NCBI GenBank assembly: GCA_030280995.1
Contig: JASXTE010000005.1
Location: 21,170,501-21,234,500, forward strand
From: Hemileia vastatrix
Lineage: Eukaryota > Basidiomycota > Pucciniomycetes > Pucciniales > Zaghouaniaceae
DNA: 64,000 nt
Direction: 5' to 3'
Within the stretch, counting starts at the first letter, position 1; each line of letters starts with the position of its first letter. Under the pieces are notes generated by a model, which was not told the DNA's origin, did not search any database, and saw only the letters and a list, made by a program, of their open reading frames with translations. Made by a program: the position numbers and the translations under genes. Positions 1 to 64,000 of this stretch are shown piece after piece.

Positions 1-385
1 GGCTTCCACACACGCAGGAGGGTGGGCTGCCTGACTTATGGACAGCCGCTTTTAGGCCTTTAAACGCCCAAAAACACCCTCTAAACAACAAAAAAACAGT
101 AACTACACATAGAAACAAGCTACTCACACATAACACATACCAAAATGATGAAAAAAGAAAGGAAAATAAGCTGAGACATAATAAGTGAACCTAGCTTAAG
201 CCTACAAAAACACAACTAAAAATCTAAAAACTAACAAAAGACCAATAAAAAACACCATAACCCCAACTATACCCTACATACCAAATACCTTCAAATATGC
301 ACTAAAAAGGCCTTCCCAGCTTTGCAATACCACAGCTCCAGACATAGAAAATGGAATAGTAGATAAATGTAGGAAGCAAAGAGTT
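1..385. other. AT-rich flank, no gene seen
   Basis: No coding region that I can support. The last 80 bases lead straight into the Gypsy-2 protease frame, so at least the right end probably belongs to the decayed Gag region of Gypsy-2. The first 60 bases are more GC-rich and may be another repeat. Confidence 0.4.
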
Positions 386-786
386 GTGAAATGTGTTGAG
401 TATGATTTTTCAGAACATTCATTTCAACCAGTTGTGGGACTATTAATGGTACCACACTATGCAGGGCCATTAGGGTATTTAGTGGTTACAATTAATGGGA
501 AGCAGATCAGAGCGCTAGTAGATACTGGTTCTCAGATAAATGTAGTTTCTGCAGAGGATGCTGTGGATTTAGGTTTTCCACTAAAGGATGGCAAAGGAAC
601 TGTGGAAGATATTGGAGGTGGTAGGTTACTGGTTATAGGGGTAGCTGAATATGTGAAGATGCAAGTTGCGGGAGCATCAAGAGATCTACACTTTTATGTT
701 CCTATGGGTGTAGTGAAACCAGTTTTGGGAAACCCCTTTTTGATGGATTATTCTGCAACAATAGATTATTGTTTGAATAAGACTAT
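386..786 (+). pseudogene. Gypsy-2 protease region, left half (split by the giant transposon)
   Basis: Remnant of the Gag-Pro reading frame of an old Ty3/Gypsy retrotransposon. A retropepsin core is visible: LGYLVVTINGK, then the active-site ALVDTGSQINVVS, then PVLGNPFLMDYSATI. The same blocks occur in the Gypsy-1 protease (LGYLVVTLNGK, ALVDSGSQINLIS, AVLGGPFLMDFEARI), so the two elements are relatives. The open frame runs on to 979, but the residues after base 786 come from the inserted transposon terminus. The rest of Gypsy-2 resumes at 40372 on the same strand. The start is not resolved: codons upstream of the first ATG also look like protein, so this is the inside of a longer frame. Confidence 0.85.
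784..786. other. Target site duplication TAT, left copy
   Basis: TAT lies immediately outside the left terminal inverted repeat and is repeated immediately outside the right one at 40369-40371. Three-base duplications are typical of CACTA/EnSpm transposons. Confidence 0.85.
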
Positions 787-825
787 CACCACAGAAAATT
801 TGGGGGGTATTGCTAGCAATACCCC
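787..825 (+). repeat. Left terminal inverted repeat of the giant transposon
   Basis: Starts CACCACAGAAAA and ends with a perfect 22-bp palindrome at 804-825 (GGGGTATTGC, its centre at CTAG, then the mirror image). It matches the reverse complement of 40329-40368. Confidence 0.9.
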
Positions 826-1680
826 TCATTTAAAAATGTTGGGAAGTGGTTGGAAAGCTGTTGGAAGGCTGTTGGGAGTTCATTGTGAAACCAGATTTAA
901 ATTAATTGGACAAAGATTTGGTAATCAGTTAGACCTAGGTTCAACCAAACTCAATCACAGGTTTCTTGGAGCTTGGTGATTACTTTGATTTTGAGCTGAG
1001 CACAGATTGAGCAAAGCTTGAACATATCACTTAACATATCATAATATTCACTTTCCCATCTTGTGGAAGGCAAAATTTGATATTCGTTCTAAGAATATCT
1101 ACATATATTTTCTTGCCAAGTTGGTAACAGAAGGTTAAACTGTAGTATCTCAATTATTACACTAGACTACATAGATATTTGATAAAACATACAATTCAAA
1201 TCAATTTTAATATTATCGAGATCACCATAAGTGTCTTTCCAAAGACTTACAAAAAGTATGTTAGTATCAAGACATCGTTCTAGGTAGTAGTTTCAATTTG
1301 GATTTTGAACTGACATCTAAAGCATTTTACTATTAGACAGAAACATAAATAAGTGTAATAAGAGTGAAATTATTCTATTTTGTGATTATAATGTAACAAT
1401 AAAGCACATTTTTATTGAGAAAATTTTTCTTCCTCCACAAACCAAAATTTACTCTATAGGCTCAAGATTTATTTTTAAGCCATATTATTCATTTCAGTTA
1501 TCATTGATTTACTTCCAATATTTATTAAAAAGATAATAATAATACATGTGAAAGAATTATGAGCTTAGCATAGCATATGCTAAAAAGTTATTTTGTCGTT
1601 TTATTCAAAACTGATTCTTCATTTTTTGCTTCAATTCATCTTTTAACAACCACTATCTTCAGATACTATTCTTACTTAAT
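826..1680. other. Left subterminal region of the giant transposon, no gene seen
   Basis: AT-rich sequence between the left terminal repeat and the SNF2 gene. I see no open frame with protein-like composition and no clear short repeat. It presumably holds the SNF2 promoter and transposase-binding sites, but nothing in the sequence shows that directly. Confidence 0.4.
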
Positions 1681-2223
1681 ATGTCAAGTCTCAGATGTGT
1701 TGGAAAGTTCTCAATAACAATCGATCAAATTTATATGAATGTAATTTCAAGATTTCAAAACTCACCGACCCCCACGATTTTACAGCGAGGCCATTTGAAT
1801 GTTCATATTTTTGGACTATTTGAAGAAAGAAAACCAACCCTTGTCGGTAATCTTTCTCAAGTGCAGAGTCAGCACATTGGACCACTATTGGGTGATATTG
1901 GCTCTGGATCTCACCATTTAAACCAAAGAAGTGCCTTGAATCCTATAAAGCCTTTCTATTTTCATGCTTACTTGGTTCCAGTTTTTGGTAATCAGTATCA
2001 ACTTTGGGGATGCCTCTTTTCTTCAAGTACACTAATCAGTCTTGCTAAAGAAGCATTTTCTTCTGCACAAATCAATTTATGTCCAATCCTGAACTACAAC
2101 TCCACTATCTTTTTTAATATCCCGCATGTAATTTTTGAAGGCTCTTTCCAAATATCTCAGAGTACTCAAGATTGGAAAGCTGATCAACTTATCCGAGGAA
2201 TCAAAACAGTTCTCAAAACACAT
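1681..2223 (+). pseudogene. SNF2-family helicase, N-terminal part (cut by Gypsy-1)
   Basis: Open frame of 181 codons from an ATG at 1681 up to the Gypsy-1 insertion; the codons after 2223 belong to the LTR. The last residues (VLKTH) join in frame, across the 4-bp duplication ACAT, to QLQAINFM at 14862, giving the HQ..A..FM block that normally precedes the first ATPase motif of SNF2 proteins. I recognise no domain in the N-terminal 180 residues, so the family call rests on the C-terminal half. ATG 1681 is the first methionine of the frame; upstream exons cannot be excluded. The gene lies about 0.9 kb from the left end of the giant transposon and reads inward. Confidence 0.75.
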
Positions 2224-3353
2224 TATGGTAAGGTAAACTCTTACAGTCGCCTTGCTGTAAGCAGAATCCGGAGGAGATGTGTGGATTTAGCTGAAAACCC
2301 CGTCCTTCCAATAAAATAACAAAATGGGAATTCTAAATCACTAAGCTAACCAATCTACTTGAATCTGATTGATAAAAATAATGAAACTCTAAAATAATTA
2401 ACGCTTATTGAGATTTAAAGAAAGTGGCTGTTGATAAAGAAATACTGATAACAACAATTAAGGTGTACCAGTGAAAGATCTGTAAAGATTGACTTTTATG
2501 TTTTTATAATAATTTGAATTTTTATGAGACAGCAATAATCAAGTCCCAGCGACAAAGACCTTTCTAAAGATACCCTGTATGAAGTGTTATTTAAACTGTT
2601 GAATTGTATTTCTAAAATGTTATGTAAAAATAATAATGTTGTAAGGGTATTACAAGTTATTTTAATTTGTTGAGTAATAAAAAAAATGAGACTGTGGTGG
2701 TTAAAGATTAAGCTGTATGATCTGTCCCCCTTTCAATTTCGAGTTTGAGAAGCACTTAAGTATTCCTAGTTACGTGCCTAAGTTTTCCCCTCCAGAGCTC
2801 TTCCAGAGTCAATCCGGAGCCGGTACGGAGTCCGTACGGAGCCGGAACGGAGTCCGTACGGAGTCGAAACGGAGTCCGTCCGGACTTCCGGACTCAATTT
2901 AGAACCTTAAAACCATAATAAAAAATCTAGAAAAATTACACATAATAGAGCTACTTCCCCTTTACATACCAAACTAATTTTCGTAGTCTTCGCAGCTCTA
3001 ATTACCCCGTGAAAATTCATCAAAGTTAAGTAATTTTTGAAAACGTAAATATTTCTATAAAACTTTAAAATTCATTTAAAAATATAAGAAAAATAGTAAA
3101 AATTCTGGGAAAATTTCCCAAGGTTCTTGAGTGACTCGACTTAATACTTATAAATTTTTTAGACAGTAAAAATAAGTTTTCTCCGTAAAATAAATTGTTT
3201 CGTGTAGGCATTCACTCGTGACCAATTTCTTCATATTTTAAACTCCAATAAATTAAATAAAACCCTTTTATAAAAAATAATAACGCCAATCTTGCATGCC
3301 GTGATAACTCCATTTACATACTTGGGTGCCGTACTAAACTTTAGGCTACCACA
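2224..3353 (-). repeat. Gypsy-1 3' LTR
   Basis: 1130 bp, almost identical to 13717-14857. In element orientation it begins TGTGGTAGCC and ends ACCATA, so the outer dinucleotides are TG and TA rather than TG and CA. A GC-rich patch at about 2815-2890 consists of short imperfect repeats of CGGAGTC; the 11-bp length difference from the other LTR is one unit of that patch. A purine-rich tract abuts the inner edge in element orientation (complement of TCCTCCCTCC, 3354-3363), the expected polypurine tract. Confidence 0.93.
3267..3280 (+). promoter_or_regulatory. TATA box for the antisense gene, inside the Gypsy-1 3' LTR
   Basis: TTTTATAAAAAATA on the + strand, about 200 bp upstream of the ATG at 3477 and inside the LTR. 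Transcription would start within the LTR, antisense to the retrotransposon. The flank is AT-rich, so this box alone is weak; its support is the matching arrangement in the Gypsy-2 tail and Gypsy-4. Confidence 0.45.
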
Positions 3354-3476
3354 TCCTCCCTCCAATCGAGAATGTCCCCATTCTTAAAACTTTGCATAAG
3401 TGGTCGAACACAATATTCATCTTTAACCTTCAACCACCATCTTCTTTAATCAACTATAAAATTAATCTTCATCAAT

Positions 3477-4169
3477 ATGTCTTCCAAAGAACTTGTCGCT
3501 CCATGTGAACTCTGCGCTCGATACCAGGTACCTTGTTTAATGTCCAACCCTAATCTTCCTGGCAGAACAGCTTGCGACTTATGCCGTGTGAAAAAAGTCA
3601 AATGCAACCGGCCAATAGTTCCTTCTAAAACAAACGTATATTTAGGACCAGCAGCTCTCCCTGATCCCTCAACTTCTAAAAAGCGATCCAAAATTCCTGT
3701 CTTCTTAAAACGAATAAGATCAAAAACAGCTTCAAAAGTTCAATCTTCATCAACGGATCCCGGCCTAATTTTGCCTTCACAAGATCCTAATCCTATAACG
3801 CCAGTACCCCCAACTAACTTTGCTGAGACTATGTTTCCTGGCTCTAAATGTAAGACCCTATTTATCTTACTAAAAAAAACTTTTAATCAAAATTGACTAA
3901 ACCTATGACTTAATAACATATTTGAACTTCTAGCTGTCGAAATAACCAACACTGATGATGTTGGTAGAGTGAAGACGGACTATATCAATCATTACCCAAA
4001 TTTTCATCGCTATCTTTTTCTTGACTTTACTAATGAGTTGAAACGAAAAATGCTGGCCTATTTTCAAGAAACTCCAGCTAATAACCATGAAGACCTCATG
4101 AAAAGAAGGATTTTAGTGCAAAGCTTTGATAATGATGTTGAACAATTTCAAAGAAATTATCTTTTCTAA
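3477..4169 (+). CDS. Antisense cysteine-cluster (Zn2Cys6-like) protein of Gypsy-1
   Basis: Two exons (3477-3849 and 3934-4169) joined by an 84-bp GT-AG intron give an intact protein of 202 residues, on the strand opposite to pol. Residues about 10-42 hold six cysteines spaced C-x2-C-x6-C-x12-C-x2-C-x6-C. That is the fungal Zn2Cys6 spacing, but the basic CDLCRVKKVKC half, normally first, comes second. A Lys/Arg-rich stretch (SKKRSKIPVFLKRIRSK) follows, then a Ser/Pro linker and a helical, charged C-terminus. The composition suggests a nuclear DNA- or RNA-binding protein; that is inference. Similar cysteine-cluster genes sit in the same antisense place in the Gypsy-2 tail and Gypsy-4. It begins only 124 bp inside the LTR. 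Confidence 0.75.
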
Positions 4170-6741
4170 CAGTATAACTTGATAAAATTTTGTTTTTGCT
4201 TGGTCTTCTTAAACTTTCAACATAAATGATGTTTTCTTTCTTCTCTGGCCTGATATAAAATAAAATAAAATAATATAAATCTTGTGATGATTCCACTACT
4301 GAGAGCAAGGTTTGAATCCCTTCAGACTCCCATATACCAGTCTTCCTTCTTGTCACAGCATTGAGAGAGTGGATCTTCCTATGAGCCGAATACTCCTGAT
4401 TCCAACCTCATAGGGCCCCCCACTGAGCCGAATTCTATGATTCCAATCTCGCCATAAGGTCCTCCAAGCTTCACACCAAAAAAAATGGCCTAACTATGAG
4501 GCACTAAAAAAAATCATTCCCTAAAATCCAACTACCATCCTAGCTTCTGATTCCTTCATCACAATTTTCAAACTTTGCTATACAGCAAACCCATAAAATA
4601 CTTTTGCCAGGCTTCCAATAATAATATCAACTTTAGACCATGTTAAAGCGCCACAAATTTCACCTAATTAACCATTATGCTTTCTTTAGCATCATCACCA
4701 CCTAAAATTTTAACCTCCTAAAGCTTATCAGCACCCAATTCCAGAAATAATTGAATAACCAGTTTAGAGTCTTAGGGGACAGTGATAAATTAAAAGATTG
4801 AATTGAGTTATCCAAACAAGATTGACATTCCAATTTAAAGTCTTGGTAGACCAAACATATAATCGATTGCCAGTTTATGGTCTTGGTGGACCAAAGATCG
4901 TTTAAGTGCATAAATATCTTGATATATTCCTAAGTAAGGCCTAGGCTTGACCAAAGATTGAATAAATTTGATAATCCAGTTTAATGTCATAGTGGACCAA
5001 ACATTTGATCGATAAGAAATCCAGTTTTAGGTCATGGTGGACCCAACAGCTTGATAACAGTCCAGTTTAAGGTCTTGGTGGACCTAACATTTGATTTATA
5101 TAAAAAGAAAACCGTCTCCGAAAAAATCCATAGAATCTTGAACGTCTTTTAATTTCAGTTTAAAGTCTTGAAGGACTAACAGCTCCAATATAAAATCTTT
5201 AATGACCGTCTTGAAAATTAGCCAGTTTAAAGTCTTGGAGGACTAACAGCTCCAAAATTTGTATAAAACCTTAAGGAAAGTCTTGAACAGTAGCCAGTTT
5301 AAAGTCTTGGAGGACTAACAGATCCAAAATATGTATAAAAACCTTAAAGAATGTCTTGAACAGTAGCCAGTTTAAAGTCTTGGAGGACTAACAGATATCT
5401 TGAAGTAAAATCCCATTGGTATTGAGTTCTCCTAGACCCTGTTTCCTGTCTAAACTAAATAAATAAATCTAAAAAGAATGAAGACTGAAAAACAAAACTA
5501 AGAAATATAATAATAATTTTGATTTTAATTAATTAATTAATTTTTTTTTTTTTTTTTTTTTATTTATTTTTATTTTTATTATTTATTTTATTTTTATATT
5601 TATATATTTTTTTTTTATTTTTTATTTTTTATTTTTTATTTTTTATTTTATTTTATTTTTTTATTTTTATTTTATTTTATTTTTTTTTTTATTTTATTTT
5701 ATTTTATTTTTTTTTTGAATTTAAAATAAAAGATTTTAGAAAAGATAGTTTTGAAATAAAAGTTAAAATTTAATTTTAAAGAAAGATAAAAAAAGTACTA
5801 AAAAAAAAAATAAAATTTTAAAATAAAATTTTAAAAGATGCCCCCCCGGCCATTTGATGAGCCGTACCCTCGACATCATACCCACATCCAAGTGCAACTT
5901 GATGTGGTTACACAATTTTTAGAAATTGAAAAGAAAAGAAAATAAATGAAAGTTTTTAGAAGATAATTTTTATAATGATGATCACTGGGTGGGCTCCCTC
6001 CAATTTATAAAAATGATTAGAGACCACCAGTGAGCATCACCTTTACAATAATTCATAATACATATTAAAGAAAAGAAATCACAATCTAACATAAAAAAAT
6101 CAAAAACAAAATAAAATAAAAAAATCTTGAATCCGGCGTTGAGAGCGGTGTCTCTTGATTTGTTCCAGTTTATAGTCTTAGTGGACTTCCTAAAATTAAA
6201 AGACAAAGCCAGGATTCAACTAGAAACAGGGAAAATTTTGGAAACAAACATTATGGGGTAATTGTGTATAGAGCAGCCAGCCCATCAATTACCCCCACAC
6301 TTGCCAATATTAAATTAAGAAGGTTCCCCTGTGAACACTTCTTCCAATAAATTTTAAAATTTTTCTCCAACACTATCTTCACCCATATTTTAAGAATTTT
6401 AAGTTTTCGAAAATTTCAAAGAAGGTCTTCTTGTATTTCGTTATGTTTCATCACAGTTTCGTTGTCCATATACAGTATAATGATAGTAAAGTATTTTGAT
6501 AAAAAAAGAAGATAGTTTATCCTCGTTGCGGAGGAATCCATAAAATTTCGTAGATATCATAGTTTATCCTCATTGCGGAGGTATAAATTTAATAAAAGTC
6601 ATTAAAATTGTAGTTTATCCTCATTTCGGAGTTGATAAAATTTAAGAAATTTCATAGTTTATCCTCATTGCGGAGGAATCCATATAATTTAAGAAATTTC
6701 ATAGTTTATCCTCATTGCGGAGGTATAAAATTTAAGAAATT
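4170..6741. other. Gypsy-1 3' untranslated region: stem-loop repeats and low-complexity DNA
   Basis: No gene seen. At 4759-5394 there are ten copies of a short motif CAGTTTA followed by a hairpin such as GGTC-TTGGTG-GACC or AGTC-TTGGAG-GACT, with one more at 6162-6188 and a tandem run of six from 6506. Between them, 5520-5830 is a long run of T with A interruptions (TTTTA-type low complexity). The interval around 4370-4470 has two imperfect copies of a segment beginning TGAGCCGAAT. Confidence 0.8.
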
Positions 6742-6762
6742 TCATAGTTTATCCTCATTGCG
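6506..6762 (-). repeat. Six tandem stem-loop repeats at the end of pol and in the 3' UTR
   Basis: Six units of about 45-50 bp each contain AGTTTATCCTCATTGCGGAG or a close variant. In element (minus) orientation each is a stem CCTC...GAGG closing a CGCAAT loop, followed by ATAAACTA. The first unit in element orientation is also translated as the expected last codons of pol (LRNEDKL then stop at 6742-6744) once the pol frameshift is allowed for. Confidence 0.85.
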
Positions 6763-6857
6763 GAGGAAGACTTCGGCACTCCTGGTGCCTCTAGGATAGA
6801 ACTGTTTCACTTGATCGGCCGCTACCCTCTTCTTCAATACTACTCCATCCAACTCTT

Positions 6858-9800
6858 CTAGCACATATGAACCGCCGGAAACTTGCTCCTTGTTTTATAC
6901 GGTCCATTCCACCTATCTGCAAACATTTTTCCCCACTGACTTTCCAAACTCCTATTATACACCAGGACCATATCTCCTGGGTTCAAAGGTTTCCTTAATC
7001 GATGTGCCAACCGCTCATCCCAATATCTAACTGATTGATTTCGGATCTTCATCATCCGCGAATATGCCTTTTCTAAATATTCTTCTTTCTTTTCTAGCTG
7101 CATCATTCTTGCACACAATAATTCTTCAGTAGTTTTGACCGTGTCCCAGTCAACTCCAAGATATGATTCAGCTTCTAAATCAACCGGTAAAACTGCTTTC
7201 TGTCCAAAAACAAGTTCATAAGGTGAAAATCCGGTCGTCCTTTTGGCAGTGATTCGATCAGCAAATAAAACTAAAGGTAAATAGTGCCTCCACTTTTCGG
7301 CACTTGTCCCACACATTTTAACTAAAGCATCCTTAATAACTTGATGCCCTCTTTCAACCATGCCTTCAGCTTCAGGATAATATGGGGTTGCTACCCTAAC
7401 CTTTGATCCAACTTTCAATACGGCCTCTTTAAACTCTGTCCCAAATTCAGGACCTCCATCTACCGTTACCAACTTCATCACCCCATACCTATATACCCAA
7501 TTATTCAAAAAAAATTCTGCCACATTTTTGGCAGTTAAATTAATAAGAGGCGCTGCCTCTACCCAACCAGATAAATCATCTCTGGCCACAATTAAATATT
7601 TATACCATCCCTCTTTTATATGAACGGCATCTAAACTAACTCTTCCAAAGAGCGTATATTCACCGGTCGCGCGTCCAGGTTCTTTTGGCCTTAAATAACT
7701 TCGTCTTTGACATTCTTCGCATGACTGAACCCACTGTTTAACAGCCATCTTCATGCCAGGCCACCAAAATCGATCAGAAATTCTTCTAAACGTTTCTCCA
7801 ACGCCTCTATGCCCGAGATCTTCATGCAGTGATTTCAAAACTAATTCTTGCCCCTTCTGTTGAGTTATAACTACTTGAGGATTTGGATACCTCCTCCTCA
7901 TTAAACGTCGACCAGATAGGTAAAAGGTAGATGACTTCCTCTTGATAGCCACCCATTCATCGTCTTCACAATCTTCTGGCCTCTCTAAAGTCAACAAATA
8001 TTTGACTAACAAAAAATAAAAACCAGTCTGACCCCAGACTTCATCTTGAAAATCGATTAATATAACATCAATAGGGACTTCTCTATCACCAATATCACCT
8101 GCACATGAATGAGCCAATAATTGTTGACCCCTAAATAAATCTTTAATCGAGCTATGTCGACGTTTTTCTTCTGAACCTTTGGATCCTTCAAAAACCGTAT
8201 TTGAAAATACCTCTTTCTCTTTATCCACCTTTTTATTTAAATTCTCTAATTCTCCAACATATACACCATTCCTTAATTTACTACTATCCCACACTACCAA
8301 TCCATCTTCCTCTACATACACCACATCTTCTTCTACCTCCTCTCTGCCGAATTTATCTACACCTTTTTCAACACCTTTATTAACATAAAAACTATTTTCC
8401 AGTTTATCCTCTTGGTGGAGGTCATCATCATCATAATCTAAACACAATAGTCCTGCCAGTTTAACCTCATGGGGGAGGTATGGAAAGTCTTCAGCTCCTT
8501 TAGTGCTGGCTTTGATAATAGGTATATCTTCATCGAACTCTTCTGAGTCTGAATCTTCTTCAGTGGGTGGTCTCCTTGATAAACCATCTGGCATAGTAAA
8601 AGTTTTGCCAGGCTTATGAACTAAATCAAACGAAAAATGTTGAATAAAAGCTACCCATCTCGTCATGGGTGCATTCGGTAAACTTGGGGAATTAATCATC
8701 TGGATTAACGATTTTGCATCCACTTGCAACTCAAAATGTTGCCCCCACAAAATATGCTGAAGTTTCTTCAGTATTTTCGCCACACCACATAATTCCAATT
8801 TTGGTTGAGAATATCTTGATTCGACCTCAGTAAATACTACAGATTCATACCTAACTGGCCTGATGTAACCAGCTTTATCCATCTGAGACAAAACCGCCCC
8901 AGCTGCAACCTGACTTGAATCAACTGCTAAATAAATTCTGCCAGAATCTTTTCCATAATCCAACTTGTGCAGGACTAAATCCTTCCCCACAACCTCCTTC
9001 AACTTCACAAATGCCTTCTCACACTCTTCATCCCACTCCCAGTCTGCATCCTTTCTCGTTAACCGTCTCAATGGAGCTGCCAATGAAGAAAAGTCCTTGA
9101 TAAACATTCTAACATATATGCAAATGCCTAAAAACCCTCTAACTTCGGTCGTATTCTTGGGTCTTGGCCAGGACTGAATTTTTTTAACTTTCTTCTTGGA
9201 CATAATCCTACCCTCTCTACATACCACATGGCCTAATATTTCTAAGGCTGGCACACAACATGAAAATTTTGAACCTGAAATAGTTAAACCAGCCTCTTCA
9301 ATTCGAAACAAGATTCTTTCTAATGTAATTGCAAATTCCCAAATGAATTTGCGTATCCCGGGATTCTCTTCCAACACCTGGTTATCATAGTTGGTTGTTG
9401 GTCCCTTAATTCCTCCATCATCTATAAAGATTCCAGCATATTGTGGAATTTCATCTTGAAGTATCCAAGCCATCTGTGCTTGATAAACTGCAACCGAATT
9501 TGTTGCTCCTTGAGGTAATCTTGTTAACTGTAAACGTCCAAGTGGTGTATCGAATGTAGTGAGAGGTCTTGAGTCCGGATGTAACTCTCTCTCATCATAT
9601 CCACCCATAATATCTCCCAAACCATAACACACTCTCCCTGAAAATGCTTCAACAAACTCCTCAGCACTAGGCGGTATCCCAGCATCCTTTATTGTAACCC
9701 TATTTAATTCCCTAAGATCATGAACAACTCTAAGCTTGCCATTCGGTTTCTTGATACAAAATACAGGACTAGAATAACTTGATGTTGATTGCTCATACAG

Positions 9801-10952
9801 TCCAGTGCGTATCCGTTCTCTGACAACTTCAATATAGGCTTCTTTTAATGCAGCCGGAATAGGAATTGGTTTCTGCTGCCACGGTTCATGACATACCACA
9901 GGAATCTTGTAAGGCTCCCCATAGGAATGCTTCAACACACCCCTCTCCTCTTCTACAAAAGCAATGGCCTTCTCTCGCTTGACCATCACATCCAACAACA
10001 ACTTCTTCTCTTCTCCAGACAACCAACCATCAGGTCCAAAATTAACAACACCCAATCTCTCAAAAGTGATTCTTGATGTCTCAGAAAATTCAGGCGGATT
10101 CTTTACCAAGGGACTTTCATAAGGATCTCTTGATAACCTTGGTCTTCTCAAAGGTGGATTTAATTCAGCAGGTAGCAGTTCATTAATAGGTCGAACTTTA
10201 TTTGCTACTTTCTTATATTTGGCTGCGTCCACTTCTAAATTAACTTGAGGTAAAACATTTTCTTTTGTATCGCCATTAAAACTTTCATCAAATGAATCTT
10301 CTTCATCGCCAGAATCAGAATAAGAAAAATTAGAAAAATATTTTATTTCATTTTTAAATTTTACCCTTTTCTCCTTTCCCTCGTCTAATTTATAAACAGA
10401 TTTTCCAACACCTTTGCTTCCCTTATCCAAAATTAAATCACCTGTAAAGAAAGTCGGCAGTTTAACCTCTTGCTGGAGGACCGGAATAGCATTTTCACAT
10501 AAATTATTTTTTTGGGTTTTAATTATACTGAGATTTTTTATCGGATTTTGATGTGATATTTGCAGTTTACCCTCTTGCTGGAGGTCCATAATAGAAGGAG
10601 ATAATTGCAGTTTAACCTCTTGCTGGAGGCCCGTAATAGAAGGAGATACTTGCAGTTTAACCTCTTGCTGGAGGTCATAAAACATACCCTTCCAATTTTT
10701 ATCCAACCTAATTTGGCCCATTTTGCCTTTTTCACCGTTTTTAAAATTAATAGAAAAACCGGGTAAATCCAATAAACATTTAGAAAAGTCCAAAACGTAT
10801 TTGCACTCCAAAGTAATATTAACAGAAAATAATTGAGAATCCACTTGAATTATCTCCAAGTGAGCTGACCTATTGCAATCCGGGATCTCATCCTGAGGAG
10901 AGATTACAACATTAGAGCGATCAGCCCCTGCTACCCCAAAAAATGAGGGCAT
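6858..10952 (-). CDS. pol: Gypsy-1 Pol: reverse transcriptase, RNase H, integrase
   Basis: 1364-codon frame. RT: LPQGATNSVAVYQ and the catalytic FIDDGG box. RNase H: IYLAVDSSQVAAGAVL. Integrase: an H2C2 zinc motif (HEDLGHRGVG ... CEECQRR), then the DDE residues in SLDAVHIKEG, TVDGGPEFG and EAEGMVERGHQ. There is no start of its own: it overlaps the protease frame by 22 bases and is entered by -1 frameshifting. Near the N-terminus lie repeats LQQEVKLQ, which are the coding form of the stem-loop motif. Near the C-terminus, a one-base deletion in an A run (about 6893-6896) diverts the frame to a stop at 6858. Without it, the protein would continue through GGSYVLEEL and FYPRG to 6742, as the related Gypsy-2 does. 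Confidence 0.95.
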   Translation of the reverse strand: MPSFFGVAGADRSNVVISPQDEIPDCNRSAHLEIIQVDSQLFSVNITLECKYVLDFSKCLLDLPGFSINFKNGEKGKMGQIRLDKNWKGMFYDLQQEVKLQVSPSITGLQQEVKLQLSPSIMDLQQEGKLQISHQNPIKNLSIIKTQKNNLCENAIPVLQQEVKLPTFFTGDLILDKGSKGVGKSVYKLDEGKEKRVKFKNEIKYFSNFSYSDSGDEEDSFDESFNGDTKENVLPQVNLEVDAAKYKKVANKVRPINELLPAELNPPLRRPRLSRDPYESPLVKNPPEFSETSRITFERLGVVNFGPDGWLSGEEKKLLLDVMVKREKAIAFVEEERGVLKHSYGEPYKIPVVCHEPWQQKPIPIPAALKEAYIEVVRERIRTGLYEQSTSSYSSPVFCIKKPNGKLRVVHDLRELNRVTIKDAGIPPSAEEFVEAFSGRVCYGLGDIMGGYDERELHPDSRPLTTFDTPLGRLQLTRLPQGATNSVAVYQAQMAWILQDEIPQYAGIFIDDGGIKGPTTNYDNQVLEENPGIRKFIWEFAITLERILFRIEEAGLTISGSKFSCCVPALEILGHVVCREGRIMSKKKVKKIQSWPRPKNTTEVRGFLGICIYVRMFIKDFSSLAAPLRRLTRKDADWEWDEECEKAFVKLKEVVGKDLVLHKLDYGKDSGRIYLAVDSSQVAAGAVLSQMDKAGYIRPVRYESVVFTEVESRYSQPKLELCGVAKILKKLQHILWGQHFELQVDAKSLIQMINSPSLPNAPMTRWVAFIQHFSFDLVHKPGKTFTMPDGLSRRPPTEEDSDSEEFDEDIPIIKASTKGAEDFPYLPHEVKLAGLLCLDYDDDDLHQEDKLENSFYVNKGVEKGVDKFGREEVEEDVVYVEEDGLVVWDSSKLRNGVYVGELENLNKKVDKEKEVFSNTVFEGSKGSEEKRRHSSIKDLFRGQQLLAHSCAGDIGDREVPIDVILIDFQDEVWGQTGFYFLLVKYLLTLERPEDCEDDEWVAIKRKSSTFYLSGRRLMRRRYPNPQVVITQQKGQELVLKSLHEDLGHRGVGETFRRISDRFWWPGMKMAVKQWVQSCEECQRRSYLRPKEPGRATGEYTLFGRVSLDAVHIKEGWYKYLIVARDDLSGWVEAAPLINLTAKNVAEFFLNNWVYRYGVMKLVTVDGGPEFGTEFKEAVLKVGSKVRVATPYYPEAEGMVERGHQVIKDALVKMCGTSAEKWRHYLPLVLFADRITAKRTTGFSPYELVFGQKAVLPVDLEAESYLGVDWDTVKTTEELLCARMMQLEKKEEYLEKAYSRMMKIRNQSVRYWDERLAHRLRKPLNPGDMVLVYNRSLESQWGKMFADRWNGPYKTRSKFPAVHMC
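8398..8480 (-). repeat. Two stem-loop motifs inside pol coding sequence
   Basis: Centred near 8410 and 8470, in the linker between RNase H and integrase. In the coding strand they are CCTC-CACCAA-GAGG-ATAAACTGG and a variant with CCCCAT as loop; they encode HQEDKL and PHEVKL. The equivalent linker of Gypsy-2 (42537-42693) holds diverged copies. Confidence 0.75.
10451..10675 (-). repeat. Four stem-loop motifs encoding LQQEVKL repeats at the start of pol
   Basis: Four copies of CAGTTTAACCTCTTGCTGGA or a close variant, three of them spaced about 48 bp apart. In the coding strand each is a CCTC-CAGCAA-GAGG hairpin followed by TTAAACTGC, and translates as (L)QQEVKL or QQEGKL. Confidence 0.85.
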
Positions 10953-12652
10953 TCATCCCCTTCCAACAAACATAATTCACCAGAAGCCGTCCGTTTAATA
11001 TGCCGCTTCTTGGTGCAAACACAACACTGGCACAGTGTAGTAATCCCTGGCCGTGTTTCCCAACCTTCATCTCCAGGAGGCGCTAACCGCATATGTAACC
11101 TCCGCATATCTTCACCAGTGATCTCCAAACTAATCCCCATGCCAGCTTGATACCCTATCCTGGCCTCAAAATCCATCAAAAAAGGACCACCAAGAACAGC
11201 TTTGACTGCTCCTCTGGCCACATAAAAGTGAACCTTACCAACAGATCCACCAATGCCTAACCTGAAATGCTCAGCAGTACCCATCAGCTCTGTTGCATGC
11301 CCTCCAATACCTCTGAGGTTTCCCCCAGTTCCACTTTTAATTGGCAAGCCTATACTTGTCGCTTGCTCCAATGAAATTAAATTAATTTGAGACCCTGAAT
11401 CGACCAAGGCCTTTACTTCTTTACCATTAAGAGTTACCACCAGGTAACCCAGGGGAGCGGAAAAATGTGTATCTACATCTTCCCCAAACTTTTCAGCATT
11501 TTCACAAATATATTCCACCTCTCCAGTGGAAACCCGACGCCTCGTCAAATGCTTCTTTTGCTTTTCAGCAAGCGCCGGACTAATCGTAAATAACTCCCCC
11601 AAAGATAAGGGAATCTGAAGTTGATTCACCCTATTCAAAACTGCGTCCATCGCATTAGCTTGACCGGAAACTACTGGCCGCTCATACTGGACCTTTGATT
11701 TAACAACCTTGGCCCTGGGTACCTCTTGAGGTCCAACCGAGCCATCTTCACCCCCCATTATAACATCTTCACTTTCTATAACCCTAACTCCGTCACCAGC
11801 TTCTTGCACTAATCCTGATCCATCGCTAGTCCTTCTTACACCCTCCATTGGGATGGGACCGCTAAAACTTGGTCTGGGTAGAGACGCCAACGGTACGTCC
11901 TCCTCAGAATCCGAATCATCCTCTGGCATAGGCTCACCATTTAAATCAAACTTGCCATAACTAGGGGGCCCCATATCAGCAATCCCCTTCTGCATTTTAT
12001 ATAATTCGTCCTTAGAGTAAGGGTTCAATTTGTTGGCGGCAGTTTGAGCACTAGAAATCTTGTCCTTAGAGTAAGGGTTCACTTTGTTATTGGCCTTGCC
12101 AGGATTAGCCCTCAATTGGCTCTGAATGCTACTTTTCGCCTTAGTAGCAGCTGCTCTTCTAGCAGCATTAACATCATATTCGCCAGCCATACAGCTACCC
12201 TCCACCTGGGCAACCGTCGCCAGCTCTAAACCACCAAAAGAAGTAGAGAACGTGGCTTTACTGACCTCTTTCTCCTTACCTTTGTCAGCTTTTCCACCAT
12301 TACCATTACCATTTTTGCCACCCTTGGCATTAACATCTTCATCCGTCACCTCTTCAAATCTGGCTCTCCTTTCAGCCGTTAAACTTCTTCTGACCAAATC
12401 AGAAGGAGACTGTCCATCACTGGGCTTGATGAACGAACCATCGGGAAATTTATAAACTTTACCATCGAATAAAACTCGCCCAGCATCCATATCCTTATCA
12501 AGAGCAAAACAAACTGTTGCTCTGTGCCCTCTCCTATTACAATAGGAGCACACCTTTGGCTCATCATAGCCACCTCTATAATTACTACCACCATTCCCAC
12601 CATTTCTCCCATTGCCTGGGAAGCGGTTACCGTTGTTATTGCCATTATAATT
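10931..12652 (-). CDS. Gypsy-1 nucleocapsid zinc knuckle and aspartic protease
   Basis: This frame continues Gag after an in-frame TGA at 12653-12655. It opens with a Gly/Asn-rich stretch, then a CCHC zinc knuckle CSYCNRRGHRATVC, a low-complexity Lys/Asn and acidic region, and a retropepsin with ALVDSGSQINLIS and PFLMDFEARI. A second cysteine cluster (LCQCCVC) lies near the end. It terminates at 10931 in the overlap with pol. Because it shares the Gag frame, the natural product would be a single Gag-Pro protein if the TGA were read through or were an inactivating mutation; the sequence cannot distinguish these. Confidence 0.85.
   Translation of the reverse strand, partial: NYNGNNNGNRFPGNGRNGGNGGSNYRGGYDEPKVCSYCNRRGHRATVCFALDKDMDAGRVLFDGKVYKFPDGSFIKPSDGQSPSDLVRRSLTAERRARFEEVTDEDVNAKGGKNGNGNGGKADKGKEKEVSKATFSTSFGGLELATVAQVEGSCMAGEYDVNAARRAAATKAKSSIQSQLRANPGKANNKVNPYSKDKISSAQTAANKLNPYSKDELYKMQKGIADMGPPSYGKFDLNGEPMPEDDSDSEEDVPLASLPRPSFSGPIPMEGVRRTSDGSGLVQEAGDGVRVIESEDVIMGGEDGSVGPQEVPRAKVVKSKVQYERPVVSGQANAMDAVLNRVNQLQIPLSLGELFTISPALAEKQKKHLTRRRVSTGEVEYICENAEKFGEDVDTHFSAPLGYLVVTLNGKEVKALVDSGSQINLISLEQATSIGLPIKSGTGGNLRGIGGHATELMGTAEHFRLGIGGSVGKVHFYVARGAVKAVLGGPFLMDFEARIGYQAGMGISLEITGEDMRRLHMRLAPPGDEGWETRPGITTLCQCCVCTKKRHIKRTASGELCLLEGDECPHFLG
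10937..10943 (-). promoter_or_regulatory. -1 ribosomal frameshift site between protease and pol
   Basis: In the coding strand the heptamer is U UUU UUG, positioned as X XXY YYZ in the protease frame (codons CAU UUU UUG) and two codons before the protease stop at 10931-10933. A -1 slip there reads directly into pol (FFGVAGAD). Pol has no independent start and the two frames differ by exactly -1. Confidence 0.8.
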
Positions 12653-13540
12653 TCAACGTTCATACCCTCTAGACTGATAAGAAGTCGACGTCGATGAAGA
12701 AGCGATTGGGGCCTTGTTGGCCTTCTGGGTTTCTTGAACAAATATTTTTAATTGTTTAGTTAAATCGGCCAGGTGATCGACCATCTTATTATCCACATTG
12801 CCCTCCACTTTAGCAGCAGGTAATCCCATTTTTGCCTTCTTGGCCTCCTGGGCTTTGACCATAATATCGTTGTTTTCGGCCAAAACCTCGCTAACCTTGC
12901 TAACATATTGAGTGCAAGACTCTTGATATTTGTCCAACGCCAATAACTTTAGATGGGCTTGAATGTTGTCCTTGATAACCTCCAGAGCCGGCAGTTTCTG
13001 CTCACCATTAGGCAGTTCCTTCATCAAATCTTTTCTTGAAAGATCCTTCAAGACGTCCATACGAATATCCCTGCTGCATGCTGTCCAAAACAAATCTTTT
13101 GCTTGGTTCTCATGCACTAACTCGTCCACCAGTATGAGATATTCCACCACTTCATCAAACTGAACACAGAGATTTTTGAAGTCAGCCATAGAAGAAACTC
13201 CACCTTTTGCTTGCCAGTCTCCAACAATTTTATTGAGGTCCATCATAGTAAACCTAACACCCCATCTATCAACCATAGCTTTAGAAAGCTTAACCCAATC
13301 CTTGTCCTTGAATGCCTGCATAGCAATAACCTCTTTTTCCACCTCCCTATCGGCAATAAAAAATCTAACTTGCTTCACCATATCCACATGGGAAGCACCA
13401 TCAACAGCAGCAGCAGCTTCATACCTGCTAATGAACCATTTAACCTCCTCCCCATCAAACTTTGGGCCATCCCAAGAAACAATTCTAACTGAGGGAGTAA
13501 GAGGGTTAGAAGATCCAGAAGCAACAGCAGAAGAAGACAT
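12653..13540 (-). CDS. gag: Gypsy-1 Gag
   Basis: 295 codons from an ATG at 13540. The N-terminal Ser/Ala-rich leader is followed by a helical capsid-like region with SWDGPKFDGEEVKWFISRYEAAA, and Gag-type signatures such as a conserved W...K..F and MADFKNLCVQFDEVVEYL. It ends at a TGA directly before the Gly/Asn-rich segment and zinc knuckle, which remain in the same frame. Gag forms the particle that packages the element's RNA. Upstream, 13541-13716 is the leader, with two copies of AAGCCTCTTGCAGGC that fold as small hairpins. Confidence 0.88.
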   Translation of the reverse strand: MSSSAVASGSSNPLTPSVRIVSWDGPKFDGEEVKWFISRYEAAAAVDGASHVDMVKQVRFFIADREVEKEVIAMQAFKDKDWVKLSKAMVDRWGVRFTMMDLNKIVGDWQAKGGVSSMADFKNLCVQFDEVVEYLILVDELVHENQAKDLFWTACSRDIRMDVLKDLSRKDLMKELPNGEQKLPALEVIKDNIQAHLKLLALDKYQESCTQYVSKVSEVLAENNDIMVKAQEAKKAKMGLPAAKVEGNVDNKMVDHLADLTKQLKIFVQETQKANKAPIASSSTSTSYQSRGYER

Positions 13541-13716
13541 CCCAATAAGTAATGAAAAGCATTAACAATCGATAAAATAACAAGCCTCTTGCAGGCCAAT
13601 AACAAAAATCCAATTAGAGTTCCAGAAAATAAGCCTCTTGCAGGCTAAGAACGTTTTTGATCCAAGTAAGTCTTTAAAGAAAGCTAGAGAAATCGAACCC
13701 CATGTTGGGAGCCAAC
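13541..13716 (-). other. Gypsy-1 leader and primer-binding region
   Basis: Between the 5' LTR and Gag. In element orientation the LTR is followed by GTTGGCTCCCAACATGGGG, so a TGG that could pair with a tRNA 3' CCA begins two bases inside; I cannot name the tRNA. Two hairpins GCCT-GCAAG-AGGC (near 13580 and 13630) resemble the stem-loop family found elsewhere in the element but lack its TTAAACT tail. Confidence 0.5.
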
Positions 13717-14857
13717 TATGGTAAGGTAAACTCTTACAGTCGCCTTGCTGTAAGCAGAATCCGGAGGAGATGTGTGGATTTAGCTGAAAACCCCGTCCTT
13801 CCAATAAAATAACAAAATGGGAATTCTAAATCACTAAGCTAACCAATCTACTTGAATCTGATTGATAAAAATAATGAAACTCTAAAATAATTAACGCTTA
13901 TTGAGATTTAAAGAAAGTGGCTGTTGATAAAGAAATACTGATAACAACAATTAAGGTGTACCAGTGAAAGATCTGTAAAGATTGACTTTTATGTTTTTAT
14001 AATAATTTGAATTTTTATGAGACAGCAATAATCAAGTCCCAGCGACAAAGACCTTTCTAAAGATACCCTGTATGAAGTGTTATTTAAACTGTTGAATTGT
14101 ATTTCTAAAATGTTATGTAAAAATAATAATGTTGTAAGGGTATTACAAGTTATTTTAATTTGTTGAGTAATAAAAAAAATGAGACTGTGGTGGTTAAAGA
14201 TTAAGCTGTATGATCTGTCCCCCTTTCAATTTCGAGTTTGAGAAGCACTTAAGTATTCCTAGTCACGTGCCTAAGTTTTCCCCTCCAGGGCTCTTCCAGA
14301 GTCAATCCGGAGCCCGTACGGAGTCCGTACGGAGCCGGAACGGAGTCAAAGCGGAGTCCGTACGGAGTCGAAACGGAGTCCGTCCGGACTTCTGGACTCA
14401 ATTTAGAACCTTAAAACCATAATAAAAAATCTAGAAAAATTACACATAATAGAGCTACTTCCCCTTTACATACCAAACTAATTTTCGTAGTCTGCGCAGC
14501 TCTAATTACCCCGTGAAAATTCATCAAAGTTAAGTAATTTTTGAAAACGTAAATATTTCTATAAAACTTTAAAATTCATTTAAAAATATAAGAAAAATAG
14601 TAAAAATTCTGGGAAAATTTCCCAAGGTTCTTGAGTGACTCGACTTAATACTTATAAATTTTTTAGACCGTAAAAATAAGTTTTCTCCGTAAAATAAATT
14701 GTTTCGTGTAGGCATTCACTCGTGACCAATTTCTTCATATTTTAAACTCCAATAAATTAAATAAAACCCTTTTATAAAAAATAATAACGCCAATCTTGCA
14801 TGCCGTGATAACTCCATTTACATACTTGGGTGCCGTACTAAACTTTAGGCTACCACA
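13717..14857 (-). repeat. Gypsy-1 5' LTR
   Basis: 1141 bp, direct repeat of 2224-3353 with about six substitutions and one extra 11-bp unit in the CGGAGTC patch. Confidence 0.93.
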
Positions 14858-16687
14858 ACATCAACTTCAAGCAATAAATTTTATGATTGACAATGAACGA
14901 ATGTTAAAGGAAAAGTTGGATATCATGTGGAGGCACCAGGACAACCATTGGCTTAGAACTGGATTCAATGACTATAAAGATCAGTTTCCTAACAATCAAT
15001 TAACGCCTGAAGGAAATGGGTCAATACTTGCTGATGATATGGGTTTGGGAAAGACACTTTCAACTCTTTCTCTTATAAGTGCAACTCAAGGTGAAGCAAG
15101 ACAATTCCAGGTATCAGAAAATCAAGAAGGTATTAATCGGAGTTCAGCCACACTGATTATATGCCCCCTGGCAACACTATCGAATTGGATCAATGAAATA
15201 AGTGTGCACTTTGAAGATAATGCACTTCTTTTCAAGGTTCTTTATGGGAAGGATTGTCAAAATACTAATGTCAATGAGCTACAGGACACTGCTATTGTTT
15301 TAACGACCTATGAAATAGCTAGCCCAACGATGTCAAAAAATTAAAGCCAAAAAAAGATACTGGTGACTCAAATGCTCTTTTGGTATAGAGTTGTTTTAGA
15401 TGAAGCTCAGTTAGTGCCCATTTCTATATCTAAAACTTAAAACTTAATTTTTATAATCAATTTTTATAAATATTCTTTTAGTTACATTAAAAATCCTTAC
15501 TCACAGAGGGCTCAAACAATATTTGACTTGGAATCCCAACACCGACTATGCTTGACTGGAACTCCACTTCAGAACAGGCCCACTGACCTTCAAAGTCTCA
15601 TATTTTTTCTTAGAATCGAAAAGTGGCAAGAAGACTGGTTATGGAAGAATTTCCTTTTTCCAGGTTTGCAAAAAGGAAAGGCTAATTCTATTAAATCAAT
15701 CAATCACTTAATGAAAGTCATAAGCCTACGTAGAACAAAGGATGCAATTTTGTCTCTTCCAAAAAAGATTCAAAGGGGGATATCGGTTCAATTAGCAGAT
15801 CCATGGAGGTCTAAACTTGATGTGCTTCAAGAAGGATTCACTGAGCGATATGGGCCCTCCAGAAGCACTGACTTCCCTTGGGACTCATCTGAGTTTCTAA
15901 GAGAGCTGATGATTTTAAGAAAATTCTGCAACCATCCAATCTACGAAAATCTGGATGAAACTCCAACTTTTGATTTCACCTGGCAGCATTCCGCAAAGAT
16001 TTGTCATATTATAGGCCACTTAAAAAACTTTTTGTCTGGTGAAAGGGATATAAATTTTCCAAAAGCTGTTATATTCTCCAACTTTGCAGACTTTTTGCAG
16101 ATGTAAGTGATTCTATAATGAATTGTTTTACAAAATTGTGTTGGCTTATTAAAAACAATTTTCTAATATTTCAAAATAGAATAAAAATGGCTTTAGATGA
16201 CCACAATATTAGGTATACCCAGCTTACAGGTGAACTCAGCTGGACAAAGCGAGACAAAAATATGCATGAATTCCATTTTAATAAAAATTGCCAAGTTTTG
16301 GTTGGAACGATTCAGGCTGCAGGAGTGGGTATAGATCTCAGGTGTGCTCAAAATGTATATATAATGGTGAGCTCAATGTCTTTTATTTCATATTAAGAAC
16401 AAAAATATTAAATTTTTTATATGTTCAATGTTGAAATAGGAGCCAAATTGGAATCCAGCAGTTGAGCAACAGGCTGTTGATCGGCTGTATAGAATGGGGC
16501 AGCAAAATGAAGTAAATGTTTTGAATTATTTTGTACAAGGAAGTATAGAATTCAGCATGTATAAGATTCAAAGGAAAAAAATGGAGCTAACAATGTAAGC
16601 CAAATTTCATTTCTATAAATTTTAATGATAATAGTAATCATTAAAATTATGTTTTTGTTTTCAAGGCTAAGTGTCCCAAACAGTTGA
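14858..16687 (+). pseudogene. SNF2-family helicase, C-terminal part (ATPase domains)
   Basis: Continuation of 1681-2223. Five exons with introns at 15410-15481, 16103-16179, 16367-16439 and 16595-16665. Motif I is DDMGLGKT (15033-15056). Motif II becomes DEAHYIKNP when the first intron is removed. Motif III region is LCLTGTPLQN; the helicase C lobe has FSNFADFLQ, TGELSWTKRD, VGTIQAAGVGIDL and WNPAVEQQAVDRLYRMGQ. This is an ATP-dependent DNA translocase or chromatin remodeller of the SNF2 family, with a layout nearest the RAD5/RAD16 type (inference). An in-frame TAA at 15342-15344, between motifs Ia and II, breaks it independently of the Gypsy-1 insertion. The C-terminus ends at 16687 shortly after the RLYRMGQ box. 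Confidence 0.85.
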
Positions 16688-16730
16688 AATGAGGAGTATG
16701 AGTGTGCAAACCTATTATTAAGGGAGTTTG

Positions 16731-17851
16731 TCAATCACTCACATTAGAGGAAGAAAGAATTTCAAGGAGAGCAGGTAAATCCATGGGATTTTGAGGATTT
16801 AAAAGTCTGAGTTGTTGAGGATTTAGAGATGCAAGATATAAGGGAGAATAACAGTCATTCGGCAAACCCCGGGGGACATGAGAAGGATTAAGGTTAGGGG
16901 ATAATGTTGAAACCAAACTGATTCTTTTGTACAAGGCCAAGTCCTTTAGCACACTTCCAGAGTAGGTTGAATTATCTCAAATATCAAATTGTTGTTGGTC
17001 AAGATATTGTGCAACTTTAGAAAAATCTTCAGACCTCCATTGCATTAAGATACGTCTTAACGATCCATCATTATCAATTTCAGTGTCTGAACAACACTTG
17101 ATGTTTGTGAAAAGGTTGTGATAAGTTTCACAATGTGGAAGTTGTTTAAGAAGTTTAGTTCGGTTAACTGAATTCTAAGAATCTTTGTTATTTGAAATAA
17201 AGGTCATAAATAAAAACGGTTGAAAAAAAAGGGATTTTCATACTTTTTTTTTATTCTATATTTATGCTTTCTCACTTTGATTATTTCTTGAGAGCTATGA
17301 GAATCCTTCCCAAGTCTTAATCTATCAGCATGACCTAAAAACCAACGGTGAAGAACTCCTATTTGATTTGAGAAGCTAATTTGAGTTGAGTCAATTGGAT
17401 ATGCAATCAAATTATTGGTTTTTAAGGCATTGTCCCAGTGTTTAATGAGAATATTTGCCAAGACCTGGTTCCATTTGTCAAACCAATCTAGGTTCCAAGC
17501 GAAAGTTGATCCTGGGAAACCACACATGCGAAGGTGCTCAATAAAAGATTCACAGAAAATTGGTGGAAACTTTTCCGAAACCGCTGAATTTGATTCTGGA
17601 TGAGGTAGTTCAAAGGCAATGTTGCAAGAATTCATGTCGAATGATGAAAATCTGTCTAATTGCTCTTCAGTAGGGTTTTGTTTCCATCCATTTGATTCTG
17701 GTGACATATCCAAAAGTGAACAACAAAAATTGTGTATAGATCTAAAAAAGTGAGAATTGAATGGAGGCAAAGTCTCATTAAAAATTCTATTAAGTGTTCT
17801 TGTGTTTGTGGGCAGGTTTCCATGAGGAAAGTAAGAGCTACTAGGGTTCAT
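16731..17851 (-). pseudogene. Transposase partner gene A (paralogue of gene B)
   Basis: Divergent from the transposase. A first frame of 215 codons (17851-17204) has FHH-type aromatic blocks such as STFAWNLDWFDKWNQVLANILIKHWDNA and a basic end. After an intron starting near 17243 the homology continues as KLLKQLPHC, NIKCCSDTEIDN and RILMQWRSEDF, is stopped by a TGA (at FDI, about 16980), and ends with VPRGLPNDCYSPLYLASLNPQ. Gene B has the same order of blocks: ...FWKFAFDWTCRDFSESTWNQVM, KLARDLCSDV, CISDIEEG, GWRNPEL, VPKYLPKNCYSATFLQGLSV. The splice phase does not close cleanly through the A run at the donor, so a small indel is likely. I know no domain name; by position it may be the DNA-binding partner of the transposase. 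Confidence 0.65.
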
Positions 17852-18925
17852 AAATAATTAGATTAAGAAAGTGTTCAATTAAATTAAACAAAGAGGAAGG
17901 ATAAATTGTTGAGCTCCAAAACTTTATGATCAAAGTTGATTTAAGGAGAAATATCACAAAAATTAAGAATAAGAAATATTTCGACTTTATGGAATTATAA
18001 TATGCATAAATTATATTTTTATATGCAACTTGAACTCAAAAGGAATGGTATAAAATAAAGAGAATGATTATGTGATAAAAGAAGACTCATTTAAGAAACG
18101 GATTTTTTTTTCTTTTCAAAAAATTCTTCCACAAAAATAATTTGTTAAATGTGAGGCTATGTTCATTTTTTGATTACCAAAAAATTATTTTTGGTCCAAT
18201 ATGATAGTAATACATATTCTATTGAGTAATTTTTTTCAACCTGAATAAATAGACTAGAGTGTCACTTCATCACATTTATGTATGAAACGTTATACAAGGT
18301 TTCAGCTTTTATGTAATTCTTTAAGGTTTACACTTTTGTAGCATCTATTATTTGAGTATTTTTGATTTTTTCTTTATAGAAAATTCTACCTAGTACAGAC
18401 CAATTTTCAAATTGAAAGAAATATGTTTGTGATTGTTTTTTACAAAATATTAAACTTATTTTTGGGTTTAACTTTGATTTTTGGGGTAATTTTTTAAAAA
18501 TTATGTTAAAAATATGGATTACTTTTCTTATAGTCCATAACTAAGAATTTTTATCAAAATCAAATAATTATAGGGTAGTTAGATATAACTCAGAAGGCAT
18601 TTGATAGAAAAATAATTAAGATGCTTGTGCGTACAACAGAATTTTTTCTATGATAGAAAATATTCTGATAAACATGCATGCATTGTTTTACAAATGCAGA
18701 GAGTATACAGAATACAAATAAAGTAGACTGCATAACTTTAAATTAATATATAATTTATCCGATTAAAAATTAAACATTTAAACTTAAATAATTTCAACAC
18801 ATATTCCATCATATTCTTTTGATAAAAAAATGTAGCTTATATTAGCTAGTGCCTTTCAAAAAAAGGAATACCTTCAATCGGTAACTTCGAATAGCTAACT
18901 TATTCCTACAATTATCACAATTACA
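17852..18925. other. Divergent intergenic region between gene A and the transposase
   Basis: About 1.1 kb, strongly AT-rich, no gene seen. It must contain the promoters of the two divergent genes; no convincing TATA pair or repeat stands out. Confidence 0.4.
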
Positions 18926-21900
18926 ATGCCTCCATTTTTTCATGTATGTCAATGTCAAGATCTTGGATGTGTCAATAGAAAGTATCAAACTTCTTCTGGG
19001 TCCTTTGAAGTTGGTATGGCTTTCAAAAGCTCTAATTCTTATGCAAAACATCAAGAGGAAAGAAATAGGAAGGCCCAGATGGTTATTTCTTCCAACAATC
19101 CACTTAACATTGGAAGTTCCCGCTCCACAGAAACAGTAAGCTGTATATCTATAGTTCAATGTTAGAATTAAAGTCTTTATGATGTTTCAATGATTTATTA
19201 CATAGGGGCAGTTGCTATTGGGGGCAGAAGTATCTTCAACAGTCTCTAGAAACTCAAATCTTGGGGAACGGTATAGCCAAATAATTATGTGGCAGGCAGC
19301 AAAGCTTTCTCTGATTCATCATTTGAGCAAAGAAGGTTGTACTCAATTTTTGGATGAAGAAATTAAGAAGCTCAAACTTCTAGGTGATAGTGGAATACTG
19401 GATTCTGATAGCATTGTCCGCCTGGTCCCACGCTTGATAGATACAGTTTTTAGTCGATTAAAGCTCAATCAATCATTTTTCACTAAAACATGCTGTCCTA
19501 AATGCTTTGCTCTTTATGAGTATAACTCTGAATCTCAACCATCTATACTATGTTGCAATCAACCGTTTCTTTCATCATCAAAGCGCTATTTAAAAATGTT
19601 TGGAGCAGGACAAATTGCAGTTAAATGTGATGAAAGGCTGTATTTGATGGAGGAACATCAAGAACATGTAAAATACTTATCTCTTAAAACATTTCATCAC
19701 CATTCTTTTATCGACTGGCTTAAGGAAAAGATCAAACTGTTCAAATTTGAGCTTCTGATTGAGAAGAAAACCCCTGTGGCAGAACGTGTAGAGTGTGATT
19801 TGATGAAGGATGTTTGTGATGGTTCAATTTGGAAAAACTTTCCCATAACCACTTCAGCTCTGGATAGCAATGATGATGAATATACGATAACTTCAGGCAA
19901 CTTAATGTTTACTTTATATGTCAACTGGTTTAGGCCTGGTTGCAATAGGATTGGAGGTCATCAGAAGTCTGTAGGCAATATTATGATGGTGTGTATGAAC
20001 CTACCTCAAGAAGATAGATACAAAATGGAAAATCTTTTTTTGTATTCTATTATACCCGGACCAACAGAACCCACCAGTGAACAGCTTAATCACCTTCTAA
20101 AACCACTGGTTAATGATCTACAAACTATATGGGATGGTATATTGATTGAAAAGACACATCTTTATCCACGAGGCCGGAAATTAAGAGTTGCATTGTTCTC
20201 TTTGATAGGTGACATTCCTGCAATACGAAAATTGGCTGGCTTTTCGAGTCACTCTGCAAAAATGTTCTGCTCTTTCTGTAATATCTCTAAAGATGAAATT
20301 AGTGAAAAGAATGTGGGAAATTTTTCATTACGGAATCATGAGGATCATATGTGCTGGGCAACAAAGTGGAAAAATTCTAAGTCACATTGGGAGCGTGTAT
20401 CAATTGTTCAAAATCATGGGGTACGATGGAGTGAGCTGAATAACCTTGAATATTGGTGTCCAACTGAATATTGCTCAATTGATGTTATGCATTCACATAT
20501 GCTTGGCAACCTAAAATATCACAGTCTAAGCTATTTTCAAATCCAAAATGCAGCAAAAGATCTAGAAAGAAAGCTGGAAAAGGATAAAAATTGGCATGTA
20601 AGAGAAGAAGATGATGATTTCTTTTCTGATACTTCGCTGCACAAACATTCGAAAAAACGTAGAAGTAGCTTAAGCACCACGAATAATGATGATGATGATA
20701 CAGGACACACGAGACAGCACAAGCGGAAAAGACGTACGAGTTCAAGACAGTCATCAAGTCATCATGGACTAGATAATGAAGGATTGGGAACAAATCGATC
20801 AAGAAGCCAGAGTAGGTCATCCAGCTCCAAATTTATTCCTCCATATAGCGATGTGGCCTCAATACAGTCTCACAGCAGTGACAGTAGGAATTCATTGTAT
20901 AACTTAAGGCAAAGAAGCATTAGCATATCACAGAGTGAAGGATCTCACTCATCAAATGAGACAGCTAGAGATGAAGAAAATAAAAGGAAAGGTAAGGAGA
21001 AAGAAAATGAAGGTAGTAGTAATCCACGAATCACAGCAGCAGAGCTACAGGTTGTATGGAAGATGATTGATCAAGTAAGAAGACATTCCTGGCTAACACG
21101 AGTTCCAAAATCAGTAGGATCTAAAAAGGCAGGATCCCTCAAGGCAGCAGAATGGCACATGCTGTATACTCTCTACTTCCCTTTGTCACTTATACCCCTT
21201 TGGTTTGAAAAATTTAAAGAATCTGAATCTTCAGCTTCCTCAGCTGATAAACCAAGAGAATATTATCTTCTCAAGTCACTTGTAACATTATGCTCGATCA
21301 CCAATTTTTTGACATTAAAAAATATACAGACTAATGAGCTTAAAGATCTAGATCAATTTCTGTTAGAGTATCGTGAGTGCCTTGAAGAGGGTTGGAAGAA
21401 TATTAATGCAAAGCCAAATCTGCATATCACTCAACATTATCCTGAAATGATAAAGCGTCTTGGTCCACCATCAGGTACAGCTACTTGGTCTGGAGAGCGG
21501 GTGAATCATATATTATCTGAAATTCCAAACAATCACCATCCACGTATGTAATGTTTGTAAGCAATGATTTAAAAACTCAGCTGTGCTAATTTATTAATAA
21601 TTACCACAGGAGAGATACTGCTAACAATGCTCAAACATTGGTATCAGAAGTCTAGGGTATTAGATCTTGGTGAAGCTGAAGATAATGATCAATGTGAGAC
21701 TAAAAAAATCCATATTGATCTCGATAAACAAAACAAATGGATCCATCTAAGTATGGCATTATTTACTAAATGGGTAAGGGCACGAATGGGAAAAGAAACT
21801 TCAAGACGGGCTTTGACACCATTGGAGAAAAGTGGGGATCAGGTAGTTGAAAATGTAGCAAGCATATTGATACATGGAAAGAGGTTTACTAGTTACCATT

Positions 21901-22304
21901 GACACATTGCTAATTCAACAATTGAATTCTACTATGGAAAAGATAGCCAGTTTGGGCAAATTGATGATCTTTTCAGATCAAAGGAAGAGATTGATCAAAT
22001 ATATTTAATAGTAAGTCCTTTCAAAGAGCTCCGTCCAGAAGAAACATCAAAGGATCCCTATGAGCTTTTCCCACAAGTGCATTGTCGGTTAGTAAGAGTA
22101 GCCAAAGCAACTCAAATTGTGATTAAGAAAGATGCAATAATTGGACATGCAGCTACTGTCGAGCACAAAAAAGGAATGTTTGGAATCAAAGACGAGGTTG
22201 TCACTGCCATTGGACTGCAGACAGTAGTGAGTGAAAAAATTAATCAAATTTATTTTCTGTTGACTAACATCTTTGTGTTAATTTGGGATTGGGGAAATTT
22301 GTAG
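18926..22304 (+). pseudogene. Tnp2-type transposase of the giant CACTA-like element
   Basis: Three exons: 18926-19135, 19206-21543, 21610 onward. The N-terminus has a cysteine motif (CQCQDLGC) as in basidiomycete Tnp2 proteins. The catalytic region carries the Tnp2 hallmark SLIGDIPAIRKLAGFSSHSA followed by MFCSFCNI, and later YCSIDVMHSHMLGN. Residues about 480-620 are a Ser/Arg/Asp-rich linker of low complexity, then WHMLYTLYFPLSLIPLW and a C-terminal region with GQIDDLF. The enzyme would recognise the terminal repeats and cut and join DNA in the nucleus. A TGA at about 21900 (YH, stop, HIANS) interrupts the last exon in frame; the frame reopens and runs to 22304, where another intron is possible. 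It lies near the middle of the element, with genes A and B on either side. Confidence 0.88.
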
Positions 22305-22730
22305 GATTGGTGATATTTGTAAATGGTGAAAGAAATAATTCAATGCTCAATTAAAAAATGCAATGCATCCAACTTACCTTATCATAAATCAGTGAACAAT
22401 TACTTTGGTTGCTTTTATTGCGAGAGAACCCATGCTTTCAATGAGTCATTTTTATCTTAAATGTAAGAATGAAAGAAATAAAATCATGAAAATGAGAAAT
22501 ATGATAAAATTTTTACTTAATGAATGATCTTCTTGCTCATTCATCTACTATAAATAGTTTGACCTTCCAACTTTAGCTGATAGCTATATATTATTCACTT
22601 TATTTTTCGACAAGAGAACATACACGTTTACAAGACTATATACATAGTATCTTTTTTTACTTTAGCTTTGATAGGTATAAATTTTAACAACTGATTATTT
22701 TTATTTTATTTTATTTTATTACAGTTCATT
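22305..22730. other. Spacer between transposase and gene B
   Basis: AT-rich, no gene seen; contains a TTTTATTTTATTTTATTTTA run just before the gene B start at 22731. Confidence 0.4.
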
Positions 22731-24396
22731 ATGGATGATAATTTTGAAGGGATGTCTGTTGACCCAACCGATTCTGATTGTTTTCCGCCTCAACATACTA
22801 ATACTGGAAATACTCCTCCACCACCCTCTGCTGATCCACCTCCAGATGCATCTCAATCTGTACCACCTAATCCTAACCCACCACCTAATCCCAATCCAGG
22901 CCAAGAGTCTCATTCAGAACCGAGAAATTTTAATCCCAATCATCCTTCTGCTTCTGAAAGTGATGATCAGCTAGGAAGAGATTGGGCTAGTGAAGTATTG
23001 AGGGAATTTTTCGGAGACCAATCATCATCTGCTCAGCCTAACCAAGGAGCAAGCACAAGTGGAGCAGGTAAGTCAAATTTGTAGTGTATTCTTTTATTGA
23101 AAAATAACCAATTTAATTAACTTATTTGAATTGTTAGTGAATTCCTCAATCATTATGGGTATCAGTGATTACCACAGACTCAATTCAGCAGAGTCTCATG
23201 AGCAAGAACGGGGGTTAAGGGCTGTAAGAGGCTTAGTTAGAAGGAAGGATGTTCCCAGGAGCTCGGACAGTCTAAATAGAAATATTTACCACTTTCTGAA
23301 GTATTGTCTTGGGGGACCAACACAAATATCAAAATATCCTGCAAGCCCAACACCTTTGGAGATTGAAAATTGGAAAGATTGGAGCCAATTCAAACTAAAA
23401 ACCATTCAAACTGTCCTAACCCAAGTCCAATCTTCTAACCGTGCCAATTCTGCAGCTGATCGACAATTTCTGATAACCAATTCTATAGCCTTCTTGCGAT
23501 CCAAAATTCGACTACCCGAATTTTTTCCAGCACCTGAGCCTCGAGGACTAAAAGGAGGAGCACCGATCCCACTTTCTGTCAAAAGAAACTTAGAGCGTGA
23601 ATTTCAAGAAAAAGGTTTTTGGAAATTTGCGTTTGATTGGACTTGCCGTGATTTTTCAGAATCAACTTGGAATCAAGTCATGGGAAGCATAGTATGCGAC
23701 CACTGTACCAGATGGCTCACCACCTTGAATACAATCGATCAGTCAAAGCTTCAGTTCACTCAATGTGTTATTGAGAAATGGGTAGTTAATAAGGGGAAGG
23801 AGATGATATGGTTGTTTGGGCAATAAGAGGAAAGGGTAGCAAGAGAAAAGATTGAAAAGAGGGCAAGGGCACAAGTAAAACGTTATCGGACCAAGGTAAG
23901 TTTTTTATTTTACTTTGCTTTTTGTTATTATGAAGCTGATTTAGTTGGAATTCAGATTGCTAGTGCACGCTACAAGTTAGCAAGAGATCTCTGCAGTGAT
24001 GTGCCAGGTTTTGTTGTGCTTTTTCATGATACTAGGTGCATCTCTGATATCGAGGAAGGCCCAGCACCAGCCCCAACTGCACCTATCCGAGCTATTCCTG
24101 GATGGCGAAATCCTGAACTCAATGATTTGTTTAAAAAAATGGATAAGATGACAAAGGACTTAGCCCATACACCAGCTCAAAAAAAATCAGCATTAAAAAC
24201 ATATTCACGGTCATCAGAAAGGACAGTTGCACAAAATGGTATATTCAATGTTCCCAAATACCTCCCCAAGAATTGCTATTCAGCAACATTTTTGCAAGGA
24301 TTATCTGTGAATGAACGTGAGTCACTTGGGGTTGGAGCTGATATTGATCTGGTAAAGATTCGGGAATCAATTAATAGAGCATCAACATCATCATAA
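22731..24396 (+). pseudogene. Transposase partner gene B (paralogue of gene A)
   Basis: Three exons: 22731-23067, 23138-23895, 23956-24396, all GT-AG with matching phases. The N-terminus is Pro-rich and acidic (PPPPSADPPPD, NPNPPPNPNP). The middle is a folded-looking domain with FLKYCLGGPTQ and FWKFAFDWTCRDF, then a charged coiled-coil-like stretch (EERVAREKIEKRARAQVKRYR). The C-terminus has NVPKYLPKNCYSATFL. A TAA at 23824-23826 (between FGQ and EER) is the only break. The same domain order is found in gene A on the other side of the transposase and in the opposite direction. I do not recognise a named family. A two-gene CACTA organisation (transposase plus DNA-binding partner) is known in plants; applying it here is inference. 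Confidence 0.7.
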
Positions 24397-24594
24397 CTTA
24401 GGTATAACGGTGATCTTCTGTGTAATATAGCTATCTTATATTGAATTTTATGTATTCTGTTTTTTTTCAAAGCAGCTTGGTAAATGTTATAAAGTGATAT
24501 TGAGAGAGAGTAACATTTTATTTAAGAAAAACAAAAAATGTATTTTCAACAAATTGATGGTCCATACCTCTTTATGTCACATTTATGTATCAAT

Positions 24595-26532
24595 ATTAAT
24601 TTCAATCGAATTTAATGTTGACCAATACATAGTGAATACACGCTATGCCACTTATACTTGCCAGGCATTGCTACCATTAAATATTCCAGTATCAAAAATT
24701 AATTTCGATTGAAATTAATGAGCATGATAATCATGAATTTCTGGAGTCAACTGCTTATTTTTATGCATGGTGCCTTGCCAACATTAATTTCGATCGAAAT
24801 TACTTTTGATACTGGCATATTGCATGGTGTCTATTCCTGGAAAGTGTAAGTGGCATAGTGTGTATTCATTACGTATTGGTCAACATTAATTTCAATATAA
24901 TTTAATATTGACATTTTCATATTGAACCCAAACCAGCAAACGACCCAAAAAATTCTTCATAAAACTGCTCATTAATTTCGATCGAAATTAGTGAGCACCA
25001 TATACATATTGAATGGTAGTTATATCTGGTGTGTGTAAGTTGTAAAGCTTGTGTTCAATGTTTATTGGTCAACATTAATTTTGATTGAAATTAATATTAA
25101 TGTGTAAATGATATTTACATGCTCAATATGCATTGTAATGTGTTTACTTAAGAATAGAGTGCCCTACTTTTCATCTTACATAAAAATGCTTGGTGGCATG
25201 TCAAATTCAATTTTTATTAAAATTAATGTTGACATGTTACCATGCATAACAGTAAGCAACTGACTGAATAAATTGATGATAATCATGAACCTTAATTTCG
25301 ATCGAAATTAATGTTGCCAAGTGCAGATTGAAAAAAAGCTATGCCACTTACACTAGCCAGGCATATCTACTATTTATTATGTATTGGTCAACATTAATTT
25401 TTATAGAAATTAATATGGATATGTAAATTTTATATTTACCCTCAACATGTATAGTAAATTTCAATACTTAAAAATACTTGCCGTCCTTTACATGTCATGC
25501 AAAAAAGCATTATATCATTTCAACATTAATTTTGATCAAAATTAATGTTGGCATGCCATTATGCATTGAAACAACTAACTGACTGAAAAAGTTCATGATC
25601 AAAATGCTCATTAATTTTGATCAAAATTAATGTTGACCAATACATATTGAATATAAGTAATCTCTGCTTACTCAGACCAGATATAACTACCATTCAATAT
25701 GTATATGGTCAGCCTTAATTTCGATCGAAATTAATGGGAAGTTTTATAAAGAATCTTCTGGGTTGTTTTCTGGCTTGGGTTCAATATGCAAATGTCAACA
25801 TTAAATTCGATCGAAATCAATGTTGACCAATACATAATGGATACACACTATGCCACTTACACTTTCCAGGCATATATACATGCAATATGCCAGTATCAAA
25901 AGTAATTTCAATCGAAATTAATGTTGGCAAGGCACCATGCATAAAAATAAGCAGTTGACTCCAGAAATTCATGATTATCATGCTCATTAATTTCGATCGA
26001 AATTAATTTTTGATACTGGCATATTTAATGGTAGCTATGCCTGGCAAGTGTAAGTGGCATAGCATGTATTCATTATGTATTAGTCAACATTAATTTTGAT
26101 TGAAATTAATATGGACATGGACTATGCATAAAATTCCTATAAGTATAGGTAAGCTAAGCAGTTAGATAAACTGGTTTGATCAAGTACACCATATAAAAAT
26201 TGATGTTTTAATGCCTTGGTTAATTTCGATCAAAATTAATTTTAAGCCATGCATGTTGAATTTTATCTATGTCTGTGTAGTCCATGTGAAATGGCTTGTA
26301 TTCAATATGCAGGGGTCTATATTAATTTCGATCGAAATTATGAGGTTCATTGCCTCATAAATTTGATGGTTTCTGTCAGTGTTTCATGCATGGTGCCATG
26401 TGATACTTGTTGATTCCTATCAAAATTAATTTCAACACCAATATATTGAATACAAACCATGGCACTTACAGTACTTGGTCATAGCTAAAATTCAATATGC
26501 TAGTCTCAAAATTAATTTCGATAGAAATTAAT
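24595..26532. repeat. Array of about 20 palindromes at roughly 100-bp spacing
   Basis: Twenty sites carry TTAATTTCGATCGAAATTAA or a variant with one to several changes; about half are perfect or near-perfect. Approximate centres run from 24606 to 26521, mean step close to 100 bp. The spacers are also related: blocks such as GTTGACCAATACATA and GCCACTTACACTTGCCAGGC recur in both orientations, so successive units are often mirror images of each other. No coding potential. Likely protein-binding sites or a replication or recombination element of the transposon, but the function is unknown. Confidence 0.9.
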
Positions 26533-27566
26533 CAGGATCCATGAAGTTTATCAATAGTGTATGAGTTAAGTTTCAAGTCATATGTTTCATCATTTTCTTG
26601 CACCCATTTCTAGGTTATCTCAACAATTTTTTTCAAGTTTTATTATATTAATCAAAACTGTGGTAAGTTGTGAAAAATTAGCTAATCCAAATCTCAAATT
26701 GAATATTAATATTTTAATAATTTTGAATGTTGCTTAAGGTATTTCATTGGGTGATTCATAATAATATTTTATCAACTTAGTAGTCCTATAACTTTTGAAA
26801 AGTAACAATTTTGGTATAGTTAGGGACAACAATGCAATATCTTGTGCAGACTAAGATATATTGCAAAATAAAACTATTCAATTTTTTTTTCCCTTAGTTG
26901 TATCCAAGTTTATCAAAGGTTTGGTCACGGTGCCCACACCCTAGCCTGACACTCCTCCTGTCACTTAAAAAACAAATTCTTATCTTAAATTCTAATGTTA
27001 CCAATTTTATATTTATAATTCATTTCTTGTTTGATGAGGCATATCAGTATATATGTGAATCTCGCATTGTCATCTGAAAGTAAATTTAACAAATATTCAT
27101 AAAGGATTATCCTTTTTTTTTCATATAATATACTAATTAAGTGTATCTCCATTGTTTAGGAGTAAATTCTAATTTAAAAAATTTTGTATTTACCCGTGGC
27201 AATTTGCATATGGGATATAAATTTGTTATTATTTGTTTTTCACACTAAAAGTCCCCAAAGAATTACTAGTATTTTCTGTTAGCTACATCAAATTTCGCTT
27301 CAATATAAACATATTGTGATTTAGCATGTTACTCAGTTTACCCCACTATGAATAATACATGTTAAAAAAAGCTCAAATAATATAAAATCCCCCTCTTTAT
27401 ATTTTCTGTTTCTTTCATCCTCACTTTAATTTTAATCTTATTCAATTTTTTATCCTATTAAATTATCAACTTCAATTTTCTAGAATAGAGTTTCTTATAA
27501 CTATTCATCATATTACATCATAATTTTTTGATATCGAATACTTTTTTTTAATATTCATTAATCAAT
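26533..27566. other. Gap between palindrome array and the next gene
   Basis: AT-rich, no gene seen. A TATA-like AATATAAAAT near 27377 may serve the gene starting at 27567. Confidence 0.4.
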
Positions 27567-29996
27567 ATGTCTAGTATACAAAATCCTACACCTCCACTTT
27601 GTATGTATATCATGTTCCTCTCTCTTAATTTATATATTTCACTTATGTTCTATATCTTTTTTTTTCAAAAATTTTATTTTCCAGCACCCAAATGTGTTTC
27701 ATCCCACTCTCTGATTGATACTCGCTTTGAAGCTTTTGAGCTTGCACCATGTCTGCCACATGGCATGGCACCTAACCCTCCTGTACTTAGCAATGAGAGG
27801 CAGGAAATAACAAGAGTTCAGTATCGCAATTTACTTGAATTGGCTAGAGATAAAACAGAAGAGCTTGTCAAGATCCTTAACAATAATCCTTCTCCTTCAT
27901 ATTTATCTAACCCTTGTAATGACTTACTCCAATATGTGAAAAGCCTTGAAAAATGTATGTTCATCACCTTTTTTGTCTCCTTTTAAATTAGTAGATAAGA
28001 TTATTAATATTTTTTTTCTTCATATATATTTGTAGCTTATGAGGAGGGTATGATTCCTCCTGATGAAGTCATTGTCATTAGGGATGATGATGAGACAGAT
28101 GAACCATCAGCTTCAACTCATGCTTCAACTTCTAAGGAAAATCTTGAAACACCTGTTATCCGCTCCAAGAAAAAGAGATTATCCCAAGGCTCCTCTTTTG
28201 TTCGACGTATTAAACCGGCTTCTGCTAATGAATTTTCTGATGTATCAAATAATAAATCTCAAAAAAAAAGCAAAGGTTTTGATAATGAGTATATTCTTGT
28301 TTCCTTTTTTTTTATTGTTATTCTTTTATCTTTAAAATTCAATCATATATCTCTTTTATTTCTTACATATTCTACTTTTTTTCTTTCTTTTGATATTTTG
28401 TACCAGAAACTCACCTGCTGTAGATTGTTCCATCCATAAATGCCCTCTCCCTGATGAAGATGATGAAAAGAGCAATGAAAATAGTGATGATCAACTGTCA
28501 GAATATGAAGCTATGCTTGTTCATCAAAAAAAGCAAAGTTTAAAATCTTCTTCAAGACATGTTGATATGTTTGATAAAGATGATGATTCAAACAGCTCAT
28601 CACCAAATTCCTTCATTTCTAAGAAGCAATACCCATCACCTCCTAAATTACCTACTTTGACCTCTTTGAAAGCTTCTCTACCAATGAAATCAACTCCAAT
28701 CAAGATATCGAAAAAACCTCTAACTTATTCACCCTCAGTTCTAAAAGAATCTGATTTGCAGGAGGAATTCTGTAAAATTCATAATTTTTATAAAGGTAGA
28801 ATCAGCACGGCAAAGGTCCTCAGGTCGTGGTTGGAAATTGTTACTCTCCTCAAATTACGCTCTTCTACTTCTTCCCAAGAACCCATGTCAAATATTCCAA
28901 TGTTTACTTTTTATTGGGAAAAATCTTGTGGAGAAGATTGGCTTTCAAAACTTACTGAGTTATGTAAGTTACCATAATTTTTAGTCTTGACTTTTGTTCT
29001 TTTACTTATTTTTTTTTTCCTTTTGTAGCAAATATTTTTTTAGAGATTGATAGCTCACGGCTATGGGTACTCGATAATATTGATTTCAAAAAAATGAAAG
29101 ATTTATGTGATCCTGATGGTTTAAATACTGAAATTCTTTCCTCAACAAAGAAAACGGATCACCCTGAATCCAATCTTATCCGAATGCTCATGAGATTAAT
29201 GATCCCAAGTGACCACTGCCGTTCTTCATGAGTATCTCTTATATCATCTTCACTTTATCTGACCGCACATGAATTCAGCCAGCTTCCATCACATCAAAAC
29301 ATTAACCCAGATTGTCCAATTGAACGTGGTCTTCAGCTTCTAGCTCACCTTTCAAATCTGAAGAGTCCGATTTCTGATGGCTTAGAAGTTGGTCCCACTG
29401 CACTTCAAACCCATGATATATCAATGTCAACTCTTCTTCAAATCAGCAATATTATCATTGATATAATTATGTCAATTATCATTCTTAAATCAAAATATTG
29501 TGCTGCAACAATATCAAGTGGCAAGACTAGTGAAGCTCAACAATCAAGTGAGAAAAACAAAAATACTGAACTGACTATAATGAGAGAGAAACAAAAGGCT
29601 GCACTAAACAAAATAAATTCTGAATACTCCCACCACCGATATCAATCTTTCACATTCTATATAATTGATGGTGTCCGTGGTTTATTTCTGAGCTCTCAAG
29701 ATCATAGATTGGCTTCAGCAGCTGATTGCTTGGAGGTAATATCAGAAGTTAAGTTTCTTAATTTACATGAAAAAAAAAATCATTTGATGGAAGAAATAAT
29801 TTGGAAAAATTTAAATAACTATATTTTAACATTAATAAAACCTTTTATAGGCAAGTGTGATCCATTTCCTTTAAAATTTGATACCCCAAGTCCTCCGGGA
29901 ATTACTAGGGCTATTTCTGCAGATTTTCTTAATCACTGGAGCTCCATTCAGCCAGTATCACCTTTTTTTGCTAAACATAGCCTTTCAATAAATTAA
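27567..29996 (+). pseudogene. Multi-exon cargo gene of unknown function
   Basis: Five exons with consistent phases: 27567-27600, 27685-27954, 28036-28288, 28407-28963, 29029-29996. The predicted protein is about 690 residues: a short N-terminus, a helical segment (YRNLLELARDKTEELVKIL), an acidic and Ser-rich central region with basic patches (RSKKKRLSQGSSF, KSQKKSK), DCSIHKCPLPDEDD, then a more ordered C-terminal half. I do not recognise a domain. A TGA at 29229-29231 (CRSS, stop, VSL) breaks the last exon; the frame otherwise continues to 29996 through a possible hydrophobic stretch ISNIIIDIIMSIIIL. It lies between the palindrome array and the oxygenase, reading toward the latter. Confidence 0.6.
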
Positions 29997-30794
29997 TATT
30001 CCAACATGTAAATAGATAAAGTTCTGTCTATATGATATATCTTGTATAATTCAAGTTATTTTCCTTCAAATACGTCAAAAATGTGACCATCTTTGAAATT
30101 TATTAAGTAACCTTTGACATGATTTTCTAAATTAATTATTAAAAAAAATTATTGTAAGTCCAGCAATAACAAAGATTTTAAAATCTACTTATATGATTTC
30201 AAATACTTGTATTAAATTCTTAAATATTTTATTGTTTATATAAAAATATGATAACTGCTCTAGTTTTGTTACTTTACCTTTAATATTATATAATCTATTA
30301 ATTATTACAAATATTTTCGTTGATTGTAACATTTTTAATCAGAAGTAGAACAATTTAAATAATTAAATGAGTACATTCTTAAAAAAATACAATTTAATCT
30401 ATTATTGATTCAAAATTCTTTCTTCAACTCTTTATTATTAACTTTTTTATTAATAAGCCTGTTTGACCTAAAATACTATACAGTTAATTTGGTAGCATTA
30501 AAAGCACATTTTTATGGCTAATATATTTCAAATTCTTTATTATAGTTTTTTTTATTTTAGAACCTTTGCTACCAATTTAATAAAAATGACATTTAAAGAT
30601 TTCACAACTTATATATTTCCTCAAAAGTAAATCAAATTTTCTTATAATATTATGAAAAAAAATTATTTTATTTCACAAATAAAAAAATAGATAATACTAT
30701 AATTATCAAAACTGAAAATGTTACAGCTACTCCCAGTATTTATCATGTTTAAATTTGCATTAAGTTGTGTATATACAATATAAATTTTTAATAT
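29997..30794. other. Convergent intergenic region, no gene seen
   Basis: AT-rich DNA between two convergent cargo genes; only short A/T runs. Confidence 0.4.
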
Positions 30795-31980
30795 TTATAT
30801 ATCTAGATTTTTTAGATTTGTCTTAACATTAGATAAATAATACTTTGCTGATTCTATTTCTTCCTCTATTAAGTCATCTCTTTTCAAAAAAACTCTCAAA
30901 GCACTAATCAAATATTCTAACCTAAATTTTTCTTTTTTAATTTCTAAGTATTCTGAAATATCAATATCAAAAACATTAAGCTTTTCTATAGCATGAAAAA
31001 GTCTAGTGCTGATTTGAATAGAAGAACCTATCCTAGTGAAGCCAGGAATTTCATGACATCTTGAGGTGAAATGCCTTAGTTGATTGGCAGGCCATAATGT
31101 CACTGTTATTCCATTAGTTGCTTCAAAGTTGATTTTACTTTGAATTTTGGGAAACATAAGTTCTCCACCTATTTGTCGTGGTTGGGTCTTATCATACTTC
31201 ATATGAATGGTGTTTTTTTCTGTATCTTTAGGAAAAAATATTCCTAAAGTATACTCACTTGCATCCTTACTGAGATGAACCTCATTAGAGAACCCATTAC
31301 CATTCCCTCCAGATGTCCAAGTTAAATTACTAGCAAACGGTACACCCTCTTCTTCACTAGAAACTTTTGAAAATCCAGGAATACCAAGTTTTGCGCAAAG
31401 ATTAGTTGCCTCATTGTACTTTACATATGATATTTTTTTAAAAAAATATTCAAAGTAGATTTCAATCCTCTTCATTCATTTTTTATATTCATCCGTTTTT
31501 ACAATATCATCAGTGAATTCATCTGCAAGGAAAAGCATTCAAAAATTCAGTATTTAAATTAAAAAAAGTGATACTTACGAATATGTAAAGATTTCTTTCT
31601 ATCTAAAATAAAGCCACCACCAAACATTTTTCCAAAACCACCAGCTCTTTGATGATAACCATTATTTTTAATTTCATGTTCGCAGTAAGAAAGATCCTTA
31701 ATGCATCGCACCGTAGCTTCTAACATATCTAGTTCTTTGAGCTCATGAATTTCAAAAGTCTGCACAAGAACATTAGGTATTAAGACACCTTTTGGTTTAT
31801 AAATACTACATCCAGGAAAAAAATTGTAATAATTATTGCAATCTGTCATATTATTTGCATAAGATCGTGCATAGAAATGTGGCTTCTTCCCGTTTGTATC
31901 CATTCCAAGAGCGTTTACAAGTTTCATTCCAGTAGCAATGTCTTTCGCCCACCTATTGTTAGAGTTCTTCCCTGGCCGTT
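30795..31980 (-). pseudogene. Tet-like 2OG-Fe(II) oxygenase cargo gene
   Basis: Two exons on the minus strand (about 31927 or further upstream to 31579, then about 31526-30795) with a GTAAGT donor and TTGCAG acceptor. The order of blocks GFGKMFGGGFI, NLTWTSGGNGNGFSNEVHLSKDASEYTLGIFFP, GGELMFPKIQSKI and LWPANQLRHFT follows the Tet-like 2OG-Fe(II) oxygenase family expanded in rusts, where H-x-D and a distal His bind iron. Here the H-x-D position reads HLS, so the metal Asp seems lost, while the distal H of LRHF is present. A TGA just before MKRIEIYFEYFF (about 31476) breaks the frame, and an extra A in a 10-A run near 31980 shifts an upstream ATG out of frame. Related enzymes oxidise methylated bases; activity of this copy is unlikely. 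Confidence 0.6.
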
Positions 31981-33750
31981 TTTTTTTTCAAATCGTTACT
32001 CATTGATGGTTCAATCCTATGAGAATTCAATTTTGATTTAAAATAGAAAAAAATCAAAAAATTAGAAAATAGTAACATAATTTCAATTATCAGTCAATGA
32101 TACCTTTAACTTTATCATATCTTCAATATTAGAAATACAAAAGTTAGCATATCTACATATTAGTAAATTTATATACTTTTTCTTTATTTCAAATATTAAG
32201 AAAGCGTTTCAAAGGTATACTTTATTAAATTATACATATAAAGAGTATAGCTTTATCCTGTATGCATTCAGCAAGTACGAGATTTGGCTCTACACTTAAT
32301 ATTAATAATATAATGAAAGTATAACTCCAATAAACTAGTAATATTAAAAAATTTACGGAATTATGATATCCACATATATAAAATGAAAAATCTTGCTCTG
32401 ATCAATATATTGACTTAGAAAGTTATACTTCAATAAATTATTAATTTTTAAATTGTAGCATTGTCCTGTATGCTTTCAGCAAGTACGAGACTTTGAAACA
32501 ACTTAAAAATCAATAAATTAAAGGTAAAGTACAAACAATCTAATTATTATTATGAAAAGCAAAACATTATCCTGTATGCTTTCAGCAAGTACGAGATGAT
32601 GTTTTACTTTTCATATTAATAATATAATGGTTGAGAAAGTATTAAAGAAATATAGAAAAATGATAAGCAAAACATGAACTTACATGTCTATAAAATCTTC
32701 TTCCATTTGTAGCTGATTGATCAAAATTAATTATAAAGTTTATTTTATAATCACTGTTTTAAAAAATAAATGGTTAGATAAATAAATTGAACATTTTTGA
32801 TAAGGAATAAAGAAAAGTAAATTGACAAACAAATAAAAAAACTTTAAGTTAACTGAAAAAGAATTATTTTATAATGAATCGAAAGGGTACAGTAAAAGAT
32901 ACCATAAAAATAAATTCAGAATTAGAATCATTAGATTAACTTGTCAAAAGTGTAAAAAAGTGTAACAAACCAAAATGATATGAAATGCAATAGCAAGAAA
33001 AATTTGCTTACCAGTAATCAGATAAGGTCAAGAAAATAGTACCAATAATTCAAAATGATAAAGCAAAAATATGATTGATAATTTTTGAAAAAGGTAAGTG
33101 AGAAAGAGAAAGGAAAAATAAATTGGGTGGTAAACAGATGTATATATCATGAATTTTCACTGATCACATTTTCAAAAAAATGCAGCTCTCCAAGTCATAT
33201 GATAAACTTCATCTAAATTCCAAGAATGATGTTGCCAAGGCACTGTACACAGCATGATCATTTTTTCCTATGCATATACTAATTCCAGCTAGAATTTACT
33301 TGGCTGCATGTTGTACAGATGCACATTTGTGGAACACTGAATTTCACATCTAAAAAAAATTGACGCCACATAATTCTAGCTACCATGTTTCACGTAGCTA
33401 AAAAACATACACTCATCACATTTAAATTTACATTGCGCCAAAATTAATTCATTTTTGAATTTTTTTAAAGGAAACTATAATGTGCACCACCTATTTCTAA
33501 AATATGAACCTCCGCACCATATTAAATTGGGAGACTTTTAATTATGCAATTTTTTTGCCGTGACCTTTTTCCTGATCTTACTTGGTTCAAAATATTGAAA
33601 CATGGCCAATGTTGATGAAAGAAACATTTGATTTTGTTTCTATGTGTAACAATGGAAGGCTGTTTCTTACTGGCTGAAGAGTGTTGTATATTTTATTTGA
33701 ACAAATTTTTATTTTTTTATGTATTTTATTTAAAAAATTTACTTTTTATT
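31981..33750. other. AT-rich region upstream of the oxygenase
   Basis: No further gene seen. Contains three copies of a conserved 30-bp motif (32253-32596) and otherwise irregular AT-rich sequence. Confidence 0.4.
32253..32596 (+). repeat. Three direct repeats of a 30-bp motif at about 105-bp multiples
   Basis: Copies at 32253-32282, 32461-32490 and 32567-32596 share CCTGTATGC[A/T]TTCAGCAAG plus TACGAGA. The start-to-start distances are 208 and 106 bp, that is about two units and one unit. The core is itself an imperfect inverted repeat (GTATGC ... GCAAGTAC). They lie upstream of the minus-strand oxygenase gene, so promoter elements are possible. Confidence 0.8.
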
Positions 33751-34490
33751 GCAGCCAGATTTATACTGGCTGCTTTTTAGAAACCTTAATTTATGACCCA
33801 AGCCTTTGAAATTGGCTTGGGTCCCTTACATTGCAATTTAGTACTTCCAGCCAGGGGAAACCTGGCTGGAAGTGTCTCTTTCAAGCAATCGAAGTCGCTA
33901 AAAGCGACTTCGATTGCTTGCTGTAATGTTTGCCACCCTCCCAGCTAATTTACTAGGCTGGGAGGTGGCCAAAGCAGTGTGCAACGCGCGTTGCACAATC
34001 GCTACCATATTTCATGCAGCTGATATCAAGTCAGCTGCATGAGATATGCGCAGCATGTGCAATGCGTGCTGCATGCAGCAGAAACGCGTGTTGCATGCAG
34101 CCTGCATTGCTGCTGCATGCAACGTGCATTTCTGCTGCATGCAATGCGCATTACTTGCAGCAGCGATGCGTGTTGCATGTGCTGCATGCAGTGCATTGCA
34201 CAGCCAGTTTTTTTCTGGCTGTGCAATGCACACAGAGAAACCAAAGTCCCTGCAAGGTACTTTGGTCTCTAAAATGGAAGCGACTTTCCCTACCAGGTGC
34301 AATCTGGTGGGAAAGTGAGAGAAACGTTAGACCGAAGTTGTTTGAAAGCAACTTCGGTCTTAAAAACATTAAAAATCATAAAAAAAAATGAGAAATGTAG
34401 AAAAAAAAAATTAAAAATAAAAATGTGAGTATAAGAAAAAAAATAAGTTCTAGTGATACCAAAAATCCAAGCCAATTTCATTTGGCTTGG
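33751..34490. repeat. Cluster of 13 different hairpins
   Basis: Consecutive inverted repeats with different arms and short loops. Clear ones: 33751-33773, 33795-33823, 33843-33873 (13-bp perfect stem), 33882-33920 (18-bp perfect stem, 3-base loop), 33932-33969, 33979-33996 (18-bp palindrome), 34013-34041, 34071-34142 (about 31-bp imperfect stem built of TGCATGCAG units), 34191-34231 (17-bp perfect stem, T7 loop), 34234-34270, 34283-34316, 34329-34360 and 34467-34490. The block is GC-rich compared with the AT-rich DNA on both sides. Open frames across it are by-products of the TGCATGCAG composition. Confidence 0.9.
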
Positions 34491-36644
34491 TTATTTAATA
34501 ATTATTTTTTAATACATTAAATTTAAAATTCAAACACCATAAAATATATGAATTTTTTTTATATGAATATTATAAATTTAATCTACCTCTTTCTCATAAT
34601 TATATTTATAATTTTGTTTTTTTAATTTTTGACATTTAAGTTTATTTTTTGGAAATACAAAATTAAATTTTCAACTAAATTTTTAGTAAGGTAAAATAAA
34701 TTATAAATTTGTCATTTTGTAATTGAATAATGAAAAAAAATTTAAATTTATTTAAAAAATATTTTTGTTAGAAGAATACAAATATTTTAAGGGTAGAAAT
34801 ATGGTGCAAATTGTAAGTAAAAAAAATTAAATTTTTTTTTGTGAGGGGTTATTTCTATTTTTAAAAATATTTTTCAAAAACATTCATTAAATACTGAATT
34901 AAGTTACTTTGAAACTCAAATTTTTTGTAAAATAATTAAAAATGAAATAATAATATTGTTGTATTTGATATAAAATTTTAATTGGTAATATTAATGTCTC
35001 TTTAAGTAAATTTGAAAATCATTTAAAAAGACCATGTTGATAAGTACTTCATTTTTGATATACAATGGTTATATATATATCTTATATATATTTCTTGAGT
35101 GTTATTTTTATATACATTCAATAAAATTTGTAATATAAAATGCCATTTAATAATTAATTAATGTTCAACTTAGTTATAACAACTTCATATTTAATACCAG
35201 CCACTAGTATTTACTTTTTAATTTAAAACTCCAATATAATATGAGAGTATCCTTATTTTGTCTGTATGTAATGAACAACAATAACAGACCATAAATGAGT
35301 GGGTAATTAATTACAATAAATAGTTGAAGAATAACCTATAAGAAATGATAAGTTTATCAAAAAGAGTACATTAAAAAAATATACTTTTGAATTTTTTTTG
35401 ATATAATTTGGGTAGTTAAATGAAAATTTAAATTATCAGACATCAAAATGGATAAAATCTAAAAGTAGTGTTTATATAATAAGCCTCATATAAAAAAAGG
35501 ATAAAAAATCTACTATGTAACTAAATTATTAAATATTAAGGTATTATTAAAATTATTGAAAAACTTATTTTACAGTTATAATGAAATCTAAATGTGAAAA
35601 TAATTGTGGGATAATAGTAAGACTATGTGGAAACACTTTAATTTATACATACTTTCAACTATGTTCAGATAAAAAAATTGTTAAAATTGTATAATAACAT
35701 CTAGTTAATAGTGATGCAATTTTATTTAGATCAAGAATAAATTTTTCTGAGGAAAAACTAATTAAATTGAGATATGGCCATCTCCTTTCAAGAGATAGAA
35801 TAATAATAAAAATTTAAAAAATTATAATAAGTATTCTTAATCACCATTTTTGAAAAGTCTCTAGTAAAATTCATTATAATATATCATTCATTGATTACAT
35901 TATATGGAGTTTCATCTTGAAGTAGTGATGTGCAGCTTTGAACTTATGTTATGAAAAACAAAAAAGTTAAAAAATATATAGTTATACTAATGAAAAAGCC
36001 AAAAATAAAAATACTATTATAAATTAAAAAAATAAAACTACATAAATTTTATTCTGCTCTAATGATGGAAGGGTACTATGTATGAATTTCCACATGTTAA
36101 ATCCAAACCTGCTTTAAGGCTAGTTTACAGGTAGAGCTATTAAGTTTCCTTAAATTCTAAAAATAACTTATGCATTTTACTAATTATTTTTTTCTTGTTT
36201 TCTTTCCAAAGTTGTTAGAGTTGCTTAATTAATACTGTTATCTTGATTGTAAGATATATAATTTTTTTTGAATACATGATTTATTGTTTCAAAAATTATA
36301 TTATAAATTTAAATCATTTATTTCATTTTCTAAAGCTTCATTGTCAAAGACACAACTCCATTTTCTATTACTTAACAAATATATAAAATGTGATAGTAAA
36401 ATTTGAGGAATTTTCTTTTTGAGAGGGTCAAACTATATTGTGAAGATTTTTATCTAGAAATTCTTGTACTCTAAAACCAAATAATTTTCTCCCTTAAGTA
36501 AGCCATTTCAAAAATATGAGAATATAAACAAGAATATTAACTTATCTTATTTTTATTTTCTTTACTGAAAGTTTTAGTTCAATCCCTTTTTTTATATGAC
36601 ATTAGTATAAAAACATGGTTAAATGCTACTATATAATTAATTTT

Positions 36645-36683
<39 letters not shown>

Positions 36684-39600
36684 TTAGAAGGTCATCTTTT
36701 TTTATTTACTTGAATAAATGGCTCAATTATAATACCCAACACTTATTAATGTTTCCCAAACTCAATAACAAATTTCTCATATGAAATATTAGCTTCTAAT
36801 ATAAGAAGTTTATCTATAGATGATATTCAACATGTGATTTTACTTTTTAGATTCAGCTAAAATTAAACAAAAGGAGAAATCATGCATATGTGTATAAATG
36901 GTAACCATATGTTACTTAGAGGATTGTGAAATTCACTCATCAGAATGGTTTAAGTATTAAAATAAATTGAGGTCATTATTTTCTAGTATTTGAAACTAAT
37001 TAGGAAATTATTCTAAAAATATATTTTAATGTGTATCATGTTTAAAAAGTTGGAAATATGATTTTTGAAAATTGTGAGTTTCTTATGAGATACCAAGCTT
37101 TAGTTTACATTGTTTCAAGTAGAATAGAATTTTAGTATTAGAAATTGAAAGCAATGTACCATTATCAGATTTTAACTGTGTTCTACTTATAGAATGATTA
37201 AATAACATTAAACATTATTTAAATCAAAAAGGTTTAAAAGATATTTAGAATTTTACCAAATTTCACCATTTATTAATCTTTGATTTGAAAACAAACTATG
37301 ATGTACACTCACTAGAAATAAGCAATCCCAATTTTAACATAATTTATCAATCCAAAAATAATGAGTCAATTAACATGAAAATATATATTATTTCAAAACC
37401 AATTCTCTAGATTTAAAATATGATGCTTTAATGAAAAATTATTACAAAACTTTAATGCAATGAAGTCTCTTAAAAAATTCAAAAATAGAATATTAAAACA
37501 AGTAATTTCTGCAAAAAAAACTACTAACTATTGTAGATAAAGCATAAAAATAAGTCATATTTTTTAAAAAAATGATCTAACAATATTTATTTTTGTTAAA
37601 AAAATCAAAACATTGTTAAGTTTGCTTGTTATAATAATGTTAAAATCCACTAAACATTATCTAAAGGTGGTAAAATATGTTAAAAATAAGTTGAATTTTA
37701 TGAGATAAAAATCAACAATTTTGTATCATTTCCTGTTGTGCTATGACTTTATTCCACCCTTTTTATCTGATTCTTCCAGTATTACTTTGCTATGATCACT
37801 AGTTTTCAAGTTAAAATTTACAAATGTTCATTATACTTGATAATATGAAAAATAACTCAAACTTTTATAACTACAAAATAAGATTTTGTAACTCCTTCTT
37901 TCAATCAATATTTGAAGAAATTTTTAGTTTATTTGAGTAATGATTTTAAGAATAACAAAAAATTTGAAATTCACAAGGAATTATTTCCAGAGACTATAAT
38001 TATTTACTTGTGTAATGCATGAGCTACTTATCAATGATGTAAAACATCAGAAAAGTAAGTTATAGTTATAAATCTACAGATTATACTGTTTCTGGTATAT
38101 ATATCTTCAATAAATCTTTTAAACTTATCTTAGCCTACATACCACACAATAGAAAATCATTATATTAAAAAAGGAAAAAATTCTATGATAATATCATAAA
38201 GAATGATAACCATGGATTAATATTCCATAAAAATGGTTAATAATATTTTAAGAGAACCTAAATCAGTATTCTTTCATCAAAATATATCCTTTTTGTCTTT
38301 GTAATTTATTCCAAACAAATTTTTTGAAAGTTGAATCTATATATCTAATGCCAAAACCACTATTAAGTTCCCTCTTAGACTTTTTAAGAAATTATATATA
38401 TATATATATGTATACATATATATTATTTATCAAAAATTGAAATAAAGAATAAAAACATAATTTTATTTACCTTTAATTATTTAAATATAGAGTATTTTCA
38501 GAATGCATTGTGGTTACTTGTGAAGGTTAGAAGATTTGAAGTTGGATTTATGAGTTTTTAGAAGGGCAAATATTGTAAAATTCTTTCATAAATATTTATT
38601 TCATAGTTTCAAATGTTGAAATCTACAAACTAATGGGATTTAAAATTATATTGAGATTTAAAATCTGTTTTCTACTCAAGTAAAATAAAATAAAATGATG
38701 ATATCAAAATTGAAATTAAGTTTAAACTTTTGATATGCTCTATCTTCAATTTTATTGATAGTGCATCAAAAATTTAATAATATTTTTTTCCTTCATCACT
38801 TTTTACATAAAAGATAGTTTTATCATTTTATGAATTAAAGATTGCTTATATAAATTTAACATCTATGTCAACTGTTTATGACTATTAATCTATATAATAA
38901 ATTTTTTAGAAGAAAAAATAACATCAGTATATACTGACTTTGAAATTATTCAATTTAAAATAGTTTACAGGTAGATAATGAAGGGTGATTTCATTTTTGA
39001 ATATGAATTATAGAAGTCTTATTTTGTCAATTTTAATTCTTTTTGAGCTCAAATGTATCCACTGCAACTTATGTAAGAATAAAAATTATTTTTATTGAAA
39101 TTTACATGAGAAAGTATGCCTATTATTCAAAATCAAACTTGCTCTAATGGTGTTTTTCAATCATTATTTCCATTCATAACAATAAAAAACATTTCAATTT
39201 GCTGATGTTTTAGTTTTTGATATCCCCAAGTTTATATCTCAGGTGTACTATTCACAAAATTATTAAAAATATAATTTTCGAAATACATGATAAACTTGAA
39301 AGTGAGGGGGCATTAAATTTTTAAAAATGAATTCTAAATTCAGGATGGATAGTATTTTTTCTATTTTCACAAATGAACATTTTTTTGTTTCAATTAATCC
39401 AGAAAGAAAATTTTGTTGTAAGCATATTATATTATATTTATTATAATTTTAAATACTATATTTTCAAGATTTGTGTTTAATATTTCCTGTGAAAGTTAAT
39501 GTTAATGTGAATTTAAAGTAAGCTTGAAGAAATTTAATCAATAGGCATATTGGATATTTAAAATAATATTTTGCTCCAATCTTGAATCATCCTGGGCTAA

Positions 39601-40328
39601 AAAATATCCCAAATAAGGTTTTTGTGGGTCAATTTGGATTTAAGTAGGATTAAGTGAGGTTTAATAAAGGACAGATAAAAGGCTAAATTCATTACTAGTG
39701 ACTTTTTTCTCAAAATAGTTATAAAATATGTATCATTCTGGAATCAAGCTTCAATAAAGTTGAATTGAAACAGAGATAATTTCTAGCAGCACAACACCAT
39801 ATTTACAAAGGTGTAAAATACCTCAAATATTACTCATAATATAGGAAGGCAAGGAATCTACAAAATTCACATTTCAAACGAGGATTTATATTTTGAATTT
39901 GAAATTGAGAAATGGAATATTATTTTCCAATTTAAATATCTATTAGTCATTTTACCAAAAGTTTTCAGTAATCAGATTGAATTTTGATGGTATTTTGTTG
40001 TAGATTAATCATTTTGATGAGACATTTACTCAAAATTACTGGTTTCGTTTCTAATATTCCATGTGAAATTCATTACGAATCTTTTTGAAAGTGAATAGTT
40101 GACATATTGGATATGCAAAAGCTTATGTTAGATCAAAGTGAGATCAAAGGGAGTTTAACTGATGATCAAATTAGGATTTTACAAGATCAAACGGTGATCA
40201 ATGTAGGTTCATCTTGAGCTCAATTTGTGACAAATCTCTGACTAAATGTAAGGCCAAACAATTTCCTACATGGTGATGATGTGTGCATAATTCAAGCATA
40301 GATTTGTGGCTCAACGGAGTTCAAGCAA
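34491..40328. other. Gene-free right arm of the giant transposon
   Basis: About 5.8 kb without a protein-like frame, very AT-rich and visibly poor in CG dinucleotides. Contains (AT)n tracts at about 36648-36676 and 38393-38421. Near the right end, 40125-40205, GATCAA occurs five times in 80 bp, which could be subterminal binding sites. I see nothing else that is organised. Confidence 0.6.
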
Positions 40329-40368
40329 GGGGTATTGCTAGCAATACCCCCCCATTTTTTCTGTGGTG
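40329..40368 (-). repeat. Right terminal inverted repeat of the giant transposon
   Basis: Reverse complement begins CACCACAGAAAA and continues through a G run to the same 22-bp palindrome (40329-40350) as the left end. TAT follows at 40369-40371. Confidence 0.9.
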
Positions 40369-40371
40369 TAT
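40369..40371. other. Target site duplication TAT, right copy
   Basis: Matches 784-786; the Gypsy-2 sequence continues immediately after it. Confidence 0.85.
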
Positions 40372-43300
40372 GGGGATTAGGATTATGGGTGATGATGTTA
40401 TTCCAGTAACAGCAGTCTTAGTTGTACCTAAGGATGGTGGCTGGTAAACTAAGTATATTGGATCTGTGAGTTTGGAGAAAGAAAGATATTTTTATGAAGA
40501 TGAAAGGAATGGGTGACCTCCAGGGAGGCACCAGTGTTTTCATTTGTGGCTGTAATTCTAGGTATTACTATCTCCCATAGTGAGAAGAACCTGGATAGTG
40601 ATCAGTCAATCCAAGAAGGGATACTAAAAGTGGGGCTTTACAGGTGTCTTGGTAATACTACTATAGAGTGTATTGTGCCTGGACTTTTTAATTTCTTTGA
40701 TTATGGGTTTTTTTATGCTTTTATTAAAAATAAAAAAATAAAAATGTGATGTAGGTACAACTTGGAGTTATATTAGAAAAGTTCTAATATTATGTAATGA
40801 AGGCAACAGCTGCCGCTGTCTAGCATCAAAGTTTAAACCAGTAGATGTACCAATGCCAAATTTGAACCCTCCTTTTCAGAGGCGGGCACTATCAAGAAAT
40901 CCTTATGACACACATTTAACAAAGTCTCCACTGGAATTTACACCTACAAATACTATAACTCTAGAAAGAATTCAGATGGTTAATTTTGGGCCAGAAGGTT
41001 GGTTGTTGCAGGAGGAAAAGAATTTACTTTAATATGTTATGGTACTTAGGGAAAAAGCTATTGCTTTTACAGAAGAAGAAAGAGGTTTATTAAAGTACTC
41101 TTATGGGAAACCTTATATTTTTTCAGTTATACCTCATTTGCCATGGCAAAAGAAAGCATTTCCTATACCGGCAGAAATAAGAGAAGAATATACGGAATTG
41201 ATTAGGGAAAGTTTAATGTCTGGCTTTTAAGAACAATCAATCTCTAGCTACTCAAGTCCAGTATTTTTTGTTTTCAAGAATAATGGAAAGTTAAGGGTTT
41301 TTCATGATTTAAAATAAATGAACAAGTTTATGGTTAAGGATGCAGGATTACCACCAATGCCAGAAGAGTTTTTGGAATCTTTTGCAGGTTGAGAAGGTTA
41401 CAGACTAGGATATATAATGGGAGGATAAGATTAGCACAAGTTAGATATGTTGTCAAGGCTAATGACTATGTTTGAAACTCCATTGGGGCACCCAGGTTAA
41501 CAAGGTTACCACAAGGCTTTATAAACTCAGTGGCAGTATATCAGGCACAAATGATGTGGATATTACAGGATGAAATTCTGGGTCATGTAAGAATTTTTAT
41601 TGATAATGATGGTATAAAAGAACCAATCACTGATTATGAGGGGGAGGTTCTAGAGGAGAACCCAAGAATAAGGATTTTTTTTTGGGAATAAGCTATTACT
41701 CTTGAAAGGGTAGTTTTTAGGATAGAAGAGGCTGGTTTGAAAGTCTCTTGGTCAAAATTTTCTTACTGCGTACCAGCGCTAGATATTGTTGGTCATGTTG
41801 TATGTAGGAAGGAAAGAATCATTGCAGAAAAACAGAAAAACAAGGTACTTACATGGCCAAGACCAAGAAACACTATGGAAGTTAGGTGGTTTTTGGGTAT
41901 TTGTACTTATGTTAGAATATTTATTTATAATTTTGCCTTGTTATCTTCTCCATTAAAGTGTGTGACAAGGAAGGATGTTGTATGGGATTGGAAAGAGGAA
42001 TGTGAAGAATCCTTTGAGTTTTTGAAAAGGATTGTATGGAAAGACATTCTTTTAAAAAAACTGGAATACAGACAGGCAAGGTGCTGTAAAGATTTCTCTA
42101 GCAGTAGATTCAAGTGTGTCTGCAGTAGGTTCAGTTTTGATGCAAGAAGACAAGGAAGGAAATGATAGGCCTTTCCTTTATGAATTAAAGATTTTTACAA
42201 AGGTGGAGTATAGGTACTCTCAATCTAAGTTAGCATTGTGTGGGGTTGCAAATATTTTGAAAAAGTTGCAATGGATTCTTTGGGTGAAACATCTTGAGTT
42301 GCAGGTTGATGCACTATCTTTGGTGCAAATGATCTGCAGTTCAAGTTTACCAGACATGCCAATGACTAGATGAGTGGCGCAGAATAATTTATTTTCCTTT
42401 TATTTAGTTCATAAACCAGGAAAATCTTTCACAATGCCAGACTCCTTTTCAAGAAGACCATTGTGTGAAGAGGATTCTGAGGCAGAATAATTTGAAGATA
42501 AGAGGTGGATAAATGGAATGGATTATTGTTATCAAAGGTCTTCTGGAAAGACGTAAAACTAGCAACTAATGTCTGTGAAGACATAAAACTAGCAACTAAC
42601 ATCCACAAAGATGTAAAAGTAATGGCCAATGTTTGGAAAGACAAAAGACTATGATCAGTGTTTTTAGGCAGCATCTGAAATGACATTAAACTAAGATGGT
42701 TTAAAGAAAGCGATCATGAGGAGATTTATGCACAAGAGTTTGATGTTGAAGCTAATGTATTAACAAGAGGAATTTCAGGAAAAGAAATTCAGGAATCAGA
42801 CAAAGAGGATTATGGATCAACATAAAGTAATGAAGAATATATACTGTCAGAGGATGGGGATTCAGTTGAGGATCCAATTGAGAAAATAGATTGGCTGAGA
42901 AAGTATCTGGAAGGGGATAGTCAACCAGAAAATTGTGATGAAGACACATGGCACAAAGTAAAGAAGTGTGCTAAAGATTATTTTATTAAAGATGGATGGG
43001 TATGGAGGGAATTTTCTTCTACACTGCAATTATTAATAACAGATAGAGTTAGGAAAGAAAATATTCCTAAAGAATTAAATGAGAATTTAGGACATAGGGG
43101 ACAAGATGTGACTTATAGAAAATTCAAAGAACAATTTTGGTGGCTGAATGTGTGAGCTGAGGTCAATGATTGGGTTCAATCTTTTCCATAATTTCATTGC
43201 AGAAGCTACAGAAAGCCTAAAGAAGATGGAATGGCAATGGGTGATGATACCATTTTTGGCAGGATTAGCTTGGATGCAGTTCATATTAAAGAAGGACAAT

Positions 43301-44140
43301 TCAAGTACTTGGTTGTGGGCAGGGATGATCTTTCAGGATGGGATGTAGCAGCGCCTTTAATAAACCTTAAGGCAAGTAATGTAGCTGAATTTTTAAAGAA
43401 TGAATGGGTGTATAGATACAGAGTAATGAAAATGGTAACTGTGGATGGGGCGCTGAATTTTCTGGTGAATTTCAAGAAGTTGTGAAAGGGATTTTTCCTA
43501 AGATTTTAGTTGCTACACTGTATTATCCAAAGGCGGATGGTATGATTGAGAGAGGGCATCAAGCTATAAAATATGTGTTAGTTAAGATATGTGGAACTAA
43601 TGGGGAAAAATTGAAGAGCTATTTTCCTTTAGTATTATTTGCAGATAGGATTTCAGTGGCAAGGACAACAGGGTTTTCACCTTATGAACTTATTTTTGGT
43701 CAAAGGGTGGTACTACCTATTGATCTGGAAGCTGGATCTTTTCTAGGATGTGATTGGGATCAAGTGTGCTCAACTGAAGATTTAATTTTAGCAAGAGTAG
43801 TGCAGCTTGAAAGAAAGGATGAATTTGTGGAAAATGCATGTGAAAGAATGATTCAAATTAGGGATATATCAGTTAAATATTGGGATGAGTGCTTAGTGCA
43901 TAGGCTAAGGGAACCATTGAAGCCAGGGGACTTGGTATTGTTATAAAACAGAAGTCTTGAATATAAATGGGGTAAACTGTTTGCAGAAAGGTGTAATGGT
44001 TCTTATAGGATCAGAAAAGAAATTACTGGAGGGTCTTACTTAGTGGAGGAATGGGATGGTACTGAATGGAAGTGATGTGTAGCGGCCAATCAGATCAAAA
44101 GATTCTACCCAAGAGGGGTACCAGTGATGCAAGAATAAAC
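40372..44140 (+). pseudogene. Gypsy-2 Pol remnant (right half of the split element)
   Basis: Decayed Pol, about as long as that of Gypsy-1 and collinear with it, broken by many stops and frameshifts. Recognisable in order: protease tail directly after the duplication (MGIRIMGDD); the pre-RT region NPPFQRRALSRNPYD and VNFGPEGWL (from about 40865); RT with LTRLPQGFINSVAVYQAQM and FIDNDG in place of the FIDDGG box, so an active-site Asp is lost; SKFSYCVPALDIVGHVVC (41750); RNase H (42110-42430); the linker with hairpins; H2C2 with its Cys pair degraded (43075-43190); integrase SLDAVHIKEG and MIERGHQAIK (43260-43580); C-terminal GGSYLVEEWDG and FYPRGVPV (to about 44135). Several stops look like TGG or CGA changed to TGA. 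It cannot be functional. Confidence 0.9.
42537..42693 (+). repeat. Stem-loop motifs in the Gypsy-2 RNase H-integrase linker
   Basis: Four to five diverged units: GTCTTCTGGAAAGAC then GTAAAACTAG; TGTCTGTGAAGACA then TAAAACTAG; CATC-CACAAA-GATG then TAAAAGT; GTTTGGAAAGAC then AAAAGACT. Stem sequences differ, pairing and the TAAAACT tail are kept, as in Gypsy-1. Confidence 0.75.
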
Positions 44141-45098
44141 TCTGGAATGAGGTAAAACTATCAAAAATAACCTCTGGGACAATGATAAACTAATAAAATT
44201 ATTTATGGTTGCTCTGAAAAGAGTATAAAGTATTATCAGTATGTTAAATTATTTTTTAACTCATAGGATGTTATGACACAGCTGTGATGGATAGGGAACT
44301 AGCAATGGCAGAGTGACTATGGCTGAAAAGTCAGTTGGCAATAGTTACTAGAGTAGATTATTATGGAGTGGAGAGTTAACATTGTAAAAGGGGATATGAA
44401 AAAGTGAATGAGTTATATAGAGGAATGGCTGTCTGGGAGAATCAGAAGGCTACTGGGGACTTCGTGGAAGGTGGTTACTTTAGCTGAAGAAGGTTGGAAG
44501 ATGGAGAGTCCAAGATTTAGCTATCTAGGTTCTTGTAAGATCTCTGATAATGAAGTTTAATTAATTGGGTTGAAGTTATTTTAAGATAGTAGAGGGAGCA
44601 TAGTCAAGCACTCTCTGACTCTCTAAAAAGGTGCTCATGGAAAAGGCAAGGGTGTTGCAAGCACCAAGTGCTTTACTCATGGTTTATGAAAAATTTAAAA
44701 GTATTTTTGAGGAAGTTTAGCATATTTAATAAGGGAGACTATGTAAAATGGGCTTGAGTTACAATGCTTATCAGAAGGAAATGAAGGAACATAATGATTA
44801 ATTGGAATCACCATCAAAACTGGAAGGATATCCTTTCCTTTCTTTGGGAATGATGAAATTATTGGGATCTGCAGGAAAACCAGGAATTGATGGGAGCTGA
44901 TTTTTTTCATTAATTGACAAATCATTTCAATAAGATTGTAACAAGCACCTAACTCATTTTTTGAAAACTCAGGAGTGTGACTGTAGGAAGATGACATGGC
45001 ATCATATATAAGGCCAAGGCGTGAAAACAGTTTTATTGAATGCACAAATGGGAGAGGTTGCAGGACCCATCCTAAGCAAATAGATTTTTTAAAACCTT
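44141..45098. other. Gypsy-2 3' region, no gene confidently seen
   Basis: Starts with two more stem-loop units (CTC-TGGAAT-GAG then GTAAAACTA at about 44142; CTCT-GAAA-AGAG then TATAAAGT at about 44213). A minus-strand open frame at 45045-44695 is possible downstream sequence of the antisense gene at 45596 but has no recognisable features. Confidence 0.45.
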
Positions 45099-45596
45099 CT
45101 AAGAAATTAAAATTAGAAAAGATTGTGTGAAAGTAAGGGTGATGGACTCACTAGCTAAAAAATTTGTATGACACACAGACGGGAATAGCTCCCTCAAAGA
45201 GTTGGGAGCCTGTGAAGAGGATGGTTGTAATGCCAAATTTTGTTCAGAAGATGAGGGAGATTCTGCCTTGGGCTGGATAGATATTTCTTGCCAACTGTAT
45301 GTAGGGAGAGATGCACTGCCAGAAGGAAAGGTTTCAGAGGAAGGATGAGTAGCGCTACTTGGAATAGCTATTATGGTAGGAGTGCTAAAAGTATCTCCAG
45401 AAGGGAACTGGATATAGTCATAAGGAGAATTAGGACATTCATAAGAAAAGGTGCAAGTCTTATGAAATTTGAAACATTTATTGCAAGTAGGTCTAAAAGC
45501 TGCATAAACAGAAGGCTTGGAGAAAGTAAAGTTAAATTTGTGATGGTGGAAAAAAGTGCAAGACTGATCTCTAGGTAAAGTATGGTATATGGTCAT
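45099..45596 (-). CDS. Antisense cysteine-cluster protein, copy in the Gypsy-2 tail
   Basis: 165 codons opposite to Gypsy-2 pol. A basic/aromatic start is followed by TCNKCFKFHKTCTFSYEC at about residues 36-53, that is C-x2-C-x6-C-x5-C, and then a Ser/Pro/Thr-rich tail. It resembles the first half of the cysteine cluster of the other antisense genes but lacks an obvious second CxxC. A good TATA box lies 63 bp upstream of the ATG. It may be a second gene of Gypsy-2 or the antisense gene of another, otherwise lost element. Function unknown; the end at 45099 may be an intron rather than a true stop. Confidence 0.5.
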   Translation of the reverse strand: MTIYHTLPRDQSCTFFHHHKFNFTFSKPSVYAAFRPTCNKCFKFHKTCTFSYECPNSPYDYIQFPSGDTFSTPTIIAIPSSATHPSSETFPSGSASLPTYSWQEISIQPKAESPSSSEQNLALQPSSSQAPNSLRELFPSVCHTNFLASESITLTFTQSFLILIS

Positions 45597-45657
45597 GGCA
45601 AATTAGAACTTTTGAAGTGTAATGGATTGGATAAGGCAGAATATTTTACTACAGGCC

Positions 45658-45665
45658 TATTTATA
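45658..45665 (-). promoter_or_regulatory. TATA box for the antisense gene at 45596
   Basis: TATAAATA on the minus strand, in the context ATTATAAATAGGCC, 63 bp upstream of the ATG. Confidence 0.55.
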
Positions 45666-46421
45666 ATATTCAGGAGCTGTTAGGATGCAAGGAAAAGGCA
45701 AGCACTTAATATTATCCAAGTGGGAACGCTAATAAGCAGAAAAATATATTGTATCAAGGTTTATGGGGAAAGAAGGTTAGCGCTAAGGAGCGCAAGATCT
45801 TGGGAAGATCTGAACTTACTTCAAGAATATGAGGATAAAGCAGATGAGGCACTAAAAAATTAAGTTATGTGGAGAAACTTTATTGTCTCAAGGATATTCA
45901 GACGGAGTCAAAGAAGAGTTTTCACGGGAAATTTTTATTTTCCCAAGAATTAAAAAAATCCCACACTCTCACAGAATAATAATGGGCAATATTTGGCAAT
46001 GGAAATTTTTTTTGGGGGGGAAATATTTTTTATTATTACAAAGGAAATAATAATATACTAAATACATTTTTTTACAGAGTACAAATTAGGGAATCAGGAA
46101 AGAAGAATAAAATTCTGATGGGAATGAAGAATTGAAAGAAAAGTTAGTGATAGAATAATGGATAAGGGGAAGTATAAGACTTACTTTATTGCCTATCAAG
46201 GAAGGCAAACTCCCAGTTGTTGTAAATATTATTGTAATTAAAATTAAGGGTTTTGACTAGAGTGACTTGGTTTTGTACATCCTGCTCATCAAGAGCCAGA
46301 GTGTTTTAAGGTAGGTTATTACTTCATCAAAGGAAGTAATGACTTGGTTGATGGTGAGGTAATATGGTTCTGTAACAACTTGATTTAGAACTTTCCAATC
46401 TTTAGGGAAAGGGATGTTGAT

Positions 46422-47223
46422 TCAAGGAGTGTCTTCCTCAAAGGTATTATTTGACATTGGAGGGGCTGAGAGCCAACTGTTGGGAGTAAAAGGTGGAGGA
46501 GTGGCCTCTTGTTCAGGCAAGGTAATCTCATCCTTGGTCACAGGAGAGAATTCAGCACCAGAAGCTATAGCCCAGAAAGGATCTTTTTCTAGACCCAGGA
46601 TGAGAATTTCAACACAAGGAGTCGGAGAAGTAGTGGTATAAGGAGTATTAGGTGCCTCCTACAAAGAGATAAAAAAGAATATTTTTTTAGAAATTAAAAG
46701 AAAAATTAAGTGAAGGCAAGAAGGACTTACATTGTGAATTGACTCTTCAGAGAAGAGTGAATGGAGCGTCATGTATGATGAAGTGCTTGGTGTAGGCAAG
46801 AAATGTATTTGTTTAGCTCTCTTAGGAGCCAGGTGCTTGATGGCCAGCTGACAAATTAGGTTTGACGTCAATGCATTAGGATCAATTTCAGTAGTAGTGG
46901 AGGTTGCAGCAATTGTGGGTGGGCCATTGAGGCTGTATTTCCTTTTGAAAATGTTGCAAAAGTCACATGACTAGAAAAAATAATAAGATGAGATCAGCAA
47001 CAAAAAATTGGAGAATAAAGAAGAAAAAGAAAGGACTGACTGTAAAGAAGCAGTTACCACAGAAAGACTTTGACAAAAAACATGGAATGATGCCTTTCTC
47101 TGTGCAGCACTGACAACACTTGGCTCCAGTGAGAACAGCCTTGACAGCGGGAGAAGTAGCAACGGCTGACCTCTGTGTGTGGACAAATTCTTGAATGGTG
47201 TTGATATTGTTATTGGGATACAT
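46422..47223 (-). pseudogene. Antisense cysteine-cluster protein of Gypsy-2
   Basis: Three exons on the strand opposite to pol: 47223-47058, 46970-46731 and 46658-46422. Start chosen at the ATG (MYPNNNI) because a TATA box lies at 47320-47329; the longer frame from 47316 would start on top of it. Exon 1 has CCQCCTEKGIIPCFLSKSFC, exon 2 begins SCDFCNIFKRKYS, so together they give C-x2-C-x7-C ... C-x2-C with basic residues after the second pair, the same layout as the Gypsy-1 antisense protein. Exon 2 continues with LICQLAIKHLAPKRAKQIHFL; exon 3 is acidic and Pro-rich. With the obvious splice sites exon 1 ends in phase 1 while exon 2 reads in phase 0, so a one- or two-base change or another splice site is needed. 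Confidence 0.55.
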
Positions 47224-47319
47224 AATAATAGAAGATGTAAGAAGAAGAGGGGAAGTGAAACCAGAAGATAGAATAAGTGAAGAAGAAGGAATTAGAGAAT
47301 ATTGTAAGATATGCACCTA

Positions 47320-47329
47320 GTTTTATAGC
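47320..47329 (-). promoter_or_regulatory. TATA box for the Gypsy-2 antisense gene
   Basis: GCTATAAAAC on the minus strand, about 97 bp upstream of the chosen ATG at 47223. Confidence 0.55.
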
Positions 47330-48589
47330 ACCTGGGGACAGTGGCAAGTAGAGGTAGACTGTGGTACACATCTTGCAGTCATGCAGAAAAACTTAAGGTA
47401 ACACAGAAAAAGTCTCACAAGTGCAGCAAAAGGCTCAATTCTTTAAAGCACAACAATGTGTTTTACAAGAAGTATGGTTACAGAAGTGCAACTAAGGGGT
47501 CTTCAAAGTGCAGGAAACGATAGACTCTCCACACACACTTTTTTTAGGGGAAGTATGGATACATGAGCCATGGAAAATAAAGAATAGAGGGAAAGGTGTA
47601 CTGAATTATGGGATAAGAGGATATGGTAAGTACTTTTGAAAGTTATTGTTAGCACTAGATGCATAATAAAGAGCTATGAAGCAGCAATAAGCAATGGTAT
47701 GAAAATAACATTTAGATAAGAGTGATGCCTTTTGGGAAAATCTGTGTCCACCCAAGAAGATGAAAAACACATCAAAGAAAGAAGGGTTAATAAAGTAAGA
47801 TCTGAAATAGGGAAATCATTCTCTTAGCGCAGATGGTTTCACTATTAGTAGGGACTCATGTGGTGAGTGTGTGTTATACAATAGGAATGAAGGCGGTACA
47901 GTATCTATTATTGAGTCAGGAATCTCAAGAAACGTAGGAGATGTACAGGAAATTGAAGAGTCAGGTGCTAATATTTGTTCTTGTCTAGATGTTTCAGGCG
48001 CTATTAGAACCAATATTCATGCTAAAAAATGTACGTAGCTTAATGGAATACATAGTTACCATTTGATATTTTTTATTAGCGCTAGACTTGTGTAGGAAAG
48101 CCAGTAGGGGAAGGAAACATAGGAAAGGGGTACTGAACATACAAATGTATATAAGAGCACTCACTTTTAAAAAGAAAAGGAGAGGAAAAATAGAATAGAT
48201 ATTTTTTATATAGATAAAAGAGAAATAGATAATTTTTTGTACATAACAGGTGTGCATACCAGAAATAATGCTGTAGAGTTATTTTATTGCTACAGTAAGG
48301 ATAGTATTAGATAGAGCACTTCAAAAAGGAGTGGCTGAGGATACTAGCGCTTACTGAGAGTAGAACTAGACAACCAATTGATTACTTATATTGAAATATA
48401 TTTCACTTTTTTTTTCTTTTAAAGATCTCTACAAAATTATTCTACTTTCTTCTCCAATAATTTTAGATAACCAAACTTATAATATGTGCTTTCAATGTCT
48501 TTAAAATTAGAGTGGCAGGTGCTTTTTTTCTCTTTAAAAGAGATGAACCAAACCATCTCAGATTGTGTCTATAGCTTAGTATTATAGAA
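47330..48589. other. Probable Gypsy-2 LTR area, boundaries not resolved
   Basis: No gene seen. By analogy with Gypsy-1 and Gypsy-4 the 3' LTR of Gypsy-2 should start near the antisense TATA box, but the other copy is outside the window, so neither edge can be proved. Confidence 0.3.
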
Positions 48590-50140
48590 CAGTTTTCTCT
48601 CTACACTGGGCCAACTACACACTGTTGGGGCAATGTTGTTGAAGGGGGACCTTGATGAGGGGGTAATCCTAGATGAAGTGGAATTGGAAGATGAGGATTT
48701 GATGGAATGGATAATATGAGGGAGTGAAGGATTTGATGAAGGCACTGTTATCAAAGGAGGTATCGGTAAGGAAAGGATTGGAAGAGTATCACCTGGAAGG
48801 GGGAGGGCTTTATTGGAATTGAAGAATATTGGTGCCAAATGATGAGGAGCTCATGAGGCAGGTGGTCAAATCAAGGCATGATTCCCCAATGGCAGGACAC
48901 CAAGGTTTTCTCTGGAGACTGTGGAGCTGGTGAATTTTAATTTTTACTGGAAGTTCATGAAAGCATACATCCAGTGCTATGTAGTGGCATGTGCCTCTTG
49001 CTAGAGGAACAAGGCTACTCCAACAACAACACCACTGATGCCACTAGATATTGCCATACAGCCATGGATAGAGCTCTCCTAAAATCTTATAGTGAAATTA
49101 CCTAAATATCAAGGAAACAATGCTATCCTCACAGTAATTGACCACTGCACCAAGATGGCACACTTCATCCCCATCACTACTAAGGTTACATCAGAGGGTA
49201 TTGCAGACTTAATGGTGGCACATGTCTGGATATTAAATGGATTACCTGAAAGTATAGTATCAGATAGGGGAAGTACTTTTAACTCTAAGCTGCTGAAAGC
49301 AATGTATGAGCAACTGAACATTAAGCCCATCTTGTCAACAGCATGGCATCCACAGACTGAAGGCAATCTGAGATAGAGAATAATGCAATTGAACAATATT
49401 TATGCCATTTCATTAACTATCAGTAAGATGACTGGGTGAAGATGTTACCACTGGCTGAATTCTCATACAATAAACAGACACATGCTGCAACAGGCATGTC
49501 ACCCTTTTGCGCCAACTATGGATATCAGCCAACATTTCAAATTGGTACCCCATCCACATTACAAGTCCCAGAAGTGGAAGAGTGGATCCAAAGAATATTT
49601 AGTATATGTCAAGAACCAGAAGCAGCTCTCAAGTTATCTCAACAATCAATGAAGTGTCATCAAAATCAAGGAAGGACCCAGCATTGTGCATTACAGGTAG
49701 GTGACAAGGTTTGGTTAAGCTCATGTTTCCTTTCCACATTGTGCCCCAGCGCTAAATTAGATCACAAGAAAGTGGGGCCATTCAAAGTCAAATGCAGGGT
49801 GTCTGACTCAGCTTATGAACTGGAACTACCAATCTCAATGAGGCAAGTACATCCAGTTTTCAACATTTCATTGCTCACAAAGCATAAAGAAGATACAATC
49901 CCAGGACATCAAGAAGAGTCATCTGCACCAATCCTTGTGGAAAATGAAGAGGAGTTTGAGGTGGAAAAGGTTATTTCTAAGAGGGTGTACAGGTGAAGTG
50001 TTCAGTACTTGGTGCATTGGAAAGGATATGTAGTTGGGAATAGGTCTTGGCAACCAATGGAAAATTTGGCAAATGCTAACGGAAAGTTGAAGGAGTTTGA
50101 GAAGGAGCGCAGGGGGCAGGAGGGGTAAAAGAGGGGGTAA
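48590..50140 (+). pseudogene. Gypsy-3: truncated chromodomain retrotransposon (integrase part)
   Basis: Only the last part of pol is present. From about 48850: HDSPMAGHQGF (H2C2 zinc region) in a frame broken by shifts; 49092-49376 integrase core with VIDHCTKMAHFIP, IVSDRGSTFNS and WHPQTEG; 49436-49996 continuation with EFSYNKQTHAATGMSPF, VGDKVWL and VHPVFNISLL; then, after a stop at 49994-49996, YLVHWKGY and SWQPMENL of a chromodomain. Integrases with chromodomains direct Tf1/chromovirus-type elements to chromatin. Stops separate the blocks (for example at 49374). It ends in a polypurine tract GGGGTAAAAGAGGGGGTAA that touches the LTR. Confidence 0.88.
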
Positions 50141-51054
50141 TGTTAGGATTTGGTTGAGAGGTGAGGAGGAGGAGCACTATGGGTGCTAATCATGGTGAGA
50201 GGCAGAAGAAGGGATATTGCATAAGGGGGTTATATGGGGCAAGCTCTGTGGAGCACTCCTCATCAGACAAATCATATAGTAATCCAGTTACTTCTTAGTC
50301 TCACTGCTGTGTCAGCATAGTCAGTCCTATCTCACTGTTGGTAGCCCCAAAATAGTCAGTCTAGTTAGTCTCACTGCTTAGTAGCATAGTCAGTCCTGTC
50401 CCAGACTAGTGTCAGCGCTACTGGTAGTCCACCTTCTTAGGTCTTAACAATTGATTGGTGCAGGGGTAGTATTTTTTAATTAATTAATCTAAAGAAGAAT
50501 GTAGAGGAGAGTGAGAGAAAAGGAAAAGAAGTAGAGAAAGAAAATTATAGGGAACAAAAGAAAAAAAAAGGAGAAGAGAAAAGAAAAGAAAAGAAAAGAA
50601 AAGAAAAGAGAAAAAAGGGAGAAAAAACAGGTTTTTGGGTAGAAGTGCACCCACTTCCACTTTTGTTTGGTTTCTTGCAAGGAACCTAACCTAATAACCA
50701 GTGTAGAAATAGAAAATAAAACAGAAATAAGATAAAATAAAATAAAAGAATTGCTGAAAAAAAAGGAAAGGAAAAGGATAAAGAAAAAAAGGTGTTGTGT
50801 TCAAAAAAAAATTGATGACAAGGTAGAAGGGAAATGGTATGAGAGAAGAGGATGATGAGTCCCAAAAAAGTAAAAGGATGACGAGTCCAAAAAGTTTAGT
50901 CTAGAAGGTAGGGTTAAAATTGATAGAAAAATTTCTGGCACTAAAGGCCCATAATCTATTAGCAAGATTGGCAAGTAAAAGGAAATATTTATTCCAATGA
51001 TTTATTTGCTACTCTATATACATTGTGAGGCTGAGGCGTAGTCGAGACCTAACA
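50141..51054 (+). repeat. Gypsy-3 3' LTR
   Basis: Begins TGTTAGG right after the polypurine tract and ends CCTAACA, an inverted pair typical of LTR ends. Length 914 bp. Contains GA-rich low-complexity DNA (50560-50620) and a duplicated CAGCATAGTCAGTCCT-type segment near 50310 and 50390. No second copy in the window, so the right edge rests on the terminal inverted repeat only. Confidence 0.65.
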
Positions 51055-51280
51055 GTGTGGAATGTAGTATCAGGGTTGACAGCCAAGCTAGGCTGCATGC
51101 GAGGGAATCGGCTGAGAGGAAAAGTAGCATGCGGGGGAAAACGTAGCGGAAAATTTTGTAAAAAAACACCATCCTTTTTTGGTATAGCTTTATGACTCCC
51201 ACAATATGTGTAGAGTGCTTGTGGTCTCCATCTCGTGTGATAATTATGAAATCATTCCGCTCGGGCTAGCAAAAAGTTTG

Positions 51281-51931
51281 TATACACTACGCACCAAGTA
51301 AGGTATCCCCGACGGGGATATCCAGCACGAGTTGGGGATATTTTTGTTAAGTCACTAGGACTATGTACTTAGTTATGTGTGTGAATGTATATAGTCTGTT
51401 GTCGCGGCGTCCCCTGTTCTCCGGTTCTTTCCGGAGTTCTACAGGCTGACACCGTGCTACAGGTAAAGTAATAATAATTTCGGTTCTTTCCGGAGTTGTA
51501 CAGACTGACACCGTGCTACAATTTTAGGGAGGGAGATAAGGTCTGAAAAATGTATGTAAGAAATGTAAGTGCAAGAAAAGTACATAAGTGTAAGAAAAAT
51601 CATTTGCAACCATGAGATTTATTTTTCCCAAAAAAAAAAAAAAAAAAATTGTAAAAGAATAGTAAAAAATTAAAAAATAAGTAAAAAATTACTTTTTTGA
51701 GAAAAAAAAATTGAAAAAAAAAAAAAAAAAAAAATTCCCAGGGTTGCAAAATATTTTTCTTACACATATTTTTCTCACATATTTTTTTTCGCACATATTT
51801 TCCTTACACATATTTTTCTTGCACATAATTTTCTTACACATATTTTTCTGACCTCATGTCCCTCCATAAAATATCCCTAACTCGTGCTGGATATTCCTGT
51901 CGGGGATATCTTACTTGGTGCGTAGTGTATA
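51281..51931. mobile_element. Foldback DNA element with 64-bp terminal inverted repeats
   Basis: Left end TATACACTACGCACCAAGTA and right end its inverse; the arms match over about 64 bp with few differences, and the pairing continues inward (GGTCTGAAAAAT ... ATTTTTCTGACC and the TTTTCTTACACAT repeats). TA at both edges suggests a TA target duplication. No coding capacity. Without the nested solo LTR it is about 470 bp. The middle is poly-A/T. Confidence 0.85.
51345..51520 (+). repeat. Solo LTR nested in the foldback element
   Basis: 176 bp starting TGTTAAG and ending GCTACA, flanked by a perfect 5-bp duplication ATTTT (51340-51344, 51521-51525). It interrupts only the left arm of the foldback element. 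Its 3' part is duplicated: CGGTTCTTTCCGGAGTT occurs near 51421 and 51481. A relative in reverse orientation is at 56062-56176. Confidence 0.85.
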
Positions 51932-53481
51932 GTCTCTGTAATGTCATTTTTTTGTGGGAAAAAAAATCAACATCTTCGGTTCGGTGTATGACAAATGTCT
52001 GACTAAATTAAACCTCTCAATTTTTCATGACAAATGATCTCCGCACTAAACCATTCTAGTAGCGCTGTGGTCATTGTTGGCGGTAACAAAATTTAAATTG
52101 AATTACAGCTAAATTGAAAAAAGATTGGTGCAACTTTTCAAAATTTTGCACAACATACAGCTATTTGGGAAAAGCTTGCTCTTTTTTTGCGCCTCACCCC
52201 CCGCCAAAAGTGGCTTAAACTCATGTTTTTGGCGGGGAATGGAAGGCAAAAAGACAGCAAGCTTTTCCCAAATAGCTGTACCCAGTATTTTTGGTGGGCA
52301 ACAGGCTAGCGGGATGAAATAATCAGTGAAAATGCTGGATAAGTGGGGCGATACTATGGAAAGCTGTAACAACCATTTTCCTTGTAGCTGTATCACACAC
52401 GTTGACCAAACGGCGGGCAATCACAAACAATTATCGTTCGCAGGATTAACCCTTCTCTTTTTTTCCCTCAAGCCTGCCTTGCAAAGAAGAAAAAAAAAAA
52501 TCTCAAAAAACCCCAGATCTCAAAACTCGCCCGAGTTCTGCGGAGAAGAATTTGAGCTAATTGTTTGCCGTTTGTAAGTCGTGTCATCTTCAAGCATCAA
52601 ATGACACATTCTCATATGTTTAGCATATTGGTGTGAATCAAAGCTAGATAAGACACGTTGTATATATGGAACCTTAATGGCAGTTGCTCTGATGGAAAAA
52701 AAGGACAATGTCTAATGGCGGATTTGTGACTTTGATTCGTCCTTATTTTGTTGTAGTTGTTAAAAATTGTAGACTTAGTATTTCGGACCCGAATGGTGCT
52801 TGGTCCTCTCTTTGCTGAGTGACTTTGTACAGAGAGGAGCAGAGAGGAGACTAACCATATCAAAGGCCGTAACCGTAGCTCTCACGAATATAAAGCTAGT
52901 TGAAACTGCAACTTCACCCAACGATGTTTATCTTTTTTTTCATCTTTTTTCTTTTTCATACAATCTCACCTAGCAGCGGGACAAAAAGGAAAGACAAAGC
53001 TGATGTGGATGTATATACAAGTGATGGAAAGTATTGAGTAGAAGGGGGGGGACAAGGGCAGAACAAATGATATTTGCTTGGGCATAACTTTCAATTGGTC
53101 ATGACAGAAAGGAAGGGTACTAAGAGTTTTTTTTACCGTTGCACATACACTGTGATGCTTTCTTAGAGAAATCTCTTTACTAGTTTTTGGATCATAGCGC
53201 ACCCTGTAAACTCAACTTGAGCAAAAATTACGCACATGTATGCACTTATAACGTTACCCGGGACAATTAAAGTGAAGAATCGCAAATTTTCAGATATTTC
53301 TAATATCATTAATGGAAACAATACCAAACTTGATTGGGAGTAAGGCTAACAACATGTATGTTCGATTTTTCATAGAAAAAAAGTTAGAGTATTTCATGGA
53401 ACAATTTTGTTTACAGGAAAAATAGAAGAACAACTAGAAATGTAAAAAATGGGGCATAATTTAATCACAAGACACATTGAG
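51932..53481. other. Intergenic region with one MITE
   Basis: Apart from the MITE at 52156-52280 I see no supported gene. Base composition is less AT-biased than in the transposon regions. Confidence 0.4.
52156..52280. mobile_element. MITE, copy 1 (Tc1/mariner-like ends)
   Basis: 125 bp bounded by TA, with long inverted arms starting CAGCTATTTGGGAAAAGC. Nearly the whole element folds on itself around a short centre (GTGGCTTAAACTCATG). Same length and sequence, with about a dozen differences, as 55234-55358. Confidence 0.88.
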
Positions 53482-54186
53482 TTATAAGGAATGAGGTGGA
53501 GAATTGATGTGTTGATCTTCTATGGATGAGGAAGTGGAAGCCAAGCGACGGCCATCGTGTGACTTAGAAGTCAAGGAATGTACCACGCCAGCAAACTTAC
53601 TACTGCCTTTTCGAACAAGAGCTGTGACTGATCTACTTCCAGGATTTCCCGTACTTCGTGACATTTGCTGGTCTCCAATTACCCCACATGGAGCCGAAAT
53701 AGTATTGTTACTTAAAGGCTTATAAGAACGTCTACGAGTGAGTTTTCTAATAAGGGAATCGTGACGATGAGCTTGGGGCTCTTCAGATGATCTTGTAGGA
53801 TTATAGACCTTGTCAGATGTGATTATGGGGCGACTTATTTGCTGGGCCAAAGATTTTTGACGAGAATTTTCTATTTCATCCATAGCTTGGGCTTGCAGTT
53901 TTCTCATTGCTCTACGATGACGTGTTTCTAGTTCATCCACAGAAGGAGAAGTAAAATGGTAGCAAGAGGGAGAAGTGACATAGGCGTTGAGAGGAGGGTC
54001 GGGAGAAATGGTTGCCATTGGGAGGGAAGAGCGATTCTTCAAATTACGTAGTCGCTGTTGATCAGCAGTGAGAATAGGCCGGCCAGAGGCATCACGCGGC
54101 TGAGAAAGGTCAATCAAAGGGCCAATATTATAATTTCTGGTGAATCTGCTAGTCAAATGGGCAACCTGAGCTGGAACGGGAAACAC
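53482..54186 (-). CDS. Host-like gene, hypothetical basic Ser/Arg-rich protein
   Basis: An open frame of at least 234 codons with balanced codon use and no stops, unlike the transposon remnants around it. It extends upstream in frame through SWQPLPSYVAETPHPT to a likely splice acceptor near 54252 (CTAG). An upstream first exon beginning MAPESSYLH (ATG about 54463) is plausible, but its phase with that acceptor does not close, so I leave the start open. The protein is rich in Arg, Ser and Pro, with a probable helix (LETRHRRAMRKLQAQAMDEIENSRQ) in the middle and a basic patch IRKLTRRRSYK; no signal peptide or membrane segment. I recognise no domain. It lies between MITEs and solo LTRs and is the best candidate for a real host gene here. 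Confidence 0.55.
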   Translation of the reverse strand: MFPVPAQVAHLTSRFTRNYNIGPLIDLSQPRDASGRPILTADQQRLRNLKNRSSLPMATISPDPPLNAYVTSPSCYHFTSPSVDELETRHRRAMRKLQAQAMDEIENSRQKSLAQQISRPIITSDKVYNPTRSSEEPQAHRHDSLIRKLTRRRSYKPLSNNTISAPCGVIGDQQMSRSTGNPGSRSVTALVRKGSSKFAGVVHSLTSKSHDGRRLASTSSSIEDQHINSPPHSL

Positions 54187-54469
54187 GGTAGGATGAGGCG
54201 TCTCAGCTACATAGGATGGTAGAGGTTGCCATGAGAAATCGGCACTTGACTAGTTTTTAATGCCAGGAAAATGTTGTGATAGATGATGATAAAAAAGGGA
54301 CAATAAGAGTGAAATAATTAGGTGAAGGTGGAAAAAAAAAAAATAGATGCATTGCTCCCAACTGCTTCACGACAATGGAATAATGGAAATCAATCCGACA
54401 ATAAAAAAAATAATCTGACTCACATGAGGTCGATGAGTGTAAGTATGAACTTTCTGGCGCCATCTTTCA

Positions 54470-56061
54470 ACGCTTGAGCTCTTTTTTAGATCGGACGGAT
54501 CCATTAGGATGTTCTTGGCCTCAAGTTTGGTTTAAAAAAACTTTGGGCTATCAAATATCCAAACTTGAAAGAAGTGGCTACAAAACCAATTTATAGACGG
54601 TAGGTACAACTTGAGATATGAAATGATTTATCGGTGGTGACGATTTAGTGTGAGCAAGGGAAATTTGTGATTGTGGTTGGATGACGATTATCAAAAATTG
54701 AAGATGGACGAGCGAGCACAGACAAATCCAGTCGCAATCACACTGACTATAGTTTGTATATATTTGAAAAAATTAAATTAGTTGAATTCCAATCAAGTCA
54801 AGTGGGCGAGATAAGATAAGAAAAAAGCAAGGAAAGGAATAAAGGAGCCAAAGGACAGGTAGATGCGCCTGATCAATCTATCAGATTTATTCCAATGTTA
54901 GTAACATAAATTTTTCCCTCAATATTCTCTAACCCGAACCTGAATATGAGAGATCAACCCTCGTATTTGTTTAGACAACGACCGCATCTTCATAGCACTT
55001 GGATCAAGTTACCATCAAGCCTAACGATTTTTCTCTCAAGTCCTCATCTTTCCCCTAACAATTTAACAATTTGTGATCTTTCTTAGTTTGTTGATAATTA
55101 GTACAGTTTTCAATACTTGCTAACCCTTTATGATTACATCACTGAGAATGTCCTTGGGCAATCTAAACTTCTTAACCTAAATAACCGATTCACAAGGTTC
55201 ATCTAACTTGTGGCCAGTATTCACCTGTCCATCTACAGCTGTTTGGGAAAACCTTGCTCTTTTTTCGCCCCTCATCCCCCGCCAAAAGCGGCTTAAACTC
55301 ATGTTTTTGGCAGGGAGTGGAAGGTAAAAACACAGCAAGCTTTTCCCAAATAGCTGTACCTTAATTTGAATTATCGTCCTATTTTATTTTCTCATTTTTT
55401 TGGTTCATACACACATACGTCCTCATTAACAAGTAAGGTTCAGATGGAAGATACTCATACTACAATACAGCTCAAGACAATCCAACCATGTGAATGACTA
55501 GCTCAGACCACGCTAATTGATAAATCTTGTGTCCAGTCGAGCACTTTAGGAAGAAAATTGTGACTTTTTCTGTGGTCAATGTGGAATGGTAGTCTTCTCT
55601 CCTCTGTTTACTTCCAAATGACACTTGTGCTATAGTCATTAGGCTGCACTATTATGCTCAACTTGCAAGATGATTTGGAAACACGTGCACTTACTATTAT
55701 GCTGTGTGCACGTACACAGTTGTTAGTAGTCAAAAGCTCTTACACAGAATACTCTGAGCAAGAGGTATTTTTCTTTAATTTCCATGAAATTAGGGCCGTG
55801 CTGACAGGTCTGCATGGGGATTAATTCAATAATCAAAGCAACTGGTTAGCTGATCAGTTGATAGATAAACACACTTTTCAGCCTGGGAATTACTGTAGCT
55901 GCAATTATTAAATGTTATCTATTTTTTACCATAAGCTTCCCCTCTCTTGCCAATCTAGGTTTCCTTACTTTTTTATTGGCAACTTAGACTGAATTAAACT
56001 CACAAGCTGTATAAAATAGAGTAAGAGCTCAAGTGAAGTTAAAATTGACTGAGGTCAAAAC
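54470..56061. other. Intergenic region with the second MITE
   Basis: No gene seen apart from the MITE at 55234-55358. Confidence 0.4.
55234..55358. mobile_element. MITE, copy 2 (Tc1/mariner-like ends)
   Basis: 125 bp bounded by TA, same arms as 52156-52280 (CAGCTGTTTGGGAAAACC at the left, GGGAAAAGC-type inverse at the right). Confidence 0.88.
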
Positions 56062-56176
56062 TGTAGCTCGCTGTCAGCCTGTACAACTCCGGAAAGAACC
56101 GGAGAACAGGAGACACCACGACTACAGTTTATATACTTCTATACATAACTAAGTACATAGTAGCCGGTACATAACA
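56062..56176 (-). repeat. Solo LTR, second copy, reverse orientation
   Basis: 115 bp; reads TGTTATG ... GCTACA on the minus strand and shares TGTACTTAGTTATGT and TCTCCGGTTCTTTCCGGAGT with the solo LTR at 51345. Perfect 5-bp duplication AAAAC on both sides (56057-56061, 56177-56181). Confidence 0.85.
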
Positions 56177-57520
56177 AAAACTGCCACAATGTGGCAGAGT
56201 AAACATTGACAGAATCAACCAGTCATTGGCAATTCTTCAACTAGACATGGGAAGCAACTCAAGACGAATTTTTCACTATTAGTGCATCATCATATGTGCC
56301 ATTTCTGTTATGGAGTTGTCTCCTCGTCTGGAATCACCTGTAAATGAGAAGTCATTCTACTGCCTCTTTGATTGAAATATTAACCAGTGTGACCTATTCT
56401 TCCTCTCGGATAAGTGAAAGATGGAAACCGAACGCTCGTGGTCTGTGTAATAGTATGGAGTACAGTCTATATATTAATGAAACTTTTTCAATAATATTAC
56501 AGTTTGCCTGAACTTGGTGCTTTATGATCAGCTCCGATTGTGTACGCTCTTGACAATGACCATCTGTGCTCCCTTTCATTTGAACGAGAATTATGTCATC
56601 TGTCTTTTTTTTTTCTTTCATAACCGCTTTATCGCCTTCAATAATAGCAGTCTATCATTTGATTCCGTCCTATACTTAGTTGAGTTTTGGTCATAATGAA
56701 TGTGCACATAAATTTTCAGGTTTACTCTTGTGGTTCCCATTTGGACTTGGTGACTAAAGGATGAAAGGTGAAATAATTACTATCTTTATTGTATAAATAA
56801 AAGTATAAATACATCTATTTGCGTACGGTTCACGTAGGTGGTGGATGGAAATGGAAAATGCTATAGGTTTGGCTGTTGCTGTAATGTTAATGTGAAAAGA
56901 AAATTGCGTTCAATGGCCTACACTCCACTTGACGAGCATTCTCTCCTTTTCTTTGCTGCCCCGCATTATTTATATGCTAATGCAAGCTATTTTAATTATT
57001 TACAAAATGCTCTTTTAAGATGGTGAGACGGGGCGAGAACACATTGTTGGTATATTCATTTATAAAAAGGAGGTATGATATGTACACATGACTTTCTACT
57101 TGCCGGGCAAAACATGTTTCTTGCCCTTTATTTCATTTTTTTTTTCTGATATCGATATCAAAGTTACATGCTCTGCCAAATATAGTTTCATTTTTTAATC
57201 GCTCAAAATATCTGTCTTACAAATGCCAGAAAATTGACTTGTTTTAGTTCTCAATGCTAACGCAAGTCCCTTCCAAGTTTACTGGTCTAAATATATTGCG
57301 TTAGCTAAATTTTCAAAATGAAACACTATGAGTCAGACGAAGTTGTCAGATAACAGGATAGCTACATTGTATAAAGACTGAGCACTTCAATAAGTGACAG
57401 TTTCTAACGTGTCAAAAGTTTAACAGTCGACAATTATATTCAAGTTTTTAATATTTTACAGCCAAGTCACAAGAGCTTGCGAAATTTTTGACGAAACAAT
57501 TATAGCTTTACTCACAAAAA
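56177..57520. other. Intergenic region, no gene seen
   Basis: Short open frames only, none with protein-like features. Confidence 0.4.
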
Positions 57521-57534
57521 AATGATTTGCCTAT

Positions 57535-57687
57535 TCAAACTAGGGTACCCCCGACCTACCCCCTGAGAAGGTCGAGATGGTGGATTTGTTTAAATGCTTA
57601 GTTACATGGTCATTACTATCTACTTTAGTTTATATACATGGTGTTATGTAGTCGAGTAACTTAATATATATGTCTTAGGTCTCAACA
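57535..57687 (-). repeat. Copia 3' LTR (start only certain)
   Basis: On the minus strand a polypurine tract GAGGGAGGGGG is followed directly by TGTTGAGACCTAAG, so the LTR starts at 57687. Its other edge is not provable because the 5' LTR is not in the window; 57535 is a guess. Confidence 0.45.
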
Positions 57688-60683
57688 CCCCCTCCCTCGA
57701 CTACATTCCGCCATCCTAACCTTGTATCATGAACATTGATATATTTTCTAGATTTGTCTATTAAGTTCGGACCTAAATTTTTTGTTGGTATGTCTGCTTT
57801 TTGTTCCTTAGTACTTATCCATTCTAATGTAGCTCGTTTATGGAATAATTGTGAATTGACATAGAAAAAATTTCTTTCCATGTGTCTGATTCTTTTATTT
57901 GATGGTTGGTCTGCTGCTACTTTGATCATTGATTCATTATCACAGTATATTTTTAAAATTAATTTATTGCCTGTAATGTCTTCTAAAATGTTTTGTATCC
58001 ACATAGCTGTTTTAGTTACGGCTGCCAAAGCTGCTAATTCAGATTCACATGTTGATAGTGCGACAAGTTGTTGCCTTTTTGAAGACCAATTTACCGGGAC
58101 TCCTTTGAAAAATATAATGCCTTCATTTGTACATCTTGACATGTCGTTGTTCCAGTTGGTGTCACCAAAAGCTTCAATACCTTTATCTAAATCAGGAAAA
58201 ATATGAAAATGGTAATCTTTAGTTGAGATTACGTATTGTGCTAAGTGTATTAGTGTTTCCCAGTGAGAATTGTTGGGATGATTTGCAAACCTTGCCAGAT
58301 AATTGACAGCATAAGAAATATCTGGTCATGTACCTACTGCCAGATAGTTTAAGGAGCCTATCAGACTTAAATATTCAGTACATTTTACTTTTTCACCTTC
58401 ACCATTTTTCAATTTTCAGTCTTTTGGTAGCATGGTCGTTTTTGTTGTTATGGTACCTTTCAATTTGTCAGTTATCTTTTTAATGAGGGTAGGTTCAGAT
58501 AAAATAAAGCCACTACTATTATGGATTACCTTTACTCCAATTATGTTAGTGAGTTTGTCTCCCCATTTTATTTTCACGAGTTCTGCCAATTTATGTTGAA
58601 ATGATTTCAATGTTGATGCACAATTACCTGTAATTACTCCATCATTTACATGAATCCACAATATACCTGTATCATCCTTGTTTTGTAAGATGTAGAGTGA
58701 GTTGTCGTAGTAGCTAGGAATATATCCCATTGATCTAAGTTTTATTTCAAGGTGTTTCCACCAGCATCTCACTGCTTGTTTTGTACCATAGAGCGCTTTC
58801 CTTAGTTTCATAATTTTTCCTTCATCACGTCCAAAACCCGGAGGGGCTTTCACCCAAATATCTTCATTGATTGGTGAATTCAGGTAAGCTGCCACTACAT
58901 CAAAATTGTGAACTGGCCATTTGTTAGCTGCTGCAATTGTTAATAGTAATCTCAAAGATGTGAATGTAGCTGTTGGTGCAAAAGTTTCCGAATAATCTAC
59001 ACCTTCTTTTTGCAGATAACCTTTAGCTACGTACCTTGCCTTCCTTTTTATTAGATTTCCTTCATGTTCTGTTTTTTCTGCAAAAACCCATTTTGCATCT
59101 GTAATTGTTGTGTTGTTGGGAGGAACACATTCGTACCATACATTGAGATTTTTAAGGTTTTTGATTTCTTCATTTCATGCCGCTAACCATTCTTTTTTGT
59201 TTGTGCTTTTCATTGCTTGTAAAAATGTAGTTGGTGTTCCACTTGCAATTGATTTAGATCTGGCCTCAATCTCATTTATTGTATCCTCTTGTTCAAAAAA
59301 TATAGTTTCTTCAGTAAAATCATTAAAAGTTAGCTTGTTAGTCAGGAAGTCAATTAACATTTTATCTTTTTTATCAGTTGTGTTTATATCTTTTACTTTA
59401 GGTTCTTGTTTGATAAAGGTAGCCCATGCAGAAGATATTAGTTTGCCACTTTCTATATCAACAAATAACCAACCTTTAGAAGATTCCAAATACCCAATAA
59501 CTTTGCATTTTCTGCCTCTGTTATCTAGTTTCTTTCTAGATTCTTTTGGTATATGAATGTAAGCTGTCAACCCAAAGATTCTTAAGTGATCTAGTCTTGG
59601 TTTTATCTTTAATAGCTTATCATAAGGTGTCATATCACTACTACATGTGTCTGGAAGTCGATTGTGAGTGTACACAGCCCATTTGAAAGCTAGTCCCCAA
59701 AAAGTTTTTGGTAATGCACTGTCCAGTAAAATTGTGCGGCCCATATCATAACTTCTTTGATTGAATCTTTCTATATCCCCATTTTGTTTGTGGTAGTATG
59801 GGAGCAAACATTTGTGTTCTATACCATGTAAGTATAACCATTCTTGCATCTTTTTGTTGACAAATTCACTGCTGTTGTCACTTTTTAAAATCTTAATTTT
59901 TACATCAGCTCTTCTCTCTAACCAAGTAATATAATTTTTTATAATGTTATTAGCTTCATCTTTGGTTTTGAGAATTTCCACATTACCATAGCTTGAACCT
60001 AATTCTAGCATTGTAAGCAGATACATACCTCCATTTGTTGTATTTACCTGGAAAGGACCCATGAGGTCTACTGCTAAAGTTTCTCCTATTGAATGTTCTT
60101 GGTTGGATGGTTGTATTGGATCTGACCTCTTTGATTTTGCTAATTTGCAGTCTTCACAATCAATTTCAGCCAATGGCAATATGTCAGGAATACCATTGGC
60201 AAACTTATGGTTGATTAATTTTCTTATTTGTCTCAGACTCCTGTGACCAAAAATTCTATGCCGGTATCGTAACATCTCAGATCTTTCAATATCTAATTTT
60301 ACTTTCTTTATTTGAGGCTCTATCAGCCAAGTATCATTGTTCAAAATTGTCGTATTTATTTCAGATAGAGATGGACTAGATACAAAATCATCAGCACACA
60401 ATAACATGTTTAGTAAGTGATTAGGAAAGGGTCGTGGGAGAGTTCAACTCCTGTTATTAAATTTTGCCGTAAATATTAGTGTTCTGTCATCACTAAAAAT
60501 GTCCATATCTTTGTAGTTGAAATATATCTTACAACCAGCTAATATCAAAGATGCTTGTGAGATAAGGGTACCCAAGGCTTTCTCACAATAATAAACGTTT
60601 TTTGACTCGATGTTATTCCCATTTGGCCCTGGGAAAATTAGAGATCCCTTTGTCACCGGACGACCTACGCACAAGGTCGAGGA
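57675..60683 (-). pseudogene. Ty1/Copia polyprotein remnant
   Basis: Minus-strand order: protease-side fragment (60674-60444); integrase with HRIFGH ... DCEDC zinc motif, AVDLMGPF, KSDNSSEF and GDIERFNQ as the DDE residues (60407-59175); reverse transcriptase from FDVVAAYLNSPI onward (about 58955-58416); RNase H with CESELAAL, IYCDNES and KADIPTK (58142-57675). Breaks: a stop before the integrase frame (60444), a TGA after KKEWLAA (about 59175), TGA after TTMLPKD (58416) and TGA in AVGT-stop-PDISYAV (about 58330), where CGA for Arg is expected. In RT the active-site box reads WIHVNDG where WIHVDDG is expected, so a catalytic Asp is changed. The RNase H stop overlaps the first bases of the LTR. 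The 5' part is cut off at 60683 by Gypsy-4. Confidence 0.88.
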
Positions 60684-61480
60684 TGTTCCTGTAAGTGAGA
60701 TGAGGGATTTTTAGAAACTTCTTTGAAGCACAGAGGAATGATTCGAGGAAATGATTCGAAGGTCACTCGAAGTAATAGCTATAGGTTCGAGGTTCGATCG
60801 AGAAGAATTATAAACTAGTTCCAAGGTAATAATAATTCTTAAAATCTCACGAAGGGTTGGAAACTCAATAATCAAAGATTTAGGATTTAGAAATGAATAT
60901 TGAGAAAGTAAAAGAAAAATACAATAACAATGATTTAACTTTTAAGGATTTACCACTATTAATGTAAATACGATATTATAATTTAATTCTAAGGAATATC
61001 GAACCAAATACCCAACTCCTTTTATATCCTTTGTTCCTCCTCGCATTGACCTCCCTTCCATCGCAGAATTCCCATTCCATTGACCATTACTAACATACAC
61101 TTAGACCCTCTCCACTAAATATCCGTCCATGCTCAATTTACCCCTTTTTAATTAATTAACAAAACTTTAATGAAAAAAACTACTGCTATACTATTTCATT
61201 GATCCTAGCGCTGTGCTTCGCTTATTGAAAAGGACTAAGGTACCCTATTGGGAGATTGACTAATTTAGATTTAGAGTTTAGGCTAGCGCAGTTAAATAGT
61301 AAGTACACAAAGGAAAATCGCAGTTGCTATGGAGAATTGCTTTCTGCGCTTCGAGTATAGGTTTAGGACTCGATATTATTGATTTATTGAGTTAATTTCG
61401 CCTCGAGTGTCACGTGGCGCGTGACAGATGCCCGGGTATAAAAAACGCGAACTCCGTTGAGCTTGAGCCATCTTCCCACA
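60684..61480 (-). repeat. Probable Gypsy-4 3' LTR
   Basis: Begins TGTTCCTG on the + strand exactly where Copia similarity stops, and ends TTCCCACA just before the antisense gene, giving TGT/ACA ends over 797 bp. The second LTR would be beyond the right edge, so this is not proved. Confidence 0.5.
61435..61446 (+). promoter_or_regulatory. TATA box for the Gypsy-4 antisense gene
   Basis: GGGTATAAAAAACG in a GC-rich context, about 95 bp upstream of the ATG at 61536 and inside the proposed LTR end. The clearest of the four TATA boxes. Confidence 0.65.
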
Positions 61481-61535
61481 CTAATTTTCCTTGTCTAATA
61501 CTTTTTTCCCTCACCTCTTAATTATTTATTTTATA

Positions 61536-62504
61536 ATGAACTGCCCTACTCCCACACCCACGCCTCCACACCCTAAAGCGGATGGGGGAATAATCACACG
61601 ACAGTTTTCACAGACTTGCACGGCTTGTGAAAGCATGGAATATTTCTGTGTTGAAAGTACGGCGACTCGAGGCCCTCGCCAGAAATGTGAGTTTTGCCAT
61701 TGGCGGCGAGTGGCGTGAGATGCGTTGACGAAGAACGCGGAAATCGAAAAACGATTTACAAAAACTAAGTTTTGGGTAGTTCCGAAGACCAAAGAGGTGG
61801 TCGAAGACATTTGGGATGTCTCGATCGAAGATGAACAATTGGTGGGGGAAAATGATAAGGAGTTGAACAACAAGATCTCAACCTGGGTAACCCAGGCCAC
61901 GAGTCCGAAGCGAGGTGTCGAGGAAGAGGTCGACGAATTGGTGGAGGAGGATGAAGATGAAGTCCCTGTTCCAGGGCGGGCACCCAAGAAACGACGGGTG
62001 GTCATCGAGGACGATGAGGAAGAGAGAGAGGTAGAGGTCGAAGTGGCGCCCAGGTTATTTCTAGAGCCTGACCCCATCTTCGAGGTAAGTTTTATTTGTT
62101 TGTTTTAAGGATGAAGTTACTGATGAGAGATTTTTTTTTTTTTTTTTTTGTTTTAGACATCGAATAACCTTGAAGAGCTGATTGCGGAGCCTGCGCCGGT
62201 TATACCAACTGAGGCAAACCCTCCAGCCACGGAAGTAGTTGAAGAGCCCGAAGACACCCTGGACCAGGTGTGGTCGAAGAAACCTCGTCAAGGTCAACGA
62301 GTAAGGTTTGCGGAAGAACTATGTGGGGAGGTCGACACTATTATTGACGCTGCTTCCTTCGACGTGGCAGAGGAGCTATTGGAGATGGGAGAGGTGGTTC
62401 CGGTAGGAGAGGAGGAGGTATTTGAGAAATGCAGGAAGGAAATAAGGGTAGTTTTGGAGAAAATGAAAAGATTGGTTCGAGAGAAGTTAAAAGAAAAGAT
62501 TTGA
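61536..62504 (+). pseudogene. Antisense cysteine-cluster protein of Gypsy-4
   Basis: Two exons (61536-62084, 62157-62504) in phase 0 around a GT-AG intron, opposite to Gypsy-4 pol. Start taken at ATG (MNCPTPTPTPP), the first true ATG after the TATA box. The cluster reads CTACESMEYFC ... KCEFCHWRRVA then a TGA at 61716-61718, exactly where the sixth cysteine of C-x2-C-x6-C-x12-C-x2-C-x6-C should be; TGC or TGT to TGA is one base. After it the frame stays open: a Lys-rich stretch, a strongly acidic region with PKKRRVVIEDD (nuclear localisation-like) and a helical, charged C-terminus (EEVFEKCRKEIRVVLEKMKRLVREKLKEKI). Expected length about 298 residues. Function unknown; the composition suggests a nuclear regulator. 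Confidence 0.65.
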
Positions 62505-63382
62505 AAAAAAAAGGAGATGTAAAGAAGTAGAGAAAAAAAATTGTATTTTAATTTTATTTTAATTTTATTTTATTTTATTATTAGTATTATTTTTTTTTTA
62601 TTGTAGGTGAATGTTGTTAATTTTATAAGATTTGAGAGAGAGAGAAAAAGAAAAGAAAAAAGAAAAATAAGTTTTAAATAAAAAAATTTTAGAATTTGAA
62701 AGAGGAATTTTAAAGAAAGGGAAAAAGGTTGTTTTAATTGAAGGAAGTTTTAGTGTTTTTTTTTAAAAAAAGAAAAATTTTTATATAAGAAAAGAGAGAG
62801 AAAAAGAAATGGTTTTGTGATTGAGATGAGTTTGTTAAATTGAGGATTTTGAATTTTTTTTTTTTTTTAAGAAATTTTAGTTGAAAAGAGAGGAAGAAGA
62901 AAGAAAAGAAAAAAAAACAGAATTTAGAATTTAAGAGAGTTTGAAAAGAAGAATTATTATAGGGAGATTTAGAGGTTGAAGTTAAGTTCGAGGAAATGGT
63001 CGTGTCGTACAAGATTTGATGATTTGAAGGAAAAGAAAGTTTTTTAAAGAGAGAATAAATTTTTTGGAAGAGAAATTTTTAAAGAGAATTTTAAATTTAA
63101 GAAAAGAATGTATTTAAAGAATTGAAAAGAAAAGAAAGAAAATTTTTAGAGAGATTTATTTTCATTTTATTATTTATGTTTTATTCTATTTATTTTATTT
63201 TATTTAATTTTAATTTTATTTTATTTTATTTTATTGTATTTAAGTTTAATTTTGATTTTAATTTTAGTTGGTTTTGGAGGAAATTTTATAGAAAGAAGAA
63301 AACAAGGCTAAAAAAATTTAAGAGGTGTTTTAGATTTTAAAGAAAGAAAGAAAAAGAAAAGAAAATTTTAAATAAAGAAATT
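62505..63382. other. Low-complexity spacer of Gypsy-4 between antisense gene and pol
   Basis: Purine-rich on the + strand (AAAGAAAAGAAA-type) with TTTTATT runs; no gene. Gypsy-1 has an equivalent T/A low-complexity block between its antisense gene and pol (5520-5830). Confidence 0.7.
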
Positions 63383-64000
63383 TTAAGGTTTTGGTTTTAA
63401 AGGATATTTTGAATGAAAAGATTTTAGGAGTTCAGGAGCGTTAGAAACATTGATGGCTGGTTCCCAGGATGTTTTGTCTGAGTCATTGAGGAAGCCTTCC
63501 CATTCCACAAGGTATTGAAGTTTCCCCTTGCGTATTCTTGAATCAAGGATACGACTTACTTCCCACTCTAGATGATCTTCTACTTCGACCGGTTCCGGAG
63601 GGGGTTGGTTCTTGCCCGGGTATATTTCTCGAGCCAGTTCCAGGAGAGATACATGGAAAACAGGGTGAATCGCCTGCCATTTAGGAGGTAACTTGAGTCG
63701 AAATGCAGTTTTAGAGACTTCAGAGTCAATTTCGAATGGTCCCAAGCGCTTTTCAGCCAGTTTCTTTGATGGTCTTGTTGTTTGGATGTTTCGTGCATTG
63801 AGCCATACTTTGTTGTCTGGTTTAAAGGAAGGAGCAGATTGTCGATGTTTGTCGGCCTTTTCCTTGTATCTTTGAATCGCTGATTCCAAATTTGTTTTAA
63901 GTTCTTCTTGGAGTCGTGATATAGTTCGAAGATAATGTTCCGCAGGATGATTAGTTCCTACATGAATTGAGTTGAATTGAGGATGTCGTCCATAAATGGT
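63383..64000 (-). CDS. pol: Gypsy-4 Pol, C-terminal part with chromodomain (runs off the window)
   Basis: Open frame entering from the right edge and ending at 63383. Visible are the integrase C-terminal region (YGRHPQFNS, AIQRYKEKADKHR, DNKVWLNARNIQT, RLGPFEI, IHPVFHVSLLE) and a chromodomain (EVSRILDSRIRKGKLQYLVEWEGF ... TSWEPAINV). Chromodomain integrases bind modified histones and steer insertion. This stretch is undisturbed, so the element could be fairly young. Its only neighbour downstream is the antisense gene, convergent with it. The upstream part of pol lies outside the window. Confidence 0.9.
   Translation of the reverse strand, partial: TIYGRHPQFNSIHVGTNHPAEHYLRTISRLQEELKTNLESAIQRYKEKADKHRQSAPSFKPDNKVWLNARNIQTTRPSKKLAEKRLGPFEIDSEVSKTAFRLKLPPKWQAIHPVFHVSLLELAREIYPGKNQPPPEPVEVEDHLEWEVSRILDSRIRKGKLQYLVEWEGFLNDSDKTSWEPAINVSNAPELLKSFHSKYPLKPKP

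Follow-up and report, generated by a model that had tools for sequence, protein, structure and literature searches.

Whether a gene-rich stretch of some 39.6 kb bounded by inverted ends is a single mobile unit, and what its genes other than the transposase are for, are the two questions raised by a locus of the rust fungus Hemileia vastatrix. The window analysed here is a stretch of 64,000 nucleotides (contig JASXTE010000005.1, positions 21,170,501 to 21,234,500), to which all positions below refer. The original prediction saw in it a giant CACTA-like carrier of cargo genes, of a kind it took to be new. The locus is instead probably an inactivated copy of a multi-copy EnSpm/CACTA family with a constant set of helper genes, two of which would counter silencing.

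The body of the transposon occupies window positions 787-40368. Its inverted ends begin CACCACAG, with TAT on either side (784..786 on the left and the identical bases at 40369..40371 on the right). The left terminal inverted repeat (787..826, plus strand) is made up of CACCACAGAAAA, a spacer and a 22-bp perfect palindrome at 804-825; the right repeat (40328..40368) is on the minus strand. When the two ends are aligned, 41 columns hold 38 matches, 2 mismatches and 1 gap, and the inverted ends, the TAT duplication and the extent of 784..40371 had thus been called correctly. The palindrome, GGGGTATTGCTAGCAATACCCC, sits immediately internal to each end, and its core is present twice in the window; 100 shuffles, searched with as many as 3 mismatches tolerated, contain none. 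As in EnSpm/CACTA elements, the sequence starts with CAC and finishes with GTG (CACCACAG...CTGTGGTG); the classical CACTA pentamer is absent from the ends, and CACCA is found instead.

The element itself sits within a decayed Gypsy retrotransposon. Joining its two flanks with one TAT yields an uninterrupted Gypsy protease reading, which aligns to the protease of a second Gypsy, nested within the element, and is gapless over the joint. This rejoining had been counted as evidence for the ends. The open reading and the gapless joint stand, but control joins with other TAT copy numbers likewise leave the frame open: since the target-site duplication (TSD) is 3 bp long, the frame is kept with one, both or zero copies and cannot count them. 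The decisive proof of the unit is not the restored protease frame but the sibling copies elsewhere in the genome, which are described below.

Six genes could be read between the ends, in the order SNF2 ATPase (+), X- (-), Tnp2 (+), X+ (+), Y (+) and TET/JBP-type oxygenase (-), with all splice models being our own reading of the sequence rather than of RNA. At least three genes beyond the transposase had been expected, a figure that was right or low, as five were counted. The transposase gene (18926..22304, plus strand, three exons) is of the Tnp2 type (Transposase_21; PF02992, E-value 1.2e-13) and, as in EnSpm/CACTA elements, encodes a DDE transposase with CxxC and H motifs. Ten homologues were recovered among 7992 scored candidates in a protein collection; the alignment omits one of these, P0010 (at 18% coverage), and the other nine share the D, CxxC and H positions. 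The 11 rows of that alignment agree throughout at the second D, the CxxC and the H; the first D is missing from one row alone, the window copy. For the late E a match was made by eye, limited to the C34 sibling copy and one homologue (P0002). An AlphaFold model built from the same 11 rows is of low confidence, with a mean pLDDT of 47.

The TET/JBP-type 2OG-Fe(II) oxygenase gene (30795..32003, minus strand, two exons) matches PF20515 with an E-value of 3.6e-20, and its counterpart in a sibling does so at 2.3e-22. No homologue was seen among 266 scored candidates of the protein collection, which may lack rust proteins, and comparison by sequence with solved structures returned nothing meaningful. 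The genes X- (16731..17851, minus strand) and X+ (22731..24396, plus strand, three exons) are paralogues: their alignment scores 139, whereas 200 shuffles reach 51 at most, and BLASTP matches them in two parts with E-values of 1e-5 and 4e-7. This family gave zero Pfam matches in the five open reading frames scanned (two of X-, three of X+). For X+, no homologue reached E <= 0.001 among 7994 scored candidates, again from a collection that may lack rust proteins. Gene Y (27567..29996, plus strand) has at least 5 exons and, by its splice model, 693 residues in a sibling; its three scanned reading frames had no Pfam match over the cut-off. Between X+ and Y lies an array of the palindrome ATTAATTTCGATCGAAATTAAT (24595..26532), with 19 copies over 1.9 kb at up to 5 mismatches; the C34 sibling also has 19. 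The core of ATTAATTTCGATCGAAATTAAT contains TCGA.

The SNF2-family ATPase gene (1681..16687, plus strand; PF00176, E-values 5e-24 and 2e-22) is modelled with exons at 1681-2223, 14862-15409, 15482-16102, 16180-16366, 16440-16594 and 16666-16687, and the model yields a DEAH-YIKN motif. In the window copy this gene is interrupted by the nested Ty3/Gypsy retrotransposon (2224..14861, minus strand), which has protease, reverse transcriptase, RNase H and integrase domains, long terminal repeats (LTRs) at 2224-3353 and 13717-14857, and a 4-bp ACAT duplication at 2220-2223 and 14858-14861. Over about 1.13 kb the two LTRs have diverged by 6 substitutions and one 11-bp indel, and the Gypsy is a young insertion. 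A continuous, Gypsy-free SNF2 exon was found at 7 of 7 sibling loci from the genome search (L001, L002 and L004-L008; L003 is the window itself and hence falls outside the count), which indicates that the Gypsy inserted later than the element.

What the SNF2 ATPase does for the element is the point on which the strongest rival account differs. It accepts the same transposon family and lets the ATPase serve transposition, through repair or replication after excision, with chromatin opening set aside. SNF2 proteins also function in repair, so that the role may indeed be a different one, and excision of 27 kb would presumably leave a large repair task. Among solved chains, the repair ATPase RAD5 gives the lowest E-value for the middle exon (4.4e-11) and ranks second for the N-terminal part (2e-6), behind a snf2/rad54 family helicase (7.9e-7). 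However, the remodellers CHD1, SRCAP and ISWI score nearly as high as RAD5 against the middle exon, and the presence of a TET-type gene alongside SNF2 points toward chromatin. A repair or replication role is thus on the unlikely side, though it has some weight.

The preferred explanation, a multi-copy family with genes of its own, calls for copies elsewhere, and these are abundant. A search of 747,610,610 bases in 791 contigs with the 117-bp left end gave at least 40 matches, each at 99-100% identity; the figure is a lower bound, being the 40 scored among 1366 first-look candidates. The terminal repeat had been expected to recur beyond the window, as it does. The right side was inspected for 39 of these copies: 22 have a right end with a matching TSD, 1 is mismatched, and for 16 the stretch read lacks a right end. 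The 22 matching pairs comprise the window, three siblings, 11 of the 12 right ends found among 20 additional copies (the other 8 had none), and all 7 found among the last 12, for which a 481-bp stretch was read at the expected distance; these 7 all match with TAT, and the remaining 5 showed no right end. Thus 22 of the 23 compared pairs carry the 3-bp TSD characteristic of EnSpm/CACTA elements. The duplicated bases are TAT in 15, AAT in 3, ATT in 2 and AAA in 2, with TAT over-represented because the query started with TAT. The sole mismatched pair, on contig C579 (L048/L029), is a rearranged or nested site. Outside the 39, at C42:9575419, a second copy in the same orientation was observed 21 kb downstream of the left end, within Tnp2 sequence.

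At six siblings (cA to cF), 30 kb were fetched. Three are complete, cC with 26,920 bp (TSD TAT), cD with 26,987 bp (AAT) and cE with 26,984 bp (AAT); cA, cB and cF are interrupted or show no right end within what was fetched. Less its nested Gypsy, the window copy measures 26,944 bp, which bears out the proposal that a unit of about 27 kb has been enlarged by a retrotransposon nested in it. The interior was read fully in the window, cC, cD and cE and partly in cA, cB and cF; for the other pairs the ends alone were read. Siblings cC, cD and cE are collinear with the window from end to end and the others over the stretch read. Pairwise identity among the window, cB, cC, cD, cE and cF is 98.2-99.1%, and cA is further diverged, at about 95-98% to the window across its main pieces. 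SNF2, X-, Tnp2, X+ and TET are present in 6 of 6 siblings, as had been anticipated for other copies, and Y lies within the collinear stretch; the TET exons fall between both element ends in cC, cD and cE. Evidently, CACTA-type elements are able to move about 27 kb as a single unit.

Because this gene set is constant and two of its members come from families whose targets are DNA or chromatin, the extra genes look like helpers of the element itself. This speaks against treating them as cargo, as the original prediction did, and against the related possibility that the element is a Starship-like carrier, whose extra genes were acquired from the host for the benefit of the host. Starships, the giant cargo elements of Pezizomycotina, carry a tyrosine recombinase and variable host cargo. 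The present element resembles them in being large and in having several genes besides the transposase, but differs in its Tnp2, its inverted ends and its constant gene set. Furthermore, no tyrosine recombinase was matched by Pfam among the reading frames scanned, and both recognisable extra genes would suit self-help by the element. The carrier reading is therefore very improbable and was set aside; the element looks like a self-sufficient one with helper genes. That unrelated sequence merely came to lie between two separate transposon ends, as the mismatched C579 pair and the nesting of one Gypsy inside an element that is itself inside a decayed Gypsy might suggest, is refuted by the collinear siblings and by identical 3-bp TSDs at different sites in 22 of 23 pairs.

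While the family appears recently mobile, the window copy is dead, judging from its reading frames. Each of its six genes has a premature stop. SNF2 has one; TET has a stop, a frameshift and an altered iron-binding motif that has lost its conserved acidic residue; and Tnp2 has both a premature stop and the loss of a conserved acidic residue, the first D. Of the six siblings, 3 have an open SNF2 frame, and a single copy accounts for the only open Tnp2, X+ and TET. This C34 sibling, of 26,920 bp, has X- and Y open as well; for these two genes the corrected models were scored for stops in cC alone among the siblings. By the splice models, then, at least one copy exists with all six genes open. 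The ratios of nonsynonymous to synonymous change (dN/dS) over seven copies are 0.47 for SNF2, 0.59 for TET, 0.68 for X-, 0.82 for Y, 0.86 for X+ and 0.93 for Tnp2. Since values of this range mostly reflect decay after insertion, they are weak evidence of selection, with at best a faint sign of it on the helper genes.

Substitutions were counted in six aligned copies (the window, cC, cD and cE, with cB and cF in part), cA being excluded as diverged and interrupted; the majority base served as the reference for direction, and singleton events were counted. C>T or G>A singletons amount to 212 events at 488 CpG sites, as opposed to 161 at 7599 other C/G sites. Broken down by the preceding base, there are 133 events at 206 TCG sites, 35 at 93 CCG sites, 18 at 73 GCG sites and 26 at 116 ACG sites. 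The reverse changes, T>C or A>G, total 164, compared with 373 for C>T or G>A. The CpG excess, at TCG above all, is in line with the hypermutation of TCG in Pucciniomycotina repeats that PMC12730594 cites. From this pattern, the host appears to treat the element as a target of methylation.

Taken together, these features outline how such an element could persist. If its cut-and-paste chemistry is that of its transposase family, Tnp2 would cut at the CACCA ends, and the excised element would enter A/T-rich 3-bp targets and duplicate them. The SNF2 ATPase most likely acts on the chromatin of the element and the TET/JBP-type oxygenase most likely on its methylated DNA. As a result, the genes would be expressed and the ends would stay usable in spite of methylation-linked host silencing and CpG hypermutation. 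The hypermutation fits, without proving, such a counter-role of the TET-type enzyme; on the other hand, the copies are hypermutated despite the TET gene, which counts against an anti-silencing role. A more specific version is offered tentatively, namely a self-protecting giant CACTA element in which SNF2 might open chromatin and TET might oxidise methylcytosine, perhaps with recruitment via the 19-fold TCGA array, leaving the element mobile despite TCG methylation and hypermutation. An anti-silencing function of transposon TETs has already been proposed by Kojima 2025 (PMC12730594). The pairing of SNF2 with TET in a large, recently mobile element would provide a natural test case for how DNA transposons evade methylation-based silencing in fungi.

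The element also has published relatives, so that the claim of an unprecedented kind does not survive. In Kojima 2025 (PMC12730594), TET-bearing EnSpm families with CAC..GTG ends and 3-bp duplications are described from Puccinia striiformis, and related EnSpm families from other rusts, including Austropuccinia psidii. The present element has in common with these its CAC..GTG ends, 3-bp TSD, EnSpm-type transposase, TET/JBP-type gene within the element and rust host; it differs in its SNF2 gene, SNF2 being absent from the main text of that paper. Plavaka elements, according to PMC12730594, have transposases of the same clade and occasional TET genes, as here, but their ends are TGT..ACA or CATCA..TGATG with 2-3 bp duplications, and the ends here are CACCA. 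A helicase gene is also found in AcademH, a group of DNA transposons of animals and fungi known from a title cited in PMC12210899; by its name it is a lineage of Academ, a superfamily separate from EnSpm/CACTA. Among open-licence papers, in the portions accessible, no CACTA element with both SNF2 and TET, nor any from Hemileia, was found. What is new here is the addition of an SNF2 ATPase and three unassigned genes to the known pairing of Tnp2 and TET, in an element that is large and multi-copy. In practice, the family supplies a rust genome with copies of TET and SNF2 that could be misannotated as host genes.

A final observation concerns the sequence just inside the ends. In CACTA elements, short subterminal repeats serve as binding sites. 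No 8-10-mers occurring at least 5 times are common to the outer 700 bp of both ends. The right end does have a subterminal stretch rich in TTGAKC (40108..40328): this motif, which was picked post hoc, occurs 9 times in the right 260 bp and 2 times in the left 260 bp; intervals of 260 bp in the C34 sibling hold 0.58 on average.

The 26.9-kb CACTA-type element also shows self-nesting: at the sibling locus L008 (C42:9594992-9598107), the left end of an element copy sits within Tnp2 transposase sequence (97.9% identical), and a second, equally oriented left end lies 21 kb upstream of it on this contig. At the L029/L048 site on contig C579, two element ends lack a common duplication and pieces of the element are present in inverted order; these are nested or rearranged copies.

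Within the window copy, a 22-bp palindrome centred on TCGA is repeated 19 times in an array at 24595-26532, with a frequent spacing of ~85 or ~102 bp. The array is retained in the 26,920-bp sibling on contig C34, which has six open genes, and it could possibly serve as a binding array or as a source of hairpins. The first exon of X+ (22731-23067), one of two paralogous genes of the element, contains a proline/asparagine-rich stretch, and its length differs among copies by -6 to +24 bp relative to the window. Repeated GCATGCAGC-like words at 33750-34390 form a G+C-richer block in an otherwise A+T-rich element, and the C34 sibling has a slightly shorter open frame across this block.

The nested Ty3/Gypsy retrotransposon carries short repeats of the CCAGTTTAAGGTCTTGGTGGACC and ATAGTTTATCCTCATTGCGGAGG types at 4830-6768, and related motifs recur within its coding region, around 8400 and at 10450-10690. 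Between its left LTR and pol gene lies an additional open frame (3477-3896) with a CDLCRVKKVKCNR motif that, by eye, appears Zn2Cys6-like. Other retrotransposon remnants lie to the right of the element, at 49436-49996 and 58416-60407, and their domains comprise a Tf2-1-type SH3 domain and pieces of Copia-type integrase and reverse transcriptase.
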